Position numbers and translations under genes: made by a program | The notes under the pieces: generated by a model | Told to the model about the DNA's origin: nothing | Seen by the model: the letters and a program-made list of their open reading frames with translations, nothing else | The model's database searches: none | Shown here: piece after piece, positions 1 to 53,561 of the stretch | Layout of the letters: each line of letters opens with the position of its first letter | Position numbering within the stretch: position 1 is the first letter of the stretch | Assembly (NCBI GenBank): GCA_020634415.1 | Contig: JACKBT010000032.1 | Location: forward strand, 1-53,561 | Direction of reading: 5' to 3' | Length of the DNA stretch: 53,561 nucleotides | Source of the DNA: Ardenticatenaceae bacterium | Lineage (GTDB): Bacteria > Chloroflexota > Anaerolineae > Promineifilales > Promineifilaceae

Positions 1-926
1 ATGACGTTGGTTTCATTATCAAAACCATCCATCTCGACCAAAATCTGGTTAAGCGTCTGTTCACGCTCATCGTGCCCACCACCTAAACCAGCCCCACGCT
101 GCCGACCGACGGCATCAATTTCGTCTACAAAGACGATGGCGGGGGCGCTTTGTTTGGCTTTGTCGAACAAGTCGCGCACGCGGCTGGCACCCACACCTAC
201 AAACATCTCCACAAATTCAGAGCCGGAGATGTGGAAGAAGGGCACGCCCGCTTCACCCGCGACGGCACGGGCCAGAAGGGTTTTACCCGTACCAGGCGGG
301 CCAACCATGAGAACGCCTTTGGGGATACGGGCCCCAACCTGCACAAATTTTTCTGGTTCGCGCAGGAATTGTACCACTTCGGCCAGGTCTTCTTTGGCCT
401 CCTCGACACCCGCCACATCGTCAAAAGTGACGGTGGGACGGTTGGCATCGTTGAGGTTTTTGGCTCGGCTGCGGCCAAAGCCAAAGATGCTGTTGCCACC
501 ACCGGACTGCATCTGCCGGAAACCCCGGCTGAATATCCAGATGATAAGGAGGATGGGGCCGATGGTGATGGCGATGCTGATGAAGGCATCACGGCTTGAT
601 TGATCGCGCACGGTGAGTTCCACACTGCTTAGATCTTCGGCGGTGATGCCATAGAATTGGAGGGTCTCGGCTAGGGTATCTCCTGTAGGCTTGAAGGTGG
701 TGATTTTTTCGTCATTGGTTTTAGTTACTTCGAGTCTATCGCCTGTGACTATGATTTGTTTGACACGGCCGTCTTCTACGAGGGTCATGACTTCTTGTAT
801 GCCTACCTGGTCGGGGCCATCAAAACGGCCGGTGAACCAAAGCTGCAAAACTAAGATGACCCCGAAGACGACTAAAATCCAGACCCAGGCTGGTATGGGG
901 GGGCGAGAATTGGGTTGTTCGTCCAT
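1..926 (-). CDS. ftsH: ATP-dependent zinc metalloprotease FtsH, N-terminal part (cut by the window edge)
   Basis: Membrane-anchored AAA+ protease that degrades misfolded and short-lived proteins. The reverse-strand reading from an ATG at 926 begins [20 protein letters not shown], giving TM helix 1, then an extracytoplasmic domain, then TM helix 2 ([13 protein letters not shown]). The AAA module follows: the linker motif [16 protein letters not shown], Walker A GPPGTGKT, the pore-loop motif [16 protein letters not shown], Walker [12 protein letters not shown] and part of the second region of homology. About 308 residues are present. The HExxH protease domain lies beyond position 1. The start is supported by an AAGGA ribosome site just upstream. 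The sigma factor gene ends 84 bases upstream on the same strand, so co-transcription is possible. Family assignment is essentially certain. Confidence 0.97.
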
Positions 927-1010
927 GATTGTTTCCTTAAAACGTTAAAACGTTGGGTGGTTTCTGTACGTTATTATCTCCTGTCATTGTACGCGGAAAT
1001 AGGAGAGCTT

Positions 1011-1658
1011 TCAACTGTACGGCCGTTCGTATTCCTCTGGGTAACGGGGCAAACGACGACGGCGGGGAATGGGAATGGGTACGGGTGTAGGTGCGGGTGT
1101 AACCACATCGAACATAGTTGCCAGAACGCCCCGCAGATGTTGGCGGGCATATTGCAGCCGTTTTTTGACAGTTGTTACGGGTATTTGCAGCAGTTTGGCG
1201 ATTTCATTTTGCGAATAACCATTGAGATAGAAAAGTTTGGTCACAATTTGTTCTCGTTCGGGCAGGTCTTGCAGGGCCGTTAGCACCTTGTCTTTTAGCT
1301 CGAAGTCTTCCACGGCCAGGGCCGGGTCTGGTTCGTTGGAGATGAGATCGGCCGTTATTTCCAATGAATGGGTGGGCTGTTTGTGGCGAATGGCACGGTA
1401 ACATTGGGAGATGACGATTTGTTTGAACCAGCCAGGGAAGGCTTGGGGATCGAGCAGTTGCGGCAGTTGTTTATATGCTGTAACAAAAGATTCTTGCACT
1501 GCGTCCTGCGCCAGATGAAAATCGTCTAAGATGCTGTTGGCGACACTGTAGGCCATATCCTGAAAGAGATGAACCAATTCACCAAATGCTTGGTGCCGTT
1601 CAGTTGTTGGTAGTTGATTATCGGCCGTTTTCCATACCCAGTTTACATAAGTTTCCAT
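1011..1658 (-). CDS. ECF-type RNA polymerase sigma factor (sigma-70 family)
   Basis: Probable alternative sigma factor of 215 residues. Region 2 lies at about residues 25-92 (DMAYSVANSILDDFHLAQDAVQESF, then PQAFPGWFKQIVISQCYRAIRH). Region 4 lies at about 123-178 (LQDLPEREQIVTKLFYLNGYSQNEIAKLL, then the helix-turn-helix VTTVKKRLQYARQHLRG). There is no region 3, as expected for the ECF group. A Pro-rich and Arg-rich tail (residues 188-215, PTPVPIPIPRRRR) is extra to the usual fold. No anti-sigma gene is adjacent. The downstream gene is ftsH and the upstream neighbour is a divergent cell-wall amidase, so a cell-envelope role is conceivable, but that is inference only. Confidence 0.9.
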   Translation of the reverse strand: METYVNWVWKTADNQLPTTERHQAFGELVHLFQDMAYSVANSILDDFHLAQDAVQESFVTAYKQLPQLLDPQAFPGWFKQIVISQCYRAIRHKQPTHSLEITADLISNEPDPALAVEDFELKDKVLTALQDLPEREQIVTKLFYLNGYSQNEIAKLLQIPVTTVKKRLQYARQHLRGVLATMFDVVTPAPTPVPIPIPRRRRLPRYPEEYERPYS

Positions 1659-1861
1659 TTCTACTCTTCCAATCCCTATTTTCCGCTTATCACTTAATAA
1701 GAGCCAGTTTGGCGCAAAAAGGTGACAAATTGATCATACATTCGTTCTCTAGATACTTTTTATCATTGCCAGGCGGGCTTACCAACTGTTTCTCATGCTT
1801 AACTTACACTTTCAGATGGTTTTACCTTCATATTTATTACACGGTTGCTTGACTTTTAGGG

Positions 1862-1867
1862 TACAAT
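1862..1867 (+). promoter_or_regulatory. Possible -10 element of a leaderless promoter for the amidase gene
   Basis: TACAAT sits 10 bases before the ATG at 1878, and no Shine-Dalgarno-like sequence lies between them. That spacing would start the transcript at or next to the start codon. No convincing -35 hexamer at 16-18 bases was found, so this is a weak call. Confidence 0.3.
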
Positions 1868-1877
1868 ATTCGACATA

Positions 1878-2672
1878 ATGAATTATTATGACAACTCCGA
1901 TTCCTCGTCATCTGTTGGTTATCAGCCGTCCCGCTATCTTCTCTGGCATCTGGCCCGTAATAATATTCCCACACTTGTCTTTTTAGGGTTGGCGCTGGCG
2001 GGTATGTTCCTGGTTTATTGGTATTTTAAGCCGACGTTTGGCGTAGCCGAAACGGCCGTTGCCGCCACCCTCCCCGAAAACGCCCTCTCCGCCCCCATCT
2101 ACAAAGATGCCCCTTCCCAAGCCGTTATCCAACGGCTGCCGCAAAGCCCCGGCCCCATTCGCGTGGGCATTATTGCCGGGCACAAAGATAATGACAGCGG
2201 TGCCGTTTGTGATGATGGCCTGACAGAAGCAGCCATAAATGCCGACATTGCCAACCAGGTAGTTAACATCCTGCAAGAACATGGCGTAGCCGCCGAAATT
2301 TTAAGCGAATTCGACCCCCGGCTCACAAATTATTCAGCCACAGCCCTCGTTTCTATCCATGCCGACTCCTGTATCTATTACAACGACTTAGCCACAGGTT
2401 TTAAGATTGCTGGCTCCTCATACACCAACTCAGAAGCCCTTTCTATCTGTGTAGAACATGCCTACCGCGAGGCTACCCAACTTCCCTACCATGCCAACAC
2501 CATCACCGAACATATGACGGATTATCACGCCTTCCGCAAAATTGGGGCGGGCACACCGGCCATCATCGTGGAAACAGGGTTTATGAATCTGGATCGGGAG
2601 ATATTGACGACCAACTCCAACATTCCCGCCCTGGGAATTAGCAATGGCATTCTTTGTTTTTTGAACCAATAA
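1878..2672 (+). CDS. N-acetylmuramoyl-L-alanine amidase (Amidase_3 family), membrane anchored
   Basis: Zinc amidase that cuts the bond between MurNAc and the peptide stem of peptidoglycan. One TM helix lies at about residues 31-50 (PTLVFLGLALAGMFLVYWYF), followed by a linker and the catalytic domain from about residue 94. Likely zinc ligands and catalytic residues are H102 (in IIAGHKDNDSG), E117 (LTEAAI), H161 (SIHADS) and E232 (IVETGFM), which matches the family pattern. At 264 residues it is a single-domain enzyme. It should act outside the membrane. An L,D-transpeptidase gene starts 12 bases downstream, so the two probably form a cell-wall remodelling operon. Confidence 0.9.
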   Translation: MNYYDNSDSSSSVGYQPSRYLLWHLARNNIPTLVFLGLALAGMFLVYWYFKPTFGVAETAVAATLPENALSAPIYKDAPSQAVIQRLPQSPGPIRVGIIAGHKDNDSGAVCDDGLTEAAINADIANQVVNILQEHGVAAEILSEFDPRLTNYSATALVSIHADSCIYYNDLATGFKIAGSSYTNSEALSICVEHAYREATQLPYHANTITEHMTDYHAFRKIGAGTPAIIVETGFMNLDREILTTNSNIPALGISNGILCFLNQ

Positions 2673-2684
2673 CGAAGTGGACTA

Positions 2685-3770
2685 ATGGATAGTACAACAT
2701 TGCTCAAGCAAGCGCACAACGCGATTAAGGCGGGGGACAAAAGTCATGCCCGGCAGCTATTGCAGGAGGCAGTGCGGCAAGATGCGCAGGATTATCGCGG
2801 CTGGTTATGGCTTGCCAGCCTCACGGCCTCGCCTCAGGCCAGTTTGGAGTATGTGAATCGGGCCGAAATGCTGAACCCAAATAACCCGCATGTGCAGAAG
2901 GCGCGGGCGTGGGCGGAGGCCCGGGTGCTGAAGGAGCAGCGGGAGCGGGAAGAGGAGAGAGGAGAGAGGAGAGAGGGGTTGGAAACGGCCGTTTCCCAAC
3001 CATCCACCACCCCACCCCGTAACTGGCGCAAACTGGCTGTGCGCACGAGTGGGGCTTTGTTACTCATCCTGTTCGTTGTGACCGGCGTGTTCTTAATTTG
3101 GAACAGTTGGTTTAACCCCTTGCCAGCCGATGTGACCATCGCAGCGGATGTGACCGGGGGCGAGATGGCGGCGGTGATAGCCACAGCCACACCGGAAACG
3201 ATTGTGCCAACGGTGACACCCACCCTAACGGCCGTTGCCCTTCAACCCAAAAACCTGGTCGCCAACAGTGACCATCCCCGCGCCACCTGGACATTAACCC
3301 CCACTCCCACCGATACCCCCATCCCCACCGACACACCTCCGCCCACCTACATCAGTGAATCTGGCGGCAATTCGGTGCGCGGACGGCCGTTAGGGGTTGG
3401 GCCTAACGAACGCTGGATTGACGTAGACCTGACCACACAGACATTGGTCGCCTACGAAGGCAACGAATCCATCTTCGAAACCTTAATCTCCAGCGGCACC
3501 TGGGAGCATCCCACCGTAACCGGCCAATTTCGCATCTGGCTCAAATACGAAGCCCAGACAATGGACGGCAGTTTACTCGGTTATGATTATTATCTGGAAA
3601 ATGTTCCCTATGTGATGTATTTTTACAATGATTACGCCTTACATGGCACATTCTGGCACAGCAATTTTGGCACACCGATGAGTCATGGCTGCGTAAACAT
3701 GGAAACATCAGATGCTCAATGGGTCTTCTCTTGGGCAGGCATCGGAACTGTGGTCAATGTGCATTATTAA
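2685..3770 (+). CDS. L,D-transpeptidase (YkuD domain) with N-terminal TPR-like region and TM helix
   Basis: Cysteine transpeptidase that forms 3-3 peptidoglycan cross-links or attaches proteins to the wall. Residues 1-95 are TPR-like helices (DAQDYRGWLWLASLTASPQASLEYVNRAEMLNPNN...). They are followed by a charged Glu/Arg stretch, a TM helix at about 117-137 (SGALLLILFVVTGVFLIWN), and a Thr/Pro-rich linker typical of a segment crossing the wall. The YkuD domain runs from about residue 240 to the end. Its active site is HGTFWHSNFG...MSHGCVNM, with H334 and C336 as likely catalytic residues. An intracellular TPR segment joined to an extracellular transpeptidase is unusual but not unique. It probably shares an operon with the upstream amidase. 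Confidence 0.9.
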   Translation: MDSTTLLKQAHNAIKAGDKSHARQLLQEAVRQDAQDYRGWLWLASLTASPQASLEYVNRAEMLNPNNPHVQKARAWAEARVLKEQREREEERGERREGLETAVSQPSTTPPRNWRKLAVRTSGALLLILFVVTGVFLIWNSWFNPLPADVTIAADVTGGEMAAVIATATPETIVPTVTPTLTAVALQPKNLVANSDHPRATWTLTPTPTDTPIPTDTPPPTYISESGGNSVRGRPLGVGPNERWIDVDLTTQTLVAYEGNESIFETLISSGTWEHPTVTGQFRIWLKYEAQTMDGSLLGYDYYLENVPYVMYFYNDYALHGTFWHSNFGTPMSHGCVNMETSDAQWVFSWAGIGTVVNVHY

Positions 3771-3785
3771 TGGCGGGAAAGCAAC

Positions 3786-4232
3786 GTGGCAGTAGAACAT
3801 CAACTGGAAGGGGATACGGCCGTTTACACCATCATTGGTCTATTTGACCGTGACACAGCCAAACAATACCTCTCCCTCAACACCCAAGACTACAATCAAA
3901 TTGGTGATGCCTTAGGAGCCATCATAGATTACCGTCAGATGACCCGCTTCACCATCAGCGGCTTACGCATTGTCCAGGAAAACCTGCGCGGCGTTCAATT
4001 TGAAACCCCCGTCGCCTTCATCGGCAATCCCGACAGCATTCTCATCACCTTTCTCAAAGGCTTAGAGGCCCTCACCAGTCGGGGCAACAGCCGATTTTCC
4101 TTCTTCAAAGACCTGGATGAGGCCCAAAAATGGATTGATGCCTGGTATGTTACCAATCGCAAGGATCGCCAAGCCCTACGTGGGCAAGTCAGCACAACGT
4201 ATCACTTTCCCAGGCAGCAGCAAACGGAGTAA
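3786..4232 (+). CDS. Small protein of possible STAS/SpoIIAA-like fold
   Basis: A 148-residue protein starting at GTG, 15 bases after the L,D-transpeptidase. No motif gives a firm function. The pattern (EHQLEGDTAVYTIIGLFDRDTAKQYL...GAIIDYRQMTRFTISGLRIVQENLRG...PVAFIGNPDSILITFLKGLEALT...FFKDLDEAQKWID) alternates strands and helices. It ends with the 'F.dleeA..Wl' feature seen in SpoIIAA-like STAS proteins. That resemblance is by eye only. It lies between the cell-wall pair and purA on the same strand. Confidence 0.6.
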   Translation: MAVEHQLEGDTAVYTIIGLFDRDTAKQYLSLNTQDYNQIGDALGAIIDYRQMTRFTISGLRIVQENLRGVQFETPVAFIGNPDSILITFLKGLEALTSRGNSRFSFFKDLDEAQKWIDAWYVTNRKDRQALRGQVSTTYHFPRQQQTE

Positions 4233-4285
4233 CCATCAACATATCAGCCAGGAAATAAGAGGACCTGGAAAAGGAGATATTTATT

Positions 4286-5575
4286 ATGCCTTTAGACATC
4301 ATCATTGGCGCACAATGGGGCGATGAAGGTAAAGGGCGCATTACGGATCTATTTGCCGCCCAGGCCGATATTGTGGCCCGCTACAGCGGTGGGGACAATG
4401 CCGGACACACCTTAACCGTACAGGGCGAGATTTTTAAGCTGCATCTCATCCCCTCAGGCATTGTTCACGAAGGCGTCGTTTGCCTCATCGGCAGCGGCGT
4501 GGTCATTAACCCGGCCGTTTTTCTGCGCGAATTGGATGCTTTGCAAAGCCGAGGCGTAGATGTCGGCCCTGACCGTCTGAAAATCAGCCACAATGCCCAT
4601 CTCATTACGCCCGCCCACGTGGCCCTAGACAAGGCGATGGAGCAGCAGCGTGGCGATGAGGCGATTGGCACAACGCAGCGCGGCATTGGCCCCGCCTACA
4701 CAGACAAAACCAGCCGTGTGGGCCTGCGGGCCGGCTCGCTAGCCGACTCAGAAGGGTTGGGTGATCTCATTCACGCTCATATTCGGGCTAAAAATGAGGT
4801 GCTGACGCAGATTTATGGGGCGGAACCGCTAGAGGCAACGGCCGTTGCCGCCCAATATGCCGACTACGCCCGCCGTATCGAACCCTATCTCGTCAATGGC
4901 CCTGCATTTTTGGATGAGGCCCTGCGCAACGGCCGTACCGTGCTGGCCGAAGGCGCCCAAGGCACATTCCTCGATCTCGACCATGGCACATACCCCTTTG
5001 TCACCAGCTCCTCCCCTTCCGCAGGCGGGGCCTTAATTGGTTTGGGCGTGGGGCCAAAGGTGGTGGGGCGCATTGTGGGCGTAACAAAGGCGTTTACCAG
5101 CCGCGTGGGCAGCGGGCCATTTGTAACCGAGTTGAGTGGGGAAACGGCCGTTCGTTTGCGGGGCACAGGCGACAAACCCTGGGACGAATTTGGCACCACC
5201 ACCGGCCGACCGCGCCGCGTCGGCTGGCTCGATCTCGTCATGCTCGATCACGCCCGCCGCATCAACAGCTTCACCGAACTCGTCATCACCAAACTAGACA
5301 TCCTCAGCGGCATCGAACAGATACCCGTTTGCGTCGCCTACGAACAAAACGGCAAACGGCTAGACGGCTTCCCCCCCGATCTCAAAACATTAGCTCTATG
5401 CCAACCTATCTATGAGACATTGCCCGGCTGGACAGAAGACATCATGTCCATCACAGAGTGGGCCAATTTGCCCCCCAACGCCCAAAATTACCTTCAATTC
5501 ATCACCGAAACCACAGGCATACCTGTCACCTATGCGTCAGTAGGGCCAGGTCGGGAACAAGTAATCCAGTTATAA
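4286..5575 (+). CDS. purA: Adenylosuccinate synthetase
   Basis: Catalyses GTP-dependent ligation of IMP and aspartate, the first committed step from IMP to AMP. The 429-residue length is normal. Family signatures are the N-terminal P-loop variant GAQWGDEGKGRITD (residues 8-21), GGDNAGHT with the catalytic His, QRGIGPAYTDKTSRVGLRAG, EGAQGTFLDLDHGTYPFVTSSSP, and GTTTGRPRRVGWLD followed by KLDILSG. A good AGGAG site lies about 10 bases before the ATG. Three copies of the window-wide palindrome ACGGCCGT are inside the gene, encoding TAV or NGR tripeptides in non-catalytic positions. Confidence 0.98.
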   Translation: MPLDIIIGAQWGDEGKGRITDLFAAQADIVARYSGGDNAGHTLTVQGEIFKLHLIPSGIVHEGVVCLIGSGVVINPAVFLRELDALQSRGVDVGPDRLKISHNAHLITPAHVALDKAMEQQRGDEAIGTTQRGIGPAYTDKTSRVGLRAGSLADSEGLGDLIHAHIRAKNEVLTQIYGAEPLEATAVAAQYADYARRIEPYLVNGPAFLDEALRNGRTVLAEGAQGTFLDLDHGTYPFVTSSSPSAGGALIGLGVGPKVVGRIVGVTKAFTSRVGSGPFVTELSGETAVRLRGTGDKPWDEFGTTTGRPRRVGWLDLVMLDHARRINSFTELVITKLDILSGIEQIPVCVAYEQNGKRLDGFPPDLKTLALCQPIYETLPGWTEDIMSITEWANLPPNAQNYLQFITETTGIPVTYASVGPGREQVIQL

Positions 5576-5606
5576 AAGAAACTCGGTAAGCTTTGCTGGT
5601 TGCCAT

Positions 5607-8600
5607 ATGAAATACAAACTCAAGGGTATTCGCTTCCTAGGGCGAATACCCTTACAGGCCATCCTCATCATTCCCTTCGTCATTCAAGTTGTCCTGATCG
5701 TGGGCATCACTGGCTATCTCTCGTTTCGGAATGGCGAGCAAGCCGTAAACAGTTTGGTGGTGGGACTGCAAGACGAGGTAGCCCATCGCATAGAAGAACG
5801 GCTGCATCAATATTTAACGCTGCCCCACTTACTAAATCAAGTAGAAGGGGCCGCCATTGAAACAGGCCAGCTAGATATAACCGATGAATCGGCCCTATTG
5901 ACCTTTTTTTGGCAGAGTTTACGGTCGTTCCCCGAATTAAATGCCACCTTTTTAGGCACAGAAGAGGGAGTGATGGTGGGGGTACGTCACCCTACCGGGC
6001 GCGGACTAGAGGTCATATTAAGCAGTGCCACAACAGCCCACAGCCTTAACTATTACACGGCAGATGATAAAGGCCAGCCTGGTGAGCTGGTGGAGACGGC
6101 CCCCGACTATGACCCACGCCAGCGCAGTTGGTATGTTGACGCTCTGAAAATTGGACATTCCCACTGGAGTCCCATTTATCTGGATTTTGCCACGGAGATG
6201 CCGGTGATTACCGCCGGGATGCCTGTGCATAATGGCGGCGGGGAGTTGGTGGGGGTTGTGGGCAGTGCGTTTCAGTTTGAGCAGGTGAATGCTTTTTTGC
6301 GCGACCTAGATATTAGCGAACATGGGCAAACGTTTATTATGGAACGGAATGGGCTGCTGGTGAGCAGTTCGTCGGCAGCACCGATTTCTCGGCAGACGGA
6401 GGGGGGGGTGGTTCGGTTACAGGCGGTTGAAAGTGAGGATTTGGTGGAGCGGGAAACGGCCGTCTTCCTCCAAAACAAATTCAGCAGCCTCCACGCCATC
6501 CAAGAAAATCAAAACCTCATCATCCCCATTAACAACGTTGACTATTACGTCCATCTCACCCCCATCACCGATGCTCATGGCCTCGACTGGCTCGTCGCCA
6601 TCATCATCCCCACCACCGATTTCATGGCGGAGATTCAGGCCAACAACCGCCTCACCCTTCAGGCCATCTTGCTGGCACTGCTTGCTTCTACGCTCATTGG
6701 AATGCTGACGGCGCGGTGGGTGATACGGCCGTTAATCATCCTGCGCAATTCCGCCCTTGCCTTTTCACGAGGGGATTGGCAGGTGCGCGTACCCGTTCAC
6801 CGCGAAGGTGAACTAGGCCAATTAGCCCAAGCCTTCAACCAGATGGCCGAACAGTTACAAAACGCCTTCACCACCATGGAGCATCGTGTAACCGAACGCA
6901 CCGAAGAGTTAGCCCAGGCCCGCGATGCCCTCGAGATGCGCGTACAGCAGCGCACCGCCGAACTCACCGCCGCCAACCAAGCCTTACAACAAAGCCAGGC
7001 CCGCTATGAAAGCATGTTCGATTACGTCCCCATCATGTTATGGGAAGAAGACTTCTCCCCCGTCAAACAGCTTATTACCGGTCTCCAGCAGCAAGGCATT
7101 ACCGACTTCAACGCTTATTTCACCGCCCATCCCGAAATTGTCATCCAATGTGTCAGCTCCGTCAGAATAATTGCCGTTAACCAAACAACGGTTGACATTC
7201 TCAAAGCCGACAAAGAGACGATCATGGCCCACCTCGATCGTTTCTTTGGCGAGAGTGCCTATGATGCCTTTCAAAAAGAGCTGGTCGCTTTGTCTCAGGG
7301 TCACACCCACTTTCATTCAGAATCAGATGCCCTGGCGGCCGACGGCCGTCAATTCCGCATCCAACTACGGCTGGCCATCGTACCCGGACACGAACACGAT
7401 TGGTCGCGGGTTCTCGTATCCGTCGAAGACATCTCCTATCGGCATGAAATTGAGGAAGCCCTGCGGCGCAGCGAAAAACGCCTTAAACAAGCCCAACGCA
7501 TGGCCCAACTGGGAAATTGGGAAGTTGACCTGACCACCCAGACCACCTCCTGGTCTGAGGAAATCTACCACATTCTGGAAATTCCTCTGGGAACCCCTCC
7601 ACCTGCATTAGCACAGCACATAGCCTATTATCTGCCAGAGGATCAGCCCAAGTTTCAGGCACTTATGCAATCGGTTATAGAAGCCAAACAAGAGATGGCC
7701 GATACCTACCGCGTCCAACTGCCATCAGGCAAAATTATTCATCTTGTTGTCACCATCTTCCCCATGTTTGATGAAAACGGCCGTATGACCAAACTCAGCG
7801 GCACCATCCAAGACATCACCGATCGCGTCCTCCTAGAAAAACAAGTCCAAGAACAAGAACGCCTGGCCGCTGTAGGGCAGCTAGCCGCAGGCATCGCCCA
7901 CGACTTCAACAACATCCTATCCAGCATGACCCTCTACACCGACCTCCTGCTGCGCACCCTGCCCGACCTGTCCCCCCAAAACCGCAAACGCCTGGAAGTG
8001 CTGGCCCGGCAAGAAGAACGAGCCGCCCAACTCATTCAGCAAATCCTAGACTTCAGCCGCCGCTCCCCCCTGGTACGCAGACCCACCAACATCCTGCAAT
8101 CCCTCCAAGAACTGGCCGAAATTCTGGAACGCACCCTGCCCGACAACATCCTCGTCGAATTCAACCACGATGCCTTAGCCTACATGGCCGATATTGACCC
8201 CACCCGCATTCAACAAGTCTTCATGAACCTGGCCGTCAACGCCCGCGATGCCATGCCCGCAGGCGGCAATTTAATCATCTCCGTCACCGACCGCTACTTC
8301 CACAACCACGATAAATTACCTATGGCCGATATGCCCGCTGGCGAGTGGATTGAAATTCAGGTCAGCGACAACGGCATCGGCATCCCCGAAGAGGATTTAC
8401 CGCGCCTGTTTGAGCCATTTTTTACTACCAAAGAACCGGGCAAAGGCACAGGCTTGGGCCTGGCCCAGGTGTATGGCATTATCACCCAGCACAATGGCTT
8501 TATTTTAATAGAAAGTCAGGTGCAAGTAGGCACAACCTTTACCATCTACCTGCCCATGATTTCTGAGTGGGATGAGGCGCACCAAGCCTGGCAGGTGGAG

Positions 8601-8978
8601 GAGGCCGAAAAGGGGCATGGCGAAACCATTCTGGTGGTTGAGGATAATGAATCTACCCGCGAGGCGGTGGTGGCTGCTTTGGAGATGCTTAATTACCAGA
8701 CCTTAACGGCCGTTAACGGCCGTCAAGCCCTCACCATCTTACAACAGCCCCCCGCCCCCATCCACATCGTCCTCAGCGACATGCTCATGCCCGAAATGAG
8801 CGGCCTGCAAATGGTAGCCGCCATGCAAAAACACAACATCCATTTGCCCGTCATCATCCTATCAGGCCACATCTTAGAAGAAGATTTAGAAAAGATGCAC
8901 CAACTCAACATCTCCAGTTGGCTGCACAAACCCCCCAACCTCAAAGAGCTAGCCACCATGCTCAAGCAGATTTTGTAA
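5607..8978 (+). CDS. Hybrid sensor histidine kinase / response regulator with extracytoplasmic Cache-like domain
   Basis: Membrane sensor kinase of 1123 residues. Order of parts: TM1 at about 16-39, a large extracytoplasmic sensor resembling double Cache (about 40-345, with YDPRQRSWYVDA and related motifs), TM2 at about 349-370 and HAMP to about 425. A coiled coil follows, then a PAS-like region at about 468-590, a second PAS at about 634-745, HisKA with phospho-accepting H765 ([13 protein letters not shown]), HATPase with N, G1 and G2 boxes ([25 protein letters not shown]) and a C-terminal receiver with D1058 (IVLSDMLMPEMSG). The AHDFNN H-box is the NtrB-like type. The final output partner is not encoded nearby. 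It starts 31 bases after purA. The minus-strand kinase at 35360-38425 has the same C-terminal layout. Confidence 0.93.
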   Translation: MKYKLKGIRFLGRIPLQAILIIPFVIQVVLIVGITGYLSFRNGEQAVNSLVVGLQDEVAHRIEERLHQYLTLPHLLNQVEGAAIETGQLDITDESALLTFFWQSLRSFPELNATFLGTEEGVMVGVRHPTGRGLEVILSSATTAHSLNYYTADDKGQPGELVETAPDYDPRQRSWYVDALKIGHSHWSPIYLDFATEMPVITAGMPVHNGGGELVGVVGSAFQFEQVNAFLRDLDISEHGQTFIMERNGLLVSSSSAAPISRQTEGGVVRLQAVESEDLVERETAVFLQNKFSSLHAIQENQNLIIPINNVDYYVHLTPITDAHGLDWLVAIIIPTTDFMAEIQANNRLTLQAILLALLASTLIGMLTARWVIRPLIILRNSALAFSRGDWQVRVPVHREGELGQLAQAFNQMAEQLQNAFTTMEHRVTERTEELAQARDALEMRVQQRTAELTAANQALQQSQARYESMFDYVPIMLWEEDFSPVKQLITGLQQQGITDFNAYFTAHPEIVIQCVSSVRIIAVNQTTVDILKADKETIMAHLDRFFGESAYDAFQKELVALSQGHTHFHSESDALAADGRQFRIQLRLAIVPGHEHDWSRVLVSVEDISYRHEIEEALRRSEKRLKQAQRMAQLGNWEVDLTTQTTSWSEEIYHILEIPLGTPPPALAQHIAYYLPEDQPKFQALMQSVIEAKQEMADTYRVQLPSGKIIHLVVTIFPMFDENGRMTKLSGTIQDITDRVLLEKQVQEQERLAAVGQLAAGIAHDFNNILSSMTLYTDLLLRTLPDLSPQNRKRLEVLARQEERAAQLIQQILDFSRRSPLVRRPTNILQSLQELAEILERTLPDNILVEFNHDALAYMADIDPTRIQQVFMNLAVNARDAMPAGGNLIISVTDRYFHNHDKLPMADMPAGEWIEIQVSDNGIGIPEEDLPRLFEPFFTTKEPGKGTGLGLAQVYGIITQHNGFILIESQVQVGTTFTIYLPMISEWDEAHQAWQVEEAEKGHGETILVVEDNESTREAVVAALEMLNYQTLTAVNGRQALTILQQPPAPIHIVLSDMLMPEMSGLQMVAAMQKHNIHLPVIILSGHILEEDLEKMHQLNISSWLHKPPNLKELATMLKQIL

Positions 8979-9027
8979 ATGGGGATGAACGGTTGTAGAT
9001 CAAGAAATAAATCGGGGAAACAATGTT

Positions 9028-9069
9028 GGACGATTTTGTAAATCGTCCGAGCGATTTGCAAAATCGCTC
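9028..9069. repeat. Paired-hairpin repeat (single copy, inverse orientation to the 38.5-kb cluster)
   Basis: Two adjacent perfect hairpins with 9-base arms and 3-base loops: arms 9028-9036/9040-9048 (GGACGATTT / AAATCGTCC) and 9049-9057/9061-9069 (GAGCGATTT / AAATCGCTC). CTACAG follows. The same pair of hairpins, reverse-complemented, makes up the repeats at 38516-38854. It sits between the convergent ends of the kinase and ychF and could act as a bidirectional terminator. Confidence 0.85.
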
Positions 9070-9130
9070 TACAGTTATTACCCGATCAATTATTTAAAGA
9101 CCAACCGTTCATCCCTCATTTTACTGCCCC

Positions 9131-10213
9131 CTAAATATTAAACTTAACGTTAATAATATCCCCATCCTGAACCAGATAAGTTTTACCTTCCTGGCGCAGT
9201 TTACCCGCCGCCCGCGCCTGTGGCAGCCCCCCCAAAGCAATCAGATCATCATAATGAATAGTTTCAGCACGGATAAAGCCTTTAGCCAGGTCAGAATGAA
9301 TAGAACCAGCCGCATCAACGGCCGTTGCCCCCCGTTCAATCGTCCACGCCCGCACCTCATCTTCCCCCACCGTAAAGAACGATTGCAGCCCCATCAAATC
9401 ATAACAAAGGTGCACCACCTTATCCAGGCTCAGCTCCGTCACCCCATACTCATCCATAAACATCGCCAGCGCGTCCTCATCATCCCCCAACTGCGACAGC
9501 TCCATCTCCAATTTACCCCGCAAATTCGTCATCACCGTCTGCTGATGGTCATAATCAAGCCACACCTCATCCTGGTCATCACCAATATTCATAATCACAA
9601 CCGTGGGCTTGAGAGTCAACAGGCCAAAGCCGCGCAAGGTCTTCAGCTGCTCCTCGTCCAGAGCCAAGTCACGCAACGGCCGTTCCGCCGACACCGCCTC
9701 ATACAACTGTTCAAACAAAGCCACTTCCGCCTGCGCCTCCGCCTTATTCTTCAGCGCCCCCTTGTTCAGCCCCTCCTTCAACTTCTCCAACCGCCGCTCC
9801 ACAATCACCAAATCATTCAGCAAAAATTCGGTATCCATCGCCTCCAAATCACGCGCCGCATCCACACTGCCATCCGGGTGCGGAAAAAGCTCACTCTCAA
9901 ACGCCCGCACCACATGCACAAACCCATCCAGCCCCGCCAGATGGTTCAGCAATTCGCCGCTCATACCCCCGCCCTGGCTGGCTCCCTTCTTCAAACCCGC
10001 CACATCAGTATAGGTAATGCGAGCATACATCGTCTTCTTCGGCTTAAACATCTCCGTCAGCACATCCACCCGATGATCACGCACATCAACAACGGCCGTC
10101 AACACATCAAAACGGCCCCCCATACTCTGCCCCGTCGGCGCATCACCCCGCGTCAACGCATTAAAAATCGTCGTCTTGCCACTACCCGGCAAGCCAATAA
10201 CACCTAGTTTCAT
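9131..10213 (-). CDS. ychF: Ribosome-binding ATPase YchF (OBG family)
   Basis: Universally conserved P-loop NTPase of the OBG group that prefers ATP and associates with ribosomes. The protein has 360 residues, the usual length. Motifs: G1 GLPGSGKTTIFN near the N-terminus, DVAGLKKGAS (G3), the central coiled-coil region (RRLEKLKEGLNKGALKNKAEAQAEVALFEQL), VVIMNIGDD in the region where the specificity loop lies, and a C-terminal TGS domain (GSIHSDLAKGFIRAETIHYDDLIALGG, ending LVQDGDIINVKFNI). It stands alone between two kinases. Confidence 0.96.
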   Translation of the reverse strand: MKLGVIGLPGSGKTTIFNALTRGDAPTGQSMGGRFDVLTAVVDVRDHRVDVLTEMFKPKKTMYARITYTDVAGLKKGASQGGGMSGELLNHLAGLDGFVHVVRAFESELFPHPDGSVDAARDLEAMDTEFLLNDLVIVERRLEKLKEGLNKGALKNKAEAQAEVALFEQLYEAVSAERPLRDLALDEEQLKTLRGFGLLTLKPTVVIMNIGDDQDEVWLDYDHQQTVMTNLRGKLEMELSQLGDDEDALAMFMDEYGVTELSLDKVVHLCYDLMGLQSFFTVGEDEVRAWTIERGATAVDAAGSIHSDLAKGFIRAETIHYDDLIALGGLPQARAAGKLRQEGKTYLVQDGDIINVKFNI

Positions 10214-10249
10214 AATACCTCAAGCTACTATATAAAAATTCATCTACTG

Positions 10250-10300
10250 CTAGACTACCAGACTACCAGACCAATAGACTACCAGACTACCCAAGTATAC
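10250..10300. repeat. Short direct repeats (AGACTACC word) upstream of ychF
   Basis: The word AGACTACC recurs four times in about 45 bases (10253-10290 region). It belongs to the group of intergenic gaps built from one short iterated word, but here no reverse-complement half is present. Confidence 0.6.
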
Positions 10301-10388
10301 CAACAGCCCGCCCATTTGCCCCAAAACGAGCATTGTCACGACGATCAACCATCGGTACAATACTTTACCATAAGAGGCACTTATCAAA

Positions 10389-12647
10389 ATGAGTTTACCA
10401 GAAGCCAACACCCTCACCTCCCTCATTGCCACTGTTTGTTATACCCTGTTACTCATCATCACCTTCACCCGGCGCAGCCAACAGGAAAAACAGACCCGCT
10501 GGCTGCTCCTCTTTCTCGTCCTCTCCATCATCTGGGAATTCACCCGCTTCTTTGCTCCCCCAGAATCAGCCGCCATCTCCCTATCAGCCATCGCCTTAAT
10601 CATCAACGTCATCACCCTGGGCATCGCCACGGCCGTTTACGCCAGTTGGCCCCATCAACGTCTATGGCTCGTCCTCAGCGGCACACTCCTCGCCGCCACC
10701 ATCGCCAGCAGCCTCTTCCTCCCCAACCAAACCATCAACCTAAACACCCTGCAACTGCCCCCCATCACCCTCAGCTACCTCATCACCATCACCAGTTGGT
10801 TCATCCTCGCCCTCTACCTGCTGCTGCGCACCTGGAGCGGCTACCGCCACACCCAATTCCCCTGGCACGCCAACCGGCTCCTCTTCTGGGGCATCACCCT
10901 CCTCGTCACCTTCATCGGCGAGAGCCTGCTCTTCTTCAACTGGTCCGGCCTCATCATCGCCGGGCAAATCACTCGCTTCATCGGTGTCATCGGCCTCGTC
11001 TACGCCGTCTCCTCCTACCTCATCTTCGATGTCCGCACCCGCTTCCAACGCGGACTAGCCTTCATCTTCGTCACCTTCATCTCCGCCCTACCCCTCATCG
11101 CCGCCGTCGTCATCGTACAAAGCTTCGGCCAGCAGATGTCATGGGATGTAGCCACCGTTATACTGTTAACGGCCGTCGTCATCACCCTCGGCATCTTCCT
11201 CAACCAACCCTTCCAACGCCTCCTCGAACGCTTCGTCGCCCGCTACCTCCTCGGCGAAGCCATAGACACCAACAAAGTCGTCCGCAGCTACAGCCAGGCC
11301 ATCTCCCGCACCCTCGACGTCCAACAACTCTCCATCGTCATCATCGGCACCCTCAACGAACTCCTCGGCACATCCCGCGGTGCCCTCATGCTCGTCACCC
11401 GCGAAGCCGACCAATACACCATCGCCCCCATCCCCGGCATGGGCGACACCCCCCGCCGCTCCCTCAACCTGGCCCTAGACAGCATCTTCATCCAGGCCCT
11501 CATCCAAAAACACCAACCCCTGCTGCAATACGAACTCGACTTCAACCCCAACTACACCAACCTCACCCCCGACGAAAAAGAGTGGCTGCAAGAACTCTCC
11601 ATGGAAGCCTTCGTCCCCGTCATCACCGACCGCGACCTGGACGGCCTCATCACCATAGGCCCCAAACGCTCCGCCCTGCCCTACCAGCCCAGCGAACTCG
11701 AACTGCTGCAAGTCCTGGCCGACCAAACCGTCGTCGCCCTGCAAAACGCCCGCCTGTTCAGCGAACTAGGCACCCAAAACGAACAAATCCAACTGCTCAA
11801 CACCGACCTCATCAGCCAAAACGAGCGGCTAGAAATCATGGATCGCGTCAAATCAGACTTCATCACCATCGCCTCCCACGAACTACGCACCCCCCTCACC
11901 CAGGTCAAAGGCTACTCCGACATTCTAGCCGCCATGAACGAAGAAAACGCCCTCACCCGCGAACAAACACGAGAGATCGTCGGCCACATCAACCGCGCCA
12001 CCTTACAGCTAGAACGGCTGATTACAGCCATGCTCGATGCCAGCCAGCTAGATGTGGATGGGATGCAGTTAACCTTCGTGCAAACCAAGTTAGACATGAT
12101 CGTCAAATTGGCAATGGAGCCGCTGGCCCAGGCCCTCAAAGAGCGGCGCATCACCATTGAAGTCTGCGATTTGGAAATTCTGCCTCCCATTTATGCCGAC
12201 TTCAAACGATTGGTACAAGCCTTCCAAAACCTCATTGGCAACGCCGTCAAATACACACCAGATCACGGCAACATCACCATTGATGCCACCCTTTTGAACA
12301 ACCCCAACGGCAGCAGCGACCATATTGAGATGGTGATTGCCGACACAGGCATTGGCATTGATCCCCAATTCCATGAGCTAATTTTCGAGAAATTTTTCCG
12401 CATTGGCGACCCCCAACTGCATTCAACAGGCAGCACCAAATTTAAGGGTGCTGGCCCCGGCCTGGGGCTGCCCATTGCCAAGGGCGTTATCGAGGCGCAT
12501 GACGGCCGTATTTGGGTCGAATCCGAAGGCGAAGATGAAAAACGGCTTCCCGGCAGCCGCTTCTACATCATCCTGCCCGTACGGCCGTCTGGCGTACAAA
12601 CCGCCACCTCCCAACCCGCCTCCCGCCCCTCCTACCTTGTCGGCTAA
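10389..12647 (+). CDS. Multi-TM sensor histidine kinase with GAF domain
   Basis: Integral-membrane kinase of 752 residues. Residues 1 to about 275 contain eight or nine hydrophobic helices, with no large outside domain. That suggests sensing within or at the membrane. A GAF domain follows at about 310-465 (SRTLDVQQLSIVIIGTLNELLGTSRGALMLV...), then HisKA with H497 (ITIASHELRTPLTQVKGY) and HATPase (NLIGNAVKYTP, DTGIGI, GPGLGLPIAKG). There is no receiver domain and no adjacent response regulator, so the partner is encoded elsewhere. Ordinary EnvZ/PhoR-type H-box. Codon use matches its neighbours. Confidence 0.92.
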   Translation: MSLPEANTLTSLIATVCYTLLLIITFTRRSQQEKQTRWLLLFLVLSIIWEFTRFFAPPESAAISLSAIALIINVITLGIATAVYASWPHQRLWLVLSGTLLAATIASSLFLPNQTINLNTLQLPPITLSYLITITSWFILALYLLLRTWSGYRHTQFPWHANRLLFWGITLLVTFIGESLLFFNWSGLIIAGQITRFIGVIGLVYAVSSYLIFDVRTRFQRGLAFIFVTFISALPLIAAVVIVQSFGQQMSWDVATVILLTAVVITLGIFLNQPFQRLLERFVARYLLGEAIDTNKVVRSYSQAISRTLDVQQLSIVIIGTLNELLGTSRGALMLVTREADQYTIAPIPGMGDTPRRSLNLALDSIFIQALIQKHQPLLQYELDFNPNYTNLTPDEKEWLQELSMEAFVPVITDRDLDGLITIGPKRSALPYQPSELELLQVLADQTVVALQNARLFSELGTQNEQIQLLNTDLISQNERLEIMDRVKSDFITIASHELRTPLTQVKGYSDILAAMNEENALTREQTREIVGHINRATLQLERLITAMLDASQLDVDGMQLTFVQTKLDMIVKLAMEPLAQALKERRITIEVCDLEILPPIYADFKRLVQAFQNLIGNAVKYTPDHGNITIDATLLNNPNGSSDHIEMVIADTGIGIDPQFHELIFEKFFRIGDPQLHSTGSTKFKGAGPGLGLPIAKGVIEAHDGRIWVESEGEDEKRLPGSRFYIILPVRPSGVQTATSQPASRPSYLVG

Positions 12648-12688
12648 TCGGTCATCAGCCATCGGCCATCCAAATACCGATGACCGAT
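12647..12688. repeat. Intergenic hairpin (ATCGGTCATC word)
   Basis: ATCGGTCATC at 12647-12656 pairs with GATGACCGAT at 12679-12688. Shortened copies of the same words lie between and after the arms. It starts in the last codon of the kinase gene and could terminate it. Confidence 0.6.
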
Positions 12689-12709
12689 GACCGTTCACGG
12701 ATAACAACT

Positions 12710-13051
12710 ATGTATATGCTCATCATGGTCTTAGATGACACCAGCCATTTAAATGAAGTACTGCAAGCCTGGCGCGGGGCTGGCGTGCGCGGCGTGACCA
12801 TCATGGAAAGCACAGGCATCAACCGCGTACTACCCCGCGAAGCCCCCAACCCCGGCTTCATGGGCTTTTCCCAATTATTAGGCAGCGGCCGTGTGGGCCA
12901 CCAAACCCTGTTCGCAGTAATCGAAAGCATGACCCTAGCCGAAACGGCCGTCTCCGCCACCGAAGCCGTCCTCGGCGACCTCAACAATCCCCACACCGGC
13001 ATCATCTTCGCCGTCCCCGTCGCCAAAACCTGGGGCATACCCGACATGTAA
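12710..13051 (+). CDS. Conserved hypothetical protein of PII-like size and pattern
   Basis: A 113-residue protein read from ATG at 12710 (an upstream in-frame start at 12680 lies in the repeat and is less likely). The pattern MYMLIMVLDDTSHLNEVLQAWRGAGVRGVTIMESTGINRV, then FAVIESMTLAETAVSATEAVLGDLNNPHTGIIFAVPVAKTWG, resembles ferredoxin-like signalling proteins such as the PII group: beta strand, helix, 'GVrGvTi.es.G', a flexible loop and a C-terminal 'G.iFavPV' strand. The resemblance is by eye and the ligand is unknown. The next gene is a cation antiporter, so a regulatory link is possible but unproven. Confidence 0.65.
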   Translation: MYMLIMVLDDTSHLNEVLQAWRGAGVRGVTIMESTGINRVLPREAPNPGFMGFSQLLGSGRVGHQTLFAVIESMTLAETAVSATEAVLGDLNNPHTGIIFAVPVAKTWGIPDM

Positions 13052-13094
13052 TCAGCAGAAAATAACCAAGGAATGGAAATTTAATGACTTACAA

Positions 13095-13145
13095 GAGACT
13101 GGAGACTAGAGACTAGAGACTGGTTAGTCTCTAGTCTCCAGTCTC
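13095..13145. repeat. GGAGACT-family intergenic hairpin, copy 1
   Basis: A 19-base arm at 13095-13113 (GAGACTGGAGACTAGAGAC) pairs perfectly with 13127-13145, with a further copy of the word in the loop. Related sequences occur at 22496-22536, 25219-25258, 30299-30323 and 41973-41993. Confidence 0.85.
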
Positions 13146-13191
13146 GGTTTCATAGGCCATTTAATCTGCATTCCTAAGAGCCACATAACCT

Positions 13192-14181
13192 ATGGTCTGG
13201 ATACAATTCATACTCAGCGCAGCCGTCGTCGTCTTCACCGCCAACAAACTAGCCGAATATGGCGACATCATCGCCGTGCGCACCAAACTGGGCGGCGTAT
13301 TTGTCGGCACTATTTTTCTCGCCGGGGCCACCTCCCTGCCCGAAATGGTCGCCTCCATCAGTGCCTTCAAGGCCGGCGTACCCAATCTGGCCGCTGGCAA
13401 CTTCTTCGGCAGCAACATGGTCAACGTCGTCCTCATCGCCCTCGTAGACCTCATCAACTTCCAGGTTCCCTTACTGCGCCGCGTAGCCGTCAACCACGCC
13501 CTAACCGCCGCTTTAACCAGCGTCCTCATGCTCGTCGCCATCATCGCCATCATGGGCCACGTCAACATCGCCATCGGCTGGGTAGGCATAGACAGCCTCC
13601 TGCTCATCATCCTCTACTTCGGTGGTGTCTGGCTCATTCAGCGAGAAGGGCGGGCACAAACGGCCGTTTCCGTCGCCGTCGAACCAGGCCCCGAATTCCC
13701 CAGCCTATGGCGCGGCATCATCGGCTTCGTCATCGCCGCCACAGTCCTGATCCTGATTGTGCCTCTGCTCGTCTCCGCCAGCACCGGCATCGCCACCATC
13801 ACCGGCCTGGGCACAGGCTTCGTCGGCACAGCCCTCCTCAGCGTCGTCACCTCCCTGCCCGAACTCATCGCCGCCCTTGCCGCCATGCGCATGAACGCCT
13901 TCGACATGGCCGTAGGCAACCTCTTCGGCTCCAGCGTCTTCAACATGCTCGCCCTGGGATTATCCGATTTCTTCTTTGTAGACGGCCGTTTCCTCGAAGC
14001 CATAGACGAAAACTTCATCCTCGTCGGCCTCCTCGGCCTCCTCCTCACCAACATGGCCCTCGTCGGCAACCTCGCCCGCGTCGAACGCAAATTCCTCTTC
14101 ATCGAACTAGATGCCGTCGCCATCATCATCGTCTACCTCCTCGGCATGTACCTCCTCTTCATACGCGGCATCGGCCTCTAA
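13192..14181 (+). CDS. CaCA-superfamily sodium/calcium-type antiporter
   Basis: Inner-membrane cation exchanger of 329 residues and about ten TM helices. Both alpha repeats are clear: GTIFLAGATSLPEMVASISAFKAG...AAGNFFGSNMVN in the first half and GTGFVGTALLSVVTSLPELIAALAAMRMN...AVGNLFGSSVFN in the second. The acidic residues in SLPE and the GN(F/L)FGS motifs are the family's ion-binding elements. The substrate is likely Ca2+ against Na+ or H+, but ion identity cannot be read from the sequence. The gap before it holds the hairpin at 13095-13145. The NTPase gene begins 100 bases downstream on the same strand. Confidence 0.92.
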   Translation: MVWIQFILSAAVVVFTANKLAEYGDIIAVRTKLGGVFVGTIFLAGATSLPEMVASISAFKAGVPNLAAGNFFGSNMVNVVLIALVDLINFQVPLLRRVAVNHALTAALTSVLMLVAIIAIMGHVNIAIGWVGIDSLLLIILYFGGVWLIQREGRAQTAVSVAVEPGPEFPSLWRGIIGFVIAATVLILIVPLLVSASTGIATITGLGTGFVGTALLSVVTSLPELIAALAAMRMNAFDMAVGNLFGSSVFNMLALGLSDFFFVDGRFLEAIDENFILVGLLGLLLTNMALVGNLARVERKFLFIELDAVAIIIVYLLGMYLLFIRGIGL

Positions 14182-14281
14182 CACAATTTCATCCCGCTTT
14201 ACGTCCCTCCGACACAATGCTAGAATTACCAGCCAGGTTAAAGCCCGATCCTTAGAAGTAAGCACAAGGACAGCATCACCC

Positions 14282-15388
14282 ATGAGTAATTTCGACGAGA
14301 AGCTATTTGTCAATTTCGAGAAGAAAGTCGGCGGATTCCAAAAACTCATTCGCCCCGACGTACCCAAATCTGTCATGGTCATCGAAGCCGCCAAAGACAT
14401 GGGCAAAAGCTGGCTCGTCAGTTGGATGCAGCAATACTGCCAACGAGACGCTGGCGTACCCGTCGCCACCATCCATTTTGGCGATGCCCTAGAAATCTAC
14501 CGCATAGAGGACGACCTCGACCTGGTACGGCTGCTGCGCGATCGGCTGGGACAACCCCAATACTTCAACCAACTCAATGCCATCATCAACCAATACACCG
14601 ACCCCGATTTAAGCGGCAACACCAGCGCCCTAGCCATCTTGCGCCGCAACATCGAGGAATATTTCAACCTGGAAGAGCTGCAAGACCTCACCTTTGAAAT
14701 CGGCATCCGTTACGAAAACATCGCCGGCGACACCCTCCGGGCCAAAACCCGCGAACTGGTCATCTACTGTGATCGCAACAGCTTGATAGAGCTGCTGCTA
14801 ACAACATTGGAACGAGAACGGCCGTCCGTCCCCATCAAGTGGCGCGAAGGCTTCAACACCACCCCCACCACCCTCGCCGTCGTCACCATCACCACCGACA
14901 CCCCCATCGAAGACAAACGCGGCCGCATCCAAGCCCTCAGCGACCGCGAGCGCGAATACGCCGAACAGCAAATCAACCAGGCCTTCTTCGACTGCCTCAC
15001 CAAACTCGCCACCGACAAAGCCCCCCTCGTCTTCCTCCTCGATGCCACCGAAAAGGCCCCCACCAAAGCCACCCGCTGGATACAACACGAACTGCTGCAG
15101 CGCATCCGGCAGGGCCTTCTGCCCCAGGCCAACGTCATCATGACCGGCCGCAAAACCTTCGACCTCACCGACCTGGAAATCCGCCACCTGCTCGTAGAAA
15201 CAAGCCTCACCCCCTTCGGCGACGACCACATCCGCGAATACATCTTCGACCGACGCGGCATCACCGGCTACGAACTCAGCTTTTTTGTAGATGCCAGTGG
15301 CGGCATACCCGGCCTTCTGGCCATCATGGCCGACAACGTAGCCCGCAAATATCAGGACGACGACGATGATTTTTTTAGCGACCTATAA
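14282..15388 (+). CDS. P-loop NTPase of STAND-like type (first half of a two-gene unit)
   Basis: A 368-residue protein from ATG at 14282, with an AGGA site upstream. A longer in-frame start at 14111 would overlap the antiporter gene and encode a Ser-rich leader with no fold. Visible features: Walker A-like VMVIEAAKDMGKSWL (about 31-45), Walker B-like APLVFLLDATEKAP (about 246-259), a strand ending in MTGRKTFDL (sensor-like, about 282-290), LTPFGDDHIREYIFDRRGI, and DASGGIPGLLAIMADNVARKY (about 336-356). The last resembles the GxP-type ARC/winged-helix approach of AP-ATPases and STAND NTPases. The tail is very acidic (DDDDDFFSDL). The next gene begins with what looks like the missing winged-helix and TPR part, so the two may form one functional ATPase. 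Function unknown. Confidence 0.72.
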   Translation: MSNFDEKLFVNFEKKVGGFQKLIRPDVPKSVMVIEAAKDMGKSWLVSWMQQYCQRDAGVPVATIHFGDALEIYRIEDDLDLVRLLRDRLGQPQYFNQLNAIINQYTDPDLSGNTSALAILRRNIEEYFNLEELQDLTFEIGIRYENIAGDTLRAKTRELVIYCDRNSLIELLLTTLERERPSVPIKWREGFNTTPTTLAVVTITTDTPIEDKRGRIQALSDREREYAEQQINQAFFDCLTKLATDKAPLVFLLDATEKAPTKATRWIQHELLQRIRQGLLPQANVIMTGRKTFDLTDLEIRHLLVETSLTPFGDDHIREYIFDRRGITGYELSFFVDASGGIPGLLAIMADNVARKYQDDDDDFFSDL

Positions 15389-15390
15389 CA

Positions 15391-15433
15391 ATTTACGATT
15401 GAAATCGTCAATCGTAAATCGTCAATCGTAAAT
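15391..15433. repeat. Intergenic hairpin and direct repeat between NTPase and TPR genes
   Basis: ATTTACGATT (15391-15400) pairs with AATCGTAAAT (15410-15419). The 14-base word CGTCAATCGTAAAT occurs twice in tandem at 15406-15433. It lies in the 49-base gap between the two genes and could lower expression of the second. Confidence 0.75.
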
Positions 15434-15437
15434 TCCC

Positions 15438-18400
15438 ATGGATCTTCCCCAAGACCCTGCTGCCCAACTCCTCTACCAAATGCTAGAGGACACCCACCCC
15501 AAGATGGTGGAAGCCCTCTACCAGGCATCCATTTCGCCCTGGTACGATTTGCCCTTCTTTACGGCCGTTCGTGCCGAAGACGACGGCCGTAACGAAGCCC
15601 TCCTCCCCCGCCTCACCCGCTACTCCTTCATCATCCCGCTGCAAAGCAACAACGGCCACACCATCTATAGCGTGCGCCCCGACGAACGCGACTGGCTGCA
15701 GCGCCACTGGATCGCCAGCAATCCCCAAGACTTCCAGGCCACCCACCAACGCGCCTACACCTACCGCCACACCCATCCCGACCCCGCCAACCCCGATGCC
15801 CACGCCCAAAACGAACTCTACCACCTCTTCTTCGCCGATTTCGCCGCCGCCGCCGACCGGCTCACCGACCTCTTCCGCATCTACTTCACCGACCGGCGGC
15901 TCACAGCAATGGAACGGCTGCTAACAACGGCCGATGAAGCCCGCACCTACCTCGAACTCCTGCAACACCCCGGCCTGCACGACCTGGACAACCTGCTCCT
16001 CCACCTCAACACCCGCCTTTCCCAACTGCGCGGCTACTGGCGCGAAAGCATCGAGCCACTGCGCCGCCTCCTCGAAGACCCCAAACTCTCCCACGACCTG
16101 GCCCCCTACGTCGTCCGCGCCTACGGTCTAGCCCTCTGCCAAATAGACCAACACGTAGAAGCCATCGAACAGCTAAAATTCGCCCTAACCGAATTTGAAC
16201 AGCGCACCCAAACGGCCGATCACCCCCGCATCCTCCAGGCCGAACAAGGCTACACCATGATCGCCCTCGGCGATGCCTACATAGGGCTGGCCGCCCAGGC
16301 ACGCGGCATCAGCCAAGACATGACCGTACCCACATTCGGCCGTTTCCACATCCTCAGCGACTTCTTCAACTTCTTCATCTCCCTCCCCCTCGTCTTCTAC
16401 CTCACCTTCTACCTCGGCTACCGCGTCTGGCTGCCCCAATTCTGGCCCATCTACAAAGACCTCGACTGGATCATCGCCCGCCTCTTCGCCACCGCCGCCC
16501 GCTACTACAAAAAAGCCGACCCCCTGCTCGAAGCCGAATCAGCCCAAGCCCAACAAGCCAACCAGGCCGGCACAATCAACCTCGAATACCTCCCCCGCCA
16601 AGAAGGCGTCTTCGCCGACGAAAAACTAGCCTACCTCTACATGCAAATGGGCGCATACCGCGAAGCACGGCAGCTGTTCGACTACCTCCTCTCCGAACAA
16701 GAAGCACCCTTAGGCGAATATCGCCGCGCCTCCATTCGCGTCGGCCTGGCCCACACCCTCGTACAGCTAAACGAAAACAACCTGGCCCGCACCGAACTCG
16801 AGCGAGCCATGACCGTCCTAGAATTCTACGAAGAGCCAGAACTCCAGGCCATCGCCCGCGCCGTACTCGGCCAGGCCATGCTAGAAACAAGCAGCCAAAC
16901 GGCCGATCCCGAAGCCACCACCACCGCCGCCATCTACCACCTCTACGAAGCCATGCAACTGCACCAGGCCCAAGGGCACTGGATCAAAGCCACCGAAGTC
17001 AGCGAATACCTCCTCGCCATCACCCACGACTCCGCCTACAGCCTAACCGCCGACCAAAAAGAAGATGCCCAACAAACGGCCGAAACCCTCAGCAAACGCC
17101 ACTACCCCATGCCCTACCGCAACCGCGTCACCACCCTCTTCCGCCGCTTCGTCCTCGTCCTCCTGGCCGTCATCGTCTTCTTCCTCATGCCCATGAGCAC
17201 CATCAAACTCGACATCGGCACCAGCACCGTCCCCCAAATCACCTTCCAGGCCAGCCCCCTGCTCGACCCCAGCAACGCCGACTTCACCCCCGACCTCATG
17301 CAAGGTGTCACCGCCCTCAACCTGGCCCAACCACCCAACCCCGACGTCTTAGTCACCTTAGGCATACAACTCGTCCTCGGCTACCTGCTCATCTCCACCA
17401 GCCTGGGCCTGCTGGCTATGAGCTTCACCCCCTTGCGCCAGGTGCAAAAAGCAGGCCAGGCCCAAGTCATGCGCCTGGACGCACAAGGCATTCGTGTCGG
17501 GCAGGGTTGGACACAAAGCAGCATCAACTGGAGCGATGCCACCCGCTACATTCAAGCCGATGTTCGCCTCTTACAAAACTGGCTGCCCGACAGCTCCTAC
17601 TCCGTCCTGCAAGCCGGGCCACGCTCCATCTTCATCGGCGGCAGCACCGCCTGGTACGCCTCCCTGCGCAACCGCATTGCGCGGCAGTTACCACCCGCTA
17701 CCGAGCAAATCCATCTCAGCCACACCCTCATCCGCAGCCGCATGGGGATCTGCATCCTCATCACCTCCCTCATCCTCTTCACCATTGCCCTCATGGGCAC
17801 CTTCGCCCCGCAGATCGTGCCCCAAGATTGGCTCGGCCCCTACAGCCTGGCCGACCTCTACCCCTACGTCTACCTCGGCTTCTTCATCCCCATGATCTGG
17901 TGGTACATCTACCAGCCGCTTCACAAACGCTGGCGCATCGAGCCAGCCACCACACCCATCTATTGGGCTGGCGGCATCGGCCTGCTTCTGGCCATACTGC
18001 GCCTCAGCACCCGCTTCCGCCCCTGGTTCACCATCCCCGACATCTACCCCGATCTGCTCATTACCGGGCTGCTGCTGGCGACAGCCATCATCATCTGGAA
18101 TGCTCGCGATTACCAGAAGGTTCTTGTGCGCCCCAACTGGCTGCGCCTGGGATCGGCCGTTTTCGCCGGCATCCTCTCACTCTTCATGGTCGCCCACCTC
18201 ATCCAAGTCGTTCTCGCCTATCACCATCTCATTCGCGGCAACTATTACCAAACATTAGCCCTGGAAGAGCCAGAAACAGCGGCGCATGAAGCCGATTCTT
18301 TGGCCGCATACAAGCTTTCCCTCGACATTACCGAAACAAAACTGCTGGGCCTCCTCGACACCCATACCCCCAGCCGCACCGCTGTGGGCATCCCCAGGCC

Positions 18401-21400
18401 CAGCCAATTCATCTGGCAGCAAGCCAAAAACGGCCGTGCCGCCATGGCCTCCCAAGCCGGTGATTATGCCACTGCGGTCGCCGATTACACCGAACTCCTA
18501 CAAGTCACCAACGATGCAGCCAGTGTGTACGTCAGCCGCGCCATTGCCTACCAGGGTTTAGCCGTGTCCAGCGAAACGGCCGTTCCCGACAACGGCAGCC
18601 TCAACACCCAAGAAGACTTCAACATCAAAGCACTGGCCGATTACAACAGCGCCATCCAACTCGACGACGAAAACGCCAACTACTACCTATGGCGCGGTGT
18701 CGCCTACCACAGCCTGGGCAATATTGACCAGGCCCAACTCGACTACGAAGCCGCCCTCGACATCACCGAGGCCACCGACACCACACCCCTCAACGAAACC
18801 GGCCAGTCCCAAGCCCTTACCGGTTTGGGCTGGATTGAGTACAGCAAGGGCAACTACGAACGCTCACTAGACTACTTTGAAGATGCCAGCAGCCTTGACC
18901 CCGACTCCGCCGCCGCCCCCGTGGGCCAAGGGTACGCCCACTACTCCTTACGGCAGTACGACGAAGCCTTAGACACCTGGCAAACGGCCGTCTCCCTCGA
19001 CCCCAACAACCCCATCACCTACATCTCCCTGGGCACACTCTACTGGCGCGTCGGCACACTCGGCAGCAACTACAACAAACTCAGCGGCACAGACCGCTGC
19101 GCCCAAGACTTCCTCACCGACGAGCAAAAAACAGCCTCAGCCCAGCAGCTAGAAACCTCCATAGACAACTTCGAGCAGTCACTCGCCCAACCCAACCAAA
19201 CCGACAACGAACGCGCTTTCACCTATCGCACCATCGCCCAGGTACAATCCCTCCTCAAAGACTGCCCCGGTTATGAAGCAGCGGCCGTTTTGCAAAACGT
19301 GGTCGCCAACTACCAAAACGCCATCCAACTCGACCCCGCCAACGCCGCCTACTGGCACAACAAAGCCCGCTTCGCCTACAGCGTCTGGCGCAGCCTGCCC
19401 CCCGACACTGGCCCCGCCGCCCGCGAATGGCTCTTCGCCGGCATGGCCGACAACGAAATGGCCCTCTCCCTCAACCCTGTAGACAATCCCAATCAGGGCT
19501 ACATTCCCAACGAGTGGCAGGCGGCCTTCACCCGCGCCATCGGCAGCACCCTCACTCGCGGCGATGAGCGTTTTCGCAATGGCGAACACGATGTCGCTCT
19601 CGACTATTACGAACTAATGGCAACCAATCAGCCAGACAATGCCCTGGCCGCCTTCAAAGCCAGCCTCGCCGCACAAGCCCTCGGCAACCAAACCCTGTCC
19701 GATCAGTGGTATGAGCAAGGATATGAGCAGGCCACTGCCCAAAATCAGCCCGACCTGATTGCCGAATACCAGACCAGGCGGGCGATTTACCAGCGTTTTG
19801 CCGAGGCATTGGCGGTGATGGGCAACGGCCGTTGGCAAGAAGCCGCCACCTTATATGATGAAGCCATCTGGCAAGCCGCCCAGGCCCAAACCCCAGACCT
19901 GATAGATGCTGCCGCCAGCGACCTGCGCAACTACCTCATCGCCCACCCAGACATAGATGTGACCCAGGCTTATTGGCCGCTGCGCTACGAAGCCCCCAGC
20001 CGCAGCCTGGAAAGCCTGGCCCTGCCCGACCTCTACTGGCAGTACCGCTCCGATTTTGGCTACAAACTGGTTGAAGGGCTGTTTCTAGAGATGCCCGGGC
20101 GCGAAGCCGATTACGCCACCATTTTCAACAGCATCACAAACGATATTTACCAGGCGGCCGAACTGGCCGTAACCACCCACACCGAACAGGCCGAAACCCT
20201 CACCAACAGCAATATTGGCGTACTTTATTTGCAACGAGGCAATGGCTATTTTGAGGATGGCGACTATGCCCTGGCCCTGGCCGATTTTGAACAAGCCTTG
20301 AATCGCATTGTGCCTGTCAGCCCAGAAAGTTTGGCCGAGTATACCGAAGCGGCTTTTAAGGCTGGCCTAACGGCCGTTGCCCTCAATGATTACACCGCCG
20401 CCGTCACCTGGTATGACACCGCCACCCAACGCGCCGCCCAATTACGCGATCAAGGCATGGTGCAAACGGCCGCTGCCGCTTTGGGAACTTATCTGTTGGC
20501 ACACGAGAACGAAGATATAACGGCCGTTTATTGGCCCCTGGCCTACAACTCACCCTCCCTCGCCGCCACCACCGAGCCTGACCTCTACTGGCGCTACCGA
20601 GCCGAGTTCGGCTGGCAGATCATCGCCACCCTGTTCAACGAACTGCCCGGCCAGGAAGCCGCCCTGGAACAGATTTTTGCCGCCGCCCAGGCCGACTTAG
20701 AACGAGCGGCCCAATTCGATGCCGTTCATGAATCCCGTCTTAACTACCTTGCCAACACCAACATGGGCAACTTTTACTTGCTGCGCGGCCAGCAGCGTTA
20801 CCGCGCCGAGCAGTTTGCTCTAGCCCAGGCCGACTTTGAGGAAGCCCTTAGCCGCCTGCAAGCAGGCCAGCAGGCTGTAACCAATGATTTGATTCAGGCC
20901 AATTTGTGGGCGGGTCTGACGGCGTTGGTGCAGGGAGATTACGGCCGTTCTGCCGACTGGCACAATCGCGGCATTGAGTTAGCCGCCGCCAACAGCGATC
21001 TCGTCTCTGTAACAGATGCGGCCAACCGCATGGCTCAGGCTTTGCAGGAAAATCCCAATCTAGATTTGCTGGCCGCATATTGGCCGTTGAGTGAGGCTAG
21101 AGGAGATAGAGAAACGGCCGTTGCCAACCTCAACCGCGCCGATCTCTACTGGGCCTATCGCGCCGAATTCGGCTTCCGCCTCATCTTCCGCCTCTTCCAG
21201 GCCAGTTCCGGCAGCGAAAGCCAGTTAGAAACGATGTTCAACGAACTAATCGCCGACATCGAAACCGCCTACACCCTCAACCCCGCAGCTCACCAGGTAA
21301 AGCGCGACTTCTTCGTAGATGCCAACATTGGCTGGAACTATTTGCAGCGCGGCAAAGATCATCTGGCGGCTGGCCGCTACCAACCCGCCATGGCCGACCT

Positions 21401-21629
21401 GGAGCAGGCCATCCAGCGCATCCAGCCCACCAGCCTCAACGCCCGCAACGACTATCTCGATGCCCTTTTCAACGCCGGGCTGGCCGAACTGGCTTTGGGC
21501 GATTTTGCCCAGGCCCAAATCTGGTATCAGCAAGGTGTCTCCGCCGCTGGCGAGCAAGGCCGCGACAAGCTGACCGAAGCCGGACGGCAGTTGGAGCAGT
21601 TGTTATTCGGCCAGGCGTTGGATGGGTAA
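15438..21629 (+). CDS. Giant winged-helix / multi-TM / TPR protein (2063 residues)
   Basis: Likely membrane scaffold or sensor, function unknown. Residues 1 to about 95 look like a winged helix (LLYQMLEDTHPKMVEALYQASISPWYDLPFF...RYSFIIPL...YSVRPDERDWLQRHW). Helical repeats follow, with a hydrophobic segment at about 303-335. TM helices lie near 567-587 and 637-663. A soluble stretch resembling a bacterial PH-type domain follows (about 670-765), then about five more TM helices at about 768-930. From about 995 to the end there are TPR repeats (for example ADYNSAIQLDDENANYYLWRGVAYHSLGN). The last 600 residues hold three tandem modules of 184-187 residues, each with YWPL followed by DLYWxYRxxFG (at nucleotides 20028, 20580 and 21141), plus a partial fourth. 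No Shine-Dalgarno is visible. It pairs with the upstream NTPase. Confidence 0.8.
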   Translation: MDLPQDPAAQLLYQMLEDTHPKMVEALYQASISPWYDLPFFTAVRAEDDGRNEALLPRLTRYSFIIPLQSNNGHTIYSVRPDERDWLQRHWIASNPQDFQATHQRAYTYRHTHPDPANPDAHAQNELYHLFFADFAAAADRLTDLFRIYFTDRRLTAMERLLTTADEARTYLELLQHPGLHDLDNLLLHLNTRLSQLRGYWRESIEPLRRLLEDPKLSHDLAPYVVRAYGLALCQIDQHVEAIEQLKFALTEFEQRTQTADHPRILQAEQGYTMIALGDAYIGLAAQARGISQDMTVPTFGRFHILSDFFNFFISLPLVFYLTFYLGYRVWLPQFWPIYKDLDWIIARLFATAARYYKKADPLLEAESAQAQQANQAGTINLEYLPRQEGVFADEKLAYLYMQMGAYREARQLFDYLLSEQEAPLGEYRRASIRVGLAHTLVQLNENNLARTELERAMTVLEFYEEPELQAIARAVLGQAMLETSSQTADPEATTTAAIYHLYEAMQLHQAQGHWIKATEVSEYLLAITHDSAYSLTADQKEDAQQTAETLSKRHYPMPYRNRVTTLFRRFVLVLLAVIVFFLMPMSTIKLDIGTSTVPQITFQASPLLDPSNADFTPDLMQGVTALNLAQPPNPDVLVTLGIQLVLGYLLISTSLGLLAMSFTPLRQVQKAGQAQVMRLDAQGIRVGQGWTQSSINWSDATRYIQADVRLLQNWLPDSSYSVLQAGPRSIFIGGSTAWYASLRNRIARQLPPATEQIHLSHTLIRSRMGICILITSLILFTIALMGTFAPQIVPQDWLGPYSLADLYPYVYLGFFIPMIWWYIYQPLHKRWRIEPATTPIYWAGGIGLLLAILRLSTRFRPWFTIPDIYPDLLITGLLLATAIIIWNARDYQKVLVRPNWLRLGSAVFAGILSLFMVAHLIQVVLAYHHLIRGNYYQTLALEEPETAAHEADSLAAYKLSLDITETKLLGLLDTHTPSRTAVGIPRPSQFIWQQAKNGRAAMASQAGDYATAVADYTELLQVTNDAASVYVSRAIAYQGLAVSSETAVPDNGSLNTQEDFNIKALADYNSAIQLDDENANYYLWRGVAYHSLGNIDQAQLDYEAALDITEATDTTPLNETGQSQALTGLGWIEYSKGNYERSLDYFEDASSLDPDSAAAPVGQGYAHYSLRQYDEALDTWQTAVSLDPNNPITYISLGTLYWRVGTLGSNYNKLSGTDRCAQDFLTDEQKTASAQQLETSIDNFEQSLAQPNQTDNERAFTYRTIAQVQSLLKDCPGYEAAAVLQNVVANYQNAIQLDPANAAYWHNKARFAYSVWRSLPPDTGPAAREWLFAGMADNEMALSLNPVDNPNQGYIPNEWQAAFTRAIGSTLTRGDERFRNGEHDVALDYYELMATNQPDNALAAFKASLAAQALGNQTLSDQWYEQGYEQATAQNQPDLIAEYQTRRAIYQRFAEALAVMGNGRWQEAATLYDEAIWQAAQAQTPDLIDAAASDLRNYLIAHPDIDVTQAYWPLRYEAPSRSLESLALPDLYWQYRSDFGYKLVEGLFLEMPGREADYATIFNSITNDIYQAAELAVTTHTEQAETLTNSNIGVLYLQRGNGYFEDGDYALALADFEQALNRIVPVSPESLAEYTEAAFKAGLTAVALNDYTAAVTWYDTATQRAAQLRDQGMVQTAAAALGTYLLAHENEDITAVYWPLAYNSPSLAATTEPDLYWRYRAEFGWQIIATLFNELPGQEAALEQIFAAAQADLERAAQFDAVHESRLNYLANTNMGNFYLLRGQQRYRAEQFALAQADFEEALSRLQAGQQAVTNDLIQANLWAGLTALVQGDYGRSADWHNRGIELAAANSDLVSVTDAANRMAQALQENPNLDLLAAYWPLSEARGDRETAVANLNRADLYWAYRAEFGFRLIFRLFQASSGSESQLETMFNELIADIETAYTLNPAAHQVKRDFFVDANIGWNYLQRGKDHLAAGRYQPAMADLEQAIQRIQPTSLNARNDYLDALFNAGLAELALGDFAQAQIWYQQGVSAAGEQGRDKLTEAGRQLEQLLFGQALDG

Positions 21630-21631
21630 AA

Positions 21632-22480
21632 TCACGACCGATAATCGTAAAAGCCAAGCCCCGCTTTACGGCCGTTTCGCCCACTCTCCACCATTCTCTT
21701 TTGAATGGGGTGGGGGCGGTACTTGGGGTCATGGAAATAGGCTTCGTAGACAGATTGGGTGACGGCAAAGTTGACATCACAGCCAATGAGGTCAATCAAC
21801 TCAAACGGCCCCATGCGGAAGCCCAGCGATTTAAGCAGTTTGTCAATCGTGGCCACATCAGCCGCGCCTTCCCCCAACAAGCGCAAAGCTTCGCCGTAAA
21901 ACGGCCGTGCCACCCGATTGACAATAAAAGCAGGCGTATCCTGGCAGAGAACGGCCGTCTTCTCCACCGCCGCCACATACGCCAGACACGCCGCCACCGT
22001 CGCCTCACTCGTAAAATCAGCCCGCACCACCTCCACCAGCTTCATAATATGGGCCGGGTTAAAAAAGTGCAGCCCAATCACACGGTCAGCGCGGTTGGTC
22101 GCCCCAGCAATGGCGTTGATGCTGAGACTGGAGGTGTTGCTGGCAAGGATGGTATGTTCGGCTGCGCACGCAGCCAACGTCCCAAAAATTTCCCGCTTCA
22201 ACGCCAGCTTTTCCGGCGCGGCCTCGATAACAAGATCGGCCGTAGCCGCTGTCTCCAGTGATGTTGTGAGGGTAAAGGCGGCTTTGGCCGCAGCGGCGGT
22301 GGATTCGGCCGTTTTCCCCCGCGCCACCCCCTTATCAATCGAAGCCCGAATCTCCGCCAGTGCCGCATCCAAAAACTCTTGCGCCACATCATACAAAATC
22401 ACCCCATACCCCGCCAAAGCCGACACCTGAGCAATCCCCCGCCCCATCGTTCCCGCGCCAATAACTGCTACTGTTTTCAT
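21632..22480 (-). CDS. 3-hydroxyacyl-CoA (3-hydroxybutyryl-CoA type) dehydrogenase
   Basis: NAD(P)-dependent oxidation of 3-hydroxyacyl-CoA, or the reverse reduction, in fatty-acid or butyrate metabolism. At 282 residues it is the usual stand-alone length. The Rossmann fold begins at the N-terminus (VAVIGAGTMGRGIAQVSALAGYGVILYD). The catalytic His lies in IGLHFFNPAHIMKLVEVV. Also present are the NTSSLSI motif and the C-terminal helical domain (GFRMGPFELIDLIGCDVN, ending RKAGLGFYDYRS). The enoyl-CoA hydratase/isomerase gene is upstream on the same strand, 61 bases away, suggesting one acyl-CoA operon. The GGAGACT-type hairpin lies between them. Confidence 0.95.
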   Translation of the reverse strand: MKTVAVIGAGTMGRGIAQVSALAGYGVILYDVAQEFLDAALAEIRASIDKGVARGKTAESTAAAAKAAFTLTTSLETAATADLVIEAAPEKLALKREIFGTLAACAAEHTILASNTSSLSINAIAGATNRADRVIGLHFFNPAHIMKLVEVVRADFTSEATVAACLAYVAAVEKTAVLCQDTPAFIVNRVARPFYGEALRLLGEGAADVATIDKLLKSLGFRMGPFELIDLIGCDVNFAVTQSVYEAYFHDPKYRPHPIQKRMVESGRNGRKAGLGFYDYRS

Positions 22481-22495
22481 AGTTAACTGGAAATT

Positions 22496-22536
22496 GGAGA
22501 CTGGAGATTAATCACACCTGGCAATCTCCAGTCTCC
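22496..22536. repeat. GGAGACT-family intergenic hairpin, copy 2
   Basis: GGAGACTGGAGATT at 22496-22509 pairs with AATCTCCAGTCTCC at 22523-22536 (14 of 14). It lies between the two acyl-CoA genes. Confidence 0.85.
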
Positions 22537-22541
22537 GGTCT

Positions 22542-23327
22542 CTACTCTCCTCTAAACTCCGCCGACCGCTTCTGCAAAAAGGCATTCACACCTTCTTCAA
22601 AATCATGGCTGTGGCTGCAAATCTCTTGTAAATAGGCTTCATAGTCGAGGGCTTCATCCAGCGACAGGTTCCACGATTTTTGCATGGCCCGTTTCGCCAG
22701 CCCATAGGCCAGGGTGGCTCCCGTTGCCAAGGGGCCAGTCCAGGCGGCCACTGTCTCCATGAGGGTTTCGGGGCTGGTGACGGCGTTGACCACGCCCCAT
22801 TCCAGGGCTTTTTGGGCGGTGAGGCGATCGGCCGTTATCGCCAACTCATACGCCCGCCCATAACCAATCATACGCGGCAAAAACCAGTTGATGCCGCTGT
22901 CTGGCACCAGGCCAATCTTGCTAAAAGCCAAAATAAAACTGGCCTTTTCCGAGACAATCCGCACATCGGCGGCCAGAGCCACGCCCACGCCCGCCCCCGC
23001 TGCCACTCCATTCACCGCCGCAATAATCGGCTTCTCCAACGACACCATCGCCTTAATCAGCCGATGATAACCATGCCGCAGATGCTCGCCAATGGAAAAC
23101 CCCTCGCCCCGCGCCTGCACATCGCCCAAATCCTGGCCCGACGAGAAAGCCCGCCCCGCCCCCGTCATAACAATCACCCGCACACTTTTATCCCGGCCCG
23201 CCTGCTTCAGGGCATCAGTCGTCTCTTTAATCATCAAATCATTAAAAGCGTTCAGGGTATCGGGCCGGTTGAGGGTAATGGTAGCCACGTTATCGGCCGT
23301 TTCAAACAAAATCGTCTCGTAACTCAT
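22542..23327 (-). CDS. Enoyl-CoA hydratase/isomerase family protein, PaaG-like
   Basis: Crotonase-fold enzyme of 261 residues. The start is taken as ATG at 23327, five bases after AGGAGTTGTG. A GTG one codon earlier is too close to that site. Seen: TLNRPDTLNAFN, the oxyanion-hole segments AFSSGQDLGD and AAVNGVAAGAGVGVALAADVRI, and FSKIGLVPDSGINWFLPRMIG. The Asp in VPDSG, where hydratases usually carry Glu, is the pattern of PaaG-type isomerases. The active reaction may therefore be isomerisation of an enoyl- or epoxy-CoA rather than hydration. Neighbour of the 3-hydroxyacyl-CoA dehydrogenase in a probable operon. Confidence 0.92.
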   Translation of the reverse strand: MSYETILFETADNVATITLNRPDTLNAFNDLMIKETTDALKQAGRDKSVRVIVMTGAGRAFSSGQDLGDVQARGEGFSIGEHLRHGYHRLIKAMVSLEKPIIAAVNGVAAGAGVGVALAADVRIVSEKASFILAFSKIGLVPDSGINWFLPRMIGYGRAYELAITADRLTAQKALEWGVVNAVTSPETLMETVAAWTGPLATGATLAYGLAKRAMQKSWNLSLDEALDYEAYLQEICSHSHDFEEGVNAFLQKRSAEFRGE

Positions 23328-23346
23328 CACAACTCCTAAAAAACAT

Positions 23347-23387
23347 AAAGCGTAAAACGTAATGGTTGTTTACGTTTTACGCTTTAC
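23347..23387. repeat. Intergenic hairpin (ACGTTTTACG word)
   Basis: AAAGCGTAAAACGTA (from about 23347) pairs with TACGTTTTACGCTTT (to about 23387), a 15-base perfect arm. It lies upstream of the enoyl-CoA hydratase/isomerase gene and downstream of the hypothetical at 23422-23805. Confidence 0.75.
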
Positions 23388-23421
23388 GGTTTACAAAAGC
23401 ATACTTATAAATGAAAAGATG

Positions 23422-23805
23422 CTAGAAAAAACCTATATCATTCTCATCACCTTCGTCCATCTCCTCCTCTTCCTCATCATCCTCATCCTCATCATATTCC
23501 ACCGGAAAGGAGACCCAAAGACGTAAAAGCTGGCCTTCATCCACTTCACCCAGCCGCATTGCTACCACATCAAGCTGCTGGCGCATCCGCATTTCGTCCG
23601 GGAAATCCAGGCGAACAGGACGACCCTCGCGCCAGGCGCGTTGGCATCGTTCCATAATATCTTCACCTGTTGCCGTCCGTAATTCACAAATCGCCACTTC
23701 CTGATCATATGGCCCTTCGTATACTGTCTGTAACCAATAGGGGCTGGGCATAAAATCCGGCGTTGGCCCTTCAATAATGTTGATGAATTCTGGTTCTTTT
23801 TCCAC
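23422..23805 (-). CDS. Hypothetical protein with very acidic C-terminus
   Basis: A 127-residue protein, not recognised. Residues 1-95 form a plausible small alpha/beta domain (GPYDQEVAICELRTATGEDIMERCQRAWREGRPVRLDFPDEMRMRQQLDVVAMRLGEVDEGQLLRLWVSFPVEY). The last 28 residues are almost all Asp/Glu. The acidic tail could be a protein- or cation-binding extension. It has its own spacing on both sides and no obvious operon partner. Confidence 0.65.
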   Translation of the reverse strand: MEKEPEFINIIEGPTPDFMPSPYWLQTVYEGPYDQEVAICELRTATGEDIMERCQRAWREGRPVRLDFPDEMRMRQQLDVVAMRLGEVDEGQLLRLWVSFPVEYDEDEDDEEEEEMDEGDENDIGFF

Positions 23806-23907
23806 AGTTCACCTTATGTTTCTTTAAAGATGAGCCTATACTACTGTTAGTTGCGGGGGATGGCAAGCCCAAAAACAAAAAATCTGTGAATATTTAGAAT
23901 GGAGACT

Positions 23908-24942
23908 TTAGCCGGAAACAGAGTTCCTCAGCCCATCAAGCGGCTGCACACCTGTCAACTCCTCAAGGCTTGTAAGTTGTTCCCGTGTGCCTAAAACAAT
24001 CAGCTCATCACCAGCTTGCAACACCGTATCGGCATCGGGCATCACGGTGCCACCTGCCCGCCGCAGCAGAGCCACCAGGGTCACACCCGTGCGCCGCCGG
24101 ATGTTCGAGTCGCCCACCGTTTGCCCAATCAGCACCGAATTGGGTTGGATGACCAGCTCTTCCAGCCACAACTCAAGGCCACCATCCAAGGTCACTACAT
24201 CCAAAAAGTCGGTTACGTGGGGGCGGATGACGATATTTGCCATGTGCTTGCCCCCAATTTGATAGGGCGAGACGACACGATTGGCACCAGCGCGAATCAT
24301 TTTCTGCTCGTTAGCGGCATCCACCGTCCGTGCCACGATGTACAAATTGCCATTCAAGGCCCGCGCCGACAGCACAATGAACAAATTGCGGGAATCATCG
24401 CCCGTGCCCACCACCAGGCCCCAGGCCCGGCCAATACCGGCCTGAATGAGGGCTTCGTCGCGGGTGGCATCGGCATGTAGGACGACGAAGCCATCTTCTT
24501 GGGCAGTTTCAATGCGGTCAAGGGTGTTGTCTATGACCACAACCGGCCGTTTGCCATCACGCAGCGTTAGGGCTGCGCTTTTACCCACCCGCCCATAACC
24601 ACACACAATGATATGGTTCTGCAATTTGTCAATCGTTCGCATCATGCGTCTGCTCCGTAAGTTGGCGGCAACATGCCCGGTTAAAAAATATTCCCCCAAA
24701 CGGCCGAATCCATACGCCACGCTGCCCACCCCCGACATGATGATCAGCACCGTAAAAATACGACCTGGGGTGGATAACGGCCGTACTTCACCAAACCCCA
24801 CCGTCGTCAATGTAATCGCCGTCATATAAAACGCATCCGGCAGACTCCACCCCTCAATCACCATATAGCCCACTGTACCCGCCACAAACAGCAGCACAAC
24901 CAACAAAACCAAAGGCCAAACACTGCGTCTAAAACTCACCAT
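23908..24942 (-). CDS. Potassium channel protein with RCK (TrkA-N and TrkA-C) domains
   Basis: Two-TM ligand-gated K+ channel of 344 residues. TM1 is at about residues 8-28, the pore helix and selectivity filter are TLTTVGFGE (about 45-52) and TM2 is at about 62-80. RCK-N follows with a nucleotide-binding GYGRVG (115-120) and HADATRDEALIQAGI, then RCK-C (ELVIQPNSVLIGQTVGDSNIRRRTGVTLVALLRRAG...DTVLQAGDELIVLGT). Start chosen at ATG 24942: the frame stays open to 25188, but that extension encodes the translated iterated repeat (see 25101-25193) and unstructured residues. The filter TVGFGE instead of TVGYG is a tolerated variant. Probably gated by a nucleotide or Ca2+. Confidence 0.9.
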   Translation of the reverse strand: MVSFRRSVWPLVLLVVLLFVAGTVGYMVIEGWSLPDAFYMTAITLTTVGFGEVRPLSTPGRIFTVLIIMSGVGSVAYGFGRLGEYFLTGHVAANLRSRRMMRTIDKLQNHIIVCGYGRVGKSAALTLRDGKRPVVVIDNTLDRIETAQEDGFVVLHADATRDEALIQAGIGRAWGLVVGTGDDSRNLFIVLSARALNGNLYIVARTVDAANEQKMIRAGANRVVSPYQIGGKHMANIVIRPHVTDFLDVVTLDGGLELWLEELVIQPNSVLIGQTVGDSNIRRRTGVTLVALLRRAGGTVMPDADTVLQAGDELIVLGTREQLTSLEELTGVQPLDGLRNSVSG

Positions 24943-25100
24943 TGCCCTGTAGTTTACCCCTTGCCTCAGCAGAAACCAATCTCGCTCTTGATCCCATCTT
25001 ATGCTAAAATGAATTGATACTATTTTAGATCGTTCGTTGAAAACAGAGTGATGCCCATCTATGTTCAGCAGGAGACTAGAAACTCGGTAGATCGAAAAAA

Positions 25101-25193
25101 TTTGACGCAAAGGCGCAAAGAGGCAAAGAATTGAAAGAAAAAAGCCCAAAAAGCCTTTGTGTCCTTCGCTTCTTGGCGTTCTTTGCATTGAAA
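25101..25193. repeat. Imperfect inverted repeat of GCGCAAAG-type words
   Basis: The left half iterates variants of (G)CGCAAAG (25102-25130). The right half iterates the complement (CTTTGTGTCCTTCGCTTC..., 25160-25193). Similar 'ctttgcgtctttgcgcc' runs are known as dispersed intergenic sequences in many bacteria. Confidence 0.65.
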
Positions 25194-25218
25194 ATGTTGG
25201 TTTTTTAATCTATTGAAA

Positions 25219-25258
25219 TTGGAGACCAGGAAGATCACTATCCAGTCTCCAATCTCCA
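25219..25258. repeat. GGAGACT-family intergenic hairpin, copy 3
   Basis: TTGGAGAC near 25219 pairs with GTCTCCAA ending near 25253. The arms are shorter than in copies 1 and 2, and a second AATCTCC word follows. Confidence 0.7.
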
Positions 25259-25328
25259 AAATCACTAAATTAAAAACAAACGATTACTAACGACTCACAA
25301 CATCATATGGTGTGAAGGAGAAAAAATC

Positions 25329-25766
25329 ATGTCTGCCCTCAGTAATGGTTCTATGAAAAAGGGAGAAAAGCGCGAAAACTTTTCAGAAATCGGCTCAGTA
25401 ATTTATTCGGGACGTGGCTATGAGGCGCAGGTAACAGCCAAAACATTGACGCAAGAGTACGTTCAGCAGCCCGCAGCGATGTCACTGTCAGAAAATGCCC
25501 CCAGCATGGAGGAATTAGACCAGTTTATTGACAGTAGTTCGATACCCGAAGAAGCTAAAAAAGAAACCAAAGCCACGCTCCATCAGGGATTGTTAGTTGA
25601 ACTCAACAAAGGCGAGCAAGCCAGTGTTGCCACTGTAAAAGAGCAGTTGGTAATGATTACGGACAGTCTGCCCACTATTCGAGAGAAACTGCGCTGTTTT
25701 ATTGAAAACCATGAAGGTATTTCTAAGACTGTTCGTTTTGTAACCCATAAGATGCTGTTGGATTAA
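25329..25766 (+). CDS. Hypothetical protein (145 residues)
   Basis: Not recognised. A good AAGGAG site lies about 9 bases before the ATG, and the gene ends in front of a strong terminator, so it is probably a real monocistronic gene. The N-terminal half is polar (SEIGSVIYSGRGYEAQVTAKTLTQEYVQQ). The C-terminal half is helical (SMEELDQFIDSSSIPEEAKKETKATLHQGLLVELNKGEQASVATVKEQLVMITDSLPTIREKLRCFIENHEGISKTVRFVTHKML). No signal peptide, TM helix or catalytic motif was seen. Confidence 0.65.
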   Translation: MSALSNGSMKKGEKRENFSEIGSVIYSGRGYEAQVTAKTLTQEYVQQPAAMSLSENAPSMEELDQFIDSSSIPEEAKKETKATLHQGLLVELNKGEQASVATVKEQLVMITDSLPTIREKLRCFIENHEGISKTVRFVTHKMLLD

Positions 25767-25789
25767 CGGCCGTTTCCCCCACCCTCCAA

Positions 25790-25815
25790 CCCCAGGCACC
25801 CCGCCTGGGGTTTTT
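25790..25815 (+). terminator. Rho-independent terminator
   Basis: CCCCAGGC (25790-25797) and GCCTGGGG (25803-25810) form an 8-bp perfect stem with a 5-base loop, followed by TTTTT. It ends the gene at 25329-25766. Confidence 0.9.
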
Positions 25816-25841
25816 CAATTATTACATTGACAGGCTAAGCT

Positions 25842-28565
25842 ATGGAAGACGAAACCATCCGCCCCGCGCCCCAAACCACCATCGTATCTGAACCCACCCT
25901 CTGGCAAAACTACATCTTTCCCCTCATTCTGTCCCTGGCCGTTTTCACCGGCTTCTTTTGGGTGTTCCCTCTCATCCAAGAGCCAATGTTCATCAATATC
26001 GGCCGTTCCTTCATCGTCCTCATCGGCGGCATCCTGCCCAGCGTCATGTACCGCTACTTCACCCAAGAGCGGCTGCCCACCTTCTTCAAAGAATACAAAC
26101 AAAACCTGCGCCGCCTCGGCCTGCCCGAAAACGCCCAGCAGTACAAAGACAAATTCGATGCCGTCTACGGAGCCGCCACCCAGGGCAGCCAAATCGCCCC
26201 CTTCAACTCCCCCGTCTTCATCGCCACCATCATCACCTTCATCGGGTGGACACTCGTCTTTTACCCCATTCATCCCTCCGTTGCTGGCCTCACCCCCAAC
26301 CCCAGCCCCTTCGCCTATGGCTTTTTGGGCGCTTATGTGTTTGGCATTGGCTCCCTGGTGCGCCAATTTGTGACGGACGATTTACAACCGCGCTACTATG
26401 CCAGCCTCACCGTGCGCTTTCTTACCGTCTTTGCCCTTTCCTGGCTGGTCTATCTTCTATTACCCGAAAGCACACAGCGTGAAGCCCTGCTGACGGCCTT
26501 TTTTGTGGGCCTCTTTCCGGCAACGGGTTTACGGCTGGTACAGCGAGCAGTAACGGCCGTTATCGGCATGATCTCTAGCGGCTTCAACGAACCCCTGCCC
26601 CTCAGCCAACTCGACGGCCTCAACGCCTACCACGAAGACCGCCTGCTCCTCGAAGGCATCGAAAACATGCAAAACCTCGCCTCCGCCAACACCGTAGACC
26701 TCATGCTGCGCACCCGCTTCACCGTCGAACAGCTCATAGATTGGATGGACCAGGCCGTCCTGCAAATCCATACCCGCGACCGCTTCGACGACTTCCGCCG
26801 CAGCGGCCTGCGTACCGCCACCGACTTCATGGATGCCTACGAAGCCAAAGACGAGCCAAACGATAAAAAACGCGAAGAATGGCGCGGCAAACTAGCTGCC
26901 CTCCTCAACAGCCATAACCCCGCCATGGCCAACAACACCCACACCACCACCCTCATCGAAACCATTCACTATGCCCTCCAGCGCGACCCCAACCTCTTCC
27001 AAATACGCTACTGGCGCGACCACGAATTTGAAGCCTTGCCCGAAGACATCGAGGCCGAACGCACCAAAGCCGACCTCAAATTAATGCAAAACCTGCCCGA
27101 TGAAGCCATCGCCGTCTACGACAAACTCATCAACAAATTCCCCAAATACCATGCCCTGCGCCTCTATCGCGGGCTGGCCTACGCTTCCAAAGGCGAATAC
27201 GTCAAAGCCATTGACGACTACAACACCGTCATTAAAAGCAACCTCACCAACACCGACTGGGACACGGCCCGGCAAGCTTACCTCTATCGCGGCCGCGCCC
27301 AACTGGCTTTGGGCGACGTGAACCAGGCCGCCCAAAACTACAGCGATGCCCTCAAAAAGTTCAACTCTGGCTTCCCCGAAGCCCAAATGGATTTGGCCGC
27401 CGTGCAGTTAACCCATCTGGCCCCAGGCGCGGCCAAAATCGAGGAAGGGGTAGAACTCTATGATGAGGCGATTAAAAACTTAACGGCCGTTATCGCCAGC
27501 GAATTCAACACCGCCGAAGCCCTCGCCAACCGAGGGGCCGCCCGTTACCAACGCGCCAAAGCCCATCAACCCAGCCTCAGCGAAACCGACTACCACCAGG
27601 CCATCGAACAAGCCCGCAAAGACTTACAACGCGCCCTCCGCCTCAAACCCAGCCTCATCTCCTTCTACATCAACCTCGCCGTCATCCTCAGCGAATGGGG
27701 CGAAGTCGAAGAACAAGAAAAAGTACTCACCTCCGCTCTGGCCCAACTCGAAGCCAACCCCGATGCCAACTACGCCCACCGCGTCCGCCTCGAACGCGGC
27801 TACCTCTACCACAAACAGGAACGCTACAGAGAAGCCATTGACGACTTCAAAATTGCCACCCGCATAGACCCCAATGAGCCAACTGCCTTTTTGTATTTAG
27901 GCAAAGCCCTCAAAAACCTAGAACTATATGATGAAGCCCAACGAGCTTTTGCCCACGCTATCAGCCTCAATCCCGGCTCAATTGAGGGGCACGAAGAATT
28001 AGGCCGAATGCACTTCATTTTGCAAAGATACGAGGAAGCCAAAGATGCCTATGTGGACATGCTGGCCCTGGCACGCGAAACGGCCGATCGCGCCGCCGAA
28101 GCCCGTGCCCACCTGGGTCTAGGACGCACCTACAATCAACTCGCCAGCCAAAACCTGGCCGATTGGACAAACGCCAAACGGGAACTAGAAACGGCCGTTA
28201 ACCTCACTGGCGAAAACGAAGCCGAAATCTACGCCCAGGCCATCTTTGAACTAGGCATCGTCGCCTTCAACACCAACCAACTAGAGGACGCCATCCGCCA
28301 CTTCACCGACAGCGCCATCCTCTTCGAGGTCTACGGCAAAGCCCGCGCCAGCGCCAACGCCTACTACTATCTGGGCCAAACCCACAAAGCCAACGCCCAC
28401 ACCCTCGAAGCCCGCGATGCTCTACAAACAGCCCTCAAACGCCTCAACGCCGTCTTCGTCCCCAACAACACCGAAGATCAATCACTAGACCACAACATTC
28501 GCCACACCTTAGCCACATTAGCCCCAGCCAATGGACACACCCAACCCGTCTCGGAGCCATCATGA
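25842..28565 (+). CDS. Multi-TM protein with long TPR domain (907 residues)
   Basis: Membrane protein of unknown function. About six hydrophobic segments lie in residues 20-230 (PLILSLAVFTGFFWVF, FIVLIGGILPSVMY, FIATIITFIGWTLVFYPI, FGIGSLVRQF, VRFLTVFALSWLVYLLL, TAFFVGLFPATGLRLV). A helical linker to about 385 follows, then ten or more TPR-like repeats to the C-terminus (DEAIAVYDKLINKFPKYHALRLYRGLAYASKGEYVKAIDDYNTV; YREAIDDFKIATRIDPNEPTAFLYLGKALKNLELYDEAQRAFAHAISLNPGS). The soluble part should face the cytoplasm. The stop codon overlaps the start of the CcbP-like gene by four bases (ATGA), so the two are translationally coupled. Broadly similar in plan to the protein at 15438-21629. Confidence 0.82.
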   Translation: MEDETIRPAPQTTIVSEPTLWQNYIFPLILSLAVFTGFFWVFPLIQEPMFINIGRSFIVLIGGILPSVMYRYFTQERLPTFFKEYKQNLRRLGLPENAQQYKDKFDAVYGAATQGSQIAPFNSPVFIATIITFIGWTLVFYPIHPSVAGLTPNPSPFAYGFLGAYVFGIGSLVRQFVTDDLQPRYYASLTVRFLTVFALSWLVYLLLPESTQREALLTAFFVGLFPATGLRLVQRAVTAVIGMISSGFNEPLPLSQLDGLNAYHEDRLLLEGIENMQNLASANTVDLMLRTRFTVEQLIDWMDQAVLQIHTRDRFDDFRRSGLRTATDFMDAYEAKDEPNDKKREEWRGKLAALLNSHNPAMANNTHTTTLIETIHYALQRDPNLFQIRYWRDHEFEALPEDIEAERTKADLKLMQNLPDEAIAVYDKLINKFPKYHALRLYRGLAYASKGEYVKAIDDYNTVIKSNLTNTDWDTARQAYLYRGRAQLALGDVNQAAQNYSDALKKFNSGFPEAQMDLAAVQLTHLAPGAAKIEEGVELYDEAIKNLTAVIASEFNTAEALANRGAARYQRAKAHQPSLSETDYHQAIEQARKDLQRALRLKPSLISFYINLAVILSEWGEVEEQEKVLTSALAQLEANPDANYAHRVRLERGYLYHKQERYREAIDDFKIATRIDPNEPTAFLYLGKALKNLELYDEAQRAFAHAISLNPGSIEGHEELGRMHFILQRYEEAKDAYVDMLALARETADRAAEARAHLGLGRTYNQLASQNLADWTNAKRELETAVNLTGENEAEIYAQAIFELGIVAFNTNQLEDAIRHFTDSAILFEVYGKARASANAYYYLGQTHKANAHTLEARDALQTALKRLNAVFVPNNTEDQSLDHNIRHTLATLAPANGHTQPVSEPS

Positions 28566-28876
28566 ACGAAGAGAGATTAAGAGTACTCATCGCCGCAGCC
28601 ATTATTGATTGTCACGATCCCCACGAAGAATATTGGGGCATGATGGCAGCTTTAGAACAGCAGTTGCGCTTCCCCTTTGCCGCCTTCGCCTCAGGCGAAT
28701 TTGTCTCCGTCGTGGGCATAGACGAAGGCCACAGCAACGAACGGCGCGGCATCATGGTCACTATCCAAAAAGACGGTGACGACTACAGCTTTCCCCTGTC
28801 TGAACTACAGTTAAGCAGCGAGGCCAACGAACATAACGCTGAATGGATCGCCGCCTACAAACTTTGGAGCCGATAA
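28562..28876 (+). CDS. CcbP-like small protein (possible calcium-binding family)
   Basis: A 104-residue acidic protein whose ATG overlaps the stop of the TPR gene. The segment EEYWGMMAALEQQLRFPFAAFASGEFVSVVGIDEGHSNERRGIMVTIQKDGDDYSFPLSELQLSS resembles by eye the pattern of the CcbP calcium-binding family described in cyanobacteria: 'W...LE..l.FPF.A.....V.V.......RGI...v...g..y..PL.eLe'. If so, it may buffer or sense Ca2+. The family call is moderate. The next gene starts three bases after its stop, so the three genes look like one operon. Confidence 0.65.
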   Translation: MNEERLRVLIAAAIIDCHDPHEEYWGMMAALEQQLRFPFAAFASGEFVSVVGIDEGHSNERRGIMVTIQKDGDDYSFPLSELQLSSEANEHNAEWIAAYKLWSR

Positions 28877-28879
28877 ATT

Positions 28880-29299
28880 ATGAGTGGCAAAAGATGGGTA
28901 TTCGACCCTGATTCCGGTGGGCAGAAAATACCCGACAAAGTGAAACGAGAGATAACGCAGCGCATTGAAACATATGCGGCTGAACATTATGCTGGCAAAT
29001 ATACTCGCCTGGACATTCGTTTTCGCGGCCAGTTTTGTTACATAGATGCCTATACGGAACCGGTTGTCAGCGATAAATGGCCTCCAGCTGATTGGCCGGA
29101 AAGCCGCGAAGAATATATCGAACGGCTACGCAATACACCTACCCATTTATGCCGCTTACGCTACTTTGGCAATGAAGAATGGGGATTTGCTTTTTTCGCT
29201 TATAGCAGTGAGAAATATGAGCTATCTGTTTTTCCCAACGGAGAATTCTTTGGCAAACCAGAAGAAGCCTTTGCTGCCTCAGCCATGTATTTGGAGTGA
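28880..29299 (+). CDS. Conserved hypothetical protein (139 residues)
   Basis: No function recognised. Distinct features: KRWVFDPDSGGQKIPDKVKREITQRIETYAAEHYAGKYTRLDIRFRGQFCYIDAYTEP, then PPADWPESREEYIERLRNTPTHLCRLRYFGNEEWGFAFFAYSSEKYELSVFPNGEFFGKPEEAFAASAMYLE. The well-formed aromatic-rich sequence and close packing after the CcbP-like gene argue that it is real. I recall similar unnamed proteins in Cyanobacteria and Chloroflexota, but this is memory and not a search result. Last gene of the plus-strand group; the next gene converges on it. Confidence 0.7.
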   Translation: MSGKRWVFDPDSGGQKIPDKVKREITQRIETYAAEHYAGKYTRLDIRFRGQFCYIDAYTEPVVSDKWPPADWPESREEYIERLRNTPTHLCRLRYFGNEEWGFAFFAYSSEKYELSVFPNGEFFGKPEEAFAASAMYLE

Positions 29300-29320
29300 A
29301 GATGACATAAGGCTCACGCC

Positions 29321-30349
29321 TCACCGAGCTAAAAGTGGGCCCCAAAGCTGTTGGCGCAGCGCAGCCAGGGTGGAAATGGCTGGACGGCCGTTTTCCCCCC
29401 ACACATGCTCAATAATGGCCGCCCCAAAACGGTGCAGCAGCGTATAAGCCAGCACCCGCTCATAAAAATCATCGTCCAGACGCAAATCCGCATCATACAC
29501 CCGCAAAATCTCCCGGAACATCGCCCCATCACGCTGGCACAGCCCAAACCACAGCGCAATCCACTCATATTCCCGCGCCCCAACCTCCGTATCAGCCCAA
29601 TCAATCAGCGCCGAAATGCGCCACTGCCCCTCATGCGGCACAAGCAGCAAATGGTCTTCGGTTAAGTCAGCGTTGATGAGAATCGGCCGTTCGCCCCCCA
29701 CCTCTACCCGCGCCAAAAAATCCGCACATTCAGCCAACACACTTTCCGGCACAATCTCCTTCTGGCGCAGTTCTGCCAGGCAGTTGGCCCGACGATTGGC
29801 CACAAATTCAGCCCACGTAGTGGAGACGTTGCCAGGCAACGTCTCCACAGCCGTTTCATGCACCACCCTCAACATCTCCCCCACCTCCCGCGCTATCGCC
29901 AGCCGGTTATCTGGCGCCATCACCTCAAATACCTCGCGGATGGCCACCCCCTCACAAAACGCCAACAGCAAAAACGGCCAGTCAAGCTGGTCAGGATAAA
30001 CACCCTCACCCAACAAACGCGGCAGATGGGGTAAACGGCCGTCCAACAGCCCATACACTGCCCGCTCACGGTAAAAATCCCCCGCCATCATCGGCGGGTA
30101 CAGCTTCACCACTACCTGCCCATCCACCACAAACACTGCACAACTGCCGGGGAAACCCGCTTCAATGTGCTGCGCGGAGGTAACGGCCGTTACCTCACAA
30201 ATCCGCCGCACTAGAGGCCGCCACAAATCTGCTTCCAGAAAAAACGACCCCCAATTCTGCCAACTCACCTCACCAGGCAAAAAAGCCGTGCGCTCCCCCC
30301 AGTCTCTAGTCTCCAATCTCCATAAGCGTAGCGACCCCATCTCACACAC
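29321..30349 (-). CDS. APH-fold phosphotransferase with altered catalytic loop
   Basis: Kinase-like protein of 342 residues. Seen: the nucleotide-binding strand CAVFVVDGQVVVKLYPP with Lys, ERAVYGLLDG, the catalytic loop ILINADLTEDHLLL and the metal-binding IDWADTEVGAREYEWIAL. The usual HGDLxxxN is here NADLTEDH. The Asp is kept, but the flanking His and Asn are changed, so activity should not be assumed. The substrate is unknown. Start: GTG at 30349 lies six bases after AGGAG and directly follows the permease stop. With this start, residues 8-15 (RLETRDWG) are encoded by a copy of the GGAGACT repeat. The later ATG at 30340 would still include it. Last gene of the ABC operon. Confidence 0.82.
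   Translation of the reverse strand: MCEMGSLRLWRLETRDWGERTAFLPGEVSWQNWGSFFLEADLWRPLVRRICEVTAVTSAQHIEAGFPGSCAVFVVDGQVVVKLYPPMMAGDFYRERAVYGLLDGRLPHLPRLLGEGVYPDQLDWPFLLLAFCEGVAIREVFEVMAPDNRLAIAREVGEMLRVVHETAVETLPGNVSTTWAEFVANRRANCLAELRQKEIVPESVLAECADFLARVEVGGERPILINADLTEDHLLLVPHEGQWRISALIDWADTEVGAREYEWIALWFGLCQRDGAMFREILRVYDADLRLDDDFYERVLAYTLLHRFGAAIIEHVWGENGRPAISTLAALRQQLWGPLLAR
30299..30323. repeat. GGAGACT-family element inside the 5' end of the APH-fold gene
   Basis: CAGTCTCTAGTCTCCAATCT and following bases match one arm of the hairpins at 13095-13145 and 41973-42018. Only one arm is present. It is translated in frame. Confidence 0.75.
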
Positions 30350-31906
30350 CTACAACTCCTGCGTTTCAAACATCGCCACACTCGCCAAAACCAGCAAAAT
30401 CACCAGCACCCCATTCGCCACCAACGCCCCCGGCAAAGCCGTCACCTCACCCGCCAGCCCCAACTGGCTGGCCCAGGCCACCAGCCCCGCAGGCGCAAAC
30501 GAGGCCAACTGCGGCCAAGAGCCAACAATCAGCAGCAGCACCGACCCCACCAGACCAATGCCCGCCGCCGCGCCCGTGCTGTTGGCAATGGTGCTGCCCA
30601 GCAGCGTCACCGCCGCAAAAACCAGCAGCCACAACAGCAGCAGCCCATTACCCACCATAAACGCCCCCAAAGCAAAGCTGCCAAAAAGAAGAAGAGTGTA
30701 ATAGTAAGCACCTAACGCCGCCAGCAAAAAGGCCACCAGGTAAACGGCCGTTTGCGCCACAAACTTACTCACCACAAAAGCCCAACGCGGCAGCGGCTTA
30801 CTCAAAATCATCGCCGTCATGCCCCTCTCCTTCTCGCCCGCCACCGCCCCCATCCCCAGCAAAATCGCCAAAATAAAGCCAAACTGGGTGATGTTCTTCA
30901 CATATTGCCCCAGCGCATCGGCCGCTGTCGGCGTGGGAATCAAATCGGCAAACTGCTCTGCTCCCTCAATAGAATTCAACAACTCCGGCGTAAACTTCGC
31001 CAACAGCGGCGACATCAGACCAAAGCCGAGGAAAACGGCCGTTACCACCAACACCCGCTTCGTGCGCCACTGCTGCCACAACTCCTTACGCACCGCCACC
31101 CCCAACAACGCCCACTCAACCTTAAGAGGCACAAGCACCCGCTCATCGGCTTCCGGCCACCGCCACCACAGCCACACCAACCCCGGCAGCATAAGCAGTG
31201 CAATCACAGCCAACACCCAACTGCCAATCTCCGTCACTTGCGACAGATAAACGGCCGTTGCATCCACCAGCACATGATACCCCAACGCCAGCAGCCCATA
31301 ACCCACCCGCCGCCGCTTAAACGCCAGCCACACCAACAGCGACAGCACCACATGAAAGCCCACCGTCAGCGTCCGTTCCACCAGCGGCAGCACCGCCGAC
31401 CAGGGCGAAGCCAACAACGCCGCCAACTGCTGCTGCACAGCAGCCATCTGCACGGCCGTTAAATCCAACGCCGCCAAATCCGTCCCCCGCAAAGCTAACA
31501 ACGAGCCTACCGAAGCCGCCGTAATCACCGCAATCAGCCCCATCGCCTCAAAACCACCATGCCCCAACCCCACCATCAGCGCATCTGGCACACGCTCCGC
31601 TTTGTGCCGCCGAAACAGCAGCCAATAGCCCACCGCCCGCGCCGCCGTCTCAAAAAAACCGGCCGTAAACCCCAAAATCAACGCCCAACGCAGCACCTCC
31701 CCCTCTTCAGGCACAGCCGGCAAAATACCCGCCTCAGTCAGCCAATGGTTCACCGGCAAATGCACCAGTTGCGCCCCAGCAAAAGTCAATACACCCACAC
31801 AAAACAGCCACCAGGGCACCACAAAACGGCGGCGCAGCCAAACGGCCGTTACCAACGGCAGCAAAATCATCAAACCAACACTTATTGTATATGCGAAAGA
31901 AATCAT
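30350..31906 (-). CDS. ABC-2 type permease fused to an N-terminal YhfC-type intramembrane protease domain
   Basis: Multi-TM protein of about 518 residues. The N-terminal half (to about residue 250) matches the YhfC pattern: VGLGHGGFEAMGL, PLVERTLTVGFHVVLSLLVW and LGYHVLVDATAVYL, i.e. the conserved Gly-His-Gly-Gly-x-Glu, Glu-Arg, His and HxxxD positions of this putative membrane metallopeptidase family. The C-terminal half is an ABC-2 permease: VRKELWQQWRTKRVLVV, then GMGAVAGEKERGMTAMILSKPLPRWAFVVSKFVAQ and four to five helices. The frame is open to 32029, but that extension reads into the inverted repeat, so ATG 31906 is preferred; its ribosome site is poor. It is coupled to the APH-fold gene downstream and preceded by its ATPase. 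The natural fusion is unusual. Confidence 0.8.
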   Translation of the reverse strand: MISFAYTISVGLMILLPLVTAVWLRRRFVVPWWLFCVGVLTFAGAQLVHLPVNHWLTEAGILPAVPEEGEVLRWALILGFTAGFFETAARAVGYWLLFRRHKAERVPDALMVGLGHGGFEAMGLIAVITAASVGSLLALRGTDLAALDLTAVQMAAVQQQLAALLASPWSAVLPLVERTLTVGFHVVLSLLVWLAFKRRRVGYGLLALGYHVLVDATAVYLSQVTEIGSWVLAVIALLMLPGLVWLWWRWPEADERVLVPLKVEWALLGVAVRKELWQQWRTKRVLVVTAVFLGFGLMSPLLAKFTPELLNSIEGAEQFADLIPTPTAADALGQYVKNITQFGFILAILLGMGAVAGEKERGMTAMILSKPLPRWAFVVSKFVAQTAVYLVAFLLAALGAYYYTLLLFGSFALGAFMVGNGLLLLWLLVFAAVTLLGSTIANSTGAAAGIGLVGSVLLLIVGSWPQLASFAPAGLVAWASQLGLAGEVTALPGALVANGVLVILLVLASVAMFETQEL

Positions 31907-31913
31907 AGGTATG

Positions 31914-32041
31914 GTAAAACATAACGTGGCATAGCCCAACCAAATTCTCACGAATAAAAAGGAACACGAACAAAATGATAAAATTCGTAATCTCTTCCAT
32001 TCGTGAGTATTTATTTGTGGCTTCGCCACGTTATGTTTTAC
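31914..32041. repeat. 128-bp inverted-repeat element between ABC ATPase and permease
   Basis: Terminal arms of 17 bp are perfect (31914-31930 GTAAAACATAACGTGGC against 32025-32041). An inner pair CTCACGAAT (31947-31955) / ATTCGTGAG (31999-32007) is also perfect. The right arm contains the stop codon of the ATPase gene (TAA at 32038-32040 on the minus strand). No transposase. It could be a MITE-like insertion or a structured intercistronic element. Confidence 0.8.
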
Positions 32042-32979
32042 GCTTCACGACTCAACGTCAAAAATACTTCCTCTAAAGACGGCCGTTTCCATTCATACCG
32101 CGTCAACACCAGATCATGCGCCACCACCAGCGGCAAAACGGCCCGTTTGCCCGCCTCCATATCCGCCACCGTCACCTGCAGCTCATTTTCCATTTGCACC
32201 ACCCCCGCCACCCACGCTTGCGCCCGCAGCACTTGTCCAAATGGCTCCAATCGCGCCACATTCTCCCGCTCCACACGCAACACAATCACATTGCTGGCAT
32301 ACTGCGCCAGCAAATCATCACGCCCCGTCACCAGCAGCAGTTGCCCTTCGTGAATAATGCCCACCGTATCACACACCCGCTCTACATCATTCAGAATGTG
32401 ACTGGACAAAAACACCGTCACCTGCCCCCGTAACCCCTCAATCAACGACAGCAATTCATGGCGGCCCGCCGGATCAAGGGCACTGGTTGGCTCATCCAAA
32501 AAAAGCACCGGCGGCTGGTGGATGAGAGCCTGGGCGATGCCCAAACGCTGCTTCATGCCGCCCGAAAAGCCACCGATTTTGCGGTCAACGGCCGTTTCCA
32601 ACCCCACCACCGCCAACATCTCCAGCACCCGTTTAGCTCGCCCCGTCTTCTCCAATTGAAACAGCCGCGCCACATAATCCAGATATTCCCGCGCCGTCAT
32701 CCAGGTATAAAACGCTGGCTCCTGCGGCAAATAACCAAAAGCCGCCCGCGCCTGATTATTAGCACCAGTCGTCTCAATGCCTGTCACCCAAGCCGCCCCC
32801 GTTGTTGGCTGCGTCAGCCCCGTCAGCAGCCGAATCGTCGTCGTCTTACCCGCCCCATTGCGCCCCAAAAAACCAAAAATTGTCCCCCGCGCAATCTGCA
32901 AATCGAGCGGTTTGAGCGCGTGAACATCACCATACTGCTTGCTCAACTGCTGGCAGCGAATGGCTGTATCCGGTGTCAT
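32038..32979 (-). CDS. ABC transporter ATP-binding protein
   Basis: Nucleotide-binding subunit of 313 residues. Walker A is GRNGAGKTT, the Q-loop is in YLPQEPAFYTWMTAREYLDY, the signature is GGFSGGMKQRLGIAQALIHQP, Walker B is VLFLDEPTSALDPAG and the H-loop is in VFLSSHILNDVERV. The C-terminal 90 residues are the regulatory extension found in ABC-2 exporters. It should power the fused permease encoded next. Its start overlaps the PLDc_N gene by four bases. The substrate is unknown. By analogy with yxlF-yxlG type systems it could be a small peptide or an envelope component, which is inference. Confidence 0.95.
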   Translation of the reverse strand: MTPDTAIRCQQLSKQYGDVHALKPLDLQIARGTIFGFLGRNGAGKTTTIRLLTGLTQPTTGAAWVTGIETTGANNQARAAFGYLPQEPAFYTWMTAREYLDYVARLFQLEKTGRAKRVLEMLAVVGLETAVDRKIGGFSGGMKQRLGIAQALIHQPPVLFLDEPTSALDPAGRHELLSLIEGLRGQVTVFLSSHILNDVERVCDTVGIIHEGQLLLVTGRDDLLAQYASNVIVLRVERENVARLEPFGQVLRAQAWVAGVVQMENELQVTVADMEAGKRAVLPLVVAHDLVLTRYEWKRPSLEEVFLTLSREA

Positions 32980-33173
32980 TGCTCCTCACGACCAAAAACA
33001 AAGTAGGCAATTGGCCCCAGCCATTGCACAAAAAGGATAAGAATAAGCCACAGCCATTTGGGGCCACGAGTCTGCGGCCGTTTCACCCAATCCCACAAAG
33101 CCGCCACAATCAAGGCTATCTGAATCATCACAATCGGAATTAAAAACGGTAAATACTCTCTAATCTGTTCCAT
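32976..33173 (-). CDS. PLDc_N-domain small membrane protein
   Basis: A 65-residue protein with two TM helices (FLIPIVMIQIALIVAALWDW and WLWLILILFVQWLGPIAYFVFG) and the family signature WLGPIAYFVFGR at the end. Such proteins accompany ABC exporters in other operons, for example YxlE beside YxlF/YxlG in Bacillus. That precedent supports a role as an accessory or negative modulator. It is coupled to the ATPase gene by a 4-base overlap and lies six bases after the regulator gene. Confidence 0.88.
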   Translation of the reverse strand: MEQIREYLPFLIPIVMIQIALIVAALWDWVKRPQTRGPKWLWLILILFVQWLGPIAYFVFGREEQ

Positions 33174-33179
33174 GAAAGT

Positions 33180-33737
33180 TCATTCCTGCCCACCTTCCGC
33201 CCCGGCCGCGGGCAAAGGGTGGCTAATGGTAGCGAATTTGTGTTTGTGACGGCCGTTTCCCGGCCCCAACTGCAACCAGGGCAACATAGCCTGGTTCATT
33301 GCCTGAAACATCTCCATCAACTCCTGTGGCGTGGCCCAAAAAGCAATCTCTGTGTAGCCCGCCCCATCAGCGGCAAAATCAATATTGGGATCAACGGCCG
33401 TTACATAATTACTAAAGTCTTGCAACAAGCTCACCACATAAGCAGCAAAGTAACGCACATGCGCCTCAGCACTCAGCCCCGCTATCTCCTCGGCATTCAA
33501 ATAGGCCGCTTGCACCAGCCGATAGGCTTTTTCCTGCACCCCCCGCACCTGCTGCGTCTCCGCCACCTCAATCATGCCATTGTCCAGCAGCAGCCGCAGA
33601 TGGCGATAGATAGAAGAAGTTGGCACATCGGGCAACTGTTGGTCTATTTGTTGGGTGGTCAGGGGATCGGCCGTTAATGTCTGCAAGATTCGCAGCCGCA
33701 CCGGATGCAAAATCAGTTCTGCTTTCGCCAGACTCAC
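33180..33737 (-). CDS. HTH transcriptional regulator (ArsR/HTH_20-like)
   Basis: A 185-residue regulator. Residues 1-75 form a winged helix (LILHPVRLRILQTLTADPLTTQQIDQQLPDVPTSSIYRHLRLLLDNGMIEVAETQQVRG). Helices 90-165 probably form the dimer or ligand region (EEIAGLSAEAHVRYFAAYVVSLLQDFSNYV...TPQELMEMFQAMNQAMLPW). Plain ArsR metal-binding cysteines are absent. First gene of the operon with PLDc_N, ATPase, permease and APH-fold genes. A perfect 20-bp palindrome lies 26 bases before the start, so autoregulation is likely. Confidence 0.88.
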   Translation of the reverse strand: MSLAKAELILHPVRLRILQTLTADPLTTQQIDQQLPDVPTSSIYRHLRLLLDNGMIEVAETQQVRGVQEKAYRLVQAAYLNAEEIAGLSAEAHVRYFAAYVVSLLQDFSNYVTAVDPNIDFAADGAGYTEIAFWATPQELMEMFQAMNQAMLPWLQLGPGNGRHKHKFATISHPLPAAGAEGGQE

Positions 33738-33762
33738 TCTTCAACGCTCCTTATGTTATTAA

Positions 33763-33782
33763 AATTGATAATATTATCAATT
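33763..33782. promoter_or_regulatory. Probable operator of the HTH regulator
   Basis: AATTGATAATATTATCAATT is a perfect 20-bp palindrome centred about 35 bases upstream of the regulator start codon, in an AT-rich stretch that could also hold the promoter. Dimeric winged-helix regulators bind such sites. Which protein binds is inferred from position. Confidence 0.65.
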
Positions 33783-33827
33783 ATAATAATAACATACCAG
33801 CACGGTGTCAATACCCAAACAAACAAA

Positions 33828-33857
33828 AACGGCCGATTCTCGTGAGAATCGGCCGTT
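33828..33857 (-). terminator. Rho-independent terminator of the PA14 gene, built from the window palindrome
   Basis: AACGGCCGATTCTC (33828-33841) pairs perfectly with GAGAATCGGCCGTT (33844-33857). In the minus direction it is followed by TTTTTGTTTGTTT. The outer half of the stem is the same CGGCCGTT word that is iterated through the window. Confidence 0.8.
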
Positions 33858-33889
33858 CCATTCACTATTCATTATTCGTAACAACCCCA

Positions 33890-33936
33890 CCGGGAGGTTC
33901 TCACCAAGCGCTTTACACCTGAAACTTACCTCCCGG
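33890..33936. repeat. CCGGGAGGT inverted repeat
   Basis: CCGGGAGGT (33890-33898) pairs with ACCTCCCGG (33928-33936) across a 29-base loop, directly after the PA14 gene. Related words CCTCCGGGAGGATT and CCTCCGGGA occur near 48445 and 53406. Confidence 0.65.
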
Positions 33937-33957
33937 AGGATCACACCAGAATCACTC

Positions 33958-35250
33958 CTAATTACGCGGCTCCCACTTCACCGCATCAAACCCAATATAG
34001 CGGCTCAAGTAAGATTCATACGTAATATCAGACAGCGACACATAATCACCGCTGTTCCCCTGGAAAGTGTACGTGCCCAACGAGACCCACTGGTTGCTGT
34101 AGTTCAACTGGTTCACCGTCTTCAGCGTATAACCATCACGGTGAGACACCCAGTAACGAGCATTCTTCGTCGTCGCATAATTTGAAGGAATGTAAACAAA
34201 CACCTCATAACGCTGCGCCGTCAAACTTGGATACCAACGACCCCAGTTATAGTTACTGCGCTGATAATCGTTGTTCTTCGTCCAAAGAATGCCACCGTTA
34301 TAACCAACATTGGCCGTGTGCCAGCCCGTCGCCGAGCCGCCCTTCACAAAACCAGCATCCGTCTCATTCACAACAACGGTTCCACCAGAAGGCGGTGGCG
34401 GTGTCACCCCGCCAACCGTCCACACCAACTTAGCCACAGCATTCCCCGTATGCTCGTAATACTCCATCTTAATGGTTGCCGAGCCATTCAGGTAAATTGT
34501 GCCAGCATAGTTGGTGGCCGGTTGATCAGACCATTTGTCAATGAGCAGATGATTGTTCACCCACAGCCGCACCCCATCATCACCAGTGGTGGTGAAGGTG
34601 TAGTTGCCCACCTGGAAGTTCATGGTGCGTGTCCACCGCACCGAGAAATCGTCATTGGCTAAACCATTGCCCGGCCCGCCAGTGCCCCAGTCAAAGTTAA
34701 CGGCCGTATCATTGCGAGTAAAAGTAGGATTACCGCTCAAAGTGCGGTTGTTAAAGTAGTCGCCTTGCCAGTCGGAAATGGGGGCCGAGACCGCTGCCCA
34801 ACTCAACTTGGCTACGGCATACCCGCCATTTTCATAATACTCAACAGTAATTTGGTGATGCCCTGCCGATAAAGTCATATCGGCCACATAGGTTTGGGCA
34901 GGGTGATCGCTCCAGGCATTGATGATGAGATTGTTATCTACATAGACGCGAATGCCATCATCGGCCGTTGCCGTAAACCGATACGCGCCTGCGGTGACAT
35001 CAATATACTTTGTCCAACGCGCCGAAAAGTTGTCGGCCCCAACATTAGCTGGCCCGCCCTGCCCCCAGTCCCAATTGAGGTTGGCTTCGGCCGTTTGCAC
35101 AACGGGTGTGCCGGAAAGCGTTCTATTGTTCCAATAAGACACTTCCCACAAAGGGTCAGAATGCAGCGGTGCTTCGCGCTGGGCGAAGGCACTGCCCGCA
35201 AACACGAAAATAAAGAGAAAGGTGAGTAGGAGTGAGATTTTCCGATACAT
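33958..35250 (-). CDS. Secreted protein with two PA14 domains and a golvesin-like C-terminal domain
   Basis: Extracellular protein of 430 residues, probably a carbohydrate- or surface-binding protein. Signal peptide 1-23 ends in GSAFA. Two PA14 domains are in tandem (about 38-155 and 162-280), each with the pattern YWNNRTLSG or YFNNRTLSG...NFSARW or DFSVRW...TADDGIRVYVDN or TTGDDGVRLWVNN...WSD. A short Pro-Ser linker leads to about residue 300-430 (NETDAGFVKGGSATGWHTANVGYNGGILWT...RYEVFVYIPSNYATTKNARYWVSHRDG...YISFDAVKWEP-like end), matching the beta-sandwich found at the end of golvesin-type proteins. No catalytic motif. It is transcribed alone and has its own terminator. Confidence 0.85.
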   Translation of the reverse strand: MYRKISLLLTFLFIFVFAGSAFAQREAPLHSDPLWEVSYWNNRTLSGTPVVQTAEANLNWDWGQGGPANVGADNFSARWTKYIDVTAGAYRFTATADDGIRVYVDNNLIINAWSDHPAQTYVADMTLSAGHHQITVEYYENGGYAVAKLSWAAVSAPISDWQGDYFNNRTLSGNPTFTRNDTAVNFDWGTGGPGNGLANDDFSVRWTRTMNFQVGNYTFTTTGDDGVRLWVNNHLLIDKWSDQPATNYAGTIYLNGSATIKMEYYEHTGNAVAKLVWTVGGVTPPPPSGGTVVVNETDAGFVKGGSATGWHTANVGYNGGILWTKNNDYQRSNYNWGRWYPSLTAQRYEVFVYIPSNYATTKNARYWVSHRDGYTLKTVNQLNYSNQWVSLGTYTFQGNSGDYVSLSDITYESYLSRYIGFDAVKWEPRN

Positions 35251-35359
35251 GATAAGCCTCCAATTGTAAATACCAATACATCGCTTAAATTGTTTGTTGT
35301 TTCTGCTAATAATGTCGCGGCAGTAGTGATTTTTATAACAGGCAGTTTCCCCAACCCCC

Positions 35360-38300
35360 TCATCCCCCCACCATCACCTCATACAAAAGCCGCGCCAACG
35401 TCTCAATATTAGGCGGCTTCGGCAGCCAGCCCGCCAGCCCCGCCGCCTGCATCCCCTCCAACTCCTCCCCCAGTGGATGCCCCGTCATCAACACCATGGG
35501 CACAGCCAACCCCCGTTGGCGCACAGCCTGAAACAGAGCCATCCCCCCCAATTCCGGCATCACCACATCACTCAAAATCAAATCCACCTCATGCTCGGCT
35601 TCGGTGAGCAAAGTCAGGGCATTACGGCCGTTTGCCACCTCCAGCACCCGATAATTCAAAAACTCCAGCGTATCCACCAAAGCCTGCCGCGCCACCACAT
35701 TATCCTCCACCAGCAGCACCGTCTGCTGCTGCCCCAACGGCAGCGGCGCAGCCACCGCCGTCGCCGCCTCATCATCCGCCCCATAGGCCGGAAAATAAAG
35801 CAAAAACGTCGTTCCCCTCCCCGGCTCCGTCACCACCTCCAAAAAACCCTGATGCTGCTGCACAATGCCATACACCTGCGCCAGCCCCAAACCGGTCCCT
35901 TTACCCACCTCCTTTGTCGTAAAAAACGGCTCAAAAATGCGTGACCGCACCTCCGGCGCAATGCCGCTGCCATTATCAGCCACCTCAATCACCACCCACG
36001 AACCCGGCAGCATCTCCGCCTGTGGCGGCGTCTCCTCCGCCAGCAAATGCAAACACGACAAGCGAATCAGCAAACGGCCGCCTTCCGGCATCGCATCGCG
36101 GGCATTAATCGCCAAATTAATCACCACCTGCTGCATCCGCGCCGAATCCGCATACACCAGATGATTCTCCCCATCACTATCAAAAACCACCTGAATATTC
36201 TCCGGCAAAGTACGCCGCAGCAGCCGCACCAAATCCGACAAAAAATGGCGCATCTCCAAAGCCTGCCGCGCCAAGATAGATTGGCGGCTGAAATCCAAAA
36301 TCTGCTGCACCAATTCGCTCGCCCGGTGCGACTGCTGATTAATCACCTGCATCCTGTCCCGGCTGCGCGAATCCAAACCAGGTGATTGCAATAACATCTG
36401 CGTGTACAAGGTAATCACCGCCAAAATATTGTTAAAATCATGGGCAATGCCCGCCGCCAGCTTACCCACAGCCGACAGCCGTTCCTGCTCTTGCACCCGC
36501 CGCTGCATCTGCCGCTCTTCGGTCACTTCCCGCAGCACCAGCACCCAATCAGAATAGGGCACACCCAACTCCACAGGCTGTCCCAGGGCCTCAAAATAGC
36601 GCTCACCCGCCACAATCTCATGCCAAAAGCCCTGCGTGGGGGTTGTCAGCAAATCTATCAACCGCTGATCGCCAATCTGGTGCAAACGGCCGTCCCGCTC
36701 CCCCCGCCACAACACCGCCAAATACACCTCCGCCACCGGATTCGCCAGCCGCACATAACCATTGGCATTCACCAGCAGCACCCCCTCCGGCACCGTGTTA
36801 ATAATAGATTGCAGTTGGTTTTGCGCCTCCTTCAGCGGCGTCACATCCCGACCCACCGACTGAATCTCCACCAACTCCCCCGCCTCATCAAAAATCCCCT
36901 GATCCGTCCATTGCAGCCAGCGTATCATACCATCAGCCCGCTTCTCCAAATGTTCATCCGTTTCCACTGGATTCTCCGGTGTCAATCGGAGCATCTTATC
37001 TCGGAAAATCTCCATCAGTGGCACCGCCAAAAAGTCAGCAATCTTCCGGCCAATCAGGTCTTCTCGCACGTGTCCAAAAAAACGGCAGTACGCCTCATTC
37101 ACAAACGTCACCGTCGAATCCGGCAAATGGCGCGAAATCAGATCCGTTTGCCCCTCCACCACCGCCTCATACCGCGCTTCTTGCTGCTGCAGCGCCGCTT
37201 GCAGCTCCTTTTGCATGGTGATGTCGCGGTTCACCCCCACCGCCCCCACCAACTCACCCTGTTCATTCTTGATGGAAGAAACGGCCGATAACACATTCCG
37301 CCTCGTACCATCCCGACACATATGGATCACCTCCCCCTGCCAGTAACCCTGCTCCAAAAATTGCGCCGTCACCGCATCCCCATCCGCATCAGGATACGTC
37401 GTAGGCAGCAGCTCACTAATCCGCCGCCCCATCGCCTCCTCAGCCAACCAACCATACAAAGCTTCCGCACCCTTATTCCAACTACGAATGGCAAAAGCCG
37501 CATCCGTCGAGACCACCGCATCCGACACATTATCCAAAAGATTCGCCTGATACAGTTTCTCCTCCTCCGTTTTGCGCCACTCCGTCACATCATGCACAAA
37601 CGTCACCAGGCACGCCTCCCCATTCAGCGTCACCACCTCCGAATTCACAATCACATTCCCCTCCACACCCGACTTCCGCCGCAGCCGTATCTCAAAATTA
37701 TGAACAACGCCCTGCGCCTCAATCATCGCCAAATAAGTTTCCCGCTCTCGGGAGGCAGCCCAAAAAGAGATGTCGCCCGAAATCTTGCCCACAATCTCGT
37801 CACGCTCATAACCCGTCAACTGCACAAAATGCTCATTCACATCCAGATAACGGCCGTCCACCATCCGCGCCACCAAAATAGCCGTCGGACTCACCCCCAA
37901 AATACGCAGCATATTCTCTTCCGAATTACGCCGCTGCACCGCATAATCAACCAGATCATCCCCCAGCACCGAAACCAGCCAGCCAATAAACACCAACAAA
38001 AAAGCCCGCACCAACACAATAAAAACCGGCACGGCCGTTCCCGAAAACGGCAGCAGCAGCACATAAGCCAAAGCCGTCCCCCCCGCCACCAGCAAATTCG
38101 TGGGCCTATCAAACAACAACGGATAAAAAGCAGCCGTCACGAAATACCACAGCAAAAAAAAGCTGCCCACCCCACCCGTCGTATACAGCAAAAACCAAGT
38201 CACCAGCACAAACAACATCACCCGCACCAACAAAGGCATTCGCGGATAACGCCAGCCCACCACACCCAACAACAACACAATACTCAAAGCCAGCCAATGC

Positions 38301-38425
38301 CAGGGCTTACCCCCCAAAGACAACATCGCCAGCGCCCCATGCCCACTCAAAGTAATCAGCACCAACGGCTCATACTTGAACATCTGCTGCCGAATATCCG
38401 AAATCTCACTAAAAATATTTTTCAC
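35360..38425 (-). CDS. Hybrid sensor histidine kinase / response regulator with multiple PAS domains
   Basis: A 1021-residue protein. The N-terminal 165 residues hold five or six TM helices with no outside domain. Three to four PAS domains follow (about 170-280, 295-410, 425-540 and a shorter one about 545-640), including [36 protein letters not shown]. HisKA has H662 in [19 protein letters not shown]. HATPase ([36 protein letters not shown]) and a C-terminal receiver with D953 ([13 protein letters not shown]) complete it. The H-box-to-receiver half is clearly paralogous to the plus-strand kinase at 5607-8978, while the input halves differ. No adjacent output gene. Confidence 0.93.
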
Positions 38426-38920
38426 GACACCTCTCTGCAGATGTTTTCAAAGCTAGAAAACAAAATTGGGATCACCTACATCAAGCTCCTAACACCCACA
38501 AAGTATATCATAATCAGCAGATCGAAATCTCCGTAAAGCGATTTTGCAAACCGCTCAGACGATATAACCAGCAGATCGAAATCTCCGTAAAGCGATTTTG
38601 CAAACCGCTCAGACGATTTACAAAATCGCCCCACAGTTGACATCCGGTTGGCCCACCCATCCCCCAGCGGATGGTCGTCAGAGTTCAGGAACTTGAGTAC
38701 ACTTACAACATCTTGTGGGTCGGCAGAAAAAGCAGATCGAAATCTTTGTAAAGCGATTTTGCAAATCGCTCAAACGATTTACAAAAAAGCAGATCGAAAT
38801 CTTTGTAAAGCGATTTTGCAAATCGCTCAAACGATTTACAAAATCGCCCCACAGCACACTCGTGATCTGTTTCGATCTACTGAGTATGGCGTATCTACAA
38901 AAACAAAATCGAGGTAAAAC
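38426..38920. other. 495-base gap dominated by paired-hairpin repeats
   Basis: No credible gene. Four repeat copies cover 38516-38854 (separate entry). The rest has no feature I can name apart from a GAGGT ribosome site for the gene at 38921. The reading frames across the gap arise from the repeats. Confidence 0.75.
38516..38854. repeat. Four copies of a paired-hairpin repeat
   Basis: Each unit begins AGCAGATCGAAATCT, then GTAAAGCGATTTTGCAAA-C/T-CGCTCA, then ACGATTTACAAAA and in two copies TCGCCCCACAG. Starts are 38516, 38570, 38731 and 38788. The last two are identical over 57 bases in direct tandem. Inside each unit, AGCGATTT pairs with AAATCGCT and CGATTT with AAATCG, giving two small hairpins. 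In copies 1 and 2 a base change (CCGCT) weakens the first. The same double hairpin, inverted, is at 9028-9069. Confidence 0.9.
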
Positions 38921-40498
38921 ATGGGCGGTGTAATTGCAGCAGGCAGCCAGGCAACGGCCGTTGCCGGAGCCACAATCTTAACCCAGGGTGGTAATGCGGT
39001 AGACGCCGCCGTCGCCGCCGCCTTTGCCTCCTTCATCGCCGAAGCTGGCGTTGTTCATCTAGGTGGCAGCGGCATCGCCCACTTGTATGATGCCCAAAAC
39101 GGCCGTTCCCAAGTATACGACTTCTTCAGCAACGCCCCCGGCCTGGGTGCAGCCCCGCCCCACAAAATAGACTTCGCCGGTGTCACCATAGACTTCGGCA
39201 GCACCACCCAAGATTTCCATCTGGGCCGCGCCTCCGTCGCCGTGCCCGGCAACATCTTCGGCCTGTGCCAAATGGCCGCCGATCACGGCCGTTTGCCCCT
39301 CACCACCCTCCTCCAACCCGCCCTGCAACTAGCCCAAGAAGGTGTCATCCTCGACAAATTCCAAACCGACACCGCCCGTTTGCTCGAACCCCTCTACACC
39401 CACACCCCCGCCATCCGGCAAATCTTCGCCCCCAACGGCCGTCTCCTCCAGGCTGGCGAAAAAATCTTCATCCCCGACCTGGCCCACACCCTGGCCGCCC
39501 TGGCCGCAGAAGGCGAAACCTTCATCCGCAGCGGTCGTCTCGCCCAGGCCATCCTCCAAGACCAACAAGCCAACGGCGGCCTCCTCACCCCCGACGATCT
39601 GCGCCACTACACCGTTCACCAACCCAACTCCATCCGCATCCCCTACCGCGACTACGAGGTGCTGCTGCCTCCCCTCTCCTCCGTCGGCGGCATCTTCACC
39701 GCCTTCACCCTCAAGCTCCTCTCCCGCTTCGAGCTGCACAACCTCGGCTACGGCACAGCCCGCCACCTACAACTGCTCTACGAAATCATGGCCGCCACCA
39801 CCCGCGCCCGCGCCCTGTGGGACAGCCAACACGATGCCATGCCCCTCCACGAATTTTTGGATGAAGCCTTTATCGGCCGTTTTCACACCGAAATCGAACA
39901 AGCCCTGTGGGCCAAACGGCCGTCCGCCATCCTCCCCGAAGCCAAAAGCCCCAACAACACCAGCCACCTCAGCGTCATAGACGACGACGGGCTGGCCGTC
40001 AGCCTCACCACCAGCGCCGGTGAATCCGCTGGTTACGTCGTGCCCGGCACCGGCTTCATCCCCAACAACATGATGGGCGAAGAAGATTTGCACCCGCTTG
40101 GCTTCCACACCCGCCCCGCCGGGCAGCGCATCGCCACCATGATGACCCCCGCCATCGTCCTCAAAAACAACCAGCCCCGCCTCGTCACCGGCAGCGGCGG
40201 CAGCGCCCGCATCCGCAGCGCCATCCTGCAAGTCCTCAGCAACCTGCTCGACTTTGGCCTGACCCTGCAAGACACAGTGCAAACAGCCCGTGTACACATT
40301 GAAAACGGCGTACTGCAATGTGAAGCAGGTTACAACGAACCAGCCATCGCTGAATTAGAACGCCTCGGTTATCCCGTCAACCGTTGGCAAACGCGCAGCC
40401 TCTACTTTGGCGGCGCACATACTGTTTCTCGTACCGAAAACGGCCGTCTCGTTGGCGCTGGTGATAATCGGCGTGGGGGGGCAACGGCCGTTGTCTAA
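38921..40498 (+). CDS. Gamma-glutamyltransferase family protein
   Basis: N-terminal-nucleophile hydrolase of 525 residues that transfers or hydrolyses gamma-glutamyl groups, for example from glutathione. It begins MGGVIAAGSQATAVAGATILTQGGNAVDAAVAAAFA, the normal start of the large subunit but with no signal peptide, so it is probably cytoplasmic. The autoprocessing site and nucleophile Thr are in NNTSHLSVIDDDG, followed by SAGESAGYVVPGTGFIPNNMMGEED and the oxyanion-type GSGGSARIRSAI. Family members include acylases and hydrolases with other substrates, so the precise reaction is open. GAGGT ribosome site upstream. Confidence 0.9.
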   Translation: MGGVIAAGSQATAVAGATILTQGGNAVDAAVAAAFASFIAEAGVVHLGGSGIAHLYDAQNGRSQVYDFFSNAPGLGAAPPHKIDFAGVTIDFGSTTQDFHLGRASVAVPGNIFGLCQMAADHGRLPLTTLLQPALQLAQEGVILDKFQTDTARLLEPLYTHTPAIRQIFAPNGRLLQAGEKIFIPDLAHTLAALAAEGETFIRSGRLAQAILQDQQANGGLLTPDDLRHYTVHQPNSIRIPYRDYEVLLPPLSSVGGIFTAFTLKLLSRFELHNLGYGTARHLQLLYEIMAATTRARALWDSQHDAMPLHEFLDEAFIGRFHTEIEQALWAKRPSAILPEAKSPNNTSHLSVIDDDGLAVSLTTSAGESAGYVVPGTGFIPNNMMGEEDLHPLGFHTRPAGQRIATMMTPAIVLKNNQPRLVTGSGGSARIRSAILQVLSNLLDFGLTLQDTVQTARVHIENGVLQCEAGYNEPAIAELERLGYPVNRWQTRSLYFGGAHTVSRTENGRLVGAGDNRRGGATAVV

Positions 40499-40509
40499 CA
40501 GGAGGGAAC

Positions 40510-41100
40510 ATGCTCGGCAACACCAGCCCCAAAGCACTCGAATTACAAACCAATCTCCTCATTCTGGCCCTCATCCTCATCCTCAACCTCAGCCTCCGCT
40601 TCATAGATGCTTACTGGGCCAAAGGCAATCTCAACAAACAATATGGCATCATCCCTCGCCGACAATTCAGCCTTGCCCGAATCTTCCTTTCAAATTTTCT
40701 CCATGGCGACCGCTCCCATCTTTTCGGCAATATGCCCCTCCTACTCACCTTAGGCGGCATGGCAATGTTCCCCGACCGACAACTATTCTGGTTAGCAACA
40801 TTTATCATCATCATCGTCATCGGTTTAGGCATTTGGCTGTTTGGTCGCCCTCCCAGCCACATCGGGGCCAGCGGCTTATTGTTGGGCTATTTCAGCTATC
40901 TTCTAATGCGTGGAGTTCTTGAGTGGGAGCCGTTTCTTATCTTTATCACCTTATTTGTCCTTGGCCTCTATCGCCGCTTATTTGGGTGGGTCGTTTTCAT
41001 AGGCGGCAGAATCTCTACTGAAGGCCACTTCTTTGGTTTCCTCGGCGGCATTCTGGCCGCCTGGTTTATCGCCTGGTTAAAAGCAACATATTCACTATGA
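40510..41100 (+). CDS. Rhomboid-family intramembrane serine protease
   Basis: A 196-residue, six-TM protein. Catalytic Ser121 is in HIGASGLLLG and His173 in STEGHFFGFLGG. The HGDRSHLFGN motif in the second helix (H65, H70, N74) is also present. A strong AGGAGG site lies in front of the ATG, 11 bases after the preceding gene. It overlaps the EamA transporter gene by four bases (ATGA). Natural substrates cannot be inferred. Confidence 0.92.
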   Translation: MLGNTSPKALELQTNLLILALILILNLSLRFIDAYWAKGNLNKQYGIIPRRQFSLARIFLSNFLHGDRSHLFGNMPLLLTLGGMAMFPDRQLFWLATFIIIIVIGLGIWLFGRPPSHIGASGLLLGYFSYLLMRGVLEWEPFLIFITLFVLGLYRRLFGWVVFIGGRISTEGHFFGFLGGILAAWFIAWLKATYSL

Positions 41101-41948
41101 ACCGATCCCGCGCTATTCTCCTGCTGGCCTTCGCCTCCATCCTCTTCAGCACCTCCGGCCTCTTCGTCAAAATCATCAGCATCAGCCCGCTGGCCCTGGT
41201 CAGTGCCCGCAGCATCATCGCCGCCATCGTCATCGCCATCTGGCTGCGCCGCCCCCATTTTACCTGGTCCGTCGCCCAGGTCGGCGGCGGCATCGCCCTG
41301 GCCCTCACCCAAATCCTGTTCGTCATCTCCACCCGCCAGACAACGGCCGCTAACGCCATCTTCCTACAATACACCGCCCCCATCTACGTCGCCATCTTCG
41401 GTGTCTGGTTCTTGGGCGAACGCGCCAAAGGCTACGACTGGCTGACAATGGCCGCCATTGCCGTGGGTTTTGTGCTGTTTTTCAACGAAAAGCTGTCGCC
41501 TGAAGGCTGGTGGGGCAATGTCTATGCCATTTTGAGCGGGGTAACGCTGGCCTGGCTGCTGCTGTTTATGCGCAAACAAAAGGATGAGTCCACAGCCGAA
41601 ACCATCCTCGTGGGCAACATGCTGGCCGCCGTCATCGGTCTGCCCGCGCTGCTCACCGCCACACCCACCCCAGCCGATTGGGCGGGCATCCTCTTTTTGG
41701 GCGTAGTGCAGTTGGGCATCTCGTTTATTATGATGTCGGTGGCGATCAAGTGGTTAACGGCCGTTGAAGCCGTCCTCATCCAAACCCTGGAACCCATCTT
41801 CAACCCCATCTGGGTCTTCCTCGTCATCGGCGAAGCCCCCTCCCTTTTAGCCCTGGCGGGGGGGCTGGTGGTGCTGTTGGCCGTAACAGGCCGGGCCGTG
41901 TTCGCCGCCAGAGAAGTGCGGGCCAGCAAACGGCCGTTACCCTCCTAA
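41097..41948 (+). CDS. EamA/DMT-family transporter
   Basis: Ten-TM drug/metabolite-type exporter of 283 residues with the two EamA halves: SRAILLLAFASILFSTSGLFVKII...ARSIIAAIVIAIWLRRP and WWGNVYAILSGVTLAWLLLFMRKQ...EAVLIQTLEPIFNPIWVFLVIGEAPS. The substrate is unknown; amino acids or metabolites are usual. Translationally coupled to the rhomboid gene. Confidence 0.93.
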   Translation: MNRSRAILLLAFASILFSTSGLFVKIISISPLALVSARSIIAAIVIAIWLRRPHFTWSVAQVGGGIALALTQILFVISTRQTTAANAIFLQYTAPIYVAIFGVWFLGERAKGYDWLTMAAIAVGFVLFFNEKLSPEGWWGNVYAILSGVTLAWLLLFMRKQKDESTAETILVGNMLAAVIGLPALLTATPTPADWAGILFLGVVQLGISFIMMSVAIKWLTAVEAVLIQTLEPIFNPIWVFLVIGEAPSLLALAGGLVVLLAVTGRAVFAAREVRASKRPLPS

Positions 41949-41972
41949 CCCCACCCCCAATCTAACAACCTA

Positions 41973-42018
41973 CTGGAGACTGGGCTAGTCTCCAATCCCC
42001 AATCTCCAATCCCCAATA
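41973..42018. repeat. GGAGACT-family intergenic hairpin, copy 5
   Basis: TGGAGACT pairs with AGTCTCCA across GGGCT (41973-41993). Three more CCAATCYCC words follow to 42018. It separates the EamA gene from the damaged region. Confidence 0.8.
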
Positions 42019-42023
42019 ATGCC

Positions 42024-42250
42024 CTAAACACCTAAACGCCGGTCTTGAACCAGCCCCACCCCCACCAGCACAACGGCCGTTAACAAAGCCACCCCCGTCA
42101 CCGCCAGCCCCCCACGCACACTGGTCGGATCATACACAAAAGTCACCTCATGCGGCTGATCGGCCGTTGTAGCCGGCAAAACAACCGCACGGAAAATGCC
42201 ATTAGCTCGGAAAATCGGCGTTGGCTCACCATCCACATAGGCCCGCCCCC
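42024..42250 (-). pseudogene. C-terminal fragment of a YfhO-like membrane protein
   Basis: About 75 codons remain: RAYVDGEPTPIFRANGIFRAVVLPATTADQPHEVTFVYDPTSVRGGLAVTGVALLTAVVLVGVGLVQDRRLGV. The 'W.a.VDG.p..i.rang.fRav.vpaG.H.v.f.Y.P.s...G' pattern followed by one TM helix is the usual C-terminus of YfhO-type membrane proteins that act on glycosylated lipids. Everything upstream of about 42250 is missing, and the frame there runs into unrelated sequence. The nominal open frame to 42341 has no good start. Confidence 0.7.
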
Positions 42251-42253
42251 ATC

Positions 42254-43048
42254 GAATTCGAGCCAGATGCCTTTTTCCCCCTCGATTTAGACAATCCACC
42301 CGCCACTTTTGAAGTCTATGGCCGCGCCCTGGTAACAACACACGATCTGTTTCGGGAAGTAGCAGTGCAGGATATTCAAGTCATGCGCGGCGCAGACGGC
42401 CGTTACCACCTCACCGTCCGCTTGCACAACACCGGCACCCAAGAAGCCACCATCCCCCATCTATTCATCACCTACTACGACGAGCAAAACCGTGTGGTCT
42501 GGGTAGATGACTTCTATTTGGATGAGGCCGTGCGTCCTCAGCGCACCCAAGACCGCTTCGGCAACATCATGCTCGACGGAACCCAAATCAGCTTTGTGGT
42601 GACGGGGCCAACGGGCGAGGTGCGCCTAATTCCGGCGCAAACGGTAGACGGCATTGCCGAGACGGTGTTACAAGCCCCCGAACTGCCAGGGGAATATGAA
42701 GTGCAGGCGGCCGTTTTTGGCATGGCAAGCGAGCCGCTGCGGCTCACCTTTACACCGGGGCCAGCCATCAGCCGTTTCCCCATTCACCTTGCCATTGACA
42801 ACGAAAACGACGAACTGCACCTGACCGCCGGACCAATTACGGCCGCTTTGGCCCAATATGTGCCTGATGGCACGCTGGTTCAATTTGCCCTCAGCGGGCC
42901 AGAGGGTGAGATGGAGACGGTAACGGCCGTTGCCGAAGCCGGTTACGCCACCGCCACCCTGCGCCTCAGCCAACTGCCCAGCGGCCCGTACCAGGCGCAA
43001 GCCACCGCTGGTGCGGGACAAGGCACAGCCCGCTTCACCATGCCCTGA
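42254..43048 (+). pseudogene. C-terminal remnant of an Ig-like repeat protein, 5' end missing
   Basis: The frame is open from a TTG at 42221, but the first dozen codons overlap the opposing fragment, so the true N-terminus is absent. From IEFEPDAFFPLDLDNPP on, the product looks like beta-sandwich modules: VQDIQVMRGADGRYHLTVRLHNTGTQEATIPHLFITYYDEQNRVVWVDDFYL, then LPGEYEVQAAVFGMASEPLRLTFTPG, then GTLVQFALSGPEGEMETVTAVAEAGYATATLRLSQLPSGPYQAQATAGAGQGTARFTMP. Function unknown; probably the outer part of a surface protein. The IMS gene follows 8 bases later. Confidence 0.6.
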
Positions 43049-43056
43049 AGGCCCCC

Positions 43057-43833
43057 ATGTCCAAGACACGCCTCAAACTCCTTCTCTGGTTCATTCTCGG
43101 TCTGACCGCCATCGCCCTGATTTTGACCCTCATCAACCGCGTGGCGGGTCTGCTGGCCTACTTCCAGGAGGGCGCAGACCCCGCCTCCGCCCTCAACATC
43201 GTGCCCAATGTGCCTCCAGACCTGCAAGTGCGCCTCGACTGGCTGCCCGATGACCCCGACACAGGCCGCACGCTGGAACCCCACACCCGCACCCAAATCG
43301 AATCAGCCTATCTACGCGCCTGGTTACAGTGGAACATCTCCTATCTGCGCGGCGAACCTTATGGCCTGGAAACCTACTTTGTCGGCCCCGCCCTGCAAGC
43401 GGTGACGGAAGCCATCGAAGCGACCCATCAGCAAGGCTGGTCGCTGGCCCAAACCGATTTAGAGCACCAGTTGCAACTGCACCTATACTCGGCCGATGGC
43501 TCGATTGCCGCCTTCACCGCCCACGATGTGCTGCTGGCACAGGTGCTGCGCGATGCGTCGGGTGCGCCGGTGCTAACAGAGGTAACGCAGGCCGATTATG
43601 ATGTGGTGATGATGGTGGAGGATGGCACCTGGCATGTGCGCCATTGGGTGCGCACCGAGGCCGAAGTGGTGGCGGCAACGGCCGTTCCCCCAGCCCCCCC
43701 ACCGAGGTGGCGGGTTATGTGGCCTGGACGTTGTATGACTTTGCGCAAGTGCCCAACGCTGTGGTGGGTTTTTGGCCCTGGCGCAAGGGGCCGCAGCAGC
43801 ATTTGGGGCTTATTACTGAGGATGGTGCGCTGA
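43057..43833 (+). CDS. Membrane-anchored IMS-domain protein, reading out of frame after a C-run
   Basis: One TM helix at about residues 8-28 (LLWFILGLTAIALILTLINRV), then from about residue 70 an IMS domain (ARC6-like, NTF2-type fold): TQIESAYLRAWLQWNISYLRGEPYGLETYFVGPALQAVTEAIEATHQQGW...LHLYSADGSIAAFTAHD...YDVVMMVEDGTWHVRHWVRTEAE. After ATAVPPAP (about residue 213) the frame crosses seven C residues at 43694-43700 and encodes nonsense-like Trp/Arg-rich residues to 43833. A shift there would join it to the glycoside hydrolase tail. Role unknown. Confidence 0.65.
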   Translation: MSKTRLKLLLWFILGLTAIALILTLINRVAGLLAYFQEGADPASALNIVPNVPPDLQVRLDWLPDDPDTGRTLEPHTRTQIESAYLRAWLQWNISYLRGEPYGLETYFVGPALQAVTEAIEATHQQGWSLAQTDLEHQLQLHLYSADGSIAAFTAHDVLLAQVLRDASGAPVLTEVTQADYDVVMMVEDGTWHVRHWVRTEAEVVAATAVPPAPPPRWRVMWPGRCMTLRKCPTLWWVFGPGARGRSSIWGLLLRMVR

Positions 43834-43985
43834 AACCGGCGGCGTTTTTGCTGGCGGAGGATGCAGATTTGGCGGTGGAACGGCCGTTTTTCCTATCGCG
43901 GTTCCTCAAACCCTTTTGGCTCATGGTAACGGCCGTTGGGGCTGTGGGGCTTGGTGGCGGCCTTTGGTGGCTGCGCCGCCGTTAG
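43701..43985 (+). pseudogene. C-terminal tail of a membrane-anchored glycoside hydrolase
   Basis: TEVAGYVAWTLYDFAQVPNAVVGFWPWRKGPQQHLGLITEDGALKPAAFLLAEDADL is the typical end of a TIM-barrel glycoside hydrolase ('G...W.lyDf......g....p.q.h.Gl...dG..Kpaa'), followed by one TM helix (PFWLMVTAVGAVGLGGGLWWLRRR). The barrel and its catalytic residues are missing. One inserted C at 43694-43700 would put it in frame with the IMS gene, so either a large internal deletion or an assembly gap is likely. Confidence 0.65.
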
Positions 43986-44019
43986 CACACAAATACCTGC
44001 AAAGAAACCTCAACCGAAT

Positions 44020-44057
44020 AAGATGTAGGGTCGAGGCGTGCCTCGACCCTACATCTT
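44020..44057. terminator. Strong perfect hairpin between convergent genes
   Basis: AAGATGTAGGGTCGAGGC (44020-44037) pairs with 44040-44057 over all 18 positions with a 2-base centre. It may end both the plus-strand remnant and the clostripain gene. No T-run, so it could instead be a dispersed palindromic repeat. I recall similar GTAGGGxCGAGGC palindromes in other genomes but cannot confirm. Confidence 0.65.
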
Positions 44058-44148
44058 GTGTCAACCCCATAAATTCCTAAAGAACCAATTTTCGTTCCTG
44101 AGGGCATTTATTACATAACCCCTTTCAAGACGCGGTAAGGTTCCGCGG

Positions 44149-46854
44149 CTATTTGTTGAGCGTCAAATCGGCGATCATGAGGAGGAAGACATTGGTTTCT
44201 AGCTGATTGTAGGTGGTGGCGGGGGCTTCGGCCCAGGCGACCACTTCACGGCCGTTTTCCACCTTCACCATAATAAAGCCCCAAATCTCCACACCATCCT
44301 CATTCGTGTACGAGAAATCGGCCCGCTGCCAGATGGCCCCGCCCAGCGGCAGCACGTAGGCGGCTTCGGCCTCATATTCATTCACACCTGCGCCCGCATC
44401 GCGGACGAGGGCGGCCAAAACTTCGCTGGTGTCCAGCGTAGCCGGTTGGGTGCGCAGGGCCACAAAGGTCTCTTTGTTGGCAACAAAGCGCTGCCAGTCG
44501 TTAAAGGCTTGATAAGCAAAATCGGCGGGACGGGCCACCGAGTAAGCCTCAAAATCTACTTTGGCCCAATTGCCTGGCTGCAGCCCAAAACCGGCCTGCA
44601 CAAACCGCCAACTGGCGGCCATTGTTTGCATGGCGGCGACGGTAGCGGCTTCATCGGCCGTTTGCCCATCCACATCCACCACATAACCTGTGCCATCTTG
44701 CACAAAGGTCATAAAAATGCCCGTGTGGGCTGTGCCATCTTCTTTGGTGTAGCCATAGGCCATGCGCCGCGCATTGGCCCCAGCGACGTTCAACGTCTCC
44801 TCAAACAGCACATCCACCGCCCCAAATTGGGCCAGCGTTTGCGCCTGCAACACCTCCGCGTTGGTGTCGCGGTCAACATTGGGATAGAGGGTGATTTGCA
44901 GGAAGGTGGTGCCGCTGAGGTTGGCAGTGTAGAGGAGGGTGTTTTCATAGCGGGGGGCGTACCAACCGTTGGGGTAGAGAAATTGGAAGCCGAGATAGGG
45001 GTCGAGGTAGGCTTTGTAACCCGGCACGGCGGCACTGTTTTGGATGGTGAGGTCGGTGAAGGCAGCGGCCGTTTTGCCCACCACATTCTCGGCACGGAAG
45101 CCTAAAAAGTAGTTGGCATCGGGCAGGGGAGACCATTCGTAGGCGAGACGGCCGTTGGCATCAAAGTACAACGACTCACCCACCTCCCGACTAATCTGCG
45201 CCTCGCCGTCCAGGAAGAAAGTGTAAATCTGGAACTCATCATCGGGCTGCGGCACAATTTCGGCGGGGGCTTCGCCCTCATCAGCCGAGAATCCCCACAC
45301 CCGCGTCATCTGGTTGGTTTGGTGGTCAAAAACGATGTTGGCCTCGATGGTCTCGGTGGCGTTGGCGCGGCGATAACGGCCCTGCACCGTGAAGAGGCTG
45401 CTGCCCAACTCCGTCGGCCACATCACCACAAATTGCCCCGTGCCGTAGACATCATAAATGTAGGTGACATCTGTGTTCCAGACGAAAAAGTCGTCGTGAA
45501 TGCCATCGCGCCACTCCACGATTTCTGTGCCGTCAGGCAGATGGGTGGGTTCGGGCACAAGGTTGTCGTACTCGACGAGGAGGCGACGGCCGTCATCCAG
45601 GTATAACCCGGCCAGCAGCACCACATTCTCAATGTCGCGCCCCACCACTTCGAAATCCAAATAGGCGGGCTGCTGCACGCCGACGACATCGCGCAGGACG
45701 TTGGGGATGTGGACTTCGGGGGCGGCCACATCTGCCTGGCCCAGACTGTGGTAACTGGTGAGGAAGCTGTTCCAGATGGGCATTTGGGCGGTGCGGGCAT
45801 AGGCTTCATCGTAAAAGGCGGCGTTGCGGGGGAAGTAGATGGCGATGCCCTGGCTGTGTTTGAAGCCGCTGCCCTGTTCGTGGGCGATAACGGCCGTTTC
45901 TATCCCGGTCATCACGGCTTGGGCGGCTTGGGTAACGGCCGTGTCTGGGCTGCGCTGCGCCAAAATCGAGGCGAAATGGTGCAAATCTACAGCGGCGTAA
46001 CGGTCAAATTCATCGGCATAGACACGGGCAAACGCCTCGGCACCGCTGCGAGCATCGCCGACGGTGCTGGCAAGGAAGGCGGCGTTGACGGTGAGGCTGT
46101 TGGCCAGCAGTTCGGTGGCGTAGGTGAGGGCGGGCAGTTGGGCTAGATCAACGGCCGTCATCGTCACAAAATCATCTGGCTCATCTTCGGTGTAGTAACG
46201 CATGAAGTCCGTAACCATCTGGCTGGCGAGGATGCTGCCGTGTTGGGTTGTGTTGGTATACAGGTTTTGCAGCAGGGCGGTGTAATTCCAGCCCTGCCCC
46301 GGGGTCAATTCTTCGGAGCCAACGGCGAAGTCGGCGAAGGGCTGCACCGCCTGGAACAGCTCCAACTGTCCCATGAGGCAGGCATCAAAGCCAATGACAT
46401 CAAGGCGATCTACGCCGTTTTGGGCCAGGGCTTGTTGCAAAGCTGATTGGAGATCGGGCAGGGTGATGTGGTCGGTGGTGTCGGGTACACCTACGTCACT
46501 GTCAAAGGCCATGCCGTTCCAGCCCGCGCCATGATCCCAGATGATGAGGGCGTAGCGGTTGGCGGGGTAGCTGCGGATGCTCCAGCCGATAAAGTCGGCC
46601 AGGGCCAGGGGATCGCCCATGTTGACTTCGCCCAGTTCGGCCACAAGTTCGGAGTTGATGAGGCTGGGGTCTTCGTCGGCGGTGATGCGGTAGCGACGGC
46701 CGTCTGTCCAGTCGCCATCGTCGCTGCTTTGGCCCAAGGCCCGATCTATTTGCACGACCACGTTTATTTTGTCAGCCGTGCCGGCCGCTTCCATCTCGTT
46801 CAGATCGAGCAAGCCGGCCGCTTCCAGGTTGTTGTCGGCATCCATGTAGACCAT
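44149..46854 (-). CDS. Clostripain-family (C11) cysteine peptidase
   Basis: Protein of about 901 residues. The catalytic pair is H108 (YALIIWDHGAGWNG) and C159 (LDVIGFDACLMGQ). Further C11 features are MVYMDADNNLE near the N-terminus and LLANSLTVNAAF...HSQGIAIYFP. The C-terminal 500 residues are beta-rich and not assigned. Family members are normally exported. Here the first ATG is already inside the catalytic domain, preceded in frame by a Pro/Thr-rich linker (PTPTPRPTAVPLPSPTFAPQLADWTV), and no signal peptide is found in any frame before stops near 47020. The 5' end is therefore probably damaged or starts at an unusual codon. Confidence 0.82.
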   Translation of the reverse strand: MVYMDADNNLEAAGLLDLNEMEAAGTADKINVVVQIDRALGQSSDDGDWTDGRRYRITADEDPSLINSELVAELGEVNMGDPLALADFIGWSIRSYPANRYALIIWDHGAGWNGMAFDSDVGVPDTTDHITLPDLQSALQQALAQNGVDRLDVIGFDACLMGQLELFQAVQPFADFAVGSEELTPGQGWNYTALLQNLYTNTTQHGSILASQMVTDFMRYYTEDEPDDFVTMTAVDLAQLPALTYATELLANSLTVNAAFLASTVGDARSGAEAFARVYADEFDRYAAVDLHHFASILAQRSPDTAVTQAAQAVMTGIETAVIAHEQGSGFKHSQGIAIYFPRNAAFYDEAYARTAQMPIWNSFLTSYHSLGQADVAAPEVHIPNVLRDVVGVQQPAYLDFEVVGRDIENVVLLAGLYLDDGRRLLVEYDNLVPEPTHLPDGTEIVEWRDGIHDDFFVWNTDVTYIYDVYGTGQFVVMWPTELGSSLFTVQGRYRRANATETIEANIVFDHQTNQMTRVWGFSADEGEAPAEIVPQPDDEFQIYTFFLDGEAQISREVGESLYFDANGRLAYEWSPLPDANYFLGFRAENVVGKTAAAFTDLTIQNSAAVPGYKAYLDPYLGFQFLYPNGWYAPRYENTLLYTANLSGTTFLQITLYPNVDRDTNAEVLQAQTLAQFGAVDVLFEETLNVAGANARRMAYGYTKEDGTAHTGIFMTFVQDGTGYVVDVDGQTADEAATVAAMQTMAASWRFVQAGFGLQPGNWAKVDFEAYSVARPADFAYQAFNDWQRFVANKETFVALRTQPATLDTSEVLAALVRDAGAGVNEYEAEAAYVLPLGGAIWQRADFSYTNEDGVEIWGFIMVKVENGREVVAWAEAPATTYNQLETNVFLLMIADLTLNK

Positions 46855-47084
46855 GACGGTCCAGTCGGCCAGTTGGGGGGCGAAGGTGGGAGAGGGCAGG
46901 GGAACGGCCGTTGGCCGGGGCGTGGGTGTGGGGGAAGAGTGGCGAGGGAGTGGGAGTGGAGGGATTAACGGCTGTGGCGCTGATGGTGGGCAAAAGCAGT
47001 GCGTGAGCCTAAACTCAAGGCATCACAGGCAGAAAACAAAAAGACAAGGGCAACAAGAGAGAAAATTTTTGCTAAGGGATCGGA
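46855..47084. other. Region upstream of the clostripain start
   Basis: Pro/Thr-rich linker codons continue upstream of the first ATG in one frame. A second frame from a TTG at 46993 (LLPTISATAVNPSTPTPSPLFP) also looks like linker, so a frameshift in the C-run near 46940 is plausible. No signal peptide or promoter recognised. Confidence 0.5.
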
Positions 47085-47519
47085 TCATGCCCGATTTTTA
47101 TCACGAATAGGAACGTTATAGCAATTTTGGAATCCAGCCTGCGCAAAATGTTGGTCAGAGGTGAAAGCAGAAGTAGCTGAAGCTGCTTCATAACAACAAA
47201 GCTCGTGCAATCAGTTAGGCCCCAATCTTTATCCAGACGATGGCTATACAAATACCAACCTTCATCCATTAGCTCCTGACTGACTGGCACAATTGTTAAT
47301 GGTGCTAGGTTTGACAAAGAATTTAAGAAACCAACTGTTCGCGAGCGAAATGGGTGAGCAGTTAAAGCATCAGCTACTTTAACAAAACAAAGCCCGTTGT
47401 AAGCAAACTAACTTTTGGCCTCGCAACTGATTCATTATTTCCTGGGCTTGTACATGATATTTGTCTCGACTATTCAACAAGGCAAGCCAGGCAACAGTAT
47501 CTACAAATACTGTGGTCAA
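47085..47519 (-). pseudogene. PIN-domain toxin (VapC-like), broken by frameshifts
   Basis: Reading on from the antitoxin, a TTG at 47519 gives MTTVFVDTVAWLALLNSRDKYHVQAQEIMNQLRGQKLV (PIN N-terminus with the first acidic residue). Frames then change near 47405 and 47370 to give VADALTAHPFRSRTVGFLNSLSNLAPLTIVPVSQELMDEGWYLYSHRLDKDWGLTDCTSFVVMKQLQ, and again near 47175 to give TSAFTSDQHFAQAGFQNCYNVPIRDKNRA before the stop at 47085. All PIN acidic motifs (VDT, DKDWGLTDC, SDQHF) survive in pieces, but no single frame spans them. The start overlaps the antitoxin stop, as in an intact pair. Confidence 0.82.
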
Positions 47520-47794
47520 CTGTCACCTCGTTTGGGTGTACCATAGAGATAGTGATCATGCTCGTGTGCTAGATCCTCTATGCCCACATCTACTACCGCA
47601 TCAGCTATGGTTTTCATCAAACTGTCCCAACCTGCTTCATCGTCATCTATGGCTTGGGCAACGTTTTCTTTATAAGTTGTTAACATAGCAATCAAATCTT
47701 CCCAGACTTGCAAATCTAGCTGTACAGCTTTTCGTTGCCCCTCACCATCAACTACATATTGAACTTCTGCCAGTAATGTTTCTACACGCATCAT
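47516..47794 (-). CDS. Antitoxin of a type II toxin-antitoxin pair
   Basis: A 92-residue protein, ATG at 47794 with GAGGAAT upstream. The segment EVQYVVDGEGQRKAVQLDLQVWEDLIAMLTTYKE is the usual N-terminal pattern of small antitoxins that pair with PIN toxins. The rest is acidic (AIDDDEAGWDSLMKTIADAVVDVGIEDLAHEHDHYLYG). It is intact, although its toxin partner immediately downstream is frameshifted. Confidence 0.8.
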   Translation of the reverse strand: MMRVETLLAEVQYVVDGEGQRKAVQLDLQVWEDLIAMLTTYKENVAQAIDDDEAGWDSLMKTIADAVVDVGIEDLAHEHDHYLYGTPKRGDS

Positions 47795-47873
47795 TATAAT
47801 TCCTCGGATTGCAAGTTGGTTACATTATAACAGAATTAGTTTTAGCAGATCATGCCTGTTCGGGAGAAGAGCT

Positions 47874-48428
47874 TTAATCGCCAACTCTGAATTTCGGCAG
47901 ATTATCGGCGGGGATATGACGGAGGCGGGGGTTTTGGGTGTCGCGGGGGGAGATGATTGGGCTGGTTGTGCCCCAGTCGAGGCCGATGTCGGGATCGTTC
48001 CAGGCGACGCCGTTTTCGTCACGGCCGTTATAATAATTATCCACCACGTAGGTATGAATGGCATCGGTAAGCGCCAAAAAGCCATGCGCCACCCCGACGG
48101 GGATGAAGAGACCAATCTGGTTGTCATCCCCCATTTCGATGAGTTGGGTGCAGAGGTGGGTGGGGGAAAACGGCCGTAAATCCACCAACCCCGCCCGTAT
48201 CTGTCCCTGCTGCACATACCAATAATCCACCTGCTGGTGGTGATAGTGCAGACCCCGCAGCACACCTGCTTTGGAATCGGAGCGGTTGGTCTGGATGATG
48301 TCCCAACTGCGCTGGGGAAACCATTCTTTGCGGAACGTCTCTAAAAAACGGCCGCGTTCATCACTAAAGACTTGTAAATGGACAATGTAAACACCGGAAA
48401 TGTGTTGGGATTCTGTGATAAGGGGCAT
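47874..48428 (-). CDS. rfbC: dTDP-4-dehydrorhamnose 3,5-epimerase
   Basis: Cupin-fold epimerase of the dTDP-L-rhamnose pathway, 184 residues from ATG 48428. An earlier ATG at 48461 lies in the CCTCCGGGAGGATT repeat and would add NPPGGCISLF, not family-like. Motifs: GVYIVHLQVFSDERGRFLETFRKEWF, the catalytic-His motif AGVLRGLHYHHQQVD, QLIEMGDDNQIGLFIPVGVAHGFLAL and DPDIGLDWG. The other rhamnose genes are not in the window. Confidence 0.93.
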   Translation of the reverse strand: MPLITESQHISGVYIVHLQVFSDERGRFLETFRKEWFPQRSWDIIQTNRSDSKAGVLRGLHYHHQQVDYWYVQQGQIRAGLVDLRPFSPTHLCTQLIEMGDDNQIGLFIPVGVAHGFLALTDAIHTYVVDNYYNGRDENGVAWNDPDIGLDWGTTSPIISPRDTQNPRLRHIPADNLPKFRVGD

Positions 48429-48445
48429 AAAAAGACTTATACACC

Positions 48446-48499
48446 CTCCGGGAGGATTCATTCAGGATGCTTCTTCTAGGGAAACCCTCCCAGAGGATT
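48446..48499. repeat. CCTCCGGGAGGATT / CCTCCCAGAGGATT pair
   Basis: Two related words, CCCTCCGGGAGGATT (from about 48444) and CCCTCCCAGAGGATT (from about 48485), flank a 27-base spacer between proline dehydrogenase and rfbC. The first is itself palindromic (CCTCCGGGAGG). Confidence 0.6.
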
Positions 48500-48514
48500 T
48501 GGTAACTCACGTAA

Positions 48515-49522
48515 TTATCGGAAGAAATTGCTGATAAAGAACCAAAGATTGGCGGGGCGTTCGGCCAGGCGGCGCACAAAATAGGGATACCAGGCCGTGC
48601 CGTAGGGGACATAAATACGCATTCGGTAGCCCTGGGCCACAATTTGCTCTTGCAAATCGCGCCGAATGCCGTACAGCATTTGAAATTCAAACTCGTCAGG
48701 GGAAAGTCCCTGGCTTTGCACATAGGCAAAAGTGGCGTTTATCATTTTCTCGTCATGGGTGGCGACACCGATATACACGCCGTTTTGCCGCGCCTGCTGG
48801 CTTAACAGCATCTGCGTCAGGGTGATGAAATTGGCATCGGTGTCGGCTTTGTCGGGAAAGGCCCGCTCTGGCGGCTCGGCATAAGCGCCTTTGCAAAGGC
48901 GTATCCAGGCTCCTTCTTCGATGAGTTGACGCACATCTTGCTCGGTGCGGTAGAGGTAGGCTTGCAGGACAACGCCGACATTGTTGAAGCCGTCTTCATG
49001 GCGCAGGGTGCGGTAGAGGTTGAGGGTGGTGTCTATGAGGGCACTTTCTTCCATGTCTATGCGGATTCGGTTGTTGTATTGGCGGGCGCGGGTGAGGATG
49101 GTGCGCATGTTGTTGAGGGCGAGGTGGGTGTCTAGTTTGATACCCAGTTGGCTGAGTTTGATGGAGACGTTGGCGTTGACACCGCTTTGGTGGATGTGGT
49201 CTAGCAGGCGCAGGATTTCGTCGCGGGCGGCCAGGGCTTCATCGGCCGTGGTCACGCTTTCGCCCAGGTAGTCCATTGTTACAAACAGGCCTTTGGTGTT
49301 TAGCTCTTGGGCGGCGGTGATGGCATCGGCTATGGTTTCACCGGCGACGAAGCGGCTGGATACTCGTTTGGCCAGAGGGAGGTTGCTGATAAGTTCGCGG
49401 GCCCAGACGGCCGTTGACAAGTAAAGTAACAGCGAACGTAACCAATGTTCGCTATATTGAACAAGTAAAATGGTCGCAATAACCAAACCAATGAATAGTG
49501 GGATAACTTTCAGTTTTTTCAT
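48515..49522 (-). CDS. Proline dehydrogenase
   Basis: FAD-dependent oxidation of proline to pyrroline-5-carboxylate. At 335 residues it is a monofunctional enzyme. Seen: RFVAGETIADAITAAQELNTKGLFVTMDYLGESV, VSIKLSQLGIKLD, IRIDMEESALIDTTL, VVLQAYLYRTEQDV, RLCKGAYAEPPERAFPDK and FEFQMLYGIRRDLQ...RIYVPYGTAWYPYFVRRLAERPAN, all along the usual beta/alpha barrel. The N-terminus adds a hydrophobic helix (IPLFIGLVIATILLVQY) before the usual start. This could be a membrane anchor or an upstream over-extension. No pyrroline-carboxylate dehydrogenase gene is adjacent. Confidence 0.93.
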   Translation of the reverse strand: MKKLKVIPLFIGLVIATILLVQYSEHWLRSLLLYLSTAVWARELISNLPLAKRVSSRFVAGETIADAITAAQELNTKGLFVTMDYLGESVTTADEALAARDEILRLLDHIHQSGVNANVSIKLSQLGIKLDTHLALNNMRTILTRARQYNNRIRIDMEESALIDTTLNLYRTLRHEDGFNNVGVVLQAYLYRTEQDVRQLIEEGAWIRLCKGAYAEPPERAFPDKADTDANFITLTQMLLSQQARQNGVYIGVATHDEKMINATFAYVQSQGLSPDEFEFQMLYGIRRDLQEQIVAQGYRMRIYVPYGTAWYPYFVRRLAERPANLWFFISNFFR

Positions 49523-49871
49523 GACAGCTTCATTTTACAGATAAACAAAAAAAGTTGAAATGAATTCTACTTTTCATTTGCTCACGAATCCATTATGATT
49601 GCACAGATCAGGCAAAGCGTGAGTAACCTGTAATTGACAAACCAATACACTCGCAAAATCAATCAAGTATGCTGCACGATAGATGATGTTTCATCTATCG
49701 GATCCCTTCACCCTGGCTCTTTATACCCTTCATTAAAATGGTTAGGATTTACGAAGTCGCTCTGGCAGATGTTTAGCCGAGCCAGTTGACTGGCTTGTTG
49801 TATGTGAGCAACGCCTGTTGGTTTAGGTTTGGCAATTTGGCGGATCATTATTCTTAGCACATTTTCTTACC
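49523..49871. other. 349-base intergenic gap with one hairpin
   Basis: Divergent promoter region of proline dehydrogenase and the large kinase. No gene seen. CGATAGATGA (49677-49686) and TCATCTATCG (49691-49700) form a perfect 10-bp stem with a 4-base loop, of unknown role. The iterated AACGGCCGTT palindrome is absent here. Confidence 0.7.
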
Positions 49872-52800
49872 ATGTTTGAATCACTTATCCAATCGCTAGA
49901 TGCCATTGTTTGGATGGCAGAAAAAGAGACGCTGCAATTCCGCTTTGTAAATCAACAAGCAGAAAGAATTTTGGGGTATCCAGCAGACCATTGGTTGTCG
50001 GAGCCGCATTTCTGGCGGGAGCATCTTCACCCTGATGATGCGGAGTTTGTGCTGAATGCCTGCCGCGAGTTAACGGCCGATTCGGCCCCCCTACAACTAG
50101 AATACCGAATGCGCAGTCAGGACGGCCGTTACCTTTGGCTGCGCGACCACATCAGCCTTCACCCTGACCAACCGGGCCTCTTACAGGGCATCAAGTTCGA
50201 TCTGACCGCCCACAAGCAGATTGATGAAAATCAGCAGGAACGAACGGCCGTTTTGCACGAATTTGCTCGTCTGGTCAGTGCCACCCTCGATCATCGGCAG
50301 GTGCTTCAACAAAGCCTCACCCACTTAAAGCGTGTCATGTCTTTTGAATCCGCTTCTATCTACCTCAATCCACGGGATGAACAACCAGAGTTTGTGGCTG
50401 GCATTGGTTATGAAGATGAAGTGATGACCTCGCAAGAAGCCCAACAACTACTCAAAAACAGCCCAATTTTGGCACAAATGGCCCAAGATTTGCAGCCTGT
50501 TTTAAGCAGCGATGTTAGGCATTTGGCAGGTTGGATATGGATTGCAGGAGCGGACCATGTGCGCTCCTTTATCGCTGTACCATTGGTTGGCTACGATCAG
50601 GAAATGATGGGCGCATTGATGATTGATAGCAAGGAAGTGGGCTTTTTTACCAATGCCGATATGCAGTTGGTGAAGGCATTAGCCAGCCATCTGGCTATCG
50701 CCATCGAAAATGCCTGGTTGTATGAAGCGGCGCAGCGGCAGTTGGCCGAAAAAAGTGCTTTGTTGGCAGCGGGAACGGCCGTTTCCTCCAGCCTCGACCT
50801 ATCCATCATCCTCACCAAACTCAGCCAGGCCATCGGCGAAGCCCTTCACGTAACCAGCGTATACATCTGCGATTGGAACGCCTACAACCAAACCACAACC
50901 GTCCTGGCCGAATATTACAGCCAAGCCGCCTCTGCCCCAGAAAGGCTCTCTGATCTGGGCAAAACCTATCACGTCCCCAGCCATTTTGGCAGCTACAAAA
51001 ACTGGCTGACTGAACGAAGAATCGTTACCGAGCATGTAGACGACCCCACGCTTACCGCGTATGAAAAAGCACACATGAAGCACTATGGGGGACATTCCAT
51101 TCTCTATATCCCTCTGGTAGTCAGGGATGAAGTCATTGGCTACATTGAACTATGGGAGAGCCGCCAGCACCGTGACTTTACCCCCATGGAGTTGGCTATT
51201 AGTCAGGGTATTGCCCAACATGCAGCCATCGCCTTAGCCAATGCCCAACTGTATGCGGCGGAAGCCCAACGCCGGAATGAAGCGGAAATATTAAAAAACC
51301 TGACAATTAATCTCACCAGCACACTTGAATTGGATGAGGTATTTTTGCGTGTTATTGAAGCCATCCGCTTGCATATGCCCCATGCTCACAATTGCGGCAT
51401 CTCTTTGCTGGAAAATAATGGGCAAACACTGCGTATGCGTGCTTCTTGGGCAGAACGTCCAGAATTTCAATTTGCGACAAGAGGCACCGTGGTTGCGGTT
51501 GCGGATACAGCCCACTCACGGACTGTTTTGGAGAGTCGTAAGCCGCTGGCAGTGGCCGATGCGTGGCAGGAAGAACCTCTTTCTGAACGCGGTGACCACT
51601 TTCGTGCTACTGGCCTGCGCTCTATTTTGTATGCACCTTTGTTAATTCATAATGAACCTATCGGCATTCTCCACCTCAATTTTTGGCATGAACCGCGCTA
51701 TTTTCAGTTGGAAGAGATTTCTTTTTGTCAAAGCGTGGCTAACCAGGCAGCTATTTCCATTGAGAATGCGCGATTATTTGAGAAGGAGCGACGAGCGGCT
51801 AAGGAGTTGGCGATTTTACATGAACTGGCTTTGGCAACGGCCGTTACCCTGGATATAGACAGCCTGCTCCTGCAAACAACCGAAAAAATGGTCAGTAACT
51901 TCTACTCATATGCCTTTGGCTTCACCTTAATTGATCCAGAAAGCAATCGTTTGCGCATTCATCGCTCTTTTCATGGCCTTACCGCCAAAGCAATAGAATC
52001 AGAAGTGCCCACCAACAGCATTGCAGGGCATGTGTTTGCCACCGGCAAACCCTATATCAGCGGGGATGTCCGCCAAGACCCTCTTTATTTTTGTCATGTT
52101 CCCACCACCCGTTCGCGCATCGCCGTACCTTTGCAAATTCGGGGCCAAATCATTGGTGTCATTAACGCCTCTAGCCCAGAAGTGGATGCGTTTGATGAGC
52201 AGGATTTGCGCTTTTTGGGGACTTTAGCCAGCCAGGTGGCCACGGCCGTTGAACGCACACGCCTCTATGAAACCCTGCAAGAACAGGCTGATGTTCTGGC
52301 CAAGCAAGTAGCCGAACGCACCGCCGAATTACAGGAGGAACATGACCGCACGATGGCTATTTTGGAAAGTGCCGGGGAAGGGATCGTCCTGACAGATACC
52401 GAAGGCAACATCATTTACGCCAACCCCGCCATGACCCGGCAGAGTGGCTATTCCCACCATGAACTGCTGCAAAAGACAGCGGCCATATGGACGAGTGACC
52501 AGACACCGGAATCTGTTTATCGTGAGCTTTGGGAGGCTTTGGGTAACGGCCGTTTCTGGTCCGGCGAACTCGTCAGCCAACGACAAAATGGCACCTATTA
52601 CGACATCAACCTCATCCTCTCCCCCATTCACGATGCCCGCGAAAACATCACCAGTTTCGTGGCAGTTCAATCAGACATCAGCCGACTTAAAGAGATAGAA
52701 CGCCTCAAAACAAAGTTTGTCTCCAATGTTTCCCACGAGCTGCGCACACCCCTCACCAACATCAAGATGTATCACACCTTGTTAGAGCGTGGTCGAGTTG

Positions 52801-53393
52801 AAAAGCGCGACCACTATCTACACATACTCAATCAAGAAACAGAGCGATTAGAGCGGCTGATTCAAGACCTGCTCGATCTATCTCGCCTGGAAACGGCGGG
52901 CGCACCTGATTTAACGGCCGTTACCAACGCCCTCGCCAACCTGGATGTCCTCTTCACCCTTTACACCAACAAAGCCAAAAAGAAAAGCATCCTCTTCTCC
53001 AAAGAAATAGACACCCACTTACCCCCCATCCAAATCACTGAGCAGCACTTTGAACAACTCATCAACAACCTGCTAGGCAACGCCATCGCCTATACTCCCA
53101 TAGAAGGATTCATCAACCTGCACGCCATCAGCAACAGCCAGTCGGCCCACATCCAAATTACCAACAGCGGGCCAGGCATCCCCGCCAGCGATCTTCCCCA
53201 TGTATTTGACCGCTTCTACCGGGGACAGGCGGCCCAAGAATTAGCCGCTCCAGGCACAGGTTTGGGTTTGGCAATTTGCAAAGAAATCGTTGAAAGATAT
53301 AACGGCCGTATCGAAATCCAAAGCGAACCCCATCACCACACAACCATCACCATCTTCCTCCCCATCGCCCAAACAAAAATCCCGGAAAGCTGA
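49872..53393 (+). CDS. Soluble sensor histidine kinase with PAS, four GAF and PAS domains
   Basis: A 1173-residue kinase without TM helices, so probably cytoplasmic. Order: PAS (about 1-115, DAIVWMAEKETLQFRFVNQQAERILGY), then four GAF domains (about 128-280, 305-455, 470-630 and 640-800). A coiled coil follows (ETLQEQADVLAKQVAERTAELQEEHDR), then a second PAS (about 835-945, IVLTDTEGNIIYANPAMTRQSGY), HisKA with H955 (VSNVSHELRTPLTNIKMYHTLL) and HATPase (NLLGNAIAYTP, NSGPGI, GTGLGLAICKEIVERYNG). No receiver. No chromophore-binding Cys is evident, so the GAF ligands are unknown. Partner regulator not nearby. Confidence 0.93.
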   Translation: MFESLIQSLDAIVWMAEKETLQFRFVNQQAERILGYPADHWLSEPHFWREHLHPDDAEFVLNACRELTADSAPLQLEYRMRSQDGRYLWLRDHISLHPDQPGLLQGIKFDLTAHKQIDENQQERTAVLHEFARLVSATLDHRQVLQQSLTHLKRVMSFESASIYLNPRDEQPEFVAGIGYEDEVMTSQEAQQLLKNSPILAQMAQDLQPVLSSDVRHLAGWIWIAGADHVRSFIAVPLVGYDQEMMGALMIDSKEVGFFTNADMQLVKALASHLAIAIENAWLYEAAQRQLAEKSALLAAGTAVSSSLDLSIILTKLSQAIGEALHVTSVYICDWNAYNQTTTVLAEYYSQAASAPERLSDLGKTYHVPSHFGSYKNWLTERRIVTEHVDDPTLTAYEKAHMKHYGGHSILYIPLVVRDEVIGYIELWESRQHRDFTPMELAISQGIAQHAAIALANAQLYAAEAQRRNEAEILKNLTINLTSTLELDEVFLRVIEAIRLHMPHAHNCGISLLENNGQTLRMRASWAERPEFQFATRGTVVAVADTAHSRTVLESRKPLAVADAWQEEPLSERGDHFRATGLRSILYAPLLIHNEPIGILHLNFWHEPRYFQLEEISFCQSVANQAAISIENARLFEKERRAAKELAILHELALATAVTLDIDSLLLQTTEKMVSNFYSYAFGFTLIDPESNRLRIHRSFHGLTAKAIESEVPTNSIAGHVFATGKPYISGDVRQDPLYFCHVPTTRSRIAVPLQIRGQIIGVINASSPEVDAFDEQDLRFLGTLASQVATAVERTRLYETLQEQADVLAKQVAERTAELQEEHDRTMAILESAGEGIVLTDTEGNIIYANPAMTRQSGYSHHELLQKTAAIWTSDQTPESVYRELWEALGNGRFWSGELVSQRQNGTYYDINLILSPIHDARENITSFVAVQSDISRLKEIERLKTKFVSNVSHELRTPLTNIKMYHTLLERGRVEKRDHYLHILNQETERLERLIQDLLDLSRLETAGAPDLTAVTNALANLDVLFTLYTNKAKKKSILFSKEIDTHLPPIQITEQHFEQLINNLLGNAIAYTPIEGFINLHAISNSQSAHIQITNSGPGIPASDLPHVFDRFYRGQAAQELAAPGTGLGLAICKEIVERYNGRIEIQSEPHHHTTITIFLPIAQTKIPES

Positions 53394-53451
53394 TTCACAC
53401 ACCAGCCCTCCGGGACATCCAGGCCCAAAGCCTACACTTTAAGCCAACAAC

Positions 53452-53561
53452 TTAATCATCCAACATCATCTCTTCTTCACTATCTTCTTCGTAACTAACT
53501 CCCTCAAAATCATGCACCGGCAAACTCGTCTGCTGCCGCAGCAAATACTCCAATTCATCCA
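53452..53561 (-). CDS. C-terminal end of an acidic protein (cut by the window edge)
   Basis: On the minus strand a frame open from the window end encodes DELEYLLRQQTSLPVHDFEG, then SYEEDSEEEMMLDD and a TAA at 53452-53454. About 36 residues. Not recognised. It converges on the kinase gene. The CCTCCGGGA word at about 53406 lies between them. Confidence 0.55.
   Translation of the reverse strand, partial: DELEYLLRQQTSLPVHDFEGVSYEEDSEEEMMLDD

Follow-up and report, generated by a model that had tools for sequence, protein, structure and literature searches.

Why does a single palindromic octamer, ACGGCCGT, recur throughout the stretch of DNA analyzed here (the window, 53,561 nt), in genes of unrelated function, and what could maintain it there?

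A palindromic word throughout the window

We count 96 copies of ACGGCCGT in the window, a density of 1792 per Mb or about one per 560 letters, which makes it the top palindromic octamer of this DNA. The decamer AACGGCCGTT occurs 42 times and the hexamer CGGCCG 148 times. The features on which the analysis draws are as follows.

765..53309, no strand: array of 96 ACGGCCGT palindromes (0.92 expected), starting at 765, 1019, 2052, 2985, 3228, 3383, 3816, 4838, 4929, 5144, 6456, 6725, 7342, 7777, 8706, 8716, 9318, 9676, 10092, 10629, 11169, 12502, 12581, 12944, 13660, 13982, 14818, 15561, 15583, 18430, 18576, 18984, 19825, 20370, 20520, 20941, 21114, 21668, 21901, 21951, 24777, 25766, 26553, 27483, 28191, 29384, 30035, 30183, 30744, 31035, 31251, 31452, 31842, 32079, 32588, 33249, 33394, 34700, 35624, 36686, 37850, 38031, 38954, 39099, 39285, 39435, 39916, 40440, 40484, 41757, 41930, 42073, 42396, 42923, 43678, 43880, 43929, 44248, 45148, 45586, 45890, 45935, 46151, 46696, 46904, 48021, 48170, 49407, 50122, 50244, 50775, 51837, 52242, 52546, 52914, 53302
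2051..52922, no strand: 42 copies extended to AACGGCCGTT, starting at 2051, 2984, 3227, 4837, 5143, 8705, 9317, 9675, 13659, 18575, 19824, 20369, 20519, 21113, 25765, 26552, 27482, 28190, 30182, 30743, 31034, 31250, 31841, 32587, 33393, 38953, 39098, 40483, 41756, 41929, 42072, 42922, 43677, 43879, 43928, 45889, 46903, 50243, 50774, 51836, 52545, 52913
4286..5575, plus strand: core gene purA, encoding adenylosuccinate synthetase, with ACGGCCGT sites at 4838, 4929, and 5144; the window was placed among its relatives by this gene
9131..10213, minus strand: ychF-type GTPase, a core gene, with ACGGCCGT sites at 9318, 9676, and 10092
15591..18429, no strand: longest stretch free of ACGGCCGT (2.8 kb), within the ORF of a 2063-aa TPR protein (15438-21629)

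One hundred dinucleotide-preserving shuffles gave a mean of 0.92 copies of ACGGCCGT (sd 1.07, largest 5), which rejects chance as the cause of the array, and Markov models of order 1, 2, and 3 predict 0.95, 1.55, and 3.54. A maximum-order Markov model predicts 183 copies against 192 observed, both strands counted; this is an unfair null because the model receives the 7-mers of ACGGCCGT itself. Codon use is rejected in turn, as shuffling synonymous codons within 31 ORFs (300 rounds) yields 8.2 copies of ACGGCCGT (maximum 17) where 88 are observed, and 0.7 copies of AACGGCCGTT (maximum 4) where 37 are observed. The initial annotation, which had estimated by eye about 95 cores against one or two expected and about forty full decamers, is confirmed, and the codon-shuffled null that it had proposed as a check does not predict a similar count. 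Its statement that core genes carry the word stands for purA and ychF, with three sites each; ftsH found no match among the 30 ORFs, a subset of those in the window, that were scanned against Pfam.

The sites lie wholly within ORFs in 88 of 96 cases, and since ORFs make up 87% of the window, intergenic preference is absent. Gaps between sites are nearly random (mean 553, sd 489, KS p 0.06). Single-change variants of the word are common only at positions 1 and 8, with TCGGCCGT at 5.7-fold, GCGGCCGT at 2.5-fold, CCGGCCGT at 1.0-fold, and the remaining changes at 0.3- to 1.7-fold. Weak G-rich and C-rich arms flank the core. The array also leaves an imprint on proteins: 47 of the 88 coding copies encode Thr-Ala-Val.

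A fixed core with lineage-specific flanks

By purA comparison, the whole genomes nearest to the window fall in one order of Chloroflexota, and those purA relatives at least 70% identical that carry names are Chloroflexota; the inner branching of the order is mostly unresolved in the purA tree. Of 56 genomes of this order, 52 contain more CGGCCG than its reversed control, with 3- to 15-fold CGGCCG in the clearly enriched samples, and decamer densities above 350 per Mb occur in 13 of the 396 class genomes. These counts reject an island, in agreement with the initial annotation, which had also named restriction of the motif to this window as grounds for doubt; relatives are instead rich in CGGCCG. 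By extrapolation from them, the window's own genome probably carries the array throughout.

The core of the word is CGGCCG, and its flanks are lineage-specific: relatives accumulate ACGGCCGT, GCGGCCGC (G185), TCGGCCGA (G098 and G401), or the core with no flank. Such changing of the word around a fixed core is invisible from a single window. Between relatives, 57-92% of individual sites are retained, while the figure for 8-mers matched in GC is 10-59%. A first, smaller retention test covered five pairs and gave the same result for all but G248-G303, a pair with 2.3 kb of alignment and one of three sites in common. The dialect words are visible in proteins as tripeptides that follow the local dialect and stay near expectation in genomes without it, which shows that the pressure at the DNA level is strong enough to set protein sequence, Thr-Ala-Val reaching 6.4 times expectation.

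A candidate methyltransferase and its NotI-family partner

An enzyme of ~660 aa is encoded, in some cases as fragments, in 43 of the 56 order genomes. Its SAM motif (D78-P79-M80-M81-G82-G83) and catalytic motif (T470-D471-P472-P473-Y474) are invariant in 31 sequences, and it matches PF01555 above cut-off; on these invariant SAM and DPPY motifs we classify it as a predicted DNA amino-methyltransferase. The predicted structure (pLDDT 88.8) has Rossmann methyltransferases as its best fold matches, mostly RNA or small-molecule enzymes, and CcrM, and searches of solved structures returned no close relative. Sequences 61-62% identical to the methyltransferase are named Candidatus Leptofilum and lie on contigs of up to 6.36 Mb. 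Among PADLOC models, Type II methyltransferases score best, and among NCBIfam models DUF1156_antiphage does. With DUF1156 or COG1743-like DNA methylases the enzyme shares its layout of motif I, zinc-ribbon-like cysteines, and then DPPY motif IV, whereas against DUF1156_antiphage itself it scores 67 bits, with the cut-off at 1000, and is ~300 aa shorter. DPPY motifs are more usual in adenine than in cytosine methyltransferases; CGGCCG contains no A, while this enzyme has the DPPY motif, and this counts against the explanation that we prefer below.

The gene and the word co-occur. Within the order, an excess of CGGCCG over its control is seen in 42 of the 43 genomes that carry the methyltransferase, as against 10 of the 13 that do not (Fisher p 0.035), and across the class a match of at least 48% identity was present, among the matches listed, in 20 of 25 CGGCCG-rich genomes versus 31 of 371 others (p 1e-15); kinship inflates every p value given here, the CGGCCG-rich threshold was set after the counts were seen, and the class-wide search scored three candidates per genome, so that an absence there is less certain than one within the order. 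Three order members (G339, G311, G404) lack the enzyme and are not enriched. On the enzyme tree, dialect labels need 6 changes versus 20.1 for shuffled labels; the two TCGGCCGA genomes form its two longest branches, whose placement is unsure, G098 being represented by half a gene.

Ten order members have a ratio above 1 and no ~660-aa gene (G155, G414, G137, G415, G285, G418, G356, G419, G208, G420), and two of these, G137 and G414, use ACGGCCGT. Some of these genes could be missing through gaps in the drafts, but hardly all. A profile search for a divergent methyltransferase, run on G137, G285, G208, G155, G356, G339, and G311, had no match under E 0.01; the same search recovered the known split gene of G098. 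Enrichment is lacking in G403, where a contig end holds a fragment of the gene, and, outside the order, in G181, G154, and G079, whose enzymes are 62-65% identical.

Outside the order, the gene often has a neighbor. A NotI-family nuclease (PF12183; E 3.5e-58 in G154) is present in 15 of 24 methyltransferase-bearing genomes outside the order versus 2 of 27 tested inside (p 5e-5), the other 25 giving no NotI-family match. It adjoins the methyltransferase in 14 of the 24, and in G359 sits on another contig. The NotI structure 3bvq gave a weak profile match (E 0.12) and none by single sequence. In most enriched genomes the nuclease does not stand beside the methyltransferase, and these are therefore not complete restriction-modification systems. 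Three order members (G185 and G248 among the 27, and in addition G405) keep the nuclease and are nevertheless enriched in CGGCCG, and G164, G083, and G203, outside the order, have the nuclease and a CGGCCG ratio above 2. The solitary methyltransferase that the initial annotation had suggested for CGGCCG thus finds support in a candidate family mostly nuclease-less in the order, yet ten enriched genomes are without the gene.

Explanations and known systems

We consider it likely that the window samples a HIP-like array in one Chloroflexota order, in which CGGCCG is the target of a NotI/EagI-related amino-methyltransferase that is mostly partnerless. CGGCCG would be methylated by the ~660-aa enzyme, a relative of the modification half of a NotI/EagI-type system. 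In most of the order its restriction partner may once have been present and since been lost, so that host sites would no longer be punished and could build up and be held in place. Methylation would drive this accumulation, with retention favored either because a dense methylated lattice is useful to the cell, for example in mismatch-repair strand marking or chromosome organization, or through a bias of methylation-directed repair towards the site. Flank differences between lineages would probably follow drift of the methyltransferase's preference.

The same enriched genomes without the ~660-aa gene also suit two other readings. The word could be the binding site of a sequence-specific nucleoid, segregation, or repair protein, comparable to KOPS or Chi and kept dense by selection, with the methyltransferase a bystander inherited by the order. 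Retention of individual sites although flanks are not kept, and the weak arms around the core, would fit such a site. We hold it unlikely, given that the core is a known NotI/EagI-type target, that the enzyme found with it is partnered by a NotI-family nuclease outside the order, that the flanks switch from lineage to lineage, and that strand polarity is absent, the word being a palindrome. Rather unlikely, too, is that another CGGCCG methyltransferase is the common cause and the ~660-aa family co-occurs by descent, as could be argued from G285, G356, G208, and G418 (7-15x CGGCCG in sampled DNA) and from G419, with a high whole-genome ratio. We searched PF00145 (m5C methylases) and PF01555 for such an enzyme. 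PF00145 is missing in 6 of the 13 decamer-richest genomes, which rejects m5C methyltransferases as the common factor. A conventional N6/N4 methylase common to all is likewise rejected, as eight enriched genomes with few PF01555 matches have, among the matches listed, no other PF01555 member in all of them, and only the ~660-aa family recurs; G208 matches neither family. An m5C gene common to G155, G356, and G071 (65-71% identical) is, on the comparisons made, no substitute for the missing enzyme, because the two of G285's six m5C matches that were compared reach 43-44% at best, and so are a different gene, and G208 has none.

DNA uptake sequences of Neisseriaceae and Pasteurellaceae are dense short words with lineage dialects, tied to uptake machinery. 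An uptake or recombination signal would share that density and those dialects; we think it very improbable, as the word here is a palindrome, we know of no palindromic uptake word, and the link to a NotI-type enzyme would be left unexplained. Pure mutational, codon, or amino-acid bias, to which the Thr-Ala-Val readings might point, deserves almost no credence, being already contradicted by the synonymous shuffles, by site retention, and by tripeptides that follow the local dialect.

The case described here differs from NotI-family type II restriction-modification in that sites are accumulated, not avoided, and in that 25 of the 27 enzyme-bearing order members tested gave no such nuclease. The two have in common a methyltransferase with a NotI-family nuclease next to it, both outside the order and in G185, G248, and G405, and G185 accumulates GCGGCCGC, the NotI site. 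In Helicobacter, too, a restriction-modification site, CCGG, is over- rather than under-represented and unexplained, at a mild ratio of about 1.4-1.5 (PMC4687349), against the 3- to 15-fold CGGCCG enrichment here. Literature searches, including one for the string ACGGCCGT, returned no report of a CGGCCG array among the matches listed.

Why HIP1 fills cyanobacterial genomes has long been asked and is difficult to examine inside one phylum, and we describe an apparently separate HIP-like case outside Cyanobacteria. This order offers natural contrasts, between members with and without the enzyme, between those that do and do not keep the nuclease, and among three flank dialects on one core, in which the methylation hypothesis for HIP-like arrays becomes directly testable. 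More tentatively, and with somewhat less than even confidence, we suggest that loss of the nuclease let the surviving methyltransferase turn an avoided word into the genome's commonest, that drift of its specificity (A..T, T..A, G..C, or none) rewrites genome and proteins, and that methyltransferase domestication may generally lead to HIP arrays, as would have happened independently in Cyanobacteria and Chloroflexota.

The HIP1 precedent drawn by the initial annotation is apt, and the word is indeed a different one, ACGGCCGT rather than GCGATCGC, with no cyanobacterium among the named purA relatives at 70% identity or more. As far as the main text of Elhai 2015 (PMC4390886) covers them, with 0 matches to CGGCCG, HIP1 and the alternate HIPs are likewise arrays of a dominant palindromic octamer far above composition (here 96 versus 0.92). 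They reach about 500-2500 copies per Mb genome-wide, a range that includes the window and that class genomes support, show palindromic extensions and deviations clustered at positions 1 and 8 (here TCGGCCGT and GCGGCCGT), and differ in word between lineages. Most genomes there have a candidate solitary methyltransferase; here a putative one occurs in 42 of the 52 order genomes with a ratio above 1. Compared with that account, our case lies in Chloroflexota, sets flanks A..T, G..C, and T..A on one core, two of them unpredicted by the G-meC ratchet of PMC4390886 if the outer C is methylated, and involves a methyltransferase from a different family, which in relatives has a NotI-type partner.

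An iterated word shared among relatives

The palindromic octamer ACGGCCGT occurs 96 times in the window, against 0.92 expected from dinucleotide shuffles, together with 42 copies of its decamer extension AACGGCCGTT and 148 of the core CGGCCG; the eye count in the initial annotation, about 95 octamers and about 40 decamers, holds. It stands far above all other palindromic octamers, the second being TTTGCAAA (11 copies vs about 2). Sites are placed nearly at random, and 88 of the 96 lie within ORFs, matching the 87% of the window that ORFs occupy. Codon use, the null proposed in that annotation, does not account for this abundance: synonymous-codon shuffles within 31 ORFs (300 rounds), preserving both protein and codon use, gave 8.2 coding sites with a maximum of 17, against 88 observed. 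Two 2.8-kb stretches lack the site, 15591-18429, within the ORF of a 2063-aa TPR protein, and 21959-24776. Other palindromes are strongly avoided in the window (GGATCC, 1 vs 15.8; GGCGCC, 2 vs 32.9; GGGCCC, 3 vs 36.3; CCCGGG, 3 vs 29.1; GTGCAC, 1 vs 17.2), which suggests restriction systems, past or present.

Among public genomes, Chloroflexota are nearest to the window's purA (57%). This gene is 63-73% identical to that of 22 of 396 class genomes, all 22 from a single order (56 genomes compared), and Candidatus Leptofilum and Ardenticatenaceae are among the named relatives at 70-73% identity. Decamer density is above 350 per Mb in 13 of the 396 genomes; nine more have 79-877 copies, and the remaining 374 have at most 29 each; no copy was found in the 80 loci, spanning many phyla, of the first scan. 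As the initial annotation had supposed, the word is not confined to the window: CGGCCG outnumbers its reversed control GCCGGC in 52 of the 56 order genomes (median ratio 3.37; at least 2.5-fold in 37), the exceptions being genomes G403, G311, G404 and G339. G404 (locus L372) is the order's opposite extreme, with CGGCCG nearly purged (447 vs 7315 GCCGGC) and no copy of the ~660-aa methyltransferase described below. GCCGGC is almost missing from G185 (51 in 8.0 Mb) and G155 (132 in 4.1 Mb), and CGGCCG is plentiful in both.

Flank dialects, site retention and protein imprint

In 314 kb pooled from the ACGGCCGT set, the word tolerates single substitutions at its outer positions, 1 and 8 (TCGGCCGT, 5.7x; GCGGCCGT, 2.5x; CCGGCCGT, 1.0x), and the remaining single changes stand at 0.3x-1.7x. 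Samples of 3-60 kb from 53 of the 56 order genomes (G419, G420 and G325 left out) have CGGCCG in common and vary in its flank. Clear ACGGCCGT users are the window, 18 order genomes, and G399, G400, G405-G410 and G414. G185 uses GCGGCCGC (102 in 60 kb vs 1.6 expected), and TCGGCCGA marks G098 (94 in 60 kb vs 1.6) and G401 (27 in 20 kb vs 0.5). No single flank dominates in G285, G208, G155, G356 and G418 (7-15x) or G228 (5.2x), and bare CGGCCG is weaker (2.3-3.2x) in G071, G039, G118, G332, G294, G276, G411 and G412. It is at most 1.5x in samples of G339, G311, G403 and G404; samples of G402, G413, G415, G416 and G417 were too small for assignment. The next outer base tracks dialect (A, 50% in the ACGGCCGT set; C, 67% in G185; T, 71% in G098), and the arms around ACGGCCGT are G-rich 5' and C-rich 3' (G 46-47% at -3/-4 vs 27%).

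Comparison of orthologous sites, also proposed initially, demonstrates that sites are held at the DNA level. G366 and G350 (20 kb, 74% nucleotide identity) have 31 sites in common, with a further 16 unique to G366 and 6 to G350; equal-GC 8-mers are retained at 10% and those with two CpG at 6%, and the 20-base flanks of sites are 69% conserved, no better than average. Across six pairs, which have genomes in common, per-genome site retention was 57-92%, vs 10-59% for equal-GC and 6-64% for two-CpG 8-mers, with flank identity from 5 points below to 2 above average. A smaller earlier test agreed in 4 of 5 pairs, the discordant G248-G303 sharing 1 of 3 sites in 2.3 kb aligned. The word also rewrites proteins. 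Thr-Ala-Val and Asn-Gly-Arg reach 6.4x and 4.6x expectation in the ACGGCCGT set, Ala-Ala-Ala 4.7x in G185, and Ser-Ala-Glu and Phe-Gly-Arg 8.3x and 4.1x in G098; the same five tripeptides stand at 0.4-1.3x in a pooled sample without the word.

A candidate methyltransferase and its nuclease partner

In eight enriched genomes with few other matches, weak, split PF01555 matches led to one ~660-aa protein per genome (that of G319 being cut short by the end of its contig). Its SAM motif is followed by zinc-ribbon-like cysteines and then T-D-P-P-Y, invariant across 31 family sequences, and its structure model is a Rossmann methyltransferase (pLDDT 88.8). It is found in 43 of 56 order genomes (E <1e-80), in at least 10 of them as pieces, truncated where contigs end or, for G098, split by a frame change. 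That TCGGCCGA user carries it in two overlapping frames on a 740-kb contig (C1, 577104-579036; L241, L329, L333), either a broken gene or a sequencing error. The m5C methyltransferases of G356, G071 and G155 (L117, L118, L131) share 65-71% mutual identity.

With p values that ignore kinship, the ratio exceeds 1 in 42 of 43 order genomes with the enzyme vs 10 of 13 without (p 0.035), and copies of at least 48% identity, among the matches listed, occur in 20 of 25 CGGCCG-rich class genomes vs 31 of 371 others (p 1e-15), where richness (ratio at least 2.5 and at least 1000 per Mb) was defined after the counts were seen and three of the 31 (G135, G132, G213) have fragments of 94-221 residues. The enzyme tree requires 6 dialect changes, vs 20.1 with shuffled labels, and places 7 of 9 bare-labelled genomes in one subclade (100/100); the TCGGCCGA genomes form its two longest branches, together in 72% of bootstraps, a doubtful long-branch placement. 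Species descent alone could explain part of this pattern.

NotI cuts GCGGCCGC, and EagI cuts CGGCCG. A co-oriented nuclease-type gene adjoins the methyltransferase at 8 of 9 outside-order loci with neighbours listed, and scanned neighbours are NotI-family (PF12183) in G154 (3.5e-58) and G282 (5e-8) outside the order and in G185 (5.5e-11). Genome-wide, among the matches listed, 15 of 24 outside-order genomes with the enzyme have this family, which adjoins the methyltransferase in 14; inside, it occurs in 2 of 27 tested (G185 and G248, adjoining in both), and a further member, G405, has it. A ~400-aa neighbour (221 in G396) recurs downstream in G098, G185, G303, G362, G376 and G396 (including L196 and L237); both scanned members (G362, G185) are NurA-domain proteins, possibly a sign of DNA end processing.

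The solitary CGGCCG methyltransferase sought by the initial annotation has a candidate in most of the order, its nuclease mostly absent, but no copy was detected in ten order genomes whose ratio exceeds 1; among these are G285, G208 and G356, a clade in the purA tree, and the ACGGCCGT users G137 and G414. G403 has a methyltransferase fragment and no enrichment, and 62-65% identical homologues occur without enrichment in G181, G154 and G079 outside the order; nuclease and a ratio above 2 coincide in G164, G083 and G203 (outside), and G185, G248 and G405 are enriched with the nuclease kept. These misfits leave three options: another CGGCCG enzyme present in some order members, arrays that outlive the enzyme, or an enzyme that is not the cause.

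Mechanism and known systems

The most economical account of the arrays is that the restriction partner was lost, as its distribution suggests, that CGGCCG methylation would have been kept, and that sites would have been gained and then protected; retention is observed, and its cause we infer. In Elhai's model (PMC4390886), methylation-directed mismatch repair is biased to G-meC and methylated words accumulate. The inner C of CGGCCG satisfies this model, which leaves the outer A..T, T..A and G..C unpredicted; a drifting enzyme preference or a second reader is needed. Retention is expected under selection on a methylated-site lattice and under biased repair alike; our data are compatible with either.

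We found no report of this word, phylum, dialects around one core or NotI-type enzyme in a search outside which most subscription journals and preprints lay. Three Chloroflexi drafts are reported to share methylated motifs different from the CGGCCG word, namely GANTC, TTAA and GCWGC (PMC6329791). The phenomenon itself is of the kind of the highly iterated palindromes of cyanobacteria.
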